The position numbers and the translations under genes were made by a program. Positions 1 to 64,000 of a stretch of 64,000 bases of DNA are shown here, piece after piece. Where the stretch lies: NCBI RefSeq assembly GCF_033807715.1, contig NC_084600.1, forward strand, positions 45,508,324 through 45,572,323. The letters run 5' to 3'. Origin of the DNA: Cololabis saira. Taxonomy: Eukaryota > Chordata > Actinopteri > Beloniformes > Belonidae. Below the pieces are notes generated by a model. It made no database searches, was not told the origin of the DNA, and saw only the letters and a list, made by a program, of their open reading frames with translations. The stretch's first letter is position 1, and each line of letters begins with the position of its first letter.

Positions 1-2847
1 GAACCAGGACCAGGTCTGGTGGTAAAACCATGAACCAGGACCAGGTCTGGTGGTAAAACCATGAACCAGGACCAGGTCTGGTGGTAAAACCCTGAACCGG
101 GACCAGGTCTGGTGGTAAAACCCTGAACCAGGACCAGGTCTGGGGGTAAAACCCTGAACCAGGACCAGGTCTGGTGGTAAAACCCTGAACCAGGACCAGG
201 TTTGGTGGTAAAACCCTGAACCAGGACCAGGTCTGAGGATAAAACCCTGAACTGGGACCAGGTCTGAGGATAAAACCCTGAACCAGGACCAGGTCTGGTG
301 GTAAAACCCTGAACCAGGACCAGGTCTGAGGATAAAACCCTGAACCAGGACCAGGTCTGGTGGTAAAACCATGAACCAGGACCAGGTCTGGTGGTAAAAC
401 CCTGAACCAGGACCAGGTCTGGTGGTAAAACCCTGAACCAGGACCAGGTCTGAGGATAAAACCCTGAACCAGGACCAGGTCTGGTGGTAAAACCCTGAAC
501 CAGGACCAGGTCTGGTGGTAAAACCCTGAACCAGGACCAGGTCTGAGGATAAAACCCTGAACCAGGACCAGGTCTGGTGGTAAAACCCTGAACCAGGACC
601 AGGTCTGGTGGTAAAACCATGAACCAGGACCAGGTCTGGTGGTAAAACCCTGAACCAGGACCAGGTCTGGTGGTAAAACCCTGAACCAGGACCAGGTCTG
701 GTGGTAAAACCCTGAACCAGGACCAGGTCTGGTGGTAAAACCCTGAACCAGGTCTGGTGGTAAAACCATGAACCAGGACCAGGTCTGGTGGTAAAACCCT
801 GAACCAGGACCAGGTCTGGTGGTAAAACCCTGAACCAGGACCAGGTCTGGTGGTAAAACCCTGAACCAGGTCTGGTGGTAAAACCATGAACCAGGACCAG
901 GTCTGGTGGTAAAACCCTGAACCAGGACCAGGTCTGGTGGTAAAACCCTGAACCAGGACCAGGTCTGGTGGTAAAACCCTGAACCAGGACCAGGTCTGGT
1001 GGTAAAACCATGAACCGGGACCAGGTCTGGTGGTAAAACCCTAAACCAGGACCAGGTCTGGTGGTAAAACCATGAACCGGGACCAGGTTTGGTGGTAAAA
1101 CCCTGAACCAGGACCAGGTCTGGTGGTAAAACCCTGAACCGGGACCAGGTCTGGTGGTAAAACCATGAACCGGGACCAGGTTTGGTGGTAAAACCCTGAA
1201 CCAGGACCAGGTCTGGTGGTAAAACCCTGAACCGGGACCAGGTCTGGTGGTAAAACCATGAACCGGGACCAGGTTTGGTGGTAAAACCCTGAACCAGGAC
1301 CAGGTCTGGTGGTAAAACCATGAACCGGGACCAGGTCTGGAGGTAAAACCCTGAACCAGGACCAGGTCTGGTGGTAAAACCCTGAACCAGGACCAGGTCT
1401 GGTGGTAAAACCCTGAACCAGGACCAGGTCTGGTGGTAAAACCATGAACTGGGACCAGGTCTGAGGATAAAACCCTGAACCAGGACCAGGTCTGGTGGTA
1501 AAACCCTGAACCAGGACCAGGTCTGGTGGTAAAACCCTGAACCAGGACCAGGTCTGGGGGTAAAACCATGAACCAGGACCAGGTCTGGTGGTAAAACCCT
1601 GAACCGGGACCAGGTCTGGTGGTAAAACCCTGAACCAGGACCAGGTCTGGTGGTAAAACCATGAACCAGGACCAGGTCTGGTGGTAAAACCCTGAACCAG
1701 GACCAGGTCTGGTGGTAAAACCCTGAACCGGGACCAGGTCTGGTGGTAAAACCATGAACCAGGACCAGGTCTGGGGGTAAAACCCTGAACCAGGACCAGG
1801 TCTGGTGGTAAAACCCTGAACCAGGACCAGGTCTGGTGGTAAAACCATGAACCGGGACCAGGTCTGGTGGTAAAACCCTGAACCAGGACCAGGTCTGGTG
1901 GTAAAACCCTGAACGGACCAGGTCTGGTGGTAAAACCCTGAACGGACCAGGTCTGGTGGTAAAACCCTGAACCAGGACCAGGTCTGGTGGTAAAACCCTG
2001 AACCAGGACCAGGTCTGGTGGTAAAACCATGAACCAGGACCAGGTCTGGGGGTAAAACCATAAACCAGGACCAGGTCTGGTGGTAAAACCATGAACCAGG
2101 ACCAGGTCTGGTGGTAAAACCATGAACCAGGACCAGGTCTGGGGGTAAAACCATGAACCAGGACCAGGTCTGGTGGTAAAACCATGAACCAGGACCAGGT
2201 CTGGGGGTAAAACCATGAACCGGGACCAGGTCTGGTGGTAAAACCCTAAACCGGGACCAGGTCTGGTGGTAAAACCATGAACCGGGACCAGGTCTGGTGG
2301 TAAAACCCTGAACCAGGACCAGGTCTGGTGGTAAAACCCTGAACCAGGACCAGGTCTGGTGGTAAAACCATGAACCAGGACCAGGTCTGGTGGTAAAACC
2401 CTGAACCAGGACCAGGTCTGGTGATAAAACCCTGAACCAGGACCAGGTCTGGTGGTAAAACCCTGAACCAGGACCAGGTCTGGGGGTAAAATCCTGAACC
2501 AGGACCAGGTCTGGTGGTAAAACCCTAAACCGGGACCAGGTCTGGTGGTAAAACCCTGAACCAGGACCAGGTCTGGTGGTAAAACCCTGAACCAGGACCA
2601 GGTCTGGTGGTAAAACCATGAACCAGGACCAGGTCTGGTGGTAAAACCATGAACCAGGACCAGGTCTGGTGGTAAAACCATGAACCAGGACCAGGTCTGG
2701 TGGTAAAACCATGAACCAGGACCAGGTCTGGGGGTAAAACCCTGAACCGGGACCAGGTCTGGTGGTAAAACCATGAACCGGGACCAGGTCTGGTGGTAAA
2801 ACCCTGAACCAGGACCAGGTCTGGTGGTAAAACCCTGAACGGACCAG
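1..2847. repeat. 31-bp minisatellite (about 90 units), open at the left edge
   Basis: Head-to-tail units of 31 bp contain GAACCAGGACCAGGTCTGG followed by TGGTAAAACC(C/A)T. Common variants are GAACCGGG, TCTGAGGAT, TCTGGGGG and a few units shortened to GAACGGACC or lacking one GGACCA. Because 3 x 31 = 93 has no stop in one minus frame, it makes a meaningless 577-residue reading frame with a 31-residue period. It lies in the intron after e10. One stray unit near the e10 donor (6779-6812) and one between two transposon copies (4113-4144) show that the array once reached the exon. Confidence 0.97.
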
Positions 2848-4112
2848 GGGCCTCATTTAAAATGGACTGCGTAGGATTCATACTAAAAGTGCACGTACGC
2901 TCAAAAGCCGAAAATGCCGTGCGCAAAAAAAAATCCGGATCAATAAAACCATGTGCACGCAGACTTCCACGCAGTCCAGCTGGAAGGTTGCGTAGCTGAA
3001 TCCGCCCCTTTACACGCCCAGAAATGCATATGGATGAGCCTGCTGAGCATGCGCAGTGGCTTTCTGCAGCCTGTTTGGCGCAGATCCATGGTTTGGCGTC
3101 AGAATTAATTAGAAGTAGCAGCCACCGTGACACTGACTTTCACGGAGACAGAGATGTTGTAGATGATGTGGAGGACAGGAAAACCACATTATTTGGTGGT
3201 CACAGTAAAAGTTAGAATAAGTATATAAATAGTATACAATAAAATAAAGCGAGTGAGTGGCAGCACGCCGTTGCTGCGCTAAACGCCGTGAGTTCCCCGG
3301 CGCAACAGGGGGACACACGTCCCCCCGTCTTTTCAAAATCATGTTTTTTTTCCCTTACTTTTTACAGTTTAAAAACTAACGGTAGGATCAGCCTTAAATT
3401 GCAAATTATCAAGACACTGTATGAAAGCGATACGAGAAAGGCCCGGCAGCCCCGCTCCCCCTCCTCCTCTCTCCCCTCAGAGCGGCTCAGGGCGGGTTTA
3501 TGGTTCCGCGTCACCGATGCAGAGCCTACGGCGTAGGTGCGCGTCGCCGCGTACCCTACGCCGTAGGCTCTGCGTCGTTTAACGCGGGACCCTAATTTAG
3601 GCACCATATACAAGCAGCACGTAAAGGTTTCACGCGCGCGTAAAACTCATATATATGAAAAAAAATCTGTGTCCCTTTAGGGAAGAAATGAGGGGCTCCG
3701 TGGGGCTCCCTAAACGCAGCCCCTCATTCGTTCTGTCCTAAAGCGGTGCAGAGGAGGCTGCAGCTCCAGTAGCTCCAGAGTCCTGACTGACAGCTTCACA
3801 CACAGAGGGACACGATCAGGGCTATTTTATTTTATTTTATTATTTTATTATTTTAAGCCTGACATATGTTGTGATGTGTGATGACATTATTAAGAGTATG
3901 ACATGAATCTGGCTTCATTTCACCACCTCACAGCCTGCGTCGCCAGTTCCCCGTGTCTTAAGTAAATTCTTACGGGAGGGTCCGAGTTGCCGTAAAGATA
4001 CGCAGATTTTTCGGTTAGTTTTTTCTTTTTAGATCCGAGGATTTGCGTAGAAGGTGGCTTCCGCAACTTTCAGGCGCTTTTTCTGCGCAAGCAAGCTTTA
4101 TAGATGAGGCCC
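2848..4112. mobile_element. non-autonomous DNA transposon, copy 1 (inverted ends, CAG target duplication)
   Basis: The 1265-bp segment starts GGGCCTCATTTA and ends as the inverse of GGGCCTCATCTATAAAGC. It sits inside the 31-bp array and is flanked by CAG on both sides (2845-2847 and 4113-4115). Removing the element and one CAG restores a normal array unit. A 3-bp target duplication fits PIF/Harbinger-like or other 3-bp-TSD superfamilies; the exact family is not certain. There is no transposase; the short frames inside are not conserved between the two copies. A smaller palindromic element is nested at 3494-3600. Confidence 0.75.
3494..3600. mobile_element. nested palindromic MITE (CCTACGGCGTAGG type)
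   Basis: GGTTTATGGTTCCGCGTCAC at the left is mirrored by AACGCGGGACCCTAATTTAG at the right. The core GAGCCTACGGCGTAGG pairs with CCTACGCCGTAGGCTC to make a long hairpin. The same family recurs at 4852-4960 and 17889-18020, and as an end fragment at 10636-10666. Confidence 0.6.
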
Positions 4113-4144
4113 CAGGTCTGGTGGTAAAACCCTGAACGGACCAG
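4113..4144. repeat. single 31-bp minisatellite unit trapped between transposon copies
   Basis: CAGGTCTGGTGGTAAAACCC continuing to GAACGGACCAG is one unit of the array at 1-2847, bounded by the CAG target sites of the two transposon copies. It shows that both copies lie within the former minisatellite. Confidence 0.85.
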
Positions 4145-5486
4145 GGGCCTCATTTAAAATGGACTGCGTAGGAGTCATACTAAAAGTGCACGTACGCTCA
4201 AAAGCCGAAAATGCCGGGCGCAAAAAAAAATCCGGATCTATAAAACCGCGTGCACGCAGACTTCCACGTAAGGTTCTCTTTATAAATCACAGTCCAGCTG
4301 GAAGGCTGCGCACGTGAATCCGCCTGGTATCCCCGCCCTCTACACGCCCACTTTCTACCGAAAATGGAATCATTTTGCATATGAATGAGCCTGCTGAGCA
4401 TGCGCAGTGGCTTCCTGCAACCTGTTTGGCTTCAGAATGAATGAATGAACGTGTCGAGCCACCGTGCCACTGAATTTCACTGAGATCTGAGATCTAGATG
4501 TTGTTGATGAGGAGGAGGACAGGAAAACCACATTATTTTGTTGTCACAGTAAAAGTAGAAAAATAAATAGTGTAAAATAAAGAGAGTGAGTGGCAGCACG
4601 CCGTTGCTGCGCGGAACGCCGTGAGTTCCCCGGTGCAACAGGGGGACACACGTCCCCCCGTCTTTTCAAAATCATGTTTATTTTCCCCTTACTTTTTACA
4701 GTTTAAAAACTAACGGTAGGCTCAGCCTTAAATTGCAAATTATCAAGACACTGTATGAAAGCGATACGAGAACGGCCCCGCAGCCCTGCTTCACCACCGC
4801 CCCCCCCCCCCGCTCCCCCTCCTCCTCTCTCCCCTCAGAGCGGCTCAGGGCGGGTTTATGGTTCTGCGTCACCAACGCAGAGCCTACGGCGTAGGTGCGC
4901 GTCGCCGCGTACCCTACGCCGTAGGCTCTGCGTCGTTTTAACGCGGGGCCATAATTTAGGCACCATACACCCGCACGTAAAGGTTTCACGCGCCCGTAAA
5001 ACTCATATATATGAAAACAAATCTGAGTCCCTTTAGGGAAGAAATGAGGGGCTCCGTGGGGCTCCCTAAACGCAGCCCCTCATTTGTTCTGTCCTAAAGC
5101 GGTGAAGGAGGTTCCCGGCGTGTCACCGCGGCTGCAGCTCCAGCAGCACCAGAGTCCTGACTGACAGCTTCACACACAGAGGAACACGATCAGCGCTATA
5201 TTATTTTATTTTATTACTTTATTATTTTAAGTCTGATATATTTTGTGATATGTGATGACATTATTAAGAGTATGACATGAATCTGGCTTCATTTCACCAC
5301 CTCACAGCCTGCGTCGCCAGTTCCCCGTGTCTTAAGTAAATTCTTACGGGAGGGTCCTAGTTGCCGTAAAGATAAGCAGATTTTTCGGTTAGTTTTTTCT
5401 TTTTAGATCCGAGGATTTGCGTAGAAGGCGGCTTCCGCAACTTTCAGGCGCTTTTTCTGCGCAAGCAAGCTTTATAGATGAGGCCC
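4145..5486. mobile_element. same DNA transposon, copy 2
   Basis: This 1342-bp copy has the same ends and CAG flanks (4142-4144 and 5487-5489) as copy 1, in the same orientation and at the same position of the array unit. It differs from copy 1 by scattered substitutions and indels. For example, it has a stretch with ACGTAAGGTTCTCTTTATAA near 4266 that copy 1 lacks, and a C-run near 4800. The two may be independent insertions at a preferred site, or one insertion duplicated with the array. A nested MITE lies at 4852-4960. No transposase is present. Confidence 0.75.
4852..4960. mobile_element. nested palindromic MITE, second copy
   Basis: It has the same hairpin as 3494-3600 (GCCTACGGCGTAGG...CCTACGCCGTAGGC) at the homologous place in transposon copy 2. 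It was therefore present before that transposon was duplicated or amplified. Confidence 0.6.
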
Positions 5487-5489
5487 CAG

Positions 5490-6165
5490 GTCAGGTTTGG
5501 TGGTGTGGTGGCAAAAATTGTTGTTTGTTCAATAAAGTGTTCAAAAAAGAATGTCTTGACACATCAGCTGTCTTTCTGGAGTTTTAATAAAAGGCATTCA
5601 TGAATGGGGTCCCCACTATAACTGATCAGAAAGCAGTCAGTGTCTGAGTGAACCCAAGATGTTTAGAGAAACCCTGTCTTATATTTCAGCCAGCTTAAAA
5701 CAAAAGACAGAATAAATGTCACCCTGACACTCATGCCTGGCTCCACCACCTTTTGCCACCACAATAGTGAGAGTGGTAAATTCCACAGGCGCTGTGTCAA
5801 AGGAACTAAAATGACCTCGGCTACATAAATTGTCAGCATAGTAATGTTCACTTGAAAACAGGATTGTGCATTATTCCGTTTTAAAGCATACTCTATGTTA
5901 TACCAAAATGTCCCATTACATTCCACCCTTTTTAGCATTTTTATGCTAAACCATAATAAAACAGGAAATTTTGTACTGACCCACCCCGTGACCTTTATGC
6001 TCTGTCCCGCACCAGCCCAACGCTAGCACAAACGCTAGCCCAACGCTAGCACACCCAGTCTCCAACTTGGGAGTTACAGACCCAGGCAGAGGATCAAAGG
6101 TCACGGGTGCAGAAGAGCCAAAACCCCTCCCCTCCCTGCACAAAAGGAGGGTAAAAGACTCATCC
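5490..6165. other. intron sequence without recognisable gene
   Basis: This is AT-rich intron. The only structure noticed is an inverted pair GTGGTGGCAAAA (about 5503-5514) and TTTTGCCACCAC (5751-5762), which could be ends of a short 260-bp element, and a small GCTAGCCCAACGCTAGCACA duplication near 6020-6052. The short reading frames here show no family features. Confidence 0.5.
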
Positions 6166-6173
6166 GTCTAGAT

Positions 6174-6748
6174 CAGGAGTCGGCAACCCAAAATGTTGAA
6201 AGAGCCATATTGGACCAAAAACGCAAAAAACAAATATGTCTGGAGCCGCAAAAAAATCTTGTATAAGCCTTAGAATGAAGGCAACACATGCTGGGGGAGG
6301 ATTTTTGATGATGTACTTCGAGAAAAAAGTTGAAATGTTGAGAAAAAAGTCCAAATTTTGAGAAAAAAGTCGAAATGTCGAGAAAAAAGTCGAAATATTG
6401 AGAAAAAAGTCGAAATGTCGAGAAAAAAGTCAAAATTTCGAGAAAAAAGTCAAAATGTCAAGATTAATGTTGAAATACAATCTTGAAAAAAAGTCGAAAT
6501 GTCGAGAAAAAAGTCAAAATTTCAAGAAAATAGTCAAAAGAGTCGAGAGGGTCGAGATTAAAAAGGAAAGGAAAAAGGAAGAAAAAAAAGAAGAAAAAGA
6601 AAAAAGAAGAAAAAATAAGAAAAAAGAAAAAAGGAAAAAAGCAGAGAAGGAAAAAAAAGGTCAAACATTTTCTAAATAGCTCCAGGAGCCACTAGGGCGG
6701 CGCTAAAGAGCTGCATGCGGCTCTAGAGCCGCGGGTTGCTGATCCCTG
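6174..6748. mobile_element. hAT-type non-autonomous transposon with 8-bp target duplication
   Basis: The left end CAGGAGTCGGCAACCC and right end GGGTTGCTGATCCCTG are terminal inverted repeats. They are followed inside by the typical GAGCCGCATGCGGCTC-like subterminal sequence (AGCTGCATGCGGCTCTAGAG at the right). GTCTAGAT (6166-6173) and GTCTAGCT (6749-6756) are an 8-bp target duplication with one mismatch, as expected for hAT. The interior has lost coding capacity. It is filled by about ten copies of an AGTCGAAATGTCGAGAAAAA-like unit (6320-6530) and an A/G-rich tract (6555-6660). Confidence 0.88.
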
Positions 6749-6778
6749 GTCTAGCTACACTGAACCTATAAGGAAGGT

Positions 6779-6812
6779 AAAAACCCTCCGTTGAACCGGG
6801 ACCAGGTCTGGT
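6779..6812. repeat. orphan 31-bp minisatellite unit next to e10 donor
   Basis: AACCCTCCGTTGAACCGGGA followed by CCAGGTCTGGT matches the unit of the array at 1-2847, now 3.9 kb away. It lies 18 bases inside the intron, so the array probably began at this exon and was pushed away by the hAT and other insertions. Confidence 0.8.
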
Positions 6813-6830
6813 TGCAGCTTCGTCACTCAC

Positions 6831-6930
6831 CGATACGAGCCGGGTCACTGTAGTCCTCCACCGGCTCTATGTGGGGCTTCAGATCTTCCCCTTCGTACCC
6901 TGAATTGATCCACTTGTCCTTCATGACTTG
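6831..6930 (-). CDS. mark4: mark4 exon e10: end of kinase domain and linker to UBA
   Basis: This 100-bp exon (33 codons plus one base) encodes QVMKDKWINSGYEGEDLKPH then IEPVEDYSDPARI and the first base of the next codon. It closes the kinase fold (MKDKWIN) and starts the acidic linker that docks the UBA domain back on the N-lobe. MARK4 has KDKWINIGYEGEELKPYTEP at this place. The acceptor is GTTTCTGCAG|CAAGTC and the donor is CGTATCG|GTGAGTGAC. A single unit of the 31-bp minisatellite found at 1-2847 lies 18 bases into the downstream intron. The next exon (UBA) should lie left of position 1. Confidence 0.94.
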
Positions 6931-6991
6931 CTGCAGAAACAGAAACACAGAAACATAGAAACACAGACAAGCCTCGTCAAAGCGTCAGCCA

Positions 6992-9440
6992 GAGTTTCTG
7001 CTTCACTCCCGTCTGGTTTGTGAGTTTCTGCTTCACTCCCGTCTGGTTTGTGAGTTTCTGCTTCACTACCGTCCGGTTTGTGAGTTTCTGCTTCACTCCC
7101 GTCCGGTTTGTGAGTTTCTGCTTCACTCCCGTCTGGTTTGTGAGTTTCTGCTTCACTCCCGTCCGGTTTGTGAGTTTCTGCTTCTCTCCCGTCCGGTTTG
7201 TGAGTGAGTTTCTGCTTCACTCCCGTCTGGTTTGTGAGTGAGTTTCTGCTTCACTCCCGTCCGGTTTGTGAGTTTCTGCTTCACTCCCGTCTGGTTTGTG
7301 AGTTTCTGCTTCACTCCCGTCTGGTTTGTGAGTTTCTGCTTCTCTCCCGTCTGGTTTGTGAGTTTCTGCTTCACTCCCGTCCGGTTTGTGAGTTTCTGCT
7401 TCTCTCCCGTCCGGTTTGTGAGTTTCTGCTTCACTCCCGTCCGGTTTGTGAGTTTCTGCTTCTCTCCCGTCCGGTTTGTGAGTGAGTTTCTGCTTCACTC
7501 CCGTCTGGTTTGTGAGTGAGTTTCTGCTTCACTCCCGTCCGGTTTGTGAGTTTCTGCTTCACTCCCGTCTGGTTTGTGAGTTTCTGCTTCACTCCCGTCT
7601 GGTTTGTGAGTTTCTGCTTCTCTCCCGTCCGGTTTGTGAGTTTCTGCTTCACTCCCGTCCGGTTTGTGAGTTTCTTCTTCACTCCCGTCTGGTTTGTGAG
7701 TTTCTGCTTCTCTCCCGTCTGGTTTGTGAGTTTCTGCTTCACTCCCGTCCGGTTTGTGAGTTTCTGCTTCACTCCCGTCTGGTTTGTGAGTTTCTGCTTC
7801 ACTCCCGTCCGGTTTGTGAGTTTCTGCTTCTCTCCCGTCTGGTTTGTGAGTTTCTGCTTCACTCCCGTCCGGTTTGTGAGTTTCTGCTTCACTCCCGTCC
7901 GGTTTGTGAGTTTCTGCTTCACTCCCGTCTGGTTTGTGAGTTTCTGCTTCTCTCCCGTCTGGTTTGTGAGTTTCTGCTTCACTCCCGTCCGGTTTGTGAG
8001 TGAGTTTCTGCTTCACTCCCGTCTGGTTTGTGAGTTTCTGCTTCACTCCCGTCTGGTTTGTGAGTGAGTTTCTGCTTCACTCCCGTCCGGTTTGTGAGTG
8101 AGTTTCTGCTTCACTCCCGTCTGGTTTGTGAGTTTCTGCTTCACTCCCGTCCGGTTTGTGAGTTTCTGCTTCACTCCCGTCTGGTTTGTGAGTTTCTGCT
8201 TCACTCCCGTCTGGTTTGTGAGTTTCTGCTTCTCTCCCGTCCGGTTTGTGAGTGAGTTTCTGCTTCACTCCCGTCTGGTTTGTGAGTTTCTGCTTCACTC
8301 CCGTCCGGTTTGTGAGTTTCTGCTTCTCTCCCGTCCAGTTTGTGAGTTTCTGCTTCACTCCCGTCCGGTTTGTGAGTTTCTGCTTCTCTCCCGTCTGGTT
8401 TGTGAGTTTCTGCTTCACTCCCGTCTGGTTTGTGAGTTTCTGCTTCACTCCCCTCCGGTTTTTGAGTTTCTGCTTCACTCCCGTCCGGTTTGTGAGTTTC
8501 TGCTTCACTCCCGTCTGGTTTGTGAGTGAGTTTCTGCTTCACTCCCCTCCGGTTTTTGAGTTTCTGCTTCTCTCCCGTCCGGTTTGTGAGTTTCTGCTTC
8601 ATTCCCGTCCGGTTTGTGAGTTTCTGCTTCTCTCCCGTCCGGTTTGTGAGTGAGTTTCTGCTTCTCTCCCGTCTGGTTTGTGAGTTTCTGCTTCACTCCC
8701 GTCCGGTTTGTGAGTTTCTGCTTCACTCCCGTCCGGTTTGTGAGTTTCTGCTTCACTCCCGTCAGGTTTGTGAGTTTCTGCTTCACTCCCGTCTGGTTTG
8801 TGAGTTTCTGCTTCTCTCCCGTCTGGTTTGTGAGTTTCTGCTTCTCTCCCGTCTGGTTTGTGAGTTTCTGCTTCTCTCCCGTCTGGTTTGTGAGTTTCTG
8901 CTTCTCTCCCGTCTGGTTTGTGAGTTTCTGCTTCACTCCCGTCCGGTTTGTGAGTTTCTGCTTCACTCCCCTCCGGTTTTTGAGTTTCTGCTTCACTCCC
9001 CTCCGGTTTTTGAGTTTCTGCTTCTCTCCCGTCTGGTTTGTGAGTGAGTTTCTGCTTCACTCCCGTCTGGTTTGTGAGTGAGTTTCTGCTTCACTCCCGT
9101 CTGGTTTGTGAGTTTCTGCTTCTCTCCCGTCTGGTTTGTGAGTTTCTGCTTCACTCCCGTCCGGTTTGTGAGTTTCTGCTTCACTCCCGTCTGGTTTGTG
9201 AGTTTCTGCTTCACTCCCGTCTGGTTTGTGAGTTTCTGCTTCACTCCCGTCTGGTTTGTGAGTTTCTGCTTCACTCCCGTCTGGTTTGTGAGTTTCTGCT
9301 TCACTCCCGTCTGGTTTGTGAGTTTCTGCTTCACTCCCGTCCGGTTTGTGAGTTTCTGCTTCACTCCCGTCCGGTTTGTGAGTTTCTGCTTCTCTCCCGT
9401 CTGGTTTGTGAGTTTCTGCTTCACTCCCGTCTGGTTTGTG
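6992..9440. repeat. 30/34-bp minisatellite (about 80 units) filling the e9-e10 intron
   Basis: The unit begins GAGTTTCTGCTTCACTCCCG and ends TCTGGTTTGT. Variation is mainly CACTCC/CTCTCC, GTCTGG/GTCCGG and an optional GTGA insertion that makes 34-bp units. A few units have CCCTCCGGTTTTT. On the transcribed strand the array starts about 10 bases after the e9 donor and stops about 60 bases before the e10 acceptor. Multiples of 30 keep frames open on both strands, so the many reading frames ([24 protein letters not shown] types) are repeat translations, not genes. Confidence 0.97.
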
Positions 9441-9448
9441 TCTCTTAC

Positions 9449-9568
9449 CTCCAGCGTGCAGCGCTTGGTCGGGTTCAGCACCAGGAACCGGCGCAGGATT
9501 CCCTCGCAGTCGGTGGACATGTAGAAGGGAACGCGGTACTTTCCCCTCAGCACACGCTCCCTCAGCTC
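9449..9568 (-). CDS. mark4: mark4 exon e9: kinase C-lobe end
   Basis: This 120-bp exon (40 codons, phase 0) encodes [20 protein letters not shown], then [48 protein letters not shown] is the strongest MARK4 signature in the window; MARK1-3 have LLK(K/R)FL.LNP.KRGTLE. The acceptor is GCCCTACAG|GAGCTG, followed upstream (9573 onward) by a 31-bp minisatellite. The donor is CTGGAG|GTAAGAGACAC, with a 30-bp minisatellite beginning about 10 bases into the intron. The open frame continues past the donor through the minisatellite, but that extension is repeat translation, not protein. Confidence 0.95.
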
Positions 9569-9572
9569 CTGT

Positions 9573-9990
9573 AGGGCGGGAAATAGAGAATCAGGTACAG
9601 AATCAGGCGGGAAATAGAGAATCAGGTGGAGAATCAGGCGGGAAATAGAGAATCAGGTACAGAATCAGGCGGGAAATAGAGAATCAGGTAGAGAATCAGG
9701 CGGGAAATGGAGAATCAGGTGGAGAATCAGGCGGGAAATAGAGAATCAGGTACAGAATCAGGCGGGAAGTAGAGAATCAGGTGGAGAATCAGGCGGGAAA
9801 TAGAGAATCAGGTACAGAATCAGGCGGGAAATAGAGAATCAGGTGGAGAATCAGGCGGGAAATAGAGAATCAGGTAGAGAATCAGGCGGGAAATGGAGAA
9901 TCAGGTGGAGAATCAGGCGGGAAATAGAGAATCAGGTGGAGAATCAGGCGGGAAATAGAGAATCAGGTACGGAATCAGGTGGAGAATCAG
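9573..9990. repeat. 31-bp minisatellite abutting the e9 acceptor (about 13 units)
   Basis: Units of GCGGGAAATAGAGAATCAGG plus TACAGAATCAG or TGGAGAATCAG start within five bases of the e9 3' splice site. The transcribed strand reads CTCTATTTCCCGC, giving repeated pyrimidine-rich tracts leading to the true acceptor. Confidence 0.95.
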
Positions 9991-10380
9991 GCAGCAAACG
10001 CTTCCGAACCAGTGGTGGACTTGCCCCGTTACTATGACGATGGGTCCATGGGAAAGGCCCCTGGGAACCTAACCCTAACCTTGAGGTTCTGTCCGTTACC
10101 GTCCCAACCAGTGGGGACTAGGGATGGGCGGTTTGGACTATAAAAAAGTATAACGATAATTTCTGGCATTTATCCTGATAACGATAAAAATGACGATAAA
10201 AAAATACCAATTCAACTCCACCTTTGTAACTATAAATCTATCACCACATTCAGTCTTTGGAGCCAAAACACTGCTGTAAAAGATACTAAATACTAAACTA
10301 CACCCATTACATTGAATTAATAACAAACAATTAAATTAGTCTGTACTGCAAAACTGGAATGACTCCTCGCTCTCAGATCC

Positions 10381-10533
10381 GTTGTTCGTTCGTTCGTTCG
10401 TTCGTTCGTTCGTTCGTTCGTTCGTTCGTTCGTTCGTTCGTTCGTTCGTTCGTTCGTTCGTTCGTTCGTTCGTTCGTTCGTTCGTTCGTTCGTTCGTTCG
10501 TTCGTTCGTTCGTTCGTTCGTTCGTTCGTTCGT

Positions 10534-10611
<78 letters not shown>

Positions 10612-10621
10612 TTCCTTCCTT
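10381..10621. repeat. (GTTC)n then (TTTC)n microsatellite
   Basis: About 38 GTTC units (10381-10534) switch to about 18 TTTC units and then a few TTCC. The transition implies a single substitution that was itself amplified. Reading frames such as (SFVR)n and (NERT)n here are artefacts of the repeat. Confidence 0.98.
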
Positions 10622-10635
10622 CACGTACGTTGTGC

Positions 10636-10666
10636 GTGGATTTAACACAGAACCATAAATCTGACT
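10636..10666. mobile_element. MITE right-end fragment
   Basis: GATTTAACACAGAACCATAA followed by ATCTGAC matches the right end of the palindromic MITE at 17889-18020 (GATTTAACGCGGAACCATAA). It suggests that the microsatellite beside it replaced the rest of a MITE. Confidence 0.5.
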
Positions 10667-10903
10667 TTACATAAAAACGTCACCAACGGGAATTTATCGT
10701 TTTTACTGTGAGATACAAATTCTTACCGTGGGGAATTTTCTTGACGGTTCATCGTCAAAAACACGATAAACCCGTTACCGTGGGAACCTAACCCTCACCT
10801 TAAGGTTCTGTCCGTTACCGTGGGAACCAGCGGGGACTTGCCCCGTTACCATGGGAACCAGCCGGGAGCTAACCCTCACCCTCACCTTGAGGTTGTCCCG
10901 TTA

Positions 10904-11053
<150 letters not shown>

Positions 11054-11093
11054 TCAAAGCTCAGGGCGTAAGAGAAAACCAGCAGAGGTTTCA

Positions 11094-11620
<527 letters not shown>

Positions 11621-11715
11621 CTCCAGGATTATAAACTGCAGCTTTTTCCTTCGTCGGTGATTAAGACGCTGACACTTTTCTCTGACACAGATTAACTAAT
11701 CCCAGATTTCCCCTG

Positions 11716-14089
11716 GAGCGTAATCTGCTGGTGAACGAGTGAACTATTCCGTAATCTGCTGGTGAACGAGTGAACTATTCCGTAATCTGCTGGTGAACGA
11801 GTGAACTATTCCCCCGGAGCCTAATCTGCTGGTGAATGAGTGAACTATTCCGTAATCTGCTGGTGAACGAGTGAACTATTCCCCCGGAGCGTAATCTGCT
11901 GGTGAACGAGTGAACTATTCTGTAATCTGCTGGTGAACGAGTGAACTATTCCGTAATCTGCTGGTGAACGAGTGAACTATTCCCCCGGAGCGTAATCTGC
12001 TGGTGAACGAGTGAACTATTCCCCCGGAGCGTAATCTGCTGGTGAACGAGTGAACTATTCCCCCGGAGCGTAATCTGCTGGTGAACGAGTGAACTATTCT
12101 GTAATCTGCTGGTGAACGAGTGAACTATTCCGTAATCTGCTGGTGAACGAGTAAACTATTCTGTAATCTGCTGGTGAACGAGTGAACTATTCCCCCGGAG
12201 CGTAACCTGCTGGTGAACGAGTGAACTATTCCGTAATCTGCTGGTGAACGAGTGAACTATTCCCCCGGAGCGTAATCTGCTGGTGAACGAGTGAACTATT
12301 CCGTAATCTGCTGGTGAACGAGTAAACTATTCTGTAATCTGCTGGTGAACGAGTGAACTATTCCGTAATCTGCTGGTGAACGAGTGAACTATTCCGTAAT
12401 CTGCTGGTGAACGAGTAAACTATTCTGTAATCTGCTGGTGAACGAGTGAACTATTCCGTAATCTGCTGGTGAACGAGTGAACTATTCCCCCGGAGCGTAA
12501 TCTGCTGGTGAACGAGTGAACTATTCCGTAATCTGCTGGTGAACGAGTGAACTATTCCGTAATCTGCTGGTGAACGAGTGAACTATTCCGTAATCTGCTG
12601 GTGAATGAGTGAACTATTCCGTAATCTGCTGGTGAACGAGTGAACTATTCCGTAATCTGCTGGTGAACGAGTGAACTATTCCCCCGGAGCGTAATCTGCT
12701 GGTGAACGAGTGAACTATTCCGTAATCTGCTGGTGAACGAGTGAACTATTCCCCCGGAGCGTAATCTGCTGGTGAACGAGTGAACTATTCCGTAATCTGC
12801 TGGTGAATGAGTGAACTATTCCGTAATCTGCTGGTGAACGAGTGAACTATTCCGTAATCTGCTGGTGAACGAGTGAACTATTCCCCCGGAGCGTAATCTG
12901 CTGGTGAACGAGTGAACTATTCCCCCGGAGCGTAATCTGCTGGTGAACGAGTGAACTATTCTGTAATCTGCTGGTGAACGAGTGAACTATTCCGTAATCT
13001 GCTGGTGAACGAGTAAACTATTCTGTAATCTGCTGGTGAACGAGTGAACTATTCCCCCGGAGCGTAACCTGCTGGTGAACGAGTGAACTATTCCGTAATC
13101 TGCTGGTGAACGAGTGAACTATTCCCCCGGAGCGTAATCTGCTGGTGAACGAGTGAACTATTCCGTAATCTGCTGGTGAACGAGTAAACTATTCTGTAAT
13201 CTGCTGGTGAACGAGTGAACTATTCCGTAATCTGCTGGTGAACGAGTGAACTATTCCGTAATCTGCTGGTGAACGAGTAAACTATTCTGTAATCTGCTGG
13301 TGAACGAGTGAACTATTCCGTAATCTGCTGGTGAACGAGTGAACTATTCCCCCGGAGCGTAATCTGCTGGTGAACGAGTGAACTATTCCGTAATCTGCTG
13401 GTGAACGAGTGAACTATTCCGTAATCTGCTGGTGAACGAGTGAACTATTCCGTAATCTGCTGGTGAATGAGTGAACTATTCCGTAATCTGCTGGTGAACG
13501 AGTGAACTATTCCGTAATCTGCTGGTGAACGAGTGAACTATTCCCCCGGAGCGTAATCTGCTGGTGAACGAGTGAACTATTCCGTAATCTGCTGGTGAAC
13601 GAGTGAACTATTCCCCCGGAGCGTAATCTGCTGGTGAACGAGTGAACTATTCCGTAATCTGCTGGTGAATGAGTGAACTATTCCGTAATCTGCTGGTGAA
13701 CGAGTGAACTATTCCGTAATCTGCTGGTGAACGAGTGAACTATTCCCCCGGAGCGTAATCTGCTGGTGAATGAGTGAACTATTCCGTAATCTGCTGGTGA
13801 ACGAGTGAACTATTCCGTAATCTGCTGGTGAATGAGTGAACTATTCCGTAATCTGCTGGTGAATGAGTGAACTATTCCGTAATCTGCTGGTGAACGAGTG
13901 AACTATTCCGTAATCTGCTGGTGAACGAGTGAACTATTCCGTAATCTGCTGGTGAATGAGTGAACTATTCCGTAATCTGCTGGTGAACGAGTGAACTATT
14001 CCGTAATCTGCTGGTGAACGAGTGAACTATTCCGTAATCTGCTGGTGAACGAGTGAACTATTCCGTAATCTGCTGGTGAACGAGTGAAC
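11716..14089. repeat. 31/39-bp minisatellite with an 862-bp higher-order repeat
   Basis: The short unit is TAATCTGCTGGTGAACGAGT plus GAACTATTCCG (31 bp). The long unit has CCCCCGGAGCG at its end (39 bp). Minor variants are GAATGAG, GTAAACTATTCT and TAACCTG. The order of variants from about 12004 to 12865 repeats from 12866 to about 13760 with an offset of 862 bp (for example TAACCTG at 12203 and 13065, and GAATGAG at 12603 and 13465). That equals 19 short plus 7 long units and indicates a block duplication. It fills most of the e6-e7 intron. Confidence 0.95.
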
Positions 14090-14203
14090 TGATGAATGAG
14101 TGAACTGGTGAATGAGTGAACTGGTGAACTGGTGAATGAGTGAACTGGTGAACGAGTGAACTGGTGAACTGGTGAATGAGTGAACTGATGAACGAGTGAA
14201 CTC
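14090..14203. repeat. 17-bp sub-repeat joining the e6 donor
   Basis: CTGGTGAATGAGTGAA-type units (GAACGAG/GAATGAG alternating) lead directly into the e6 5' splice site, where the transcript reads AAG|GTGAGTTCACTCG then GTTCACTCATTCACCA. The larger 31/39-bp units contain the same 17-bp block, so this donor-proximal part may be the ancestral form. Confidence 0.88.
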
Positions 14204-14205
14204 AC

Positions 14206-14262
14206 CTTCAGGTCTCGGTGGACGATGTTCTTGGTGTGGCAGTAGTGGACGGCAGAGACGAT
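14206..14262 (-). CDS. mark4: mark4 exon e6: catalytic HRD loop
   Basis: This 57-bp exon (19 codons, phase 0) encodes IVSAVHYCHTKNIVHRDLK. HRDLK is the catalytic loop with the proton-acceptor Asp. SAVHYCH and KNIVH fit MARK4. The family normally has HQK where this copy has HTK; a sequence error or a true substitution cannot be separated here. The acceptor is GTCCCCACAG|ATCG and the donor is CTGAAG|GTGAGTTCACTCG. From the fourth base on, the donor-side intron is already the 17-bp sub-unit of the 2.5-kb minisatellite at 11716-14200. A (GGTCAA)n-type array lies about 13 bases before the acceptor. Confidence 0.93.
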
Positions 14263-14274
14263 CTGTGGGGACGA

Positions 14275-14352
14275 GACAAGGTCAAGGTCAAGGTCAAGAC
14301 AAGGTCAAGACAAGGTCAAGGTCAAGACAAGGTCAAGGTCAGACCTCAAGGT
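14275..14352. repeat. (GGTCAA)n-type hexamer array near e6 acceptor
   Basis: GGTCAAGGTCAAGACAAGGT-type repeats start about 13 bases upstream (in the transcript) of the e6 acceptor. The transcript strand is (CTTGAC)n, pyrimidine-rich. Confidence 0.9.
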
Positions 14353-14392
14353 CAGAGCTCGTACCAGCAGGAACCGGCAGGTGAATCATTAC

Positions 14393-14624
14393 CTAATAAT
14401 TAATTAATAGTTAATAGTTACCTAATAATTAATTAATAGTTAACGGTTACCTAATAATTAATTAATAGTTAATAGTTACCTAATAATTAATTAATAGTTA
14501 ATAGTTACCTAATAATTAATTAATAGTTAACGGTTACCTAATAATTAATTAATAGTTAATAGTTACCTAATAATTAATTAATAGTTAATAGTTACCTAAT
14601 AATTAATTAATAGTTAATTCTTAC
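14393..14624. repeat. 29-bp array in exact register with the e5 donor (8 units)
   Basis: On the transcribed strand intron bases 1-29 begin GTAAGAATTAAC and end AATTATTAG. Each following 29-bp unit begins GTAACTATTAAC or GTAACCGTTAAC and ends AATTATTAG, so every unit boundary reads TAG|GTAAC(T/C) like the real CAG|GTAAGA. Eight units occupy 232 bp of the 362-bp intron. The real splice donor is the first unit of the array, differing mainly at positions +5 and +6. Confidence 0.95.
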
Positions 14625-14695
14625 CTGTCTAAACTTTGCTCTGGCTTCAACTTCCTTCATCCTCCCATGAGACACGAGGTAGTCGAACACTTCCC
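14625..14695 (-). CDS. mark4: mark4 exon e5: alpha-D/alpha-E segment
   Basis: This 71-bp exon completes a Gly codon and encodes [20 protein letters not shown] then FRQ. LVSHGRM is a MARK4 marker (other MARKs usually have LVAHGRM). One residue is unusual: MKEVEAR where the family normally has MKEKEAR, a Lys-to-Val change on a surface helix. Both junctions are remarkable. The acceptor TTTTATTTCCAG|GGGAAGT is repeated about 20 times, including the first seven exon bases, in the upstream intron (14696-15790). The donor CAG|GTAAGA is the first member of an array of 29-bp units in the downstream intron (14393-14624). Both introns are essentially nothing but these repeats. Confidence 0.92.
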
Positions 14696-15790
14696 CTGGA
14701 AATAAAACCATAACTATTAATGTAAAACCATTAATAAATAACTTCACCTGGAAATAAAACCATAACTATTAATGTAAAACCATTAATAAATAACTTCACC
14801 TGGAAATAAAACCAGAAACATTAACTTCCCCTGGAAATAAAACCATAAACATTAACTTCCCCTGGAAATAAAACCATAAACATTAACTTCCCCTGGAAAT
14901 AAAACCATAAACATTAATATAAAACCATAAACATTAACTTCCCCTGGAAATAAAACCATAAACATTAATATAAAACCAGAAACATTAATATAAAACCATA
15001 AACATTAACTTCCCCTGGAAATAAAACCATAAACATTAACTTCCCCTGGAAATAAAACCATAAACATTAACTTCCCCTGGAAATAAAACCATAAACATTA
15101 ATATAAAACCAGAAACATTAACTTCCCCTGGAAATAAAACCATAAACATTAACTTCCCCTGGAAATAAAACCATAAATATTAATATAAAACCATAAACAT
15201 TAACTTCCCCTGGAAATAAAACCATAAACATTAATATAAAACCAGAAACATTAACTTCCCCTGGAAATAAAACCAGAAACATTAATATAAAACCATAAAC
15301 ATTAACTTCCCCTGGAAATAAAACCATAAACATTAACTTCCCCTGGAAATAAAACCATAAACATTAACTTCCCCTGGAAATAAAACCATAAACATTAATG
15401 TAAAACCTGGAAATAAAACCATAAACATTAATGTAAAACCTGGAAATAAAACCATAAACATTAATATAAAACCATAAACATTAACTTCCCCTGGAAATAA
15501 AACCATAAATATTAACTTCCCCTGGAAATAAAACCATAAACATTAACTTCCCCTGGAAATAAAACCATAAACATTAACTTCCCCTGGAAATAAAACCATA
15601 AACATTAACTTCCCCTGGAAATAAAACCATAAACATTAACTTCCCCTGGAAATAAAACCATAAACATTAAAACTACAACCATTAACTTCACCTGGAAATA
15701 AATCCATTTACCATTAATATAAAACCATTAATAAATAACTTCACCTGGAAATAAAACCATAAACATTAACTTCACCTGGAAATGAAACCA
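14696..15790. repeat. 31-bp array copying the e5 acceptor and exon start (about 25 copies)
   Basis: Transcribed-strand units read TTTTATTTCCAG|GGGAAGT followed by TAATGTTTATGG. The segment around the bar is identical to the e5 3' splice site plus the first seven exon bases. About 20 copies are exact and about 5 have CCAG|GTGAAGT. Some units are spaced by shorter AT-rich sub-units (TATAAAACCATAAACATTAA). The whole e4-e5 intron is made of this array. Confidence 0.95.
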
Positions 15791-15887
15791 TTAACCATTA
15801 AAACCACTACCATTAATGTAAAAACACAACCGTTAATGTAAAACCACAACGTTAAACCCTAACCATTAACGTAATGAAAGTCCTCAC

Positions 15888-15953
15888 CTCCGCTGGCGTA
15901 CTCCATCACCAGGTAAAGGGTTTTGTCCGTCTCAATCACCTCGAACAGCTGGA
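15888..15953 (-). CDS. mark4: mark4 exon e4: hinge region
   Basis: This 66-bp exon starts with the last two bases of a Val codon and encodes [20 protein letters not shown] followed by G plus one base of the next Gly. VMEYASGG is the kinase hinge and the start of the linker that contacts adenine. Human MARK4 has SAG at this place, so this copy is SGG like the other MARKs. The acceptor is TTTATTTACAG|TCCAG and the donor is GCGGAG|GTGAGG. It is separated from e3 by an ordinary 139-bp intron without repeats. The exon is normal in length and phase for the family. Confidence 0.92.
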
Positions 15954-16092
15954 CTGTAAATAAAAGAAATAAAACATTTATCTCTCTTATCCATCATCTA
16001 TAAACCTGCTGACGTCAAACATTTATCTATTTACCATCGTTGCTACGAACACGAACAGGCCTAACCCTAAACCTAACAGGGCGGTAACTTAC
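15954..16092. other. short unique intron between e3 and e4
   Basis: 139 bp, AT-rich with one GTTCGTGTTCG doublet. No tandem array touches either splice site. Confidence 0.8.
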
Positions 16093-16141
16093 CGATGTTC
16101 GGGTGATTCAAGCCTTTCATTATTCGAACCTCCCGGAAAAG
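16093..16141 (-). CDS. mark4: mark4 exon e3: alpha-C helix
   Basis: This 49-bp exon (16 codons plus one base) encodes LFREVRIMKGLNHPNI and donates the first base of the next Val codon. The Glu of LFREV is the alpha-C glutamate that pairs with the VAIK lysine in the active kinase. MKGLNHPN is typical of MARK4; other MARKs usually have MKILNHPN or MKVLNHPN. The acceptor is CCTCTTTCAG|CTTTTC and the donor is ACATCG|GTAAGTTA. This exon follows the giant satellite-bearing intron. Its own junctions are not associated with tandem repeats, which makes it a useful contrast to its neighbours. Confidence 0.92.
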
Positions 16142-16770
16142 CTGAAAGAGGAAAGAGAATTTGATCATCATATTGACAGAGATCTGCGGAGGAGTCTCTG
16201 AAAACATTTATCTCGTCTAAAAACCAGGGATTTACTTCACAAACTGATCTGTGAGGGTTTGACAGATTCCAGACTCAAAGCTGAACTTCCTTTTTCATCT
16301 AATTGTTGTTCGTTTGAACGGCTGAAATCAATTATTTCAATATAAGAATGTTCAGCTCCGGAGACGTAAGTAATGTGGAGATGGATCCATACTCTATTAC
16401 TATTATTAAATTATTATTAATACTATTAAAATTAAGAAGAAAAAACCTCTCCAAACATCACGCACGTGTCACATGATACCCAATACCTTTAATCACGTAT
16501 CAAACCTTTGACATTAGCTGGAAACATCACTTTAGCCACAACTCCTTGTGCTAAATATTGTGAAGTATTTTCTTTATCTTTACTTTAGCGAGCACTCACA
16601 TCTCAGTTGTGGTGCTGGATTCTCCTAACCCTTTCTTTTAAATCGTAAATGCATCTCATTTAAATACCAGTTTTGCAATGACAATATGCAAACACTTCAT
16701 TATCAATTTGGAAAAAGGTCCAACCCTCAAATGTGTGGAGTCTGCAGACGACTAGTGTCAGAGCAGAGGT
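16142..16770. other. unique-looking intron sequence
   Basis: AT-rich, with short A-runs and AATAC-like stretches. No coding signal, RNA gene or clear transposon end was seen. It separates e3 from the telomere-like repeats. Confidence 0.6.
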
Positions 16771-16775
16771 GGAGG

Positions 16776-17345
16776 AAACTAACCCTAACCCCAACCCCAA
16801 CCCTAACTCTAACCCCTAACCCTTACCCTTACCCTAACTCTAACCCCTAACCCTTACCCTTACCCTAACTCTAACCCCTAACCCTTACCCTTACCCTAAC
16901 TCTAACCCCTAACCCTTACCCTTACCCTAACTCTAACCCTAGCTCTAACCCTAACCCCTAACCCTAACCCTAACCCCTAACCCCTAACCCTAACCCTAAC
17001 CCCTAACCCCTAACCCCTAACCCTAACCCTTACCCTAACTCTAACCCTAGCTCTAACCCTAACTCTAACCCCAACCCTAACTCTAACCCCTAACCCTAAC
17101 CCTAACCCCTAACCCTAACCCCTAACCCTAACTCTAACCCCTAACCCTAACCCTAACCCCTAACCCCTAACCCTAACCCCTAACCCCTAACCCTAACCCC
17201 TAACCCTAACCCTAACCCCTAACCCTAACCCCTAACCCTAACCCCAACCCCTAACTCTAACCCCTAACCCTAACCCCTAACCCTAACTCTAACCCTAGCT
17301 CTAACCCTAACCCTAACCCCAACCCCAACCCTAACCCTAACCCAG
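16776..17345. repeat. degenerate telomere-like repeat (CCCTAA variants)
   Basis: TAACCCTAACCC, TAACCCCTAACCC, CTTACCC and TAACTCTAACCC variants run without interruption. A compound unit CCTTACCCTAACTCTAACCC is itself repeated at the start. In the pre-mRNA this is G-rich (GGGTTAG). Confidence 0.93.
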
Positions 17346-17470
17346 GGCAGGTTAGGGTAAGGGTTAGGGTACCTAGGGGTAAGTAACCCTAACCCTAACC
17401 CTCTGCTCTGGGGTAGGGGTAGGGTTAGGGTACCTAGAGGTAACTAACTCTAACCCAGAACGGAGGGTTA
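17346..17470. repeat. palindromic telomere-motif unit, left of a transposon
   Basis: GGTTAGGGTAAGGGTTAGGG, then TACCTAGGGGTAA, then CTAACCC runs, then GGGGTAGGGTTAGGGTACC. TTAGGG and CCCTAA face each other around CCTAGG and CTCTGCTCTGG centres. It is the same structure as 18381-18485 and 19580-20045. Confidence 0.8.
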
Positions 17471-18380
17471 GGCCCAGTCCCAATCCCCCCTAGTCCTAGT
17501 TTTCAGCCCTACCCCTAAATTTTGTGTGTTCCTGTGAGGGTACTGGTGTCCCAATTCCTCTTTGCATCTAGGGCTAGGAGACATAACGAGGGCTAGTGTG
17601 AATCTAACCCTTCACAGTGAGGGTTTTCAGATGCTGACTTCGCGACCGGGGGCCTGAGAAAATTTCCCAGAATGCTTTACGTCATCATTTGCAGAGTTTA
17701 TAAAAAAAAACATAGCGGCCATTTCTTATTTTTTAGTGAATAAAATCAATATTTTGAGTTAGTTTCTGCAAAAATGTGTTTTGATTACATTTCTAGCGAG
17801 AAATATATATTTTACTTTCATAATATTCACTCAGTGAATGTACATAATCACTCGCTTGCCCTTTTGCAGAAGATTACGCCAGAATAAAGGCTGATTTATG
17901 GTTCCGCGTTACACCAACGCAGAGTCTACGGCGTAGGTTACGCCGTACCCTACGCCGTAACCTACGCCGTATCCTACGCCGTAGGTTACGTGCCGATTTA
18001 ACGCGGAACCATAAATCGCCGGCGATCCTCTCTTCCCCGAAAACTTCGGATTAAATTTCTTAACAGGCGTTATTTGGATAAACTGAGCCCAGGTTGGGGA
18101 TCTTAACGGTTACTTTTACGCCTGAAAAAATATTAAAACTTAATAAAGTGACATATTAACAGCGCTACAGCTGAAATTAAAACAGCTTTTAGCTCTTCCT
18201 GTTATGGTGTGACGTTTGTGCAAACGTAACTACGCAGTCGCTTACGTACCCGAACGTAAACCACGCAGTCACGTAGCAAGTGGTGTCCCAATCCCTAGGG
18301 AAAATTACAAGGGCCCTACCGCTTGTGGCTTCATTTTTAGGGCTAGTGGTAGAAAGTACGTGGGGTTGGGATTGGCCCTT
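17471..18380. mobile_element. putative DNA transposon with imperfect inverted ends, nested MITE
   Basis: GGCCCAGTCCCAATCCC at the left end pairs imperfectly with GGGCCAATCCCAACCCC on the opposite strand at the right end. GTGTCCCAAT motifs occur near both ends (about 17549 and 18284), as does AGGGCTAG. It has no transposase and no certain target duplication, because both flanks are the palindromic telomere-motif unit. It contains TTTCCCAGAATGC (about 17664) and a nested MITE. Confidence 0.5.
17889..18020. mobile_element. palindromic MITE, most complete copy
   Basis: GGCTGATTTATGGTTCCGCG and the inverse at the right (CGCGGAACCATAAATCGCC) are terminal inverted repeats. Between them are alternating CTACGGCGTAGGTTACGC and its complement, repeated, giving a long hairpin. 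It is related to 3494-3600 and 4852-4960. Confidence 0.7.
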
Positions 18381-18485
18381 AGGGTACCTAGGGGTAACTA
18401 ACCCTAACCCTCTGCTAGGGTTACCTACCCCTAGCAGAGGGTTAGGGGTAGGGTTAGGGGTAGGGTTAGGGCACCTAGGTGTAAC
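18381..18485. repeat. palindromic telomere-motif unit, right of the transposon
   Basis: AGGGTACCTAGGGGTAACTA, then ACCCTAACCCTCTGCTAGGG, then CCCCTAGCAGAGGGTTAGGG. Arms CCCTAACCCTCTGCTAGGG and CCCTAGCAGAGGGTTAGGG are an inverted pair able to form a hairpin. Confidence 0.8.
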
Positions 18486-18723
18486 AGCCATTTTCCTATG
18501 TGGGTTTTCTTTGTAAATGTTTTAGTTTGTACTGTGGGCGGCGCTGTGGTAACTTCAAACAGTTTTTGACCTAGGCTGAGGTGTCTGCAGATAGTAGCAG
18601 AAATTATAGCTACTTAATAGCAAACAGATGTGTTGTATTTGCTGGACTTGAAGACCAGAGACGGGAAATGTGTGGACATTGATTTGTGAGAGCCAAGCCT
18701 GGCGCGCGGCAATAAATTGCAAC
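18486..18723. other. intron sequence, nothing recognised
   Basis: Short unique stretch between the palindromic unit and the next transposon. No gene or RNA signal was seen. Confidence 0.5.
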
Positions 18724-18733
18724 GACATCCACC

Positions 18734-19542
18734 AGGCCCGGATAAAGAGGGCAGGGGCCCCTGGGCAGAAATTCTTGGTGGTCCCCAACCTTTTCTGAAC
18801 CAGGACCGGTTTAATGTCTGACAATATTTTCACGGTCCAATCTTAAGGTGTAGCTGATAAAAACGAAATAAAACCACAAGATCGGCATTAAAAACTGTGC
18901 TATTTTCTCTATAGTAATAATAATAATGAATAATAATAAAACATAATTTTCGAAAAAATAAAATGAAATAACGGAAATAGTAAATTAACTTTAATATGAG
19001 TATTTCTATAAATTGGTTTTTATGTTTGTTTTCTTATTGACATTATTTAAAGCCAGGCTATTATTTTATTTATTAAGGAGACCGATATTTAGTGCTTTTA
19101 TCTTGAAGGCGCCTCGCTGAGACCTTGTAAACATCCGGTGCTTCGGACTTTAATGGTAAAAGTTTAACGGCAGTAGAACGTGTCTGAAAGACTAAACTAG
19201 TGTCTTGAAAGCTAAAGTGGTGCCCAACTGACACAAAAATCACCTGCTGATGAGGATTTGTGCAAATTGTATGCCATATTTATGTCCAGTTTGAGTTTGG
19301 TCGCTCATGTATTGTTGTTAACGGTACCTTTATTGCCGACCAGCGAGCAGCTGGGCTGCGTTTATAAGGACAGTGACGTCCGACTGCTAGCTGTTTCACC
19401 AATCAAAACATTCCATTTTGGTTAAAAAAAACCCAATCCCTAAAAAAAAAACAAAAAAAACAAAGAGGCTCGGCCATGGGCCCCTAGATGCGCGTGGGCC
19501 CCTGGGCGCCCGCCCATAATGCCCATTGGGTAATCCGGGCTT
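18734..19542. mobile_element. DNA transposon with 10-bp target duplication (MULE-like size)
   Basis: The element starts AGGCCCGGATAAAG and ends with the inverse of AAGCCCGGATTAC. GACATCCACC occurs immediately outside both ends (18724-18733 and 19543-19552), a 10-bp target duplication. GGGCCCCTGGGC motifs are mirrored inside both ends. TSDs of 9-11 bp are usual for Mutator-like elements, but the end sequence alone does not fix the family. No intact transposase. Confidence 0.65.
18777..18905. mobile_element. hAT-like end fragment nested in the element above
   Basis: GTGGTCCCCAACCTTTTCTG followed by GACCGGTTTAATGTC and ATATTTTCACGG resembles the start of vertebrate hAT elements that open with CAGTGGTCCCCAACC. 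The other end was not located. Confidence 0.45.
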
Positions 19543-19579
19543 GACATCCACCATCAAGTAAGTGACATTGGAAAGCCAC

Positions 19580-20045
19580 TTACACTCGGGGTAACTAACC
19601 CTAACCCTAACCTTCTGCTCTGGGTTAGGGTTAGGGTACCTAGGTTAGGGTTAAGGTACATAGGTGTATCTACCCCTAACCCTAACCCTAACCTTCTGTT
19701 CTGGGTTAGGGTTAGGGTACCTAGGTTAGGGTTAAGGTACATAGGTGTATCTACCCCTAACCCTAACCCTAACCTTCTGTTCTGGGTTAGGGTTAGGGTA
19801 CCTAGGTTAGGGTTAGAGTTAGGGTGCCTAACTCTAACCCTAACCTTCTGCTCTGGGTTAGGGTTAGGGTACCTAGGTTAGGGTTAAGGTACATAGGTGT
19901 ATCTACCCCTAACCCTAACCCTAACCTTCTGTTCTGGGTTAGGGTTAGGGTACCTAGGTGTATCTACCCTAACCCTAACCCAGAACAGAGGGTTAGGGTT
20001 AGAGTTAGGGTGCCTAACTCTAACCCTAACCCTCTGTTCTGGGTT
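19580..20045. repeat. array of head-to-head TTAGGG/CCCTAA hairpin units
   Basis: Units of about 70-80 bp contain AACCCTAACCCTAACC, a loop TTCTGCTCTG or TTCTGTTCTG, the inverse GGTTAGGGTTAGGGT, then ACCTAGG and a TTAAGGTACATAGGTGTATC segment (copies near 19661, 19732, 19884). Stem arms of about 15 bp match perfectly. Reading frames here are artefacts. Confidence 0.9.
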
Positions 20046-20274
20046 CTTGGGTGATGGAGTACGAACCCGCACCTTCCCTTTCATGCTAACACCAGAAATG
20101 CTACGTTCACAAAAGGCCACGGTTGAAAATAAACTCTTCTCCTTCACGTTGCTGAAGAAAAGGATGTGATAAACTATTCCTGTCCCCTTTTCTCACTTCC
20201 TCCCCTTCTCATGTCCCCCCTCCTCCTCCGTTCTCTTCCTTCAGCCGGTTCCTCCTTCAGTCTTTTCTCCAGCT

Positions 20275-20400
20275 GGGCCTGACGTCACTGTTGCCATAGC
20301 AACCGGGTATTAAGCCCGGGCTCTTCCCCAGCGTTTTCCAGCTGTTTCCAGCTGTTTCCAGCTGTGCTGCAGGGAATCCTGGGAAATGTAGTTTCCGCTG
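20275..20400. promoter_or_regulatory. promoter/enhancer-like cluster: CRE, RFX X-box, ZNF143-like site
   Basis: TGACGTCA (20280-20287) is a perfect palindromic CRE, bound by CREB/ATF proteins. GTTGCCATAGCAAC (20290-20303) is a near-perfect palindromic X-box, the RFX factor site. GGAATCCTGGGAAATGTAGT (20373-20392), read on the minus strand as ACTACATTTCCCAGGATTCC, is close to the ZNF143/THAP11 site ACTACAATTCCCAGAATGC. GC content rises here relative to the intron. Such sites co-occur in vertebrate promoters, but no start site or first exon is visible. It could be an internal promoter, an enhancer, or a chance or transposon-derived cluster. Confidence 0.45.
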
Positions 20401-20488
20401 AGGCGTCTTATCCCCCCGAGCTCTAATTCCCTCCAGATTGAGGAGGGGGTTTTAAATCTGTCACAACAACAATCCCCTGACGACACGT

Positions 20489-20550
20489 CAGCGCTAACGG
20501 CCGTTAGCGGTCAGTGCTAACGGCTGTTAGCAGCCAGCGCTAACGGCTAC
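20489..20550. promoter_or_regulatory. cluster of MYB-type TAACGG motifs in inverted pairs
   Basis: GCTAACGGCCGTTAGCGG, GCTAACGGCTGTTAGCAG and GCTAACGGCTAC lie within 62 bp. Each TAACGG/CCGTTA is a match to the animal MYB core YAACGG. The inverted pairs also form small hairpins. Function is inferred only from motif density and the neighbouring CRE/X-box. Confidence 0.35.
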
Positions 20551-20996
20551 AGGAAACAGCAGCTGTGCTTGAATCTGAAGCTCCTGCTGAAGCTGTAACT
20601 CACGTCCAGCGGATGTTACAGAGAGTTAGTTCATCGTTATCTCCGCTATTTTGCAGACGTTTTTGTAAAAAGGGTGTGTTTTGTTGTAACTTATGTGGAC
20701 TAAACCATTTCTAGGAACGGGGGGGGACTAAACCTTTAAAGACGTGTTTAGCTCATTATTGCACGATTATAATGAGCACTGCTAACATTGCGCTTTCAAT
20801 AAATACTACTGCATTGTTCAGACATTATTAATTCTGTCTCAAATTATTCTAGCTATTATTCTAGCTTTACTAATGGGGGGGGCATGTCCCCCCTGTCCCC
20901 CCCGGGACTTTCGCCCCTGCTTTCTACCGTCTACAAATGCAGAAATGTTCATATCTTTCATTCCATTTATTAAGTGATTAGTCTCCTCCTGGTCTT
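20551..20996. other. intron sequence with short G/C runs
   Basis: No gene found. ATGGGGGGGGCATGTCCCCCCTGTCCCCCC near 20873-20902 (given here only as a description of alternating G and C runs) makes a small hairpin and is probably part of an old repeat element. Confidence 0.4.
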
Positions 20997-20998
20997 GG

Positions 20999-21382
20999 TT
21001 TCTCCGTGTTTAGAAGAACTTCCTGGACTCAAAAGGGAAAAAAAGAGATGAAAAAAGAAAAAAAAAGAGGAAAAAAAGATGAAAAAAGAGAAAAAAAAGA
21101 AAAAAGAGGAAAAAATATCAAAAAAGAGGAAGAAAGAGGAAAAAAAGATGAAAAAAGACAAAGAGGAAGGAAAGAGGAAAAAAGATGACAAAAGAGAAAA
21201 AAAGAGAAAAAATGATGAAAAAGAGGAAAAAAGAGAAAAGAGAGGAAAGAAAAGAAAAAAGTGATGAAAAAAATAAAAAAAGGAAAAATGATAAAGAGGA
21301 AAAAAAGAAAGGAAAAAAGAGGAAAAAATATGAAAAAAGAGGAAAAAAAACTCCGTGTTTATAAGAACTTCCTGGACTCAAA
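20999..21382. repeat. A/G-rich tract bounded by a 33-bp direct repeat
   Basis: CTCCGTGTTTAGAAGAACTT with CCTGGACTCAAAAG (from about 21002) recurs as CTCCGTGTTTATAAGAACTT with the same tail at about 21351-21384. Between them lie about 310 bp of GAAAAAAGAGGAAAAAA-type sequence, which is U/C-rich in the pre-mRNA. Lys/Glu-rich and Phe/Ser-rich reading frames here are compositional artefacts. Confidence 0.85.
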
Positions 21383-21384
21383 AG

Positions 21385-21712
21385 ACCAGGATTCCTTGTG
21401 AACAGAGCATGTGCAGAAAACAACTTCCTGTTCAGTTTGATGGGGATATTCCGTTAGGTGTTTACATGACCCAATAATCAGTTTTAAAAGGAGTAACCCA
21501 GGGCTCATATTGGGGGTTTTAAAAACCTTAATATGAGTAAATTCTGGTTATTAAAGGGGTTATTGGTGTTTACATGGCCGTGTAACCGGGTTATTGATCA
21601 TATTCGGGTTTTAAAAGGTTATTAATGCTGGAAACACAGTCATTAACAGCGTTTCCTCGTTGTGTCTGAAAACACCGACATGAACAAACGGGAGTTTGTC
21701 AACGACGTAAAC
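21385..21712. other. intron sequence, probable old repeat
   Basis: GTTTACATGACCCAATAATC and GTTTACATGGCCGTGTAACC, with repeated GGGGTTATT/GGGTTATTGATC segments, look like a degenerate dispersed element. No ends were established. It leads into the satellite. Confidence 0.4.
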
Positions 21713-24700
21713 TCAACCGTCAGACGTAAACTCAACCGTCAGAGACGTAAACTCAACCGTCAGACGTAAACTCAACCGTCAGACGTAAACTCAACCGTCA
21801 GACGTAAACTCAACCGTCAGACGTAAACTCAACCGTCAGACGTAAACTCAACCGTCAGACGTAAACTCAACCGTCAGACGTAAACTCAACCGTCAGACGT
21901 AAACTCAACCGTCAGACGTAAACTCAACCGTCAGACGTAAACTCAACCGTCAGACGTAAACTCAACCGTCAGACGTAAACTCAACCGTCAGAGACGTAAA
22001 CTCAACCGTCAGACGTAAACTCAACCGTCAGACGTAAACTCAACCGTCAGACGTAAACTCAACCCTCAGACGTAAACTCAACCGTCAGACGTAAACTCAA
22101 CCGTCAGACGTAAACTCAACCGTCAGACGTAAACTCAACCGTCAGACGTAAACTCAACCGTCAGACGTAAACTCAACCGTCAGACGTAAACTCAACCGTC
22201 AGACGTAAACTCAACCGTCAGACGTAAACTCAACCGTCAGACGTAAACTCAACCGTCAGACGTAAACTCAACCGTCAGACGTAAACTCAACCGTCAGAGA
22301 CGTAAACTCAACCGTCAGACGTAAACTCAACCGTCAGAGACGTAAACTCAACCGTCAGAGACGTAAACTCAACCGTCAGACGTAAACTCAACCGTCAGAC
22401 GTAAACTCAACCGTCAGAGACGTAAACTCAACCGTCAGACGTAAACTCAACCGTCAGACGTAAACTCAACCGTCAGACGTAAACTCAACCGTCAGACGTA
22501 AACTCAACCGTCAGACGTAAACTCAACCGTCAGACGTAAACTCAACCGTCAGACGTAAACTCAACCGTCAGACGTAAACTCAACCGTCAGACGTAAACTC
22601 AACCGTCAGACGTAAACTCAACCGTCAGACGTAAACTCAACCGTCAGACGTAAACTCAACCGTCAGAGACGTAAACTCAACCGTCAGACGTAAACTCAAC
22701 CGTCAGACGTAAACTCAACCGTCAGACGTAAACTCAACCGTCAGACGTAAACTCAACCGTCAGACGTAAACTCAACCGTCAGACGTAAACTCAACCGTCA
22801 GACGTAAACTCAACCGTCAGACGTAAACTCAACCGTCAGAGACGTAAACTCAACCGTCAGACGTAAACTCAACCGTCAGACGTAAACTCAACCGTCAGAG
22901 ACGTAAACTCAACCGTCAGAGACGTAAACTCAACCGTCAGACGTAAACTCAACCGTCAGAGACGTAAACTCAACCGTCAGAGACGTAAACTCAACCGTCA
23001 GACGTAAACTCAACCGTCAGACGTAAACTCAACCGTCAGAGACGTAAACTCAACCGTCAGACGTAAACTCAACCGTCAGACGTAAACTCAACCGTCAGAC
23101 GTAAACTCAACCGTCAGACGTAAACTCAACCGTCAGAGACGTAAACTCAACCGTCAGAGACGTAAACTCAACCGTCAGAGACGTAAACTCAACCGTCAGA
23201 CGTAAACTCAACCGTCAGACGTAAACTCAACCGTCAGACGTAAACTCAACCGTCAGACGTAAACTCAACCGTCAGACGTAAACTCAACCGTCAGAGACGT
23301 AAACTCAACCGTCAGACGTAAACTCAACCGTCAGACGTAAACTCAACCGTCAGAGACGTAAACTCAACCGTCAGACGTAAACTCAACCGTCAGACGTAAA
23401 CTCAACCGTCAGACGTAAACTCAACCGTCAGACGTAAACTCAACCGTCAGACGTAAACTCAACCGTCAGACGTAAACTCAACCGTCAGACGTAAACTCAA
23501 CCGTCAGACGTAAACTCAACCGTCAGACGTAAACTCAACCGTCAGACGTAAACTCAACCGTCAGAGACGTAAACTCAACCGTCAGACGTAAACTCAACCG
23601 TCAGACGTAAACTCAACCGTCAGACGTAAACTCAACCGTCAGACGTAAACTCAACCGTCAGACGTAAACTCAACCGTCAGACGTAAACTCAACCGTCAGA
23701 CGTAAACTCAACCGTCAGACGTAAACTCAACCGTCAGACGTAAACTCAACCGTCAGACGTAAACTCAACCGTCAGACGTAAACTCAACCGTCAGAGACGT
23801 AAACTCAACCGTCAGACGTAAACTCAACCGTCAGACGTAAACTCAACCGTCAGACGTAAACTCAACCGTCAGAGACGTAAACTCAACCGTCAGACGTAAA
23901 CTCAACCGTCAGACGTAAACTCAACCGTCAGACGTAAACTCAACCGTCAGACGTAAACTCAACCGTCAGACGTAAACTCAACCGTCAGACGTAAACTCAA
24001 CCGTCAGACGTAAACTCAACCGTCAGACGTAAACTCAACCGTCAGACGTAAACTCAACCGTCAGACGTAAACTCAACCGTCAGAGACGTAAACTCAACCG
24101 TCAGACGTAAACTCAACCGTCAGAGACGTAAACTCAACCGTCAGAGACGTAAACTCAACCGTCAGAGACGTAAACTCAACCGTCAGACGTAAACTCAACC
24201 GTCAGACGTAAACTCAACCGTCAGACGTAAACTCAACCGTCAGACGTAAACTCAACCGTCAGACGTAAACTCAACCGTCAGAGACGTAAACTCAACCGTC
24301 AGACGTAAACTCAACCGTCAGAGACGTAAACTCAACCGTCAGACGTAAACTCAACCGTCAGACGTAAACTCAACCGTCAGACGTAAACTCAACCGTCAGA
24401 GACGTAAACTCAACCGTCAGACGTAAACTCAACCGTCAGACGTAAACTCAACCGTCAGAGACGTAAACTCAACCGTCAGACGTAAACTCAACCGTCAGAC
24501 GTAAACTCAACCGTCAGACGTAAACTCAACCGTCAGAGACGTAAACTCAACCGTCAGACGTAAACTCAACCGTCAGACGTAAACTCAACCGTCAGACGTA
24601 AACTCAACCGTCAGACGTAAACTCAACCGTCAGACGTAAACTCAACCGTCAGACGTAAACTCAACCGTCAGAGACGTAAACTCAACCGTCAGACGTAAAC

Positions 24701-27700
24701 TCAACCGTCAGACGTAAACTCAACCGTCAGACGTAAACTCAACCGTCAGACGTAAACTCAACCGTCAGACGTAAACTCAACCGTCAGACGTAAACTCAAC
24801 CGTCAGACGTAAACTCAACCGTCAGAGACGTAAACTCAACCGTCAGACGTAAACTCAACCGTCAGACGTAAACTCAACCGTCAGACGTAAACTCAACCGT
24901 CAGACGTAAACTCAACCGTCAGACGTAAACTCAACCGTCAGACGTAAACTCAACCGTCAGACGTAAACTCAACCGTCAGACGTAAACTCAACCGTCAGAC
25001 GTAAACTCAACCGTCAGACGTAAACTCAACCGTCAGACGTAAACTCAACCGTCAGACGTAAACTCAACCGTCAGACGTAAACTCAACCGTCAGACGTAAA
25101 CTCAACCGTCAGACGTAAACTCAACCGTCAGACGTAAACTCAACCGTCAGACGTAAACTCAACCGTCAGACGTAAACTCAACCGTCAGACGTAAACTCAA
25201 CCGTCAGACGTAAACTCAACCGTCAGACGTAAACTCAACCGTCAGACGTAAACTCAACCGTCAGACGTAAACTCAACCGTCAGACGTAAACTCAACCGTC
25301 AGACGTAAACTCAACCGTCAGACGTAAACTCAACCGTCAGACGTAAACTCAACCGTCAGACGTAAACTCAACCGTCAGACGTAAACTCAACCGTCAGACG
25401 TAAACTCAACCGTCAGACGTAAACTCAACCGTCAGACGTAAACTCAACCGTCAGACGTAAACTCAACCGTCAGACGTAAACTCAACCGTCAGACGTAAAC
25501 TCAACCGTCAGACGTAAACTCAACCGTCAGACGTAAACTCAACCGTCAGACGTAAACTCAACCGTCAGACGTAAACTCAACCGTCAGACGTAAACTCAAC
25601 CGTCAGACGTAAACTCAACCGTCAGACGTAAACTCAACCGTCAGACGTAAACTCAACCGTCAGACGTAAACTCAACCGTCAGACGTAAACTCAACCGTCA
25701 GACGTAAACTCAACCGTCAGACGTAAACTCAACCGTCAGACGTAAACTCAACCGTCAGACGTAAACTCAACCGTCAGACGTAAACTCAACCGTCAGACGT
25801 AAACTCAACCGTCAGACGTAAACTCAACCGTCAGACGTAAACTCAACCGTCAGACGTAAACTCAACCGTCAGACGTAAACTCAACCGTCAGACGTAAACT
25901 CAACCGTCAGACGTAAACTCAACCGTCAGACGTAAACTCAACCGTCAGACGTAAACTCAACCGTCAGACGTAAACTCAACCGTCAGACGTAAACTCAACC
26001 GTCAGACGTAAACTCAACCGTCAGACGTAAACTCAACCGTCAGACGTAAACTCAACCGTCAGACGTAAACTCAACCGTCAGACGTAAACTCAACCGTCAG
26101 ACGTAAACTCAACCGTCAGACGTAAACTCAACCGTCAGACGTAAACTCAACCGTCAGACGTAAACTCAACCGTCAGACGTAAACTCAACCGTCAGACGTA
26201 AACTCAACCGTCAGACGTAAACTCAACCGTCAGACGTAAACTCAACCGTCAGACGTAAACTCAACCGTCAGACGTAAACTCAACCGTCAGACGTAAACTC
26301 AACCGTCAGACGTAAACTCAACCGTCAGACGTAAACTCAACCGTCAGACGTAAACTCAACCGTCAGACGTAAACTCAACCGTCAGACGTAAACTCAACCG
26401 TCAGACGTAAACTCAACCGTCAGACGTAAACTCAACCGTCAGACGTAAACTCAACCGTCAGACGTAAACTCAACCGTCAGACGTAAACTCAACCGTCAGA
26501 CGTAAACTCAACCGTCAGACGTAAACTCAACCGTCAGACGTAAACTCAACCGTCAGACGTAAACTCAACCGTCAGACGTAAACTCAACCGTCAGACGTAA
26601 ACTCAACCGTCAGACGTAAACTCAACCGTCAGACGTAAACTCAACCGTCAGACGTAAACTCAACCGTCAGACGTAAACTCAACCGTCAGACGTAAACTCA
26701 ACCGTCAGACGTAAACTCAACCGTCAGACGTAAACTCAACCGTCAGACGTAAACTCAACCGTCAGACGTAAACTCAACCGTCAGACGTAAACTCAACCGT
26801 CAGACGTAAACTCAACCGTCAGACGTAAACTCAACCGTCAGACGTAAACTCAACCGTCAGACGTAAACTCAACCGTCAGACGTAAACTCAACCGTCAGAC
26901 GTAAACTCAACCGTCAGACGTAAACTCAACCGTCAGACGTAAACTCAACCGTCAGACGTAAACTCAACCGTCAGACGTAAACTCAACCGTCAGACGTAAA
27001 CTCAACCGTCAGACGTAAACTCAACCGTCAGACGTAAACTCAACCGTCAGACGTAAACTCAACCGTCAGACGTAAACTCAACCGTCAGACGTAAACTCAA
27101 CCGTCAGACGTAAACTCAACCGTCAGACGTAAACTCAACCGTCAGACGTAAACTCAACCGTCAGACGTAAACTCAACCGTCAGACGTAAACTCAACCGTC
27201 AGACGTAAACTCAACCGTCAGACGTAAACTCAACCGTCAGACGTAAACTCAACCGTCAGACGTAAACTCAACCGTCAGACGTAAACTCAACCGTCAGACG
27301 TAAACTCAACCGTCAGACGTAAACTCAACCGTCAGACGTAAACTCAACCGTCAGACGTAAACTCAACCGTCAGACGTAAACTCAACCGTCAGACGTAAAC
27401 TCAACCGTCAGACGTAAACTCAACCGTCAGACGTAAACTCAACCGTCAGACGTAAACTCAACCGTCAGACGTAAACTCAACCGTCAGACGTAAACTCAAC
27501 CGTCAGACGTAAACTCAACCGTCAGACGTAAACTCAACCGTCAGACGTAAACTCAACCGTCAGACGTAAACTCAACCGTCAGACGTAAACTCAACCGTCA
27601 GACGTAAACTCAACCGTCAGACGTAAACTCAACCGTCAGACGTAAACTCAACCGTCAGACGTAAACTCAACCGTCAGACGTAAACTCAACCGTCAGACGT

Positions 27701-30700
27701 AAACTCAACCGTCAGACGTAAACTCAACCGTCAGACGTAAACTCAACCGTCAGACGTAAACTCAACCGTCAGACGTAAACTCAACCGTCAGACGTAAACT
27801 CAACCGTCAGACGTAAACTCAACCGTCAGACGTAAACTCAACCGTCAGACGTAAACTCAACCGTCAGACGTAAACTCAACCGTCAGACGTAAACTCAACC
27901 GTCAGACGTAAACTCAACCGTCAGAGACGTAAACTCAACCGTCAGAGACGTAAACTCAACCGTCAGACGTAAACTCAACCGTCAGACGTAAACTCAACCG
28001 TCAGACGTAAACTCAACCGTCAGACGTAAACTCAACCGTCAGACGTAAACTCAACCGTCAGACGTAAACTCAACCGTCAGACGTAAACTCAACCGTCAGA
28101 CGTAAACTCAACCGTCAGACGTAAACTCAACCGTCAGACGTAAACTCAACCGTCAGACGTAAACTCAACCGTCAGACGTAAACTCAACCGTCAGACGTAA
28201 ACTCAACCGTCAGACGTAAACTCAACCGTCAGACGTAAACTCAACCGTCAGACGTAAACTCAACCGTCAGACGTAAACTCAACCGTCAGACGTAAACTCA
28301 ACCGTCAGACGTAAACTCAACCGTCAGACGTAAACTCAACCGTCAGACGTAAACTCAACCGTCAGACGTAAACTCAACCGTCAGACGTAAACTCAACCGT
28401 CAGACGTAAACTCAACCGTCAGACGTAAACTCAACCGTCAGACGTAAACTCAACCGTCAGACGTAAACTCAACCGTCAGACGTAAACTCAACCGTCAGAC
28501 GTAAACTCAACCGTCAGACGTAAACTCAACCGTCAGACGTAAACTCAACCGTCAGACGTAAACTCAACCGTCAGACGTAAACTCAACCGTCAGACGTAAA
28601 CTCAACCGTCAGACGTAAACTCAACCGTCAGACGTAAACTCAACCGTCAGACGTAAACTCAACCGTCAGACGTAAACTCAACCGTCAGACGTAAACTCAA
28701 CCGTCAGACGTAAACTCAACCGTCAGACGTAAACTCAACCGTCAGACGTAAACTCAACCGTCAGACGTAAACTCAACCGTCAGACGTAAACTCAACCGTC
28801 AGACGTAAACTCAACCGTCAGACGTAAACTCAACCGTCAGACGTAAACTCAACCGTCAGACGTAAACTCAACCGTCAGACGTAAACTCAACCGTCAGACG
28901 TAAACTCAACCGTCAGACGTAAACTCAACCGTCAGACGTAAACTCAACCGTCAGACGTAAACTCAACCGTCAGACGTAAACTCAACCGTCAGACGTAAAC
29001 TCAACCGTCAGACGTAAACTCAACCGTCAGACGTAAACTCAACCGTCAGACGTAAACTCAACCGTCAGACGTAAACTCAACCGTCAGACGTAAACTCAAC
29101 CGTCAGACGTAAACTCAACCGTCAGACGTAAACTCAACCGTCAGACGTAAACTCAACCGTCAGACGTAAACTCAACCGTCAGACGTAAACTCAACCGTCA
29201 GACGTAAACTCAACCGTCAGACGTAAACTCAACCGTCAGACGTAAACTCAACCGTCAGACGTAAACTCAACCGTCAGACGTAAACTCAACCGTCAGACGT
29301 AAACTCAACCGTCAGACGTAAACTCAACCGTCAGACGTAAACTCAACCGTCAGACGTAAACTCAACCGTCAGACGTAAACTCAACCGTCAGACGTAAACT
29401 CAACCGTCAGACGTAAACTCAACCGTCAGACGTAAACTCAACCGTCAGACGTAAACTCAACCGTCAGACGTAAACTCAACCGTCAGACGTAAACTCAACC
29501 GTCAGACGTAAACTCAACCGTCAGACGTAAACTCAACCGTCAGACGTAAACTCAACCGTCAGACGTAAACTCAACCGTCAGACGTAAACTCAACCGTCAG
29601 ACGTAAACTCAACCGTCAGACGTAAACTCAACCGTCAGACGTAAACTCAACCGTCAGACGTAAACTCAACCGTCAGACGTAAACTCAACCGTCAGACGTA
29701 AACTCAACCGTCAGACGTAAACTCAACCGTCAGACGTAAACTCAACCGTCAGACGTAAACTCAACCGTCAGACGTAAACTCAACCGTCAGACGTAAACTC
29801 AACCGTCAGACGTAAACTCAACCGTCAGACGTAAACTCAACCGTCAGACGTAAACTCAACCGTCAGACGTAAACTCAACCGTCAGACGTAAACTCAACCG
29901 TCAGACGTAAACTCAACCGTCAGACGTAAACTCAACCGTCAGACGTAAACTCAACCGTCAGACGTAAACTCAACCGTCAGACGTAAACTCAACCGTCAGA
30001 CGTAAACTCAACCGTCAGACGTAAACTCAACCGTCAGACGTAAACTCAACCGTCAGACGTAAACTCAACCGTCAGACGTAAACTCAACCGTCAGACGTAA
30101 ACTCAACCGTCAGACGTAAACTCAACCGTCAGACGTAAACTCAACCGTCAGACGTAAACTCAACCGTCAGACGTAAACTCAACCGTCAGACGTAAACTCA
30201 ACCGTCAGACGTAAACTCAACCGTCAGACGTAAACTCAACCGTCAGACGTAAACTCAACCGTCAGACGTAAACTCAACCGTCAGACGTAAACTCAACCGT
30301 CAGACGTAAACTCAACCGTCAGACGTAAACTCAACCGTCAGACGTAAACTCAACCGTCAGACGTAAACTCAACCGTCAGACGTAAACTCAACCGTCAGAC
30401 GTAAACTCAACCGTCAGACGTAAACTCAACCGTCAGACGTAAACTCAACCGTCAGACGTAAACTCAACCGTCAGACGTAAACTCAACCGTCAGACGTAAA
30501 CTCAACCGTCAGACGTAAACTCAACCGTCAGACGTAAACTCAACCGTCAGACGTAAACTCAACCGTCAGACGTAAACTCAACCGTCAGACGTAAACTCAA
30601 CCGTCAGACGTAAACTCAACCGTCAGACGTAAACTCAACCGTCAGACGTAAACTCAACCGTCAGACGTAAACTCAACCGTCAGACGTAAACTCAACCGTC

Positions 30701-33700
30701 AGACGTAAACTCAACCGTCAGACGTAAACTCAACCGTCAGACGTAAACTCAACCGTCAGACGTAAACTCAACCGTCAGACGTAAACTCAACCGTCAGACG
30801 TAAACTCAACCGTCAGACGTAAACTCAACCGTCAGACGTAAACTCAACCGTCAGACGTAAACTCAACCGTCAGACGTAAACTCAACCGTCAGACGTAAAC
30901 TCAACCGTCAGACGTAAACTCAACCGTCAGACGTAAACTCAACCGTCAGACGTAAACTCAACCGTCAGACGTAAACTCAACCGTCAGACGTAAACTCAAC
31001 CGTCAGACGTAAACTCAACCGTCAGACGTAAACTCAACCGTCAGACGTAAACTCAACCGTCAGACGTAAACTCAACCGTCAGACGTAAACTCAACCGTCA
31101 GACGTAAACTCAACCGTCAGACGTAAACTCAACCGTCAGACGTAAACTCAACCGTCAGACGTAAACTCAACCGTCAGACGTAAACTCAACCGTCAGACGT
31201 AAACTCAACCGTCAGACGTAAACTCAACCGTCAGACGTAAACTCAACCGTCAGACGTAAACTCAACCGTCAGACGTAAACTCAACCGTCAGACGTAAACT
31301 CAACCGTCAGACGTAAACTCAACCGTCAGACGTAAACTCAACCGTCAGACGTAAACTCAACCGTCAGACGTAAACTCAACCGTCAGACGTAAACTCAACC
31401 GTCAGACGTAAACTCAACCGTCAGACGTAAACTCAACCGTCAGACGTAAACTCAACCGTCAGACGTAAACTCAACCGTCAGACGTAAACTCAACCGTCAG
31501 ACGTAAACTCAACCGTCAGACGTAAACTCAACCGTCAGACGTAAACTCAACCGTCAGACGTAAACTCAACCGTCAGACGTAAACTCAACCGTCAGACGTA
31601 AACTCAACCGTCAGACGTAAACTCAACCGTCAGACGTAAACTCAACCGTCAGACGTAAACTCAACCGTCAGACGTAAACTCAACCGTCAGACGTAAACTC
31701 AACCGTCAGACGTAAACTCAACCGTCAGACGTAAACTCAACCGTCAGACGTAAACTCAACCGTCAGACGTAAACTCAACCGTCAGACGTAAACTCAACCG
31801 TCAGACGTAAACTCAACCGTCAGACGTAAACTCAACCGTCAGACGTAAACTCAACCGTCAGACGTAAACTCAACCGTCAGACGTAAACTCAACCGTCAGA
31901 CGTAAACTCAACCGTCAGACGTAAACTCAACCGTCAGACGTAAACTCAACCGTCAGACGTAAACTCAACCGTCAGACGTAAACTCAACCGTCAGACGTAA
32001 ACTCAACCGTCAGACGTAAACTCAACCGTCAGACGTAAACTCAACCGTCAGACGTAAACTCAACCGTCAGACGTAAACTCAACCGTCAGACGTAAACTCA
32101 ACCGTCAGACGTAAACTCAACCGTCAGACGTAAACTCAACCGTCAGACGTAAACTCAACCGTCAGACGTAAACTCAACCGTCAGACGTAAACTCAACCGT
32201 CAGACGTAAACTCAACCGTCAGACGTAAACTCAACCGTCAGACGTAAACTCAACCGTCAGACGTAAACTCAACCGTCAGACGTAAACTCAACCGTCAGAC
32301 GTAAACTCAACCGTCAGACGTAAACTCAACCGTCAGACGTAAACTCAACCGTCAGACGTAAACTCAACCGTCAGACGTAAACTCAACCGTCAGACGTAAA
32401 CTCAACCGTCAGACGTAAACTCAACCGTCAGACGTAAACTCAACCGTCAGACGTAAACTCAACCGTCAGACGTAAACTCAACCGTCAGACGTAAACTCAA
32501 CCGTCAGACGTAAACTCAACCGTCAGACGTAAACTCAACCGTCAGACGTAAACTCAACCGTCAGACGTAAACTCAACCGTCAGACGTAAACTCAACCGTC
32601 AGACGTAAACTCAACCGTCAGACGTAAACTCAACCGTCAGACGTAAACTCAACCGTCAGACGTAAACTCAACCGTCAGACGTAAACTCAACCGTCAGACG
32701 TAAACTCAACCGTCAGACGTAAACTCAACCGTCAGACGTAAACTCAACCGTCAGACGTAAACTCAACCGTCAGACGTAAACTCAACCGTCAGACGTAAAC
32801 TCAACCGTCAGACGTAAACTCAACCGTCAGACGTAAACTCAACCGTCAGACGTAAACTCAACCGTCAGACGTAAACTCAACCGTCAGACGTAAACTCAAC
32901 CGTCAGACGTAAACTCAACCGTCAGACGTAAACTCAACCGTCAGACGTAAACTCAACCGTCAGACGTAAACTCAACCGTCAGACGTAAACTCAACCGTCA
33001 GACGTAAACTCAACCGTCAGACGTAAACTCAACCGTCAGACGTAAACTCAACCGTCAGACGTAAACTCAACCGTCAGACGTAAACTCAACCGTCAGACGT
33101 AAACTCAACCGTCAGACGTAAACTCAACCGTCAGACGTAAACTCAACCGTCAGACGTAAACTCAACCGTCAGACGTAAACTCAACCGTCAGACGTAAACT
33201 CAACCGTCAGACGTAAACTCAACCGTCAGACGTAAACTCAACCGTCAGACGTAAACTCAACCGTCAGACGTAAACTCAACCGTCAGACGTAAACTCAACC
33301 GTCAGACGTAAACTCAACCGTCAGACGTAAACTCAACCGTCAGACGTAAACTCAACCGTCAGACGTAAACTCAACCGTCAGACGTAAACTCAACCGTCAG
33401 ACGTAAACTCAACCGTCAGACGTAAACTCAACCGTCAGACGTAAACTCAACCGTCAGACGTAAACTCAACCGTCAGACGTAAACTCAACCGTCAGACGTA
33501 AACTCAACCGTCAGACGTAAACTCAACCGTCAGACGTAAACTCAACCGTCAGACGTAAACTCAACCGTCAGACGTAAACTCAACCGTCAGACGTAAACTC
33601 AACCGTCAGACGTAAACTCAACCGTCAGACGTAAACTCAACCGTCAGACGTAAACTCAACCGTCAGACGTAAACTCAACCGTCAGACGTAAACTCAACCG

Positions 33701-36700
33701 TCAGACGTAAACTCAACCGTCAGACGTAAACTCAACCGTCAGACGTAAACTCAACCGTCAGACGTAAACTCAACCGTCAGACGTAAACTCAACCGTCAGA
33801 CGTAAACTCAACCGTCAGACGTAAACTCAACCGTCAGACGTAAACTCAACCGTCAGACGTAAACTCAACCGTCAGACGTAAACTCAACCGTCAGACGTAA
33901 ACTCAACCGTCAGACGTAAACTCAACCGTCAGACGTAAACTCAACCGTCAGACGTAAACTCAACCGTCAGACGTAAACTCAACCGTCAGACGTAAACTCA
34001 ACCGTCAGACGTAAACTCAACCGTCAGACGTAAACTCAACCGTCAGACGTAAACTCAACCGTCAGACGTAAACTCAACCGTCAGACGTAAACTCAACCGT
34101 CAGACGTAAACTCAACCGTCAGACGTAAACTCAACCGTCAGACGTAAACTCAACCGTCAGACGTAAACTCAACCGTCAGACGTAAACTCAACCGTCAGAC
34201 GTAAACTCAACCGTCAGACGTAAACTCAACCGTCAGACGTAAACTCAACCGTCAGACGTAAACTCAACCGTCAGACGTAAACTCAACCGTCAGACGTAAA
34301 CTCAACCGTCAGACGTAAACTCAACCGTCAGACGTAAACTCAACCGTCAGACGTAAACTCAACCGTCAGACGTAAACTCAACCGTCAGACGTAAACTCAA
34401 CCGTCAGACGTAAACTCAACCGTCAGACGTAAACTCAACCGTCAGACGTAAACTCAACCGTCAGACGTAAACTCAACCGTCAGACGTAAACTCAACCGTC
34501 AGACGTAAACTCAACCGTCAGACGTAAACTCAACCGTCAGACGTAAACTCAACCGTCAGACGTAAACTCAACCGTCAGACGTAAACTCAACCGTCAGACG
34601 TAAACTCAACCGTCAGACGTAAACTCAACCGTCAGACGTAAACTCAACCGTCAGACGTAAACTCAACCGTCAGACGTAAACTCAACCGTCAGACGTAAAC
34701 TCAACCGTCAGACGTAAACTCAACCGTCAGACGTAAACTCAACCGTCAGACGTAAACTCAACCGTCAGACGTAAACTCAACCGTCAGACGTAAACTCAAC
34801 CGTCAGACGTAAACTCAACCGTCAGACGTAAACTCAACCGTCAGACGTAAACTCAACCGTCAGACGTAAACTCAACCGTCAGACGTAAACTCAACCGTCA
34901 GACGTAAACTCAACCGTCAGACGTAAACTCAACCGTCAGACGTAAACTCAACCGTCAGACGTAAACTCAACCGTCAGACGTAAACTCAACCGTCAGACGT
35001 AAACTCAACCGTCAGACGTAAACTCAACCGTCAGACGTAAACTCAACCGTCAGACGTAAACTCAACCGTCAGACGTAAACTCAACCGTCAGACGTAAACT
35101 CAACCGTCAGACGTAAACTCAACCGTCAGACGTAAACTCAACCGTCAGACGTAAACTCAACCGTCAGACGTAAACTCAACCGTCAGACGTAAACTCAACC
35201 GTCAGACGTAAACTCAACCGTCAGACGTAAACTCAACCGTCAGACGTAAACTCAACCGTCAGACGTAAACTCAACCGTCAGACGTAAACTCAACCGTCAG
35301 ACGTAAACTCAACCGTCAGACGTAAACTCAACCGTCAGACGTAAACTCAACCGTCAGACGTAAACTCAACCGTCAGACGTAAACTCAACCGTCAGACGTA
35401 AACTCAACCGTCAGACGTAAACTCAACCGTCAGACGTAAACTCAACCGTCAGACGTAAACTCAACCGTCAGACGTAAACTCAACCGTCAGACGTAAACTC
35501 AACCGTCAGACGTAAACTCAACCGTCAGACGTAAACTCAACCGTCAGACGTAAACTCAACCGTCAGACGTAAACTCAACCGTCAGACGTAAACTCAACCG
35601 TCAGACGTAAAACCGTCAGACGTAAACTCAACCGTCAGACGTAAACTCAACCGTCAGACGTAAACTCAACCGTCAGACGTAAACTCAACCGTCAGACGTA
35701 AACTCAACCGTCAGACGTAAACTCAACCGTCAGACGTAAACTCAACCGTCAGACGTAAACTCAACCGTCAGACGTAAACTCAACCGTCAGACGTAAACTC
35801 AACCGTCAGACGTAAACTCAACCGTCAGAGACGTAAACTCAACCGTCAGACGTAAACTCAACCGTCAGAGACGTAAACTCAACCGTCAGACGTAAACTCA
35901 ACCGTCAGACGTAAACTCAACCGTCAGACGTAAACTCAACCGTCAGACGTAAACTCAACCGTCAGACGTAAACTCAACCGTCAGACGTAAACTCAACCGT
36001 CAGACGTAAACTCAACCGTCAGACGTAAACTCAACCGTCAGACGTAAACTCAACCGTCAGACGTAAACTCAACCGTCAGACGTAAACTCAACCGTCAGAC
36101 GTAAACTCAACCGTCAGACGTAAACTCAACCGTCAGACGTAAACTCAACCGTCAGACGTAAACTCAACCGTCAGACGTAAACTCAACCGTCAGACGTAAA
36201 CTCAACCGTCAGACGTAAACTCAACCGTCAGACGTAAACTCAACCGTCAGACGTAAACTCAACCGTCAGACGTAAACTCAACCGTCAGACGTAAACTCAA
36301 CCGTCAGACGTAAACTCAACCGTCAGACGTAAACTCAACCGTCAGACGTAAACTCAACCGTCAGACGTAAACTCAACCGTCAGACGTAAACTCAACCGTC
36401 AGACGTAAACTCAACCGTCAGACGTAAACTCAACCGTCAGACGTAAACTCAACCGTCAGACGTAAACTCAACCGTCAGACGTAAACTCAACCGTCAGACG
36501 TAAACTCAACCGTCAGACGTAAACTCAACCGTCAGACGTAAACTCAACCGTCAGACGTAAACTCAACCGTCAGACGTAAACTCAACCGTCAGACGTAAAC
36601 TCAACCGTCAGACGTAAACTCAACCGTCAGACGTAAACTCAACCGTCAGACGTAAACTCAACCGTCAGACGTAAACTCAACCGTCAGACGTAAACTCAAC

Positions 36701-39700
36701 CGTCAGACGTAAACTCAACCGTCAGACGTAAACTCAACCGTCAGACGTAAACTCAACCGTCAGACGTAAACTCAACCGTCAGACGTAAACTCAACCGTCA
36801 GACGTAAACTCAACCGTCAGACGTAAACTCAACCGTCAGACGTAAACTCAACCGTCAGACGTAAACTCAACCGTCAGACGTAAACTCAACCGTCAGACGT
36901 AAACTCAACCGTCAGACGTAAACTCAACCGTCAGACGTAAACTCAACCGTCAGACGTAAACTCAACCGTCAGACGTAAACTCAACCGTCAGACGTAAACT
37001 CAACCGTCAGACGTAAACTCAACCGTCAGACGTAAACTCAACCGTCAGACGTAAACTCAACCGTCAGACGTAAACTCAACCGTCAGACGTAAACTCAACC
37101 GTCAGACGTAAACTCAACCGTCAGACGTAAACTCAACCGTCAGACGTAAACTCAACCGTCAGACGTAAACTCAACCGTCAGACGTAAACTCAACCGTCAG
37201 ACGTAAACTCAACCGTCAGACGTAAACTCAACCGTCAGACGTAAACTCAACCGTCAGACGTAAACTCAACCGTCAGACGTAAACTCAACCGTCAGACGTA
37301 AACTCAACCGTCAGACGTAAACTCAACCGTCAGACGTAAACTCAACCGTCAGACGTAAACTCAACCGTCAGACGTAAACTCAACCGTCAGACGTAAACTC
37401 AACCGTCAGACGTAAACTCAACCGTCAGACGTAAACTCAACCGTCAGACGTAAACTCAACCGTCAGACGTAAACTCAACCGTCAGACGTAAACTCAACCG
37501 TCAGACGTAAACTCAACCGTCAGACGTAAACTCAACCGTCAGACGTAAACTCAACCGTCAGACGTAAACTCAACCGTCAGACGTAAACTCAACCGTCAGA
37601 CGTAAACTCAACCGTCAGACGTAAACTCAACCGTCAGACGTAAACTCAACCGTCAGACGTAAACTCAACCGTCAGACGTAAACTCAACCGTCAGACGTAA
37701 ACTCAACCGTCAGACGTAAACTCAACCGTCAGACGTAAACTCAACCGTCAGACGTAAACTCAACCGTCAGACGTAAACTCAACCGTCAGACGTAAACTCA
37801 ACCGTCAGACGTAAACTCAACCGTCAGACGTAAACTCAACCGTCAGACGTAAACTCAACCGTCAGACGTAAACTCAACCGTCAGACGTAAACTCAACCGT
37901 CAGACGTAAACTCAACCGTCAGACGTAAACTCAACCGTCAGACGTAAACTCAACCGTCAGACGTAAACTCAACCGTCAGACGTAAACTCAACCGTCAGAC
38001 GTAAACTCAACCGTCAGACGTAAACTCAACCGTCAGACGTAAACTCAACCGTCAGACGTAAACTCAACCGTCAGACGTAAACTCAACCGTCAGACGTAAA
38101 CTCAACCGTCAGACGTAAACTCAACCGTCAGACGTAAACTCAACCGTCAGACGTAAACTCAACCGTCAGACGTAAACTCAACCGTCAGACGTAAACTCAA
38201 CCGTCAGACGTAAACTCAACCGTCAGACGTAAACTCAACCGTCAGACGTAAACTCAACCGTCAGACGTAAACTCAACCGTCAGACGTAAACTCAACCGTC
38301 AGACGTAAACTCAACCGTCAGACGTAAACTCAACCGTCAGACGTAAACTCAACCGTCAGACGTAAACTCAACCGTCAGACGTAAACTCAACCGTCAGACG
38401 TAAACTCAACCGTCAGACGTAAACTCAACCGTCAGACGTAAACTCAACCGTCAGACGTAAACTCAACCGTCAGACGTAAACTCAACCGTCAGACGTAAAC
38501 TCAACCGTCAGACGTAAACTCAACCGTCAGACGTAAACTCAACCGTCAGACGTAAACTCAACCGTCAGACGTAAACTCAACCGTCAGACGTAAACTCAAC
38601 CGTCAGACGTAAACTCAACCGTCAGACGTAAACTCAACCGTCAGACGTAAACTCAACCGTCAGACGTAAACTCAACCGTCAGACGTAAACTCAACCGTCA
38701 GACGTAAACTCAACCGTCAGACGTAAACTCAACCGTCAGACGTAAACTCAACCGTCAGACGTAAACTCAACCGTCAGACGTAAACTCAACCGTCAGACGT
38801 AAACTCAACCGTCAGACGTAAACTCAACCGTCAGACGTAAACTCAACCGTCAGACGTAAACTCAACCGTCAGACGTAAACTCAACCGTCAGACGTAAACT
38901 CAACCGTCAGACGTAAACTCAACCGTCAGACGTAAACTCAACCGTCAGACGTAAACTCAACCGTCAGACGTAAACTCAACCGTCAGACGTAAACTCAACC
39001 GTCAGACGTAAACTCAACCGTCAGACGTAAACTCAACCGTCAGACGTAAACTCAACCGTCAGACGTAAACTCAACCGTCAGACGTAAACTCAACCGTCAG
39101 ACGTAAACTCAACCGTCAGACGTAAACTCAACCGTCAGACGTAAACTCAACCGTCAGACGTAAACTCAACCGTCAGACGTAAACTCAACCGTCAGACGTA
39201 AACTCAACCGTCAGACGTAAACTCAACCGTCAGACGTAAACTCAACCGTCAGACGTAAACTCAACCGTCAGACGTAAACTCAACCGTCAGACGTAAACTC
39301 AACCGTCAGACGTAAACTCAACCGTCAGACGTAAACTCAACCGTCAGACGTAAACTCAACCGTCAGACGTAAACTCAACCGTCAGACGTAAACTCAACCG
39401 TCAGACGTAAACTCAACCGTCAGACGTAAACTCAACCGTCAGACGTAAACTCAACCGTCAGACGTAAACTCAACCGTCAGACGTAAACTCAACCGTCAGA
39501 CGTAAACTCAACCGTCAGACGTAAACTCAACCGTCAGACGTAAACTCAACCGTCAGACGTAAACTCAACCGTCAGACGTAAACTCAACCGTCAGACGTAA
39601 ACTCAACCGTCAGACGTAAACTCAACCGTCAGACGTAAACTCAACCGTCAGACGTAAACTCAACCGTCAGACGTAAACTCAACCGTCAGACGTAAACTCA

Positions 39701-42700
39701 ACCGTCAGACGTAAACTCAACCGTCAGACGTAAACTCAACCGTCAGACGTAAACTCAACCGTCAGACGTAAACTCAACCGTCAGACGTAAACTCAACCGT
39801 CAGACGTAAACTCAACCGTCAGACGTAAACTCAACCGTCAGACGTAAACTCAACCGTCAGACGTAAACTCAACCGTCAGACGTAAACTCAACCGTCAGAC
39901 GTAAACTCAACCGTCAGACGTAAACTCAACCGTCAGACGTAAACTCAACCGTCAGACGTAAACTCAACCGTCAGACGTAAACTCAACCGTCAGACGTAAA
40001 CTCAACCGTCAGACGTAAACTCAACCGTCAGACGTAAACTCAACCGTCAGACGTAAACTCAACCGTCAGACGTAAACTCAACCGTCAGACGTAAACTCAA
40101 CCGTCAGACGTAAACTCAACCGTCAGACGTAAACTCAACCGTCAGACGTAAACTCAACCGTCAGACGTAAACTCAACCGTCAGACGTAAACTCAACCGTC
40201 AGACGTAAACTCAACCGTCAGACGTAAACTCAACCGTCAGACGTAAACTCAACCGTCAGACGTAAACTCAACCGTCAGACGTAAACTCAACCGTCAGACG
40301 TAAACTCAACCGTCAGACGTAAACTCAACCGTCAGACGTAAACTCAACCGTCAGACGTAAACTCAACCGTCAGACGTAAACTCAACCGTCAGACGTAAAC
40401 TCAACCGTCAGACGTAAACTCAACCGTCAGACGTAAACTCAACCGTCAGACGTAAACTCAACCGTCAGACGTAAACTCAACCGTCAGACGTAAACTCAAC
40501 CGTCAGACGTAAACTCAACCGTCAGACGTAAACTCAACCGTCAGACGTAAACTCAACCGTCAGACGTAAACTCAACCGTCAGACGTAAACTCAACCGTCA
40601 GACGTAAACTCAACCGTCAGACGTAAACTCAACCGTCAGACGTAAACTCAACCGTCAGACGTAAACTCAACCGTCAGACGTAAACTCAACCGTCAGACGT
40701 AAACTCAACCGTCAGACGTAAACTCAACCGTCAGACGTAAACTCAACCGTCAGACGTAAACTCAACCGTCAGACGTAAACTCAACCGTCAGACGTAAACT
40801 CAACCGTCAGACGTAAACTCAACCGTCAGACGTAAACTCAACCGTCAGACGTAAACTCAACCGTCAGACGTAAACTCAACCGTCAGACGTAAACTCAACC
40901 GTCAGACGTAAACTCAACCGTCAGACGTAAACTCAACCGTCAGACGTAAACTCAACCGTCAGACGTAAACTCAACCGTCAGACGTAAACTCAACCGTCAG
41001 ACGTAAACTCAACCGTCAGACGTAAACTCAACCGTCAGACGTAAACTCAACCGTCAGACGTAAACTCAACCGTCAGACGTAAACTCAACCGTCAGACGTA
41101 AACTCAACCGTCAGACGTAAACTCAACCGTCAGACGTAAACTCAACCGTCAGACGTAAACTCAACCGTCAGACGTAAACTCAACCGTCAGACGTAAACTC
41201 AACCGTCAGACGTAAACTCAACCGTCAGACGTAAACTCAACCGTCAGACGTAAACTCAACCGTCAGACGTAAACTCAACCGTCAGACGTAAACTCAACCG
41301 TCAGACGTAAACTCAACCGTCAGACGTAAACTCAACCGTCAGACGTAAACTCAACCGTCAGACGTAAACTCAACCGTCAGACGTAAACTCAACCGTCAGA
41401 CGTAAACTCAACCGTCAGACGTAAACTCAACCGTCAGACGTAAACTCAACCGTCAGACGTAAACTCAACCGTCAGACGTAAACTCAACCGTCAGACGTAA
41501 ACTCAACCGTCAGACGTAAACTCAACCGTCAGACGTAAACTCAACCGTCAGACGTAAACTCAACCGTCAGACGTAAACTCAACCGTCAGACGTAAACTCA
41601 ACCGTCAGACGTAAACTCAACCGTCAGACGTAAACTCAACCGTCAGACGTAAACTCAACCGTCAGACGTAAACTCAACCGTCAGAGACGTAAACTCAACC
41701 GTCAGAGACGTAAACTCAACCGTCAGACGTAAACTCAACCGTCAGACGTAAACTCAACCGTCAGACGTAAACTCAACCGTCAGACGTAAACTCAACCGTC
41801 AGACGTAAACTCAACCGTCAGACGTAAACTCAACCGTCAGACGTAAACTCAACCGTCAGACGTAAACTCAACCGTCAGACGTAAACTCAACCGTCAGACG
41901 TAAACTCAACCGTCAGACGTAAACTCAACCGTCAGACGTAAACTCAACCGTCAGACGTAAACTCAACCGTCAGACGTAAACTCAACCGTCAGACGTAAAC
42001 TCAACCGTCAGACGTAAACTCAACCGTCAGACGTAAACTCAACCGTCAGACGTAAACTCAACCGTCAGACGTAAACTCAACCGTCAGACGTAAACTCAAC
42101 CGTCAGACGTAAACTCAACCGTCAGACGTAAACTCAACCGTCAGACGTAAACTCAACCGTCAGACGTAAACTCAACCGTCAGACGTAAACTCAACCGTCA
42201 GACGTAAACTCAACCGTCAGACGTAAACTCAACCGTCAGACGTAAACTCAACCGTCAGACGTAAACTCAACCGTCAGACGTAAACTCAACCGTCAGACGT
42301 AAACTCAACCGTCAGACGTAAACTCAACCGTCAGACGTAAACTCAACCGTCAGACGTAAACTCAACCGTCAGACGTAAACTCAACCGTCAGACGTAAACT
42401 CAACCGTCAGACGTAAACTCAACCGTCAGACGTAAACTCAACCGTCAGACGTAAACTCAACCGTCAGACGTAAACTCAACCGTCAGACGTAAACTCAACC
42501 GTCAGACGTAAACTCAACCGTCAGACGTAAACTCAACCGTCAGACGTAAACTCAACCGTCAGACGTAAACTCAACCGTCAGACGTAAACTCAACCGTCAG
42601 ACGTAAACTCAACCGTCAGACGTAAACTCAACCGTCAGACGTAAACTCAACCGTCAGACGTAAACTCAACCGTCAGACGTAAACTCAACCGTCAGACGTA

Positions 42701-45700
42701 AACTCAACCGTCAGACGTAAACTCAACCGTCAGACGTAAACTCAACCGTCAGACGTAAACTCAACCGTCAGACGTAAACTCAACCGTCAGACGTAAACTC
42801 AACCGTCAGACGTAAACTCAACCGTCAGACGTAAACTCAACCGTCAGACGTAAACTCAACCGTCAGACGTAAACTCAACCGTCAGACGTAAACTCAACCG
42901 TCAGACGTAAACTCAACCGTCAGACGTAAACTCAACCGTCAGACGTAAACTCAACCGTCAGACGTAAACTCAACCGTCAGACGTAAACTCAACCGTCAGA
43001 CGTAAACTCAACCGTCAGACGTAAACTCAACCGTCAGACGTAAACTCAACCGTCAGACGTAAACTCAACCGTCAGACGTAAACTCAACCGTCAGACGTAA
43101 ACTCAACCGTCAGACGTAAACTCAACCGTCAGACGTAAACTCAACCGTCAGACGTAAACTCAACCGTCAGACGTAAACTCAACCGTCAGACGTAAACTCA
43201 ACCGTCAGACGTAAACTCAACCGTCAGACGTAAACTCAACCGTCAGACGTAAACTCAACCGTCAGACGTAAACTCAACCGTCAGACGTAAACTCAACCGT
43301 CAGACGTAAACTCAACCGTCAGACGTAAACTCAACCGTCAGACGTAAACTCAACCGTCAGACGTAAACTCAACCGTCAGACGTAAACTCAACCGTCAGAC
43401 GTAAACTCAACCGTCAGACGTAAACTCAACCGTCAGACGTAAACTCAACCGTCAGACGTAAACTCAACCGTCAGACGTAAACTCAACCGTCAGACGTAAA
43501 CTCAACCGTCAGACGTAAACTCAACCGTCAGACGTAAACTCAACCGTCAGACGTAAACTCAACCGTCAGACGTAAACTCAACCGTCAGACGTAAACTCAA
43601 CCGTCAGACGTAAACTCAACCGTCAGACGTAAACTCAACCGTCAGACGTAAACTCAACCGTCAGACGTAAACTCAACCGTCAGACGTAAACTCAACCGTC
43701 AGACGTAAACTCAACCGTCAGACGTAAACTCAACCGTCAGACGTAAACTCAACCGTCAGACGTAAACTCAACCGTCAGACGTAAACTCAACCGTCAGACG
43801 TAAACTCAACCGTCAGACGTAAACTCAACCGTCAGACGTAAACTCAACCGTCAGACGTAAACTCAACCGTCAGACGTAAACTCAACCGTCAGACGTAAAC
43901 TCAACCGTCAGACGTAAACTCAACCGTCAGACGTAAACTCAACCGTCAGACGTAAACTCAACCGTCAGACGTAAACTCAACCGTCAGACGTAAACTCAAC
44001 CGTCAGACGTAAACTCAACCGTCAGACGTAAACTCAACCGTCAGACGTAAACTCAACCGTCAGACGTAAACTCAACCGTCAGACGTAAACTCAACCGTCA
44101 GACGTAAACTCAACCGTCAGACGTAAACTCAACCGTCAGACGTAAACTCAACCGTCAGACGTAAACTCAACCGTCAGACGTAAACTCAACCGTCAGACGT
44201 AAACTCAACCGTCAGACGTAAACTCAACCGTCAGACGTAAACTCAACCGTCAGACGTAAACTCAACCGTCAGACGTAAACTCAACCGTCAGACGTAAACT
44301 CAACCGTCAGACGTAAACTCAACCGTCAGACGTAAACTCAACCGTCAGACGTAAACTCAACCGTCAGACGTAAACTCAACCGTCAGACGTAAACTCAACC
44401 GTCAGACGTAAACTCAACCGTCAGACGTAAACTCAACCGTCAGACGTAAACTCAACCGTCAGACGTAAACTCAACCGTCAGACGTAAACTCAACCGTCAG
44501 ACGTAAACTCAACCGTCAGACGTAAACTCAACCGTCAGACGTAAACTCAACCGTCAGACGTAAACTCAACCGTCAGACGTAAACTCAACCGTCAGACGTA
44601 AACTCAACCGTCAGACGTAAACTCAACCGTCAGACGTAAACTCAACCGTCAGACGTAAACTCAACCGTCAGACGTAAACTCAACCGTCAGACGTAAACTC
44701 AACCGTCAGACGTAAACTCAACCGTCAGACGTAAACTCAACCGTCAGACGTAAACTCAACCGTCAGACGTAAACTCAACCGTCAGACGTAAACTCAACCG
44801 TCAGACGTAAACTCAACCGTCAGACGTAAACTCAACCGTCAGACGTAAACTCAACCGTCAGACGTAAACTCAACCGTCAGACGTAAACTCAACCGTCAGA
44901 CGTAAACTCAACCGTCAGACGTAAACTCAACCGTCAGACGTAAACTCAACCGTCAGACGTAAACTCAACCGTCAGACGTAAACTCAACCGTCAGACGTAA
45001 ACTCAACCGTCAGACGTAAACTCAACCGTCAGACGTAAACTCAACCGTCAGACGTAAACTCAACCGTCAGACGTAAACTCAACCGTCAGACGTAAACTCA
45101 ACCGTCAGACGTAAACTCAACCGTCAGACGTAAACTCAACCGTCAGACGTAAACTCAACCGTCAGACGTAAACTCAACCGTCAGACGTAAACTCAACCGT
45201 CAGACGTAAACTCAACCGTCAGACGTAAACTCAACCGTCAGACGTAAACTCAACCGTCAGACGTAAACTCAACCGTCAGACGTAAACTCAACCGTCAGAC
45301 GTAAACTCAACCGTCAGACGTAAACTCAACCGTCAGACGTAAACTCAACCGTCAGACGTAAACTCAACCGTCAGACGTAAACTCAACCGTCAGACGTAAA
45401 CTCAACCGTCAGACGTAAACTCAACCGTCAGACGTAAACTCAACCGTCAGACGTAAACTCAACCGTCAGACGTAAACTCAACCGTCAGACGTAAACTCAA
45501 CCGTCAGACGTAAACTCAACCGTCAGACGTAAACTCAACCGTCAGACGTAAACTCAACCGTCAGACGTAAACTCAACCGTCAGACGTAAACTCAACCGTC
45601 AGACGTAAACTCAACCGTCAGACGTAAACTCAACCGTCAGACGTAAACTCAACCGTCAGACGTAAACTCAACCGTCAGACGTAAACTCAACCGTCAGACG

Positions 45701-48700
45701 TAAACTCAACCGTCAGACGTAAACTCAACCGTCAGACGTAAACTCAACCGTCAGACGTAAACTCAACCGTCAGACGTAAACTCAACCGTCAGACGTAAAC
45801 TCAACCGTCAGACGTAAACTCAACCGTCAGACGTAAACTCAACCGTCAGACGTAAACTCAACCGTCAGACGTAAACTCAACCGTCAGACGTAAACTCAAC
45901 CGTCAGACGTAAACTCAACCGTCAGACGTAAACTCAACCGTCAGACGTAAACTCAACCGTCAGACGTAAACTCAACCGTCAGACGTAAACTCAACCGTCA
46001 GACGTAAACTCAACCGTCAGACGTAAACTCAACCGTCAGACGTAAACTCAACCGTCAGACGTAAACTCAACCGTCAGACGTAAACTCAACCGTCAGACGT
46101 AAACTCAACCGTCAGACGTAAACTCAACCGTCAGACGTAAACTCAACCGTCAGACGTAAACTCAACCGTCAGACGTAAACTCAACCGTCAGACGTAAACT
46201 CAACCGTCAGACGTAAACTCAACCGTCAGACGTAAACTCAACCGTCAGACGTAAACTCAACCGTCAGACGTAAACTCAACCGTCAGACGTAAACTCAACC
46301 GTCAGACGTAAACTCAACCGTCAGACGTAAACTCAACCGTCAGACGTAAACTCAACCGTCAGACGTAAACTCAACCGTCAGACGTAAACTCAACCGTCAG
46401 ACGTAAACTCAACCGTCAGACGTAAACTCAACCGTCAGACGTAAACTCAACCGTCAGACGTAAACTCAACCGTCAGACGTAAACTCAACCGTCAGACGTA
46501 AACTCAACCGTCAGACGTAAACTCAACCGTCAGACGTAAACTCAACCGTCAGACGTAAACTCAACCGTCAGACGTAAACTCAACCGTCAGACGTAAACTC
46601 AACCGTCAGACGTAAACTCAACCGTCAGACGTAAACTCAACCGTCAGACGTAAACTCAACCGTCAGACGTAAACTCAACCGTCAGACGTAAACTCAACCG
46701 TCAGACGTAAACTCAACCGTCAGACGTAAACTCAACCGTCAGACGTAAACTCAACCGTCAGACGTAAACTCAACCGTCAGACGTAAACTCAACCGTCAGA
46801 CGTAAACTCAACCGTCAGACGTAAACTCAACCGTCAGACGTAAACTCAACCGTCAGACGTAAACTCAACCGTCAGACGTAAACTCAACCGTCAGACGTAA
46901 ACTCAACCGTCAGACGTAAACTCAACCGTCAGACGTAAACTCAACCGTCAGACGTAAACTCAACCGTCAGACGTAAACTCAACCGTCAGACGTAAACTCA
47001 ACCGTCAGACGTAAACTCAACCGTCAGACGTAAACTCAACCGTCAGACGTAAACTCAACCGTCAGACGTAAACTCAACCGTCAGACGTAAACTCAACCGT
47101 CAGACGTAAACTCAACCGTCAGACGTAAACTCAACCGTCAGACGTAAACTCAACAACCGTCAGACGTAAACTCAACCGTCAGACGTAAACTCAACCGTCA
47201 GACGTAAACTCAACCGTCAGACGTAAACTCAACCGTCAGACGTAAACTCAACCGTCAGACGTAAACTCAACCGTCAGACGTAAACTCAACCGTCAGACGT
47301 AAACTCAACCGTCAGACGTAAACTCAACCGTCAGACGTAAACTCAACCGTCAGACGTAAACTCAACCGTCAGACGTAAACTCAACCGTCAGAGACGTAAA
47401 CTCAACCGTCAGACGTAAACTCAACCGTCAGAGACGTAAACTCAACCGTCAGACGTAAACTCAACCGTCAGACGTAAACTCAACCGTCAGACGTAAACTC
47501 AACCGTCAGAGACGTAAACTCAACCGTCAGACGTAAACTCAACCGTCAGACGTAAACTCAACCGTCAGACGTAAACTCAACCGTCAGACGTAAACTCAAC
47601 CATCAGACGTAAACTCAACCGTCAGACGTAAACTCAACCGTCAGACGTAAACTCAACCGTCAGAGACGTAAACTCAACCGTCAGACGTAAACTCAACCGT
47701 CAGACGTAAACTCAACCGTCAGACGTAAACTCAACCGTCAGACGTAAACTCAACCGTCAGACGTAAACTCAGACGTAAACTCAACCGTCAGACGTAAACT
47801 CAACCGTCAGACGTAAACTCAACCGTCAGACGTAAACTCAACCGTCAGAGACGTAAACTCAACCGTCAGACGTAAACTCAACCGTCAGACGTAAACTCAA
47901 CCGTCAGACGTAAACTCAACCGTCAGACGTAAACTCAGACGTAAACTCAACCGTCAGACGTAAACTCAACCGTCAGACGTAAACTCAACCGTCAGACGTA
48001 AACTCAACCGTCAGACGTAAACTCAACCGTCAGACGTAAACTCAACCGTCAGACGTAAACTCAACCGTCAGACGTAAACTCAACCGTCAGACGTAAACTC
48101 AACCGTCAGACGTAAACTCAACCGCCAGACGTAAACTCAACCGTCAGACGTAAACTCAACCGTCAGAGACGTAAACTCAACCGTCAGACGTAAACTCAGA
48201 CGTAAACTCAACCGTCAGACGTAAACTCAACCGTCAGACGTAAACTCAACCGTCAGACGTAAACTCAACCGTCAGACGTAAACTCAACCGTCAGACGTAA
48301 ACTCAACCGTCAGACGTAAACTCAACCGTCAGACGTAAACTCAACCGTCAGACGTAAACTCAACCGTCAGACGTAAACTCAACCGTCAGACGTAAACTCA
48401 ACCGTCAGACGTAAACTCAACCGTCAGACGTAAACTCAACCGTCAGACGTAAACTCAACCGTCAGACGTAAACTCAACCGTCAGAGACGTAAACTCAACC
48501 GTCAGACGTAAACTCAACCGTCAGACGTAAACTCAACCGTCAGACGTAAACTCAACCGTCAGACGTAAACTCAACCGTCAGACGTAAACTCAACCGTCAG
48601 AGACGTAAACTCAACCGTCAGACGTAAACTCAACCGTCAGACGTAAACTCAACCGTCAGACGTAAACTCAACCGTCAGAGACGTAAACTCAACCGTCAGA

Positions 48701-51700
48701 CGTAAACTCAACCGTCAGACGTAAACTCAACCGTCAGACGTAAACTCAACCGTCAGACGTAAACTCAACCGTCAGACGTAAACTCAACCGTCAGAGACGT
48801 AAACTCAACCGTCAGAGACGTAAACTCAACCGTCAGACGTAAACTCAACCGTCAGACGTAAACTCAACCGTCAGACGTAAACTCAACCGTCAGACGTAAA
48901 CTCAACCGTCAGACGTAAACTCAACCGTCAGACGTAAACTCAACCGTCAGACGTAAACTCAACCGTCAGACGTAAACTCAACCGTCAGACGTAAACTCAA
49001 CCGTCAGAGACGTAAACTCAACCGTCAGACGTAAACTCAACCGTCAGACGTAAACTCAACCGTCAGACGTAAACTCAACCGTCAGACGTAAACTCAACCG
49101 TCAGACGTAAACTCAACCGTCAGACGTAAACTCAACCGTCAGACGTAAACTCAACCGTCAGACGTAAACTCAACCGTCAGACGTAAACTCAACCGTCAGA
49201 CGTAAACTCAACCGTCAGAGACGTAAACTCAACCGTCAGACGTAAACTCAACCGTCAGAGACGTAAACTCAACCGTCAGACGTAAACTCAACCGTCAGAC
49301 GTAAACTCAACCGTCAGACGTAAACTCAACCGTCAGACGTAAACTCAACCGTCAGAGACGTAAACTCAACCGTCAGAGACGTAAACTCAACCGTCAGACG
49401 TAAACTCAACCGTCAGACGTAAACTCAACCGTCAGACGTAAACTCAACCGTCAGAGACGTAAACTCAACCGTCAGACGTAAACTCAACCGTCAGACGTAA
49501 ACTCAACCGTCAGACGTAAACTCAACCGTCAGACGTAAACTCAACCGTCAGACGTAAACTCAACCGTCAGAGACGTAAACTCAACCGTCAGACGTAAACT
49601 CAACCGTCAGACGTAAACTCAACCGTCAGACGTAAACTCAACCGTCAGACGTAAACTCAACCGTCAGACGTAAACTCAACCGTCAGACGTAAACTCAACC
49701 GTCAGACGTAAACTCAACCGTCAGAGACGTAAACTCAACCGTAAACTCAACGTCAGACGTAAACTCAACCGTCAGACGTAAACTCAACCGTCAGGACGTA
49801 AACTCAACCGTCAGACGTAAACTCAACCGTCAGACGTAAACTCAACCGTCAGAGACGTAAACTCAACCGTAAACTCAACCGTCAGACGTAAACTCAACCG
49901 TCAGACGTAAACTCAACCGTCAGACGTAAACTCAACCGTCAGACGTAAACTCAACCGTCAGACGTAAACTCAACCGTCAGACGTAAACTCAACCGTCAGA
50001 CGTAAACTCAACCGTCAGACGTAAACTCAACCGTCAGACGTAAACTCAACCGTCAGACGTAAACTCAACCGTCAGACGTAAACTCAACCGTCAGACGTAA
50101 ACTCAACCGTCAGACGTAAACTCAACCGTCAGACGTAAACTCAACCGTCAGACGTAAACTCAACCGTCAGACGTAAACTCAACCGTCAGACGTAAACTCA
50201 ACCGTCAGACGTAAACTCAACCGTCAGACGTAAACTCAACCGTCAGACGTAAACTCAACCGTCAGACGTAAACTCAACCGTCAGACGTAAACTCAACCGT
50301 CAGAGACGTAAACTCAACCGTCAGACGTAAACTCAACCGTCAGACGTAAACTCAACCGTCAGACGTAAACTCAACCGTCAGACGTAAACTCAACCGTCAG
50401 AGACGTAAACTCAACCGTCAGACGTAAACTCAACCGTCAGACGTAAACTCAACCGTCAGACGTAAACTCAACCGTCAGACGTAAACTCAACCGTCAGAGA
50501 CGTAAACTCAACCGTCAGACGTAAACTCAACCGTCAGACGTAAACTCAACCGTCAGACGTAAACTCAACCGTCAGACGTAAACTCAACCGTCAGACGTAA
50601 ACTCAACCGTCAGACGTAAACTCAACCGTCAGACGTAAACTCAACCGTCAGAGACGTAAACTCAACCGTCAGACGTAAACTCAACCGTCAGACGTAAACT
50701 CAACCGTCAGACGTAAACTCAACCGTCAGACGTAAACTCAACCGTCAGACGTAAACTCAACCGTCAGACGTAAACTCAACCGTCAGACGTAAACTCAACC
50801 GTCAGAGACGTAAACTCAACCGTCAGACGTAAACTCAACCGTCAGACGTAAACTCAACCGTCAGACGTAAACTCAACCGTCAGACGTAAACTCAACCGTC
50901 AGACGTAAACTCAACCGTCAGACGTAAACTCAACCGTCAGAGACGTAAACTCAACCGTCAGACGTAAACTCAACCGTCAGACGTAAACTCAACCGTCAGA
51001 CGTAAACTCAACCGTCAGAGACGTAAACTCAACCGTCAGACGTAAACTCAACCGTCAGACGTAAACTCAACCGTCAGACGTAAACTCAACCGTCAGACGT
51101 AAACTCAACCGTCAGACGTAAACTCAACCGTCAGACGTAAACTCAACCGTCAGACGTAAACTCAACCGTCAGAGACGTAAACTCAACCGTCAGACGTAAA
51201 CTCAACCGTCAGACGTAACTCAACGTCGAAACTCAACCGTCAGACGTAAACTCAACCGTCAGACGTAAACTCAACCGTCAGAGACGTAAACTCAACCGTC
51301 AGACGTAAACTCAACCGTCAGACGTAAACTCAACCGTCAGACGTAAACTCAACCGTCAGACGTAAACTCAACCGTCAGAGACGTAAACTCAACCGTCAGA
51401 CGTAAACTCAACCGTCAGACGTAAACTCAACCGTCGAGACGTAAACTCAACCGTCAGAGACGTAAACTCAACCGTCAGACGTAAACTCAACCGTCAGACG
51501 TAAACTCAACCGTCAGACGTAAACTCAACCGTCAGACGTAAACTCAACCGTCAGACGTAAACTCAACCGTCAGACGTAAACTCAACCGTCAGACGTAAAC
51601 TCAACCGTCAGACGTAAACTCAACCGTCAGACGTAAACTCAACCGTCAGACGTAAACTCAACCGTCAGACGTAAACTCAACCGTCAGAGACGTAAACTCA

Positions 51701-54700
51701 ACCGTCAGACGTAAACTCAACCGTCAGACGTAAACTCAACCGTCAGACGTAAACTCAACCGTCAGACGTAAACTCAACCGTCAGACGTAAACTCAACCGT
51801 CAGACGTAAACTCAACCGTCAGACGTAAACTCAACCGTCAGACGTAAACTCAACCGTCAGACGTAAACTCAACCGTCAGACGTAAACTCAACCGTCAGAC
51901 GTAAACTCAACCGTCAGGACGTAAACTCAACCGTCAGAGACGTAAACTCAACCGTCAGACGTAAACTCAACCGTCAGACGTAAACTCAACCGTCAGACGT
52001 AAACTCAACCGTCAGAGACGTAAACTCAACCGTCAGACGTAAACTCAACCGTCAGACGTAAACTCAACCGTCAGACGTAAACTCAACCGTCAGACGTAAA
52101 CTCAACCGTCAGACGTAAACTCAACCGTCAGAGACGTAAACTCAACCGTCAGACGTAAACTCAACCGTCAGACGTAAACTCAACCGTCAGACGTAAACTC
52201 AACCGTCAGACGTAAACTCAACCGTCAGACGTAAACTCAACCGTCAGACGTAAACTCAACCGTCAGACGTAAACTCAACCGTCAGAGACGTAAACTCAAC
52301 CGTCAGACGTAAACTCAACCGTCAGAGACGTAAACTCAACCGTCAGACGTAAACTCAACCGTCAGAGACGTAAACTCAACCGTCAGACGTAAACTCAACC
52401 GTCAGACGTAAACTCAACCGTCAGACGTAAACTCAACCGTCAGACGTAAACTCAACCGTCAGACGTAAACTCAACCGTCAGACGTAAACTCAACCGTCAG
52501 ACGTAAACTCAACCGTCAGACGTAAACTCAACCGTCAGACGTAAACTCAACCGTCAGACGTAAACTCAACCGTCAGACGTAAACTCAACCGTCAGACGTA
52601 AACTCAACCGTCAGACGTAAACTCAACCGTCAGACGTAAACTCAACCGTCAGACGTAAACTCAACCGTCAGAGACGTAAACTCAACCGTCAGACGTAAAC
52701 TCAACCGTCAGAGACGTAAACTCAACCGTCAGACGTAAACTCAACCGTCAGACGTAAACTCAACCGTCAGACGTAAACTCAACCGTCAGACGTAAACTCA
52801 ACCGTCAGACGTAAACTCAACCGTCAGACGTAAACTCAACCGTCAGACGTAAACTCAACCGTCAGAGACGTAAACTCAACCGTCAGACGTAAACTCAACC
52901 GTCAGACGTAACTCAACCGTCAGACGTAAACTCAACCGTCAGACGTAAACTCAACCGTCAGAGACGTAAACTCAACCGTCAGACGTAAACTCAACCGTCA
53001 GACGTAAACTCAACCGTCAGACGTAAACTCAACCGTCAGAGACGTAAACTCAACCGTCAGACGTAAACTCAACCGTCAGACGTAAACTCAACCGTCAGAC
53101 GTAAACTCAACCGTCAGACGTAAACTCAACCGTCAGAGACGTAAACTCAACCGTCAGACGTAAACTCAACCGTCAGAGACGTAAACTCAACCGTCAGACG
53201 TAAACTCAACCGTCAGACGTAAACTCAACCGTCAGACGTAAACTCAACCGTCAGACGTAAACTCAACCGTCAGACGTAAACTCAACCGTCAGACGTAAAC
53301 TCAACCGTCAGACGTAAACTCAACCGTCAGACGTAAACTCAACCGTCAGAGACGTAAACTCAACCGTCAGACGTAAACTCAACCGTCAGACGTAAACTCA
53401 ACCGTCAGACGTAAACTCAACCGTCAGACGTAAACTCAACCGTCAGACGTAAACTCAACCGTCAGACGTAAACTCAACCGTCAGACGTAAACTCAACCGT
53501 CAGACGTAAACTCAACCGTCAGACGTAAACTCAACCGTCAGAGACGTAAACTCAACCGTCAGACGTAAACTCAACCGTCAGACGTAAACTCAACCGTCAG
53601 ACGTAAACTCAACCGTCAGACGTAAACTCAACCGTCAGACGTAAACTCAACCGTCAGACGTAAACTCAACCGTCAGACGTAAACTCAACCGTCAGACGTA
53701 AACTCAACCGTCAGACGTAAACTCAACCGTCAGACGTAAACTCAACCGTCAGACGTAAACTCAACCGTCAGAGACGTAAACTCAACCGTCAGACGTAAAC
53801 TCAACCGTCAGACGTAAACTCAACCGTCAGACGTAAACTCAACCGTCAGACGTAAACTCAACCGTCAGACGTAAACTCAACCGTCAGACGTAAACTCAAC
53901 CGTCAGACGTAAACTCAACCGTCAGACGTAAACTCAACCGTCAGACGTAAACTCAACCGTCAGACGTAAACTCAACCGTCAGACGTAAACTCAACCGTCA
54001 GACGTAAACTCAACCGTCAGACGTAAACTCAACCGTCAGACGTAAACTCAACCGTCAGACGTAAACCAACCGTCAGACGTAAACTCAACCGTCAGACGTA
54101 AACTCAACCGTCAGAGACGTAAACTCAACCGTCAGAGACGTAAACTCAACCGTCAGAGACGTAAACTCAACCGTCAGACGTAAACTCAACCGTCAGACGT
54201 AAACTCAACCGTCAGACGTAAACTCAACCGTCAGAGACTTAAACTCAACCGTCAGAGACGTAAACTCAACCGTCAGAGACGTAAACTCAACCGTCAGACG
54301 TAAACTCAACCGTCAGACGTAAACTCAACCGTCAGAGACGTAAACTCAACCGTCAGACGTAAACTCAACCGTCAGACGTAAACTCACCGTCAGACGTAAA
54401 CTCAACCGTCAGACGTAAACTCAACCGTCAGACGTAAACTCAACCGTCAGACGTAAACTCAACCGTCAGACGTAAACTCAACCGTCAGACGTAAACTCAA
54501 CCGTCAGAGACGTAAACTCAAACCGTCAGACGTAAACTCAACCGTCAGACGTAAACTCAACCGTCAGACGTAAACTCAACCGTCAGAGACGTAAACTCAA
54601 CCGTCAGACGTAAACTCAACCGTCAGAGACGTAAACTCAACCGTCAGACGTAAACTCAACCGTCAGGACGTAAACTCAACCGTCAGACGTAAACTCAACC

Positions 54701-57700
54701 GTCAGACGTAAACTCAACCGTCAGACGTAAACTCAACCGTCAGACGTAAACTCAACCGTCAGAGACGTAAACTCAACCGTCAGACGTAAACTCAACCGTC
54801 AGACGTAAACTCAACCGTCAGAGACGTAAACTCAACCGTCAGACGTAAACTCAACCGTCAGACGTAAACTCAACCGTCAGAGACGTAACTCAACCGTCAG
54901 ACGTAAACTCAACCGTCAGACGTAAACTCAACCGTCAGAGACGTAAACTCAACCGTCAGACGTAAACTCAACCGTCAGACGTAAACTCACCGTCAGACGT
55001 AAACTCAACCGTCAGACGTAAACTCAACCGTCAGACGTAAACTCAACCGTCAGAGACGTAAACTCAACCGTCAGACGTAAACTCAACCGTCAGACGTAAA
55101 CTCAACCGTCAGACGTAAACTCAACCGTCAGACGTAAACTCAACCGTCAGACGTAAACTCAACCGTCAGACGTAAACTCAACCGTCAGAGACGTAAACTC
55201 AACCGTCAGACGTAAACTCAACCGTCAGACGTAAACTCAACCGTCAGAGACGTAAACTCAACCGTCAGACGTAAACTCAACCGTCAGAGACGTAAACTCA
55301 ACCGTCAGACGTAAACTCAACCGTCAGACGTAAACTCAACCGTCAGACGTAAACTCAACCGTCAGACGTAAACTCAACCGTCAGACGTAAACTCAACCGT
55401 CAGACGTAAACTCAACCGTCAGACGTAAACTCAACCGTCAGACGTAAACTCAACCGTCAGACGTAAACTCAACCGTCAGACGTAAACTCAACCGTCAGAG
55501 ACGTAAACTCAACCGTCAGACGTAAACTCAACCGTCAGAGACGTAAACTCAACCGTCAGACGTAAACTCAACCGTCAGACGTAAACTCAACCGTCAGAGA
55601 CGTAAACTCAACCGTCAGAGACGTAAACTCAACCGTCAGAGACGTAAACTCAACCGTCAGACGTAAACTCAACCGTCAGACGTAAACTCAACCGTCAGAC
55701 GTAAACTCAACCGTCAGACGTAAACTCAACCGTCAGAGACGTAAACTCAACCGTCAGACGTAAACTCAACCGTCAGACGTAAACTCAACCGTCAGACGTA
55801 AACTCAACCGTCAGACGTAAACTCAACCGTCAGACGTAAACTCAACCGTCAGACGTAAACTCAACCGTCAGACGTAAACTCAACCGTCAGACGTAAACTC
55901 AACCGTCAGAGACGTAAACTCAACCGTCAGACGTAAACTCAACCGTCAGACGTAAACTCAACCGTCAGACGTAAACTCAACCGTCAGACGTAAACTCAAC
56001 CGTCAGACGTAAACTCAACCGTCAGACGTAAACTCAACCGTCAGACGTAAACTCAACCGTCAGACGTAAACTCAACCGTCAGACGTAAACTCAACCGTCA
56101 GACGTAAACTCAACCGTCAGACGTAAACTCAACCGTCAGACGTAAACTCAACCGTCAGAGACGTAAACTCAACCGTCAGACGTAAACTCAACCGTCAGAC
56201 GTAAACTCAACCGTCAGACGTAAACTCAACCGTCAGACGTAAACTCAACCGTCAGACGTAAACTCAACCGTCAGACGTAAACTCAACCGTCAGACGTAAA
56301 CTCAACCGTCAGACGTAAACTCAACCGTCAGACGTAAACTCAACCGTCAGAGACGTAAACTCAACCGTCAGACGTAAACTCAACCGTCAGACGTAAACTC
56401 AACCGTCAGACGTAAACTCAACCGTCAGACGTAAACTCAACCGTCAGACGTAAACTCAACCGTCAGACGTAAACTCAACCGTCAGACGTAAACTCAACCG
56501 TCAGAGACGTAAACTCAACCGTCAGACGTAAACTCAACCGTCAGACGTAAACTCAACCGTCAGACGTAAACTCAACCGTCAGACGTAAACTCAACCGTCA
56601 GACGTAAACTCAACCGTCAGACGTAAACTCAACCGTCAGACGTAAACTCAACCGTCAGACGTAAACTCAACCGTCAGACGTAAACTCAACCGTCAGACGT
56701 AAACTCAACCGTCAGACGTAAACTCAACCGTCAGACGTAAACTCAACCGTCAGACGTAAACTCAACCGTCAGACGTAAACTCAACCGTCAGACGTAAACT
56801 CAACCGTCAGACGTAAACTCAACCATCAGAGACGTAAACTCAACCGTCAGACGTAAACTCAACCGTCAGACGTAAACTCAACCGTCAGACGTAAACTCAA
56901 CCGTCAGACGTAAACTCAACCGTCAGACGTAAACTCAACCGTCAGACGTAAACTCAACCGTCAGACGTAAACTCAACCGTCAGACGTAAACTCAACCGTC
57001 AGACGTAAACTCAACCGTCAGACGTAAACTCAACCGTCAGACGTAAACTCAACCGTCAGACGTAAACTCAACCGTCAGACGTAAACTCAACCATCAGACG
57101 TAAACTCAACCGTCAGACGTAAACTCAACCGTCAGACGTAAACTCAACCGTCAGACGTAAACTCAACCGTCAGACGTAAACTCAACCGTCAGACGTAAAC
57201 TCAACCGTCAGACGTAAACTCAACCGTCAGAGACGTAAACTCAACCGTCAGACGTAAACTCAACCGTCAGACGTAAACTCAACCGTCAGACGTAAACTCA
57301 ACCGTCAGACGTAAACTCAACCGTCAGACGTAAACTCAACCGTCAGACGTAAACTCAACCGTCAGACATAAACTCAACCGTCAGACGTAAACTCAACCGT
57401 CAGACGTAAACTCAACCGTCAGACGTAAACTCAACCGTCAGACGTAAACTCAACCGTCAGAGACGTAAACTCAACCGTCAGAGACGTAAACTCAACCGTC
57501 AGAGACGTAAACTCAACCGTCAGAGACTTAAACTCAACCGTCAGACGTAAACTCAACCGTCAGAGACGTAAACTCAACCGTCAGAGACGTAAACTCAACC
57601 GTCAGACGTAAACTCAACCGTCAGACGTAAACTCAACCGTCAGACGTAAACTCAACCGTCAGACGTAAACTCAACCGTCAGACGTAAACTCAACCGTCAG

Positions 57701-57826
57701 ACGTAAACTCAACCGTCAGACGTAAACTCAACCGTCAGAGACGTAAACTCAACCGTCAGACGTAAACTCAACCGTCAGACGTAAACTCAACCGTCAGACG
57801 TAAACTCAACCGTCAGACGTAAACTC
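21713..57826. repeat. 36-kb satellite of a 19-bp unit (about 1,900 copies), in register with the e2 donor
   Basis: The unit is CGTAAACTCAACCGTCAGA on the plus strand; the transcript reads GTTGAGTTTACGTCTGACG. A 21-bp variant (CAGAGACG) is interspersed at 21.7-24.9 kb and 47.4-57.8 kb. The core 24.9-47.1 kb is almost perfectly uniform, with exceptions near 27921, 35609, 35828-35868 and 41681. The last unit merges with the e2 5' splice site: intron bases 1-18 are GTGAGTTTACGTCTGACG, one T short of the unit. Each unit has two CpGs and a stop in every frame cycle, so there is no long open frame. Confidence 0.98.
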
Positions 57827-57828
57827 AC

Positions 57829-57882
57829 CTTCTGAAGGCTCGTCGGGTTCAGCTGAGTTTTGTCAATGATTTTTATTGCAAC
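57829..57882 (-). CDS. mark4: mark4 exon e2: VAIK lysine exon
   Basis: This 54-bp exon (18 codons, phase 0 both ends) encodes VAIKIIDKTQLNPTSLQK. It holds the beta-3 lysine of the VAIK motif that positions ATP phosphates and is essential in all active protein kinases. The acceptor is TCTTCCAG|GTTGCA and the donor is CAGAAG|GTGAGTTTACG. The donor runs straight into the 36-kb 19-bp satellite: intron bases 1-18 are themselves a satellite unit lacking one T. The next exon, e3, is 41.7 kb away across that array, so correct splicing of this intron is demanding. The LNPTSLQK ending resembles MARK1/3 (human MARK4 has LNPSSLQK), but the neighbouring exons support MARK4. Confidence 0.93.
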
Positions 57883-58025
57883 CTGGAAGAGAAATCACAT
57901 TATTATTGGTTAGGAACAAGTCAACGAGCGTAAAAAACAGAAATAGAAGCATTTTCATTTATTTTCCTTTTATGGTTTGGCAATCCATAATTTTACAGAT
58001 AGATTTTATGAAGAATCTGCTGGTC
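57883..58025. other. unique intron upstream of e2
   Basis: AT-rich sequence with an ordinary polypyrimidine tract (TTTCTCTTCCAG) at the e2 acceptor. This junction has no associated tandem repeat. Confidence 0.6.
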
Positions 58026-58027
58026 TG

Positions 58028-58127
58028 TTGTTCCTAAAGTTGTTCCCAAAGTTGTTCCCAAAGTTGTTCCCAAAGTTGTTCCCAAAGTTGTCCCTAAAGT
58101 TGTTCCCAAAGTTGTTCCTAAAGTTGC
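58028..58127. repeat. 12-bp repeat AAAGTTGTTCCC
   Basis: About eight copies of GTTGTTCCCAAA with CCTAAA and GTCCCTAAA variants. Confidence 0.9.
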
Positions 58128-58378
58128 GTGTAAGTAGGAAAGAAATTCATTAGGAAATAATTGCCTTTATGCCACATTTCCTTAAATTTCTCATTTTTGG
58201 GGATTTATGTATTTATTCCTCTGTATATTTCCTGTCTTAAGTTCCTATTCTTTTCTCTATTTTCTAGCGTCCCTGAACCGTAAGCTCCTCAACATCCATC
58301 ATTCAAATGAAAATGTTGAGCTTAGACACTAAAAGAAGCAAAATCAGGCTGAGGCCAAAACTGGAGAAATTGGAGAAG
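58128..58378. other. intron sequence, nothing recognised
   Basis: AT-rich with short T-rich stretches. No gene, RNA or transposon end was seen. Confidence 0.5.
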
Positions 58379-58379
58379 T

Positions 58380-60078
58380 TTTAATCCACACTGACAATAA
58401 CCCCTTAACCCCTTAACCTCCAGACAATAACCCTAACCCCCCTTAACACCCTAATCCTAACCCTAACACTACAGTCAGGAACATTGGAGAAGTTTTAATC
58501 CACACTGGCAGGAAGACGTGGACCTGACTCTAACCCCTGACCCCTTAAACCCCCTAAAATAACCCCTAAACCTTTAACCCTGTAACCCCTTAACCGCCCA
58601 AAACTACTCCTCACCCCTTAATCCTAAAACTAACCCCTTAACCCCTAAACAATAACCCACAAACAATAACCCTAACAATAACCCCCATAACCCTAACCCC
58701 TTAACCCCTTACCCCCCCCAAATAATACCTTAACCCCTAAAGAATAACGCTAACCCCCTAACCCCTTAACCCCAAACAATAACCCACAAACCCTAACCCC
58801 CTTAACCCTAATCCCCTAACAATAACCTCCAAAACAATAACCCTAACTCCCTAACTCTAACTCTAACTCCTAACCCCCTAACCCTCAAACAATAACCCCT
58901 TAATCCCTAACCCTTTAACCCTCCTAACCATAACCCTTTAACCCCCCAAACCATAACCCCTCAAACCCTAACCATTTAACCCCTCAAACCATAACCCCCA
59001 AACCCTAACCCCCCTAACCCTAACCATTTAACCCCTCAAACCCTAACCCCCCAAACCCTAACCCCCCAAACCCTAACCCCTAAACCATTTAACCCCCCAA
59101 ACCCTAACCCTAACCATTTAACCCCCCAAACCCTAACCCTAACCATTTAACCCCCCAAACCCTAACCATTTAACCCCCCAAACCCTAACCCCCCTAACCC
59201 TAACCATTTAACCCCTCAAACCATAACCCCCAAACCCTAACCCCCCTAACCCTAACCATTTAACCCCTCAAACCCTAACCCCCCAAACCCTAACCCCCCA
59301 AACCCTAACCCCTAAACCATTTAACCCCCCAAACCCTAACCCTAACCATTTAACCCCCCAAACCCTAACCCTAACCATTTAACCCCCCAAACCCTAACCA
59401 TTTAACCCCCCAAACCCTAACCCCCCTAACCCTAACCATTTAACCCCTCAAACCATAACCCCCAAACCCTAACCCCCCTAACCCTAACCATTTAACCCCT
59501 CAAACCCTAACCCCCCAAACCCTAACCCCCCAAACCCTAACCCCTAAACCATTTAACCCCCCAAACCCTAACCCTAACCATTTAACCCCCCAAACCCTAA
59601 CCCCCCAAACCCTAACCCCCCTAACCCTAACCCCCCTAACCCTAACCATTTAACCCCCCTAACCCTAACCCCCCAAACCCTAACCCTTTAACCCCCCAAA
59701 CCCTAACCCCCCAAACCCTAACCCCCCTAACCCTAACCCCCCAAACCCTAACCCCCCTAACCCTAACCCCCCTAACCCTAACCCTCCAAACCCTAACCCC
59801 CCAAACCCTAACCCCTAAACCCTTTAACCGTCCAAACCCTAACCCCCAAACCCTAACCCTTTAACCCCCCAAACCCTAACCCCTAAACCCTTTAACCCCC
59901 CAAACCCTAACCCCCCAAACCCTAACCCCCAAACCCTAACCCCCCAAACCCTTTAACCGTCCAAACCCTAACCCCCAAACCCTAACCCTTTAACCCCCCA
60001 AACCCTAACCCCTAAACCCTTTAACCCTCCAAACCCTAACCTCCCAAACCCTTTAACCCCCCAAACCCTAACCCCCCG
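58380..60078. repeat. degenerate telomere-like repeat with a 232-bp higher-order repeat
   Basis: CCCTAACCCCCCAAACCCTA, CCATTTAACCCCCC and TAACCCTAACC variants extend 1.7 kb. The order of variants repeats with a 232-bp period: the ACCCCTCAAACCATAAC variant begins at 58977, 59209 and 59441, and CCCCTAAACCATTTAAC recurs near 59081, 59313 and 59545. The transcript is G-rich with GGGGGGTT and GGGTTAGGG runs, so quadruplex or R-loop formation is likely. Confidence 0.92.
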
Positions 60079-60378
60079 GCTCTAATCACATCCCTCTCAA
60101 TCTCTCCAGAAAGAACCAGCTTCAGTTTTTTACATATTAAAAGCTTCTAAGACATTTTACAGTGTACTGCTCTTGTTTATAGCTAGTACTGCTCTTATTT
60201 GATTGATTAGTTATTCAATAAAGGTCATTTCAAGTTTCATTCATGTTTCATATTAGCAACTAATATTAGTAACGAGTCTTCAAATCTTGTTGCTTAAACT
60301 CAAACATCGTTTGACATTATTTCATTTCTCCATATTTTATAGAGGACTGAGCAGAAGATAATCAATCAACTCTCATCA
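60079..60378. other. intron sequence, nothing recognised
   Basis: AT-rich stretch with one AGTACTGCTCTTGTTTATAG/AGTACTGCTCTTATTTGATT doublet. No coding or RNA signal. Confidence 0.5.
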
Positions 60379-60382
60379 CATT

Positions 60383-61207
60383 CGCCCTAACATCCCGTTA
60401 GCATCACCTCCCGGCCCGTTAGCATCACCTCCCGGCCCGTTAGCATCACCTTTTCTCTCTTTTGTCCATGTTGCAGCATCCTTTGCCGGACACCGGAACC
60501 TGCAGGTGTTCGTGGGTGGCTTGTAGCTTGCATTACGGAGCACAAGTCTTTCCCCGACCCTGCACCCCAACCTGGGACTTGCTGATTGGGCCGGAGCTTC
60601 GGGAGCTGTGTGCTGGCCTGCGGTCCCCACCCCCGGTCATCCCGTTGCTGCTTCCACCTGCCTGCTGTGCTGTTGCCGTCCCTGACCCACCAGTCTGGCC
60701 CTCGGCAGGAGGGTCCCCCCTTATGAGCCTGGTCCTGGTCCAGGTTTCTTCCCTCCTAAAGGGGAGTTTTTCCTTGCCACTGTTTGGCTTAAGGTTTTTC
60801 TCCCACTAGGGGAGTTTTTACCTGCCATTGTTTATGTAATAACTGCTCGGGGGTCATGTTCTGGGTATGGGTCTCTGGAAAGCGTCTAAAGACAACTCTG
60901 TTGTATTAGACGCTATATAAATAAAATTGAATTGAATTGAATTGAACCTCCCGGCCCGTTAGCCTCACCTCCCGGCCCGTTAGCCTCACCTCCCGGCCCG
61001 TTAGCCTCACCTCCCGGCCCGTTAGCCTCACCTCCCGGCCCGTTAGCCTCACCTCCCGGCCCGTTAGCCTCACCTCCCGGCCCGTTAGCATCACCTCCCG
61101 GCCCGTTAGCCTCACCTCCCGACCCGTTAGCCTCACCTCCCGACCCGTTAGCCTCACCTCCCGGCCCGTTAGCATCACCTCCCGGCCCATTAGCCTCACC
61201 TCCCGGC
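60383..61207. repeat. 21-bp minisatellite downstream of e1, split by a LINE
   Basis: CACCTCCCGGCCCGTTAGCC plus T (or CATCACC variants) occurs about three times at 60383-60452 and about twelve times at 60946-61207. The L2-like fragment lies between. The transcribed unit AACGGGCCGGGAG|GTGAGG resembles the e1 end GACGGGAAAAGAG|GTGAGA (12 of the 17 bases up to GTGA match), so the array may descend from that junction. The long MRLTGREV-type reading frame is an artefact. Confidence 0.93.
60453..60945 (+). mobile_element. L2-like LINE 3' end with (ATTGA)n tail
   Basis: The sequence around GGTCTCTGGAAAGCGTCTAA, AGACAACTCTGTTGTATTAG and ACGCTATATAAATAAAATTG ending in repeated ATTGA is the common teleost L2-type LINE 3' region. 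It is 5'-truncated and inserted into the 21-bp minisatellite. The 115-residue frame at 60462-60809 is within it and is not a gene. Confidence 0.75.
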
Positions 61208-61243
61208 CCTTAGCGCTAGCGTTAGGGTTAGCATTAGCGTTAA

Positions 61244-61271
61244 GGTTCTCACCTCTCTTCCCGTCAGGATG
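61244..61271 (-). repeat. duplicate of e1 3' edge with a second 5' splice site
   Basis: ATCCTGACGGGAAGAGAG|GT followed by GAGAACC is a copy, one base changed, of the real e1 end 50 bp upstream in the transcript. The GT is intact. Using it would add 50 bases and shift the frame. Confidence 0.85.
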
Positions 61272-61302
61272 TTAGCATTAGCATTAGCATTGGGGTTCTC
61301 AC

Positions 61303-61500
61303 CTCTTTTCCCGTCAGGATGTGCCGCGCCAGCTTGACCTTGGCGAAGTTCCCCTTGCCGATGGTCTTGAGGAGGCGGTAGTTTCCGATGTGCGGCGTCT
61401 CGTCGGAGCAGGAGGCGATGGAGTTCCTGCAGCGAGCGCCCAGCGAGCGGCTGGACTGGCTGGTGGACTTGTCCGAGCGGCTGGAGCCCAGGGAGACGTG
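61303..61500 (-). CDS. mark4: mark4 exon e1: end of N-terminal header and start of kinase N-lobe
   Basis: This 198-bp exon (66 codons, phase 0 at both ends) reads from [11 protein letters not shown] to ARHILTGKE. Residues 15-31 carry the Ser-rich header [18 protein letters not shown], which is close to mammalian MARK4. Kinase homology begins at [20 protein letters not shown], which contains the glycine-rich ATP loop. The 3' splice site is CCCTCCAG|CAC at 61501 and the 5' splice site is AAAGAG|GTGAG at 61302. Both edges are duplicated in the flanking introns. A copy of the 3' edge with an intact GT lies 50 bp into the downstream intron (61251-61271). A copy of the 5' edge with AG lies at 61622-61669, beyond a LINE fragment. 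Codons are GC-rich at third positions, unlike the AT-rich surroundings. Confidence 0.93.
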
Positions 61501-61524
61501 CTGGAGGGAAACGAGGGTTAGGGT

Positions 61525-61621
61525 TAGGGTTAAGATAAGATAAGATAAACCTTTAATAGTCCCACAGAGGGGAAATTTGCAACAGAGGGGAAATTTGCAA
61601 TTAGCCATCACACACTTATAT
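61525..61621 (-). mobile_element. non-LTR retrotransposon 3' end (Rex1-like) with TTATC tail
   Basis: On the minus strand CCTCTGTGGGACTATTAAAG precedes GTTTATCTTATCTTATCTTA, the 3' tail type of several fish non-LTR elements. It is only about 95 bp long, 5'-truncated, and flanked by a 47-48 bp duplication (61475-61521 and 61622-61669) that includes the e1 3' splice site. Confidence 0.55.
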
Positions 61622-61669
61622 GAGCGGCTAGCTCTCAGGGAGACGTGCTGGAGGGAAACGGAGGGTTAG
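61622..61669 (-). repeat. duplicate of e1 5' edge and 3' splice site
   Basis: CCCTCCGTTTCCCTCCAG|CA continuing to CGTCTCCCTG repeats the e1 acceptor and first bases (real copy around 61475-61521) 147-148 bp upstream in the transcript. The AG is intact, so this is a potential decoy acceptor. Confidence 0.85.
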
Positions 61670-62099
61670 ACGGAGGGGAAGGAAACCCCCATGAAAACCA
61701 TCACAAACTGCAGAAGCAGCAGCAACTACAACAGGACTAAAACCACGTGCCCCCTTGGAGACTCAGGCCCCGTTTCCACGTAGCAGAAACGTTGGTGTTT
61801 TCCTGCGTTTTGTCTGTTCGTTTACACGAAAACGAAGCTCAAAGTCTCCAAAAACCATCATCGCCGAAAAAACTCCAGCACTTCTGGCTCCGAAACAACA
61901 AACCAATCACAACCGTCACAATGTCTGGGAGGCGGAGTGTTGAGGAGAAACTGGTTTGTGATTTGTTTACTCGTCTGTCAATCAGCAAGCAATCACAAAG
62001 CCTGTTGTTAAGACACGAGTCACCGTGTAACCCTAACCCTAACCCACAACCGCTGCTACACGATCTGCAAGAGCAACAAACGTGGAGCAAAACAGCTTA
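61670..62099. other. intron, possible degenerate transposon (GGCCCCGTTTCCACG start)
   Basis: GGCCCCGTTTCCACGTAGCA with TTCGTTTACACGAAAACG resembles ends of fish DNA elements that open with GGCCCCGTTTACACG. No opposite end was fixed. A short TAACCCTAACCCTAACCC stretch lies near 62028. Short reading frames on both strands have no family features. Confidence 0.4.
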
Positions 62100-62255
62100 G
62101 CAAATGGACATTTTACTTTTAAAACTCTCCCAGATGGCACAGTGGACAAATCCCAAGTGATCTGTGTCCACTGGAGTAAAGTATTCAGCTACTATAGAAG
62201 TTCTTGGAGCCTCAGGTATCAAGCAAAACACACGGGCGTTGATCCCAGCACAGAC
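62100..62255 (+). pseudogene. degenerate hAT transposase fragment (BED zinc finger)
   Basis: The translation includes FKTLPDGTVDKSQVICVHWS and YYRSSWSLRYQAKHT. This matches the pattern of the BED finger of ZBED/hAT transposases: a DGTVDKS.VIC lead, C-x2-C, a Y-x-R-S-S-x-S-L-x-Y core, and a closing AKHT. The second zinc Cys is Trp here and the first His is missing, so the finger is dead. There is no catalytic RNase-H part nearby. It is a transposon fossil inside the intron. Confidence 0.6.
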
Positions 62256-62466
62256 CTTAGGTCTGACCAGCTGGTATTTCTTTTTCCTGCTGTATTGCCT
62301 ACTGTTGTTGACTTGATATTGCTTGTTATTGCTTATGTTCTACCTCTAAGTTCTGTCTAAAACATCCAGAATGCTCTTGCCCCCTGGGGGGGGCACGGGG
62401 ACCTTCTGTGTGTTTTGAACAGACACAATGTTACATTTTGCCCCTGTAGAGGCTACAAATCTTTAG
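62256..62466. other. intron downstream of the transposase fossil
   Basis: T-rich sequence and a GGGGGGGCACGGGG stretch. No recognised feature. Confidence 0.4.
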
Positions 62467-62814
62467 TTAAAGGAGCTTGAGGCTCCTTCTAAGAAATGAG
62501 ACTCATTAGCGCCACCCTTCACCACGACGGCCGTTGGGGGTACTGCAGCCAACAGTGAAGCCGGCACGGGAGAACGGGGAGAACGTGCATGCAGCGTCAT
62601 GTGACGTCACATCCACAGGACAGCGCGGGAAACTCTGGACCGAATTGCAGCACATTTTGCAGCACACAGCCTGTTCAAGGCAAAGGAGAGATACCCTAGA
62701 GGAAACATTCTTTTGGGTTTGGAACGCTTCATCTGACATTATTACTAGAAAACTTAAAATGTATACGGATTTTTTTCATAAATCTTGCCACAATCCGGCC
62801 TCAAGCTCCTTTAA
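62467..62814. mobile_element. TTAA-flanked MITE with 13-bp inverted ends
   Basis: TTAAAGGAGCTTGAGGC at the left and GCCTCAAGCTCCTTTAA at the right are exact inverse copies. The outer TTAA fits target duplication by piggyBac- or Kolobok-type transposases. The inside (about 320 bp) has no transposase. It contains TGACGTCACATCC and GCATGTGACG-like CRE sequences. Confidence 0.75.
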
Positions 62815-63054
62815 ATAAAAGCCTGCGGATGCTACTAAATATTTTCCCTTTTTTACCTACATCTCAGCATACACTTTTCTTTCACTTTTTCCTTGAAATT
62901 TTAGAGAAAAACGATTGTGAGATTAATCACATAGTTAATTACAGAAATCATGGATTCATTAAGATTAAAAATTTTCATCGTTGGCCAGCACTACAACATA
63001 TATAAACACTTGTTTGCATAGAAGGTGCAGATAGAGGACTAGTGATCTTGGGAG
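62815..63054. other. unique AT-rich intron
   Basis: No feature recognised. Confidence 0.5.
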
Positions 63055-63126
63055 GAAGGTTTGAAGGTTTTAAGGTTTGAAGGTTTGAAGGTTTGAAGGT
63101 TTTAAGGTTTTAAGGTTTTAAGGTTT
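63055..63126. repeat. AAGGTTTG/AAGGTTTT octamer repeat
   Basis: About eight head-to-tail copies of AAGGTTTG or AAGGTTTT. Confidence 0.92.
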
Positions 63127-63350
63127 TCCAGAGAGAGTGTTTTCTCCAGATTTGCAGCAGGAAGGAGTGAATAAAAGGAGCAGATGTCGACTCAGCGGTT
63201 CCTAACGGTTCCAGGTCACATGACCTGGCCGGGTCTGGAGGGTCATGTGACCAAAACCAGCAGGACTTCCTGCTCTCAGTCTCACAACAAACACCATGGT
63301 ACAACAACACGCTTCCTGTTCCCACAGCAACCCAAAAAAAAAAATCTTTA
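63127..63350. other. unique intron
   Basis: No gene. Contains TCACATGACC and GTCATGTGACC E-box-like inverted pair (about 63216-63252). Confidence 0.45.
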
Positions 63351-63531
63351 ACCTTTTTTCTTTTTTTTTTTTTTTTTTTTTTTTACCTTGTCTGCACACA
63401 TATTATTGAATTATACCATGACGGTAGAAACCAAAAGTGTATATATGTGCATTATTACTATATGTAATATATACATATATATACGCACACATATGCGTAC
63501 ACATACATAAATATACACATACAAACCCAGT

Positions 63532-63572
<41 letters not shown>

Positions 63573-63600
63573 GGGGGGGAGGGGGTGGGGGGGGGGGGGT
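63351..63600. repeat. poly-T tracts, AT-rich (ATATATAC)n and a G-run
   Basis: Poly-T at about 63355-63384, (TATACATA)-type sequence at 63440-63520, then about 38 T followed by a G-rich run with GGGGGGTGGGGGG (63533-63600). It could be the tail of a retroelement on the minus strand, but no body was identified. Confidence 0.85.
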
Positions 63601-63839
63601 GACGACATCCGCTGCCAATCCAGGAAGCAGGAACACACGGAGACACACGTCAAGCACTGGAAATCTGCAACAAAAAAACCACAAACAAAGCACGAAACCG
63701 GCACGGAGCCAACCAAAACACGAACAGCAATCGACCTAAATCTTGAGATCTGATCGCAGTCTGAGCTAAGCTATCGCTACCGCTACCTAAACCCAAAAAC
63801 TAGAGAGCCAGCATGCAGGTGAACAAGCCAGTGTGTATG

Positions 63840-63871
63840 TCTATGTGTGTGTGTGTGTATGTATATGATCA

Positions 63872-63928
<57 letters not shown>

Positions 63929-63950
63929 ATGTGACTAAATGACTATATGT

Positions 63951-63981
<31 letters not shown>
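63840..63981. repeat. (TG)n dinucleotide microsatellite
   Basis: Two long TG runs (63876-63928 and 63951-63980) with TATG interruptions. Confidence 0.98.
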
Positions 63982-64000
63982 AAATAAACCAAACAAAGCT

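Follow-up and report, generated by a model that had tools for sequence, protein, structure and literature searches.

A MARK4-type gene with repeats at its exon edges

Ten exons of a gene for a MARK4-type kinase lie in the window, a stretch of 64,000 nucleotides from Cololabis saira. These are e1 (61303..61500), e2 (57829..57882), e3 (16093..16141), e4 (15888..15953), e5 (14625..14695), e6 (14206..14262), e7 (11109..11243), e8 (10925..11026), e9 (9449..9568), and e10 (6831..6930). All exons and repeats described here lie on the minus strand; no strand was assigned to the two unrelated segments mentioned below. A GT or AG is present at all 20 exon edges. The coding frame is intact and continuous through the ten exons; the resulting 317 residues comprise a full, continuous kinase domain whose closest solved structure is MARK4 (5es1, E 2.2e-181). 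An Rfam search gave no match at gathering scores, and a Pfam match (PF24388) was discounted because it falls in translated repeat.

Arrays make up 97%, 88%, 96%, and 99% of introns 4, 5, 6, and 9, leaving 32, 45, 121, and 35 non-array bases, respectively. Introns 3 (139 bp) and 7 (82 bp) are array-free. Introns 1 and 2 retain 885 and 4065 array-free bases and are long even without their arrays.

The original prediction had listed eleven exon edges with a repeat touching or copying the splice junction, and these held up when checked. That list lacked a short repeat lying 3 bp away from the e10 acceptor. Seven edges are free of repeats, namely the acceptors of e2, e3, e4, and e8 and the donors of e3, e4, and e7; the e4 donor was counted here with its nearest array 32 bp off. 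It had further been claimed that units are unlike from junction to junction, that they include exon bases in several cases, and that they arose repeatedly from local sequence. All of this was confirmed: the exon-bearing copies differ at each junction, and at five of the 20 junctions the copies take in 7 to 20 exon bases. Both boundary types are copied, the donors of e1 and e8 as well as the acceptors of e1, e5, and e7. At three more junctions, the donors of e2, e5, and e6, the register of the repeat begins at or inside the donor. Not counted as exon-bearing were the e2 donor, whose match of 7 exon bases reflects a partial resemblance within the array, and the donors of e5 (2 exon bases) and e6 (none). 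The e8 acceptor was also left out, as its 8 matched bases score at chance level (22) and match the e7 acceptor.

Copies that carry exon bases

The e1 acceptor is present in two copies about 150 bp apart. The alignment of the upstream copy (61614..61677) extends, with mismatches, 34 bases into exon-derived sequence; the copy with exon bases was located at 61668-61636. The e1 donor family (60946..61322) consists of one copy with 20 exon bases (61272-61233), followed by a 21-mer array with GAG/GTGAGG in the majority of its units. This array is broken up by an unrelated segment (60452..60945), beyond which lies its separated end (60394..60451).

The region of the e8 donor (10771..10924) comprises two donor copies, with 17 exon bases in one and 9 in the other. 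Copies were located at 10815-10771, at 10096-10059, and, in shorter form, at 10894-10871. The detached copy (10059..10096) has 17 exon bases and retains the GT, with the third intron base altered. Inside this family lies a second unrelated segment (10113..10770, limits set by eye) with a tetranucleotide microsatellite. The segments that interrupt the families in introns 1 and 8 are probably mobile elements; this is an inference, as inverted-repeat searches found no limits for them.

In the intron 4 array (14696..15855), TTTCCAGG occurs 27 times, 20 of them within TTTATTTCCAGGGGAAGT, which corresponds to the e5 acceptor plus 7 exon bases (for example at 15663-15639). In nine repeats, the acceptor is replaced by TTTATATTAAT; the AG/GT signals are thus kept in many but not all copies. 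Four copies contain CAG/GTGAAGT, in which an acceptor and a weak donor are combined, and may be read as candidates for stepping-stone (recursive) splicing. In intron 6, the e7 acceptor family (11252..11616) mixes four decoy acceptors with CTAACCTCCTCCCTCC units, and each of the four (within 11616-11372) matches 16 exon bases.

Arrays in register with donors and arrays close to edges

An array of 19-mers GAGTTTACGTCTGACGGTT extends over 36 kb (21704..57827), in register from position +3 of the e2 donor. At the e5 donor, a 29-mer array (14389..14624) with units of the form AG/GTAA...TAG is in register from +1, and the match starts at -2. Arrays of TTCACTCG (11719..14202) begin inside the e6 donor at about +4.

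Three arrays come close to an edge and are devoid of exon bases: a CTTGAC-type array (14274..14354) stops 11 bp before the e6 acceptor, a 31-mer array (9575..9979) stops 6 bp from the e9 acceptor, and a 30-mer array of about 80 copies (6992..9440) begins 8 bp from the e9 donor. These edges and the e10 acceptor, where repeats abut without junction bases, would suit a purely positional link, in which arrays were born within introns and the leftover intron was deleted up to edges that cannot be deleted. Such crowding is insufficient for the five junctions with 7-20 exon bases in the copies and is hard to square with three donors whose units are in register from +1 to +4, and we regard it as highly improbable for the gene.

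The predicted orphan unit at the e10 donor (6776..6812) was verified. It lies 19-55 bp into the intron and matches, with a score of 44, the 31-mer of an array that reaches the window edge (1..2848). The best score in 500 block shuffles was 26; 2 of 260 other stretches of the window also reach 44.

Decoy sites that equal or exceed the real site in strength comprise 11 donors in intron 1, 25 acceptors in intron 4, 3 acceptors in intron 6, and 2 donors in intron 8. Their persistence could mean that arrays with splice signals are kept since the decoys act, for example in splicing regulation or as stepping stones in long introns. However, introns 5 and 9, which were scored as well, have no decoy of real-site strength, and the largest array, that of 36 kb, is devoid of a donor: GGTT precedes GAGTTTACG in 1873 of 1882 occurrences. 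The nine intron 4 repeats with TTTATATTAAT in place of the acceptor likewise speak against retention, and homogenisation alone predicts the uniformity of the remaining arrays. Retention for function is therefore very unlikely. An artefact of assembling a repetitive region is the least probable reading, with next to no weight. Although 36 kb is a size that assemblers can misjudge, the exon-bearing copies have diverged from their originals and differ at each junction, and the reading frame is intact.

Proximity of arrays to exon edges

Exon edges might be true hot spots of tandem duplication, at which arrays start beyond the expectation from intron length. Candidate causes would be structures formed co-transcriptionally or repair at transcribed junctions. 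Of introns 1-9, seven contain arrays, and placement was evaluated at their 14 edges. For this purpose, 26 merged arrays were entered by hand and rows beyond 63,000 were left out. With free placement in the present introns, 10 of the 14 edges lie within 20 bp of an array, compared to 5.3 expected (P 0.00025). Because present intron length is itself a product of the arrays and two families are interrupted by unrelated segments, the test was repeated with junction copies counted as array and the two interrupting segments omitted, both assigned by hand. To this end, 60394-61302 was merged by hand as one family. In intron 8, 9980-10112 and 10771-10924, verified as copies in parts only, were taken as array and 10113-10770 was omitted, which leaves 6 free bases. 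In the adjusted test, an array lay within 20 bp of 11 of the 14 edges, versus 7.2 expected (P 0.002), in favour of a bias. The intron 1 and intron 2 donors account for about half of the excess, and intron 6 for most of the remainder. In introns 1 and 2, which are long, the arrays that abut the donor also argue for a bias (P 0.0035 and 0.0036); the next smallest values are 0.03 and 0.04, all of them uncorrected for the 14 edges.

Introns 4, 5, 6, and 9 consist almost entirely of array, so edge contact is hard to avoid there. The process favouring exon edges that had been proposed originally is thus unneeded for these four introns (88-99% array), and what is left of it is a residue at the intron 1 and intron 2 donors. 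Intron 8 probably does not need it either: junction copies, one more array, and the interrupting segment leave only about 6 bases by hand assignment.

Copies of the junction were found within 3 kb at 7 of 20 junctions, whereas none of 58 overlapping tiles from exon interiors was copied and none of 20 inverted searches gave a copy. A first intron control, with copies in 179 of 580 overlapping array-free tiles, included duplicated elements of intron 10 and was repeated for introns 1-9 alone. In these introns, with the 36 kb array set aside, copies were seen for 21 of 165 tiles free of arrays and for 287 of 436 among all tiles. Junctions are therefore copied more than array-free intron, which supports a bias, and less than intron overall, which speaks against it; copying does not decide the matter either way.

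Probable origin of the arrays in a compact gene

The repeats are probably mirage-type minisatellites (mirages being amphioxus repeats that span exon-intron boundaries; PMC3087553) that arose by tandem duplication in a compact gene, with inner copies becoming intron and the introns being enlarged. Ordinary slippage during replication, or the repair of breaks, would make a tandem duplicate of a short piece of the gene. If the piece straddles or touches a junction, splicing would continue to use its outermost copy, and those further in would turn into intron. With coding unharmed, these would be free to multiply through slippage and unequal exchange, whereas duplications entirely within exons would presumably be removed by selection. 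Recurring intron by intron, the process may have expanded introns of probably about 80-140 bp to kilobases; arrays would end up pressed on the edges that splicing protects, and splicing would ignore the decoys. Copies of exon bases in introns, the intact frame, the retained decoys, and the four introns that are 88-99% array support this origin, as do the copying of junctions but not of exon interiors, the shortness of the array-free introns 3 and 7, and the greater uniformity of the 36 kb array toward its middle. Against it, introns 1 and 2 would have to have been short at seeding, compared to 885 and 4065 free bases now.

A forward model of unbiased seeding was used, in which families and unit sizes were assigned by eye and neither intron 10 nor the copy of the e1 acceptor was included. 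With 139-bp introns, such seeding yields 10.9 families that touch an edge and 3.8 that include exon bases; 11 of 21 and 4 were seen. At 100 bp, 14.3 and 4.9 are predicted. The overall counts are thus reproduced by the short-intron null, which counts against a junction bias. Teleost introns have a short class with a peak near 76 bp (PMC9438311). However, 76 bp applied to every intron predicts 17.5 edge-touching families, far too many for the 11 seen, and 256 bp leaves an excess (11 versus 6.3, P 0.025). At the present free lengths (at least 76), 6.6 are predicted versus 11 (P 0.001). For introns 1, 2, and 8 alone, these lengths yield 0.7 edge-touching families versus 4 of 14 (P 0.003) and 0.3 exon-including families versus 2 (P 0.025). 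Introns 4, 5, 6, and 9 alone exceed even the 139-bp expectation (7 of 7 versus 4.0, P 0.019), again in favour of a bias, and agree better with 76 bp (6.3 predicted). The agreement at 139 bp is therefore an average: it predicts the overall counts and not the individual intron groups. Since no one ancestral length suits all introns, we gave somewhat more weight to a junction bias and somewhat less to short-intron seeding. For a single gene picked for its striking look, we nevertheless hold a true bias to be rather unlikely, and the origin by duplication in a compact gene remains preferred.

Relation to known systems

The original prediction knew of no named mechanism for such a pattern, but the phenomenon does have a name, mirages. 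In amphioxus, mirages are described for Adh3 and the globins BflGb6 and BflGb9, and TnC and PGBD5 are cited (PMC3087553, PMC3902484). According to these accounts, either side of a boundary is copied, units measure 10-160 bp, and AG/GT is present in many, not all, copies; length polymorphism and normal splicing are reported as well (PMC3087553, PMC3902484). The units of the MARK4-type gene likewise span boundaries on both sides with AG/GT in many copies and an intact coding frame. In contrast to the amphioxus cases as described, they occur in a teleost, at five exon-bearing and three donor-register junctions of one gene, with one array of 36 kb, and are known from one sequence. In the amphioxus globin mirages, array ends escape homogenisation (PMC3087553). 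The same would be expected to produce the fall-off toward the ends of the 36 kb array, where canonical units drop from 102-105 of 105 per 2 kb (about 46 to 26 kb) to 74-98 per 2 kb. This array is not a strict mirage, and the comparison of end uniformity comes from it and not from the exon-bearing arrays.

A 31-bp VNTR, polymorphic in people, sits at the exon 13-intron 13 boundary of human CBS. We read its name, c.1444_1467+7(16_21), as 24 exon and 7 intron bases in 16 to 21 copies. Here too, a minisatellite unit crosses a donor; the CBS case, as described, concerns one junction in one gene, whereas many junctions are involved within the MARK4-type gene. In the Rogers model, introns are gained by tandem duplication of AG/GT sites, and tandem-repeat-driven intron change is described for human paralogues (PMC3087553, PMC2812944). 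The duplications likewise take in splice-site sequence; in contrast to the new introns of those accounts, introns of a conserved gene were enlarged here. Among the matches listed from the open-licence literature, which are amphioxus, human, and general cases only, none describes a vertebrate gene with several junctions copied. The MARK4-type gene is likely an unusually rich vertebrate case of mirages, of a kind already known.

It is doubtful, if conceivable, that exon edges of some vertebrate genomes are preferred for tandem duplication and that introns lengthen from their ends, through copies of their own junctions, as a general route from short to long and not as a peculiarity of amphioxus. 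As arrays have lengthened these introns, non-array length is a fairer yardstick than the present length used in the originally proposed comparison, and the distance of arrays from splice sites needs to be judged against it. The accounts cited here describe mirages in a handful of amphioxus genes (PMC3087553, PMC3902484). If the proposed origin is true, eight of 20 junctions of one gene have seeded copies or arrays, including an array of 36 kb, and junction duplication would be plausible as a driver of intron growth. The decoy-rich introns would then be natural tests of how a splice site is chosen among dozens of equally strong neighbours.

Results

Ten exons (e1–e10) of a MARK4-type kinase gene were located on the minus strand by tblastn with a MARK4 query. 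After the exact exon edges had been set, the joined exons yielded a single open frame of 317 residues. The translated product contains a complete kinase domain, and its closest solved structure is MARK4 5es1 (E 2.2e-181). Most of the window consists of tandem repeats; 104 overlapping repeat rows were merged by hand into 26 arrays, rows beyond 63,000 being excluded. Arrays make up 97, 88, 96 and 99% of introns 4, 5, 6 and 9, respectively (intron n follows exon n). The array-free introns are very short (82 and 139 bp), which, with the overall character of the sequence, suggests that the gene is from a teleost.

Each 40-base junction window was compared with the same-strand sequence within 3 kb, and both sides of every exon edge were printed for inspection. 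Strong copies (score of at least 34) were found for seven of the 20 junctions, namely the acceptors of e1, e5 and e7 and the donors of e1, e2, e5 and e8. The identical scan gave no such score in 58 overlapping exon-interior windows, nor did 20 inverted searches of the junction windows. Five of the seven copies clearly contain exon bases (e1 acceptor, 12; e1 donor, 20; e5 acceptor, 7; e7 acceptor, 16; e8 donor, 17), which bears out the original observation that repeats include exon bases at several junctions. For the e1 acceptor, a longer alignment with mismatches extends 34 bases into the exon. The 7 exon bases reported for the e2 donor were discounted as a partial resemblance within the array. 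The e6 donor scored 29, with an array in register from about +4; at the acceptor (28) and donor (24) of e9 the arrays are 6 and 8 bases off, respectively, and lack exon bases. Other junctions scored 16 to 25, near the level of inverted searches and exon interiors.

Some families are split. An orphan unit of array 1–2848 lies beside the e10 donor, now about 4 kb from the array. The gap includes two similar elements (roughly 5490–4140 and 4110–2850, within 2849–5490), whose ends resemble GGGGCCTCAT and ATGAGGCCCC. Since units of the 31-mer array occur both between these elements and beyond the second, the latter was probably inserted into the array. The e1 and e8 donor families are interrupted by unrelated segments (60452–60945 and 10113–10770, respectively) and are therefore probably older than these insertions. 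Within the e8 interruption, a tetranucleotide array (10380–10622) changes from AAGA-type to AACG-type. Intron 10 also contains a segment (6170–6750) bounded by CAGGGATCAGCAACC and GGGTTGCCGACTCCTG and holding pyrimidine-rich repeats (6318–6660), which we take to resemble a hAT-type element. Telomere-like GGGTTA and related G-rich repeats occur in introns 1 and 2 (16779–17343, 19595–20016, 58552–60077), partly in a long inverted arrangement near 19.8–20.0 kb.

Most of intron 2 is taken up by one 36 kb array of 19-mers (21704–57827). Splitting this array at GAGTTTACGTC gave 1881 pieces, 1735 of them identical and 118 representing one 21-base variant with an added CT. Array ends that are more varied than the centre are the usual mark of homogenisation; this array shows that signature, its ends being more varied and its centre more uniform. 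Its unit reads GGTTGAG in 1873 of 1882 occurrences, where the real donor is GGTGAG. Scored with approximate splice-site weights, decoys that equal or exceed the real site occur as donors in introns 1 (11) and 8 (two) and as acceptors in introns 4 (25) and 6 (three); there are none in introns 5 and 9. Intron 2 has no donor decoy and three acceptor decoys, all outside the 36 kb array. With its altered donor motif, that array is the opposite case to the decoy-bearing introns. In intron 4 (14696–15855), four copies read TTTATTTCCAGGTGAAGT, an acceptor fused to a weak donor, a pattern that resembles recursive splice sites. The 29-base unit of intron 5 (14389–14624) opens with AG|GTAA, contains a TATTAAC-like sequence and closes with TAG; judged by these motifs, it resembles a miniature intron that would be too short to splice.

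In this sample of one gene in one sequence, picked for its striking look, the bases outside arrays were redistributed at random within each intron that carries an array. Ten of the 14 edges scored lie within 20 bp of an array, compared to 5.3 expected (P 0.00025). With junction copies counted as array and interrupting segments omitted, both assigned by hand, the values are 11 and 7.2 (P 0.002). Introns 1 and 2 supply about half of the excess at their donors (P 0.0035 and 0.0036, respectively, uncorrected), and intron 6 supplies most of the remainder. Given their near-total array content, introns 4, 5, 6, 9 and 8 hold arrays that could hardly avoid exon edges; in intron 8, by hand assignment, about 6 bases are left outside the array. 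Copy rates rise from exon interiors (0/58) through array-free intron tiles (21/165) and junctions (7/20) to all intron tiles outside the 36 kb array (287/436). This order fits duplication anywhere combined with selection removing exon hits. The copy rates do not prove that a bias towards exon edges is absent.

Discussion

Repeats across exon-intron boundaries are of a known kind. Minisatellites whose unit spans such a boundary are termed mirages in amphioxus (PMC3087553), a name reportedly given in the Adh paper. PGBD5 is described as a further case (PMC3902484), and a 31-bp VNTR is described across the exon 13-intron 13 boundary of human CBS. The repeats studied here most likely arose by tandem duplication in a compact gene with the outer junction preserved. 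Short segments would have been duplicated in tandem, only duplications leaving a functional outer junction would have survived, and the survivors may have expanded by slippage and unequal exchange.

The lengths of teleost introns are described as showing a short class that peaks at about 76 bp, with a trough at about 256 bp (PMC9438311). A forward model placed seeds for 21 hand-assigned families uniformly over segments touching seven introns, the e1 acceptor copy lying outside these. Observed were 11 edge-touching and 4 exon-including families. The model gives 10.9 and 3.8 for 139-bp introns, 14.3 and 4.9 for 100 bp, 17.5 and 6.0 for 76 bp, 6.3 (P 0.025) and 2.3 for 256 bp, and 6.6 (P 0.001) and 2.7 (P 0.26) for present free lengths. 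In introns 4, 5, 6 and 9 all seven families touch an edge, compared to 6.3 at 76 bp and 4.0 at 139 bp (P 0.019); in introns 1, 2 and 8 it is 4 of 14, compared to 0.7 at present free length (P 0.003). Because these subgroups differ, the 139-bp fit is an average across introns with different histories, and short ancestral introns 1 and 2 are an assumption.

Comparable richness in one vertebrate gene was not found among the literature matches listed.
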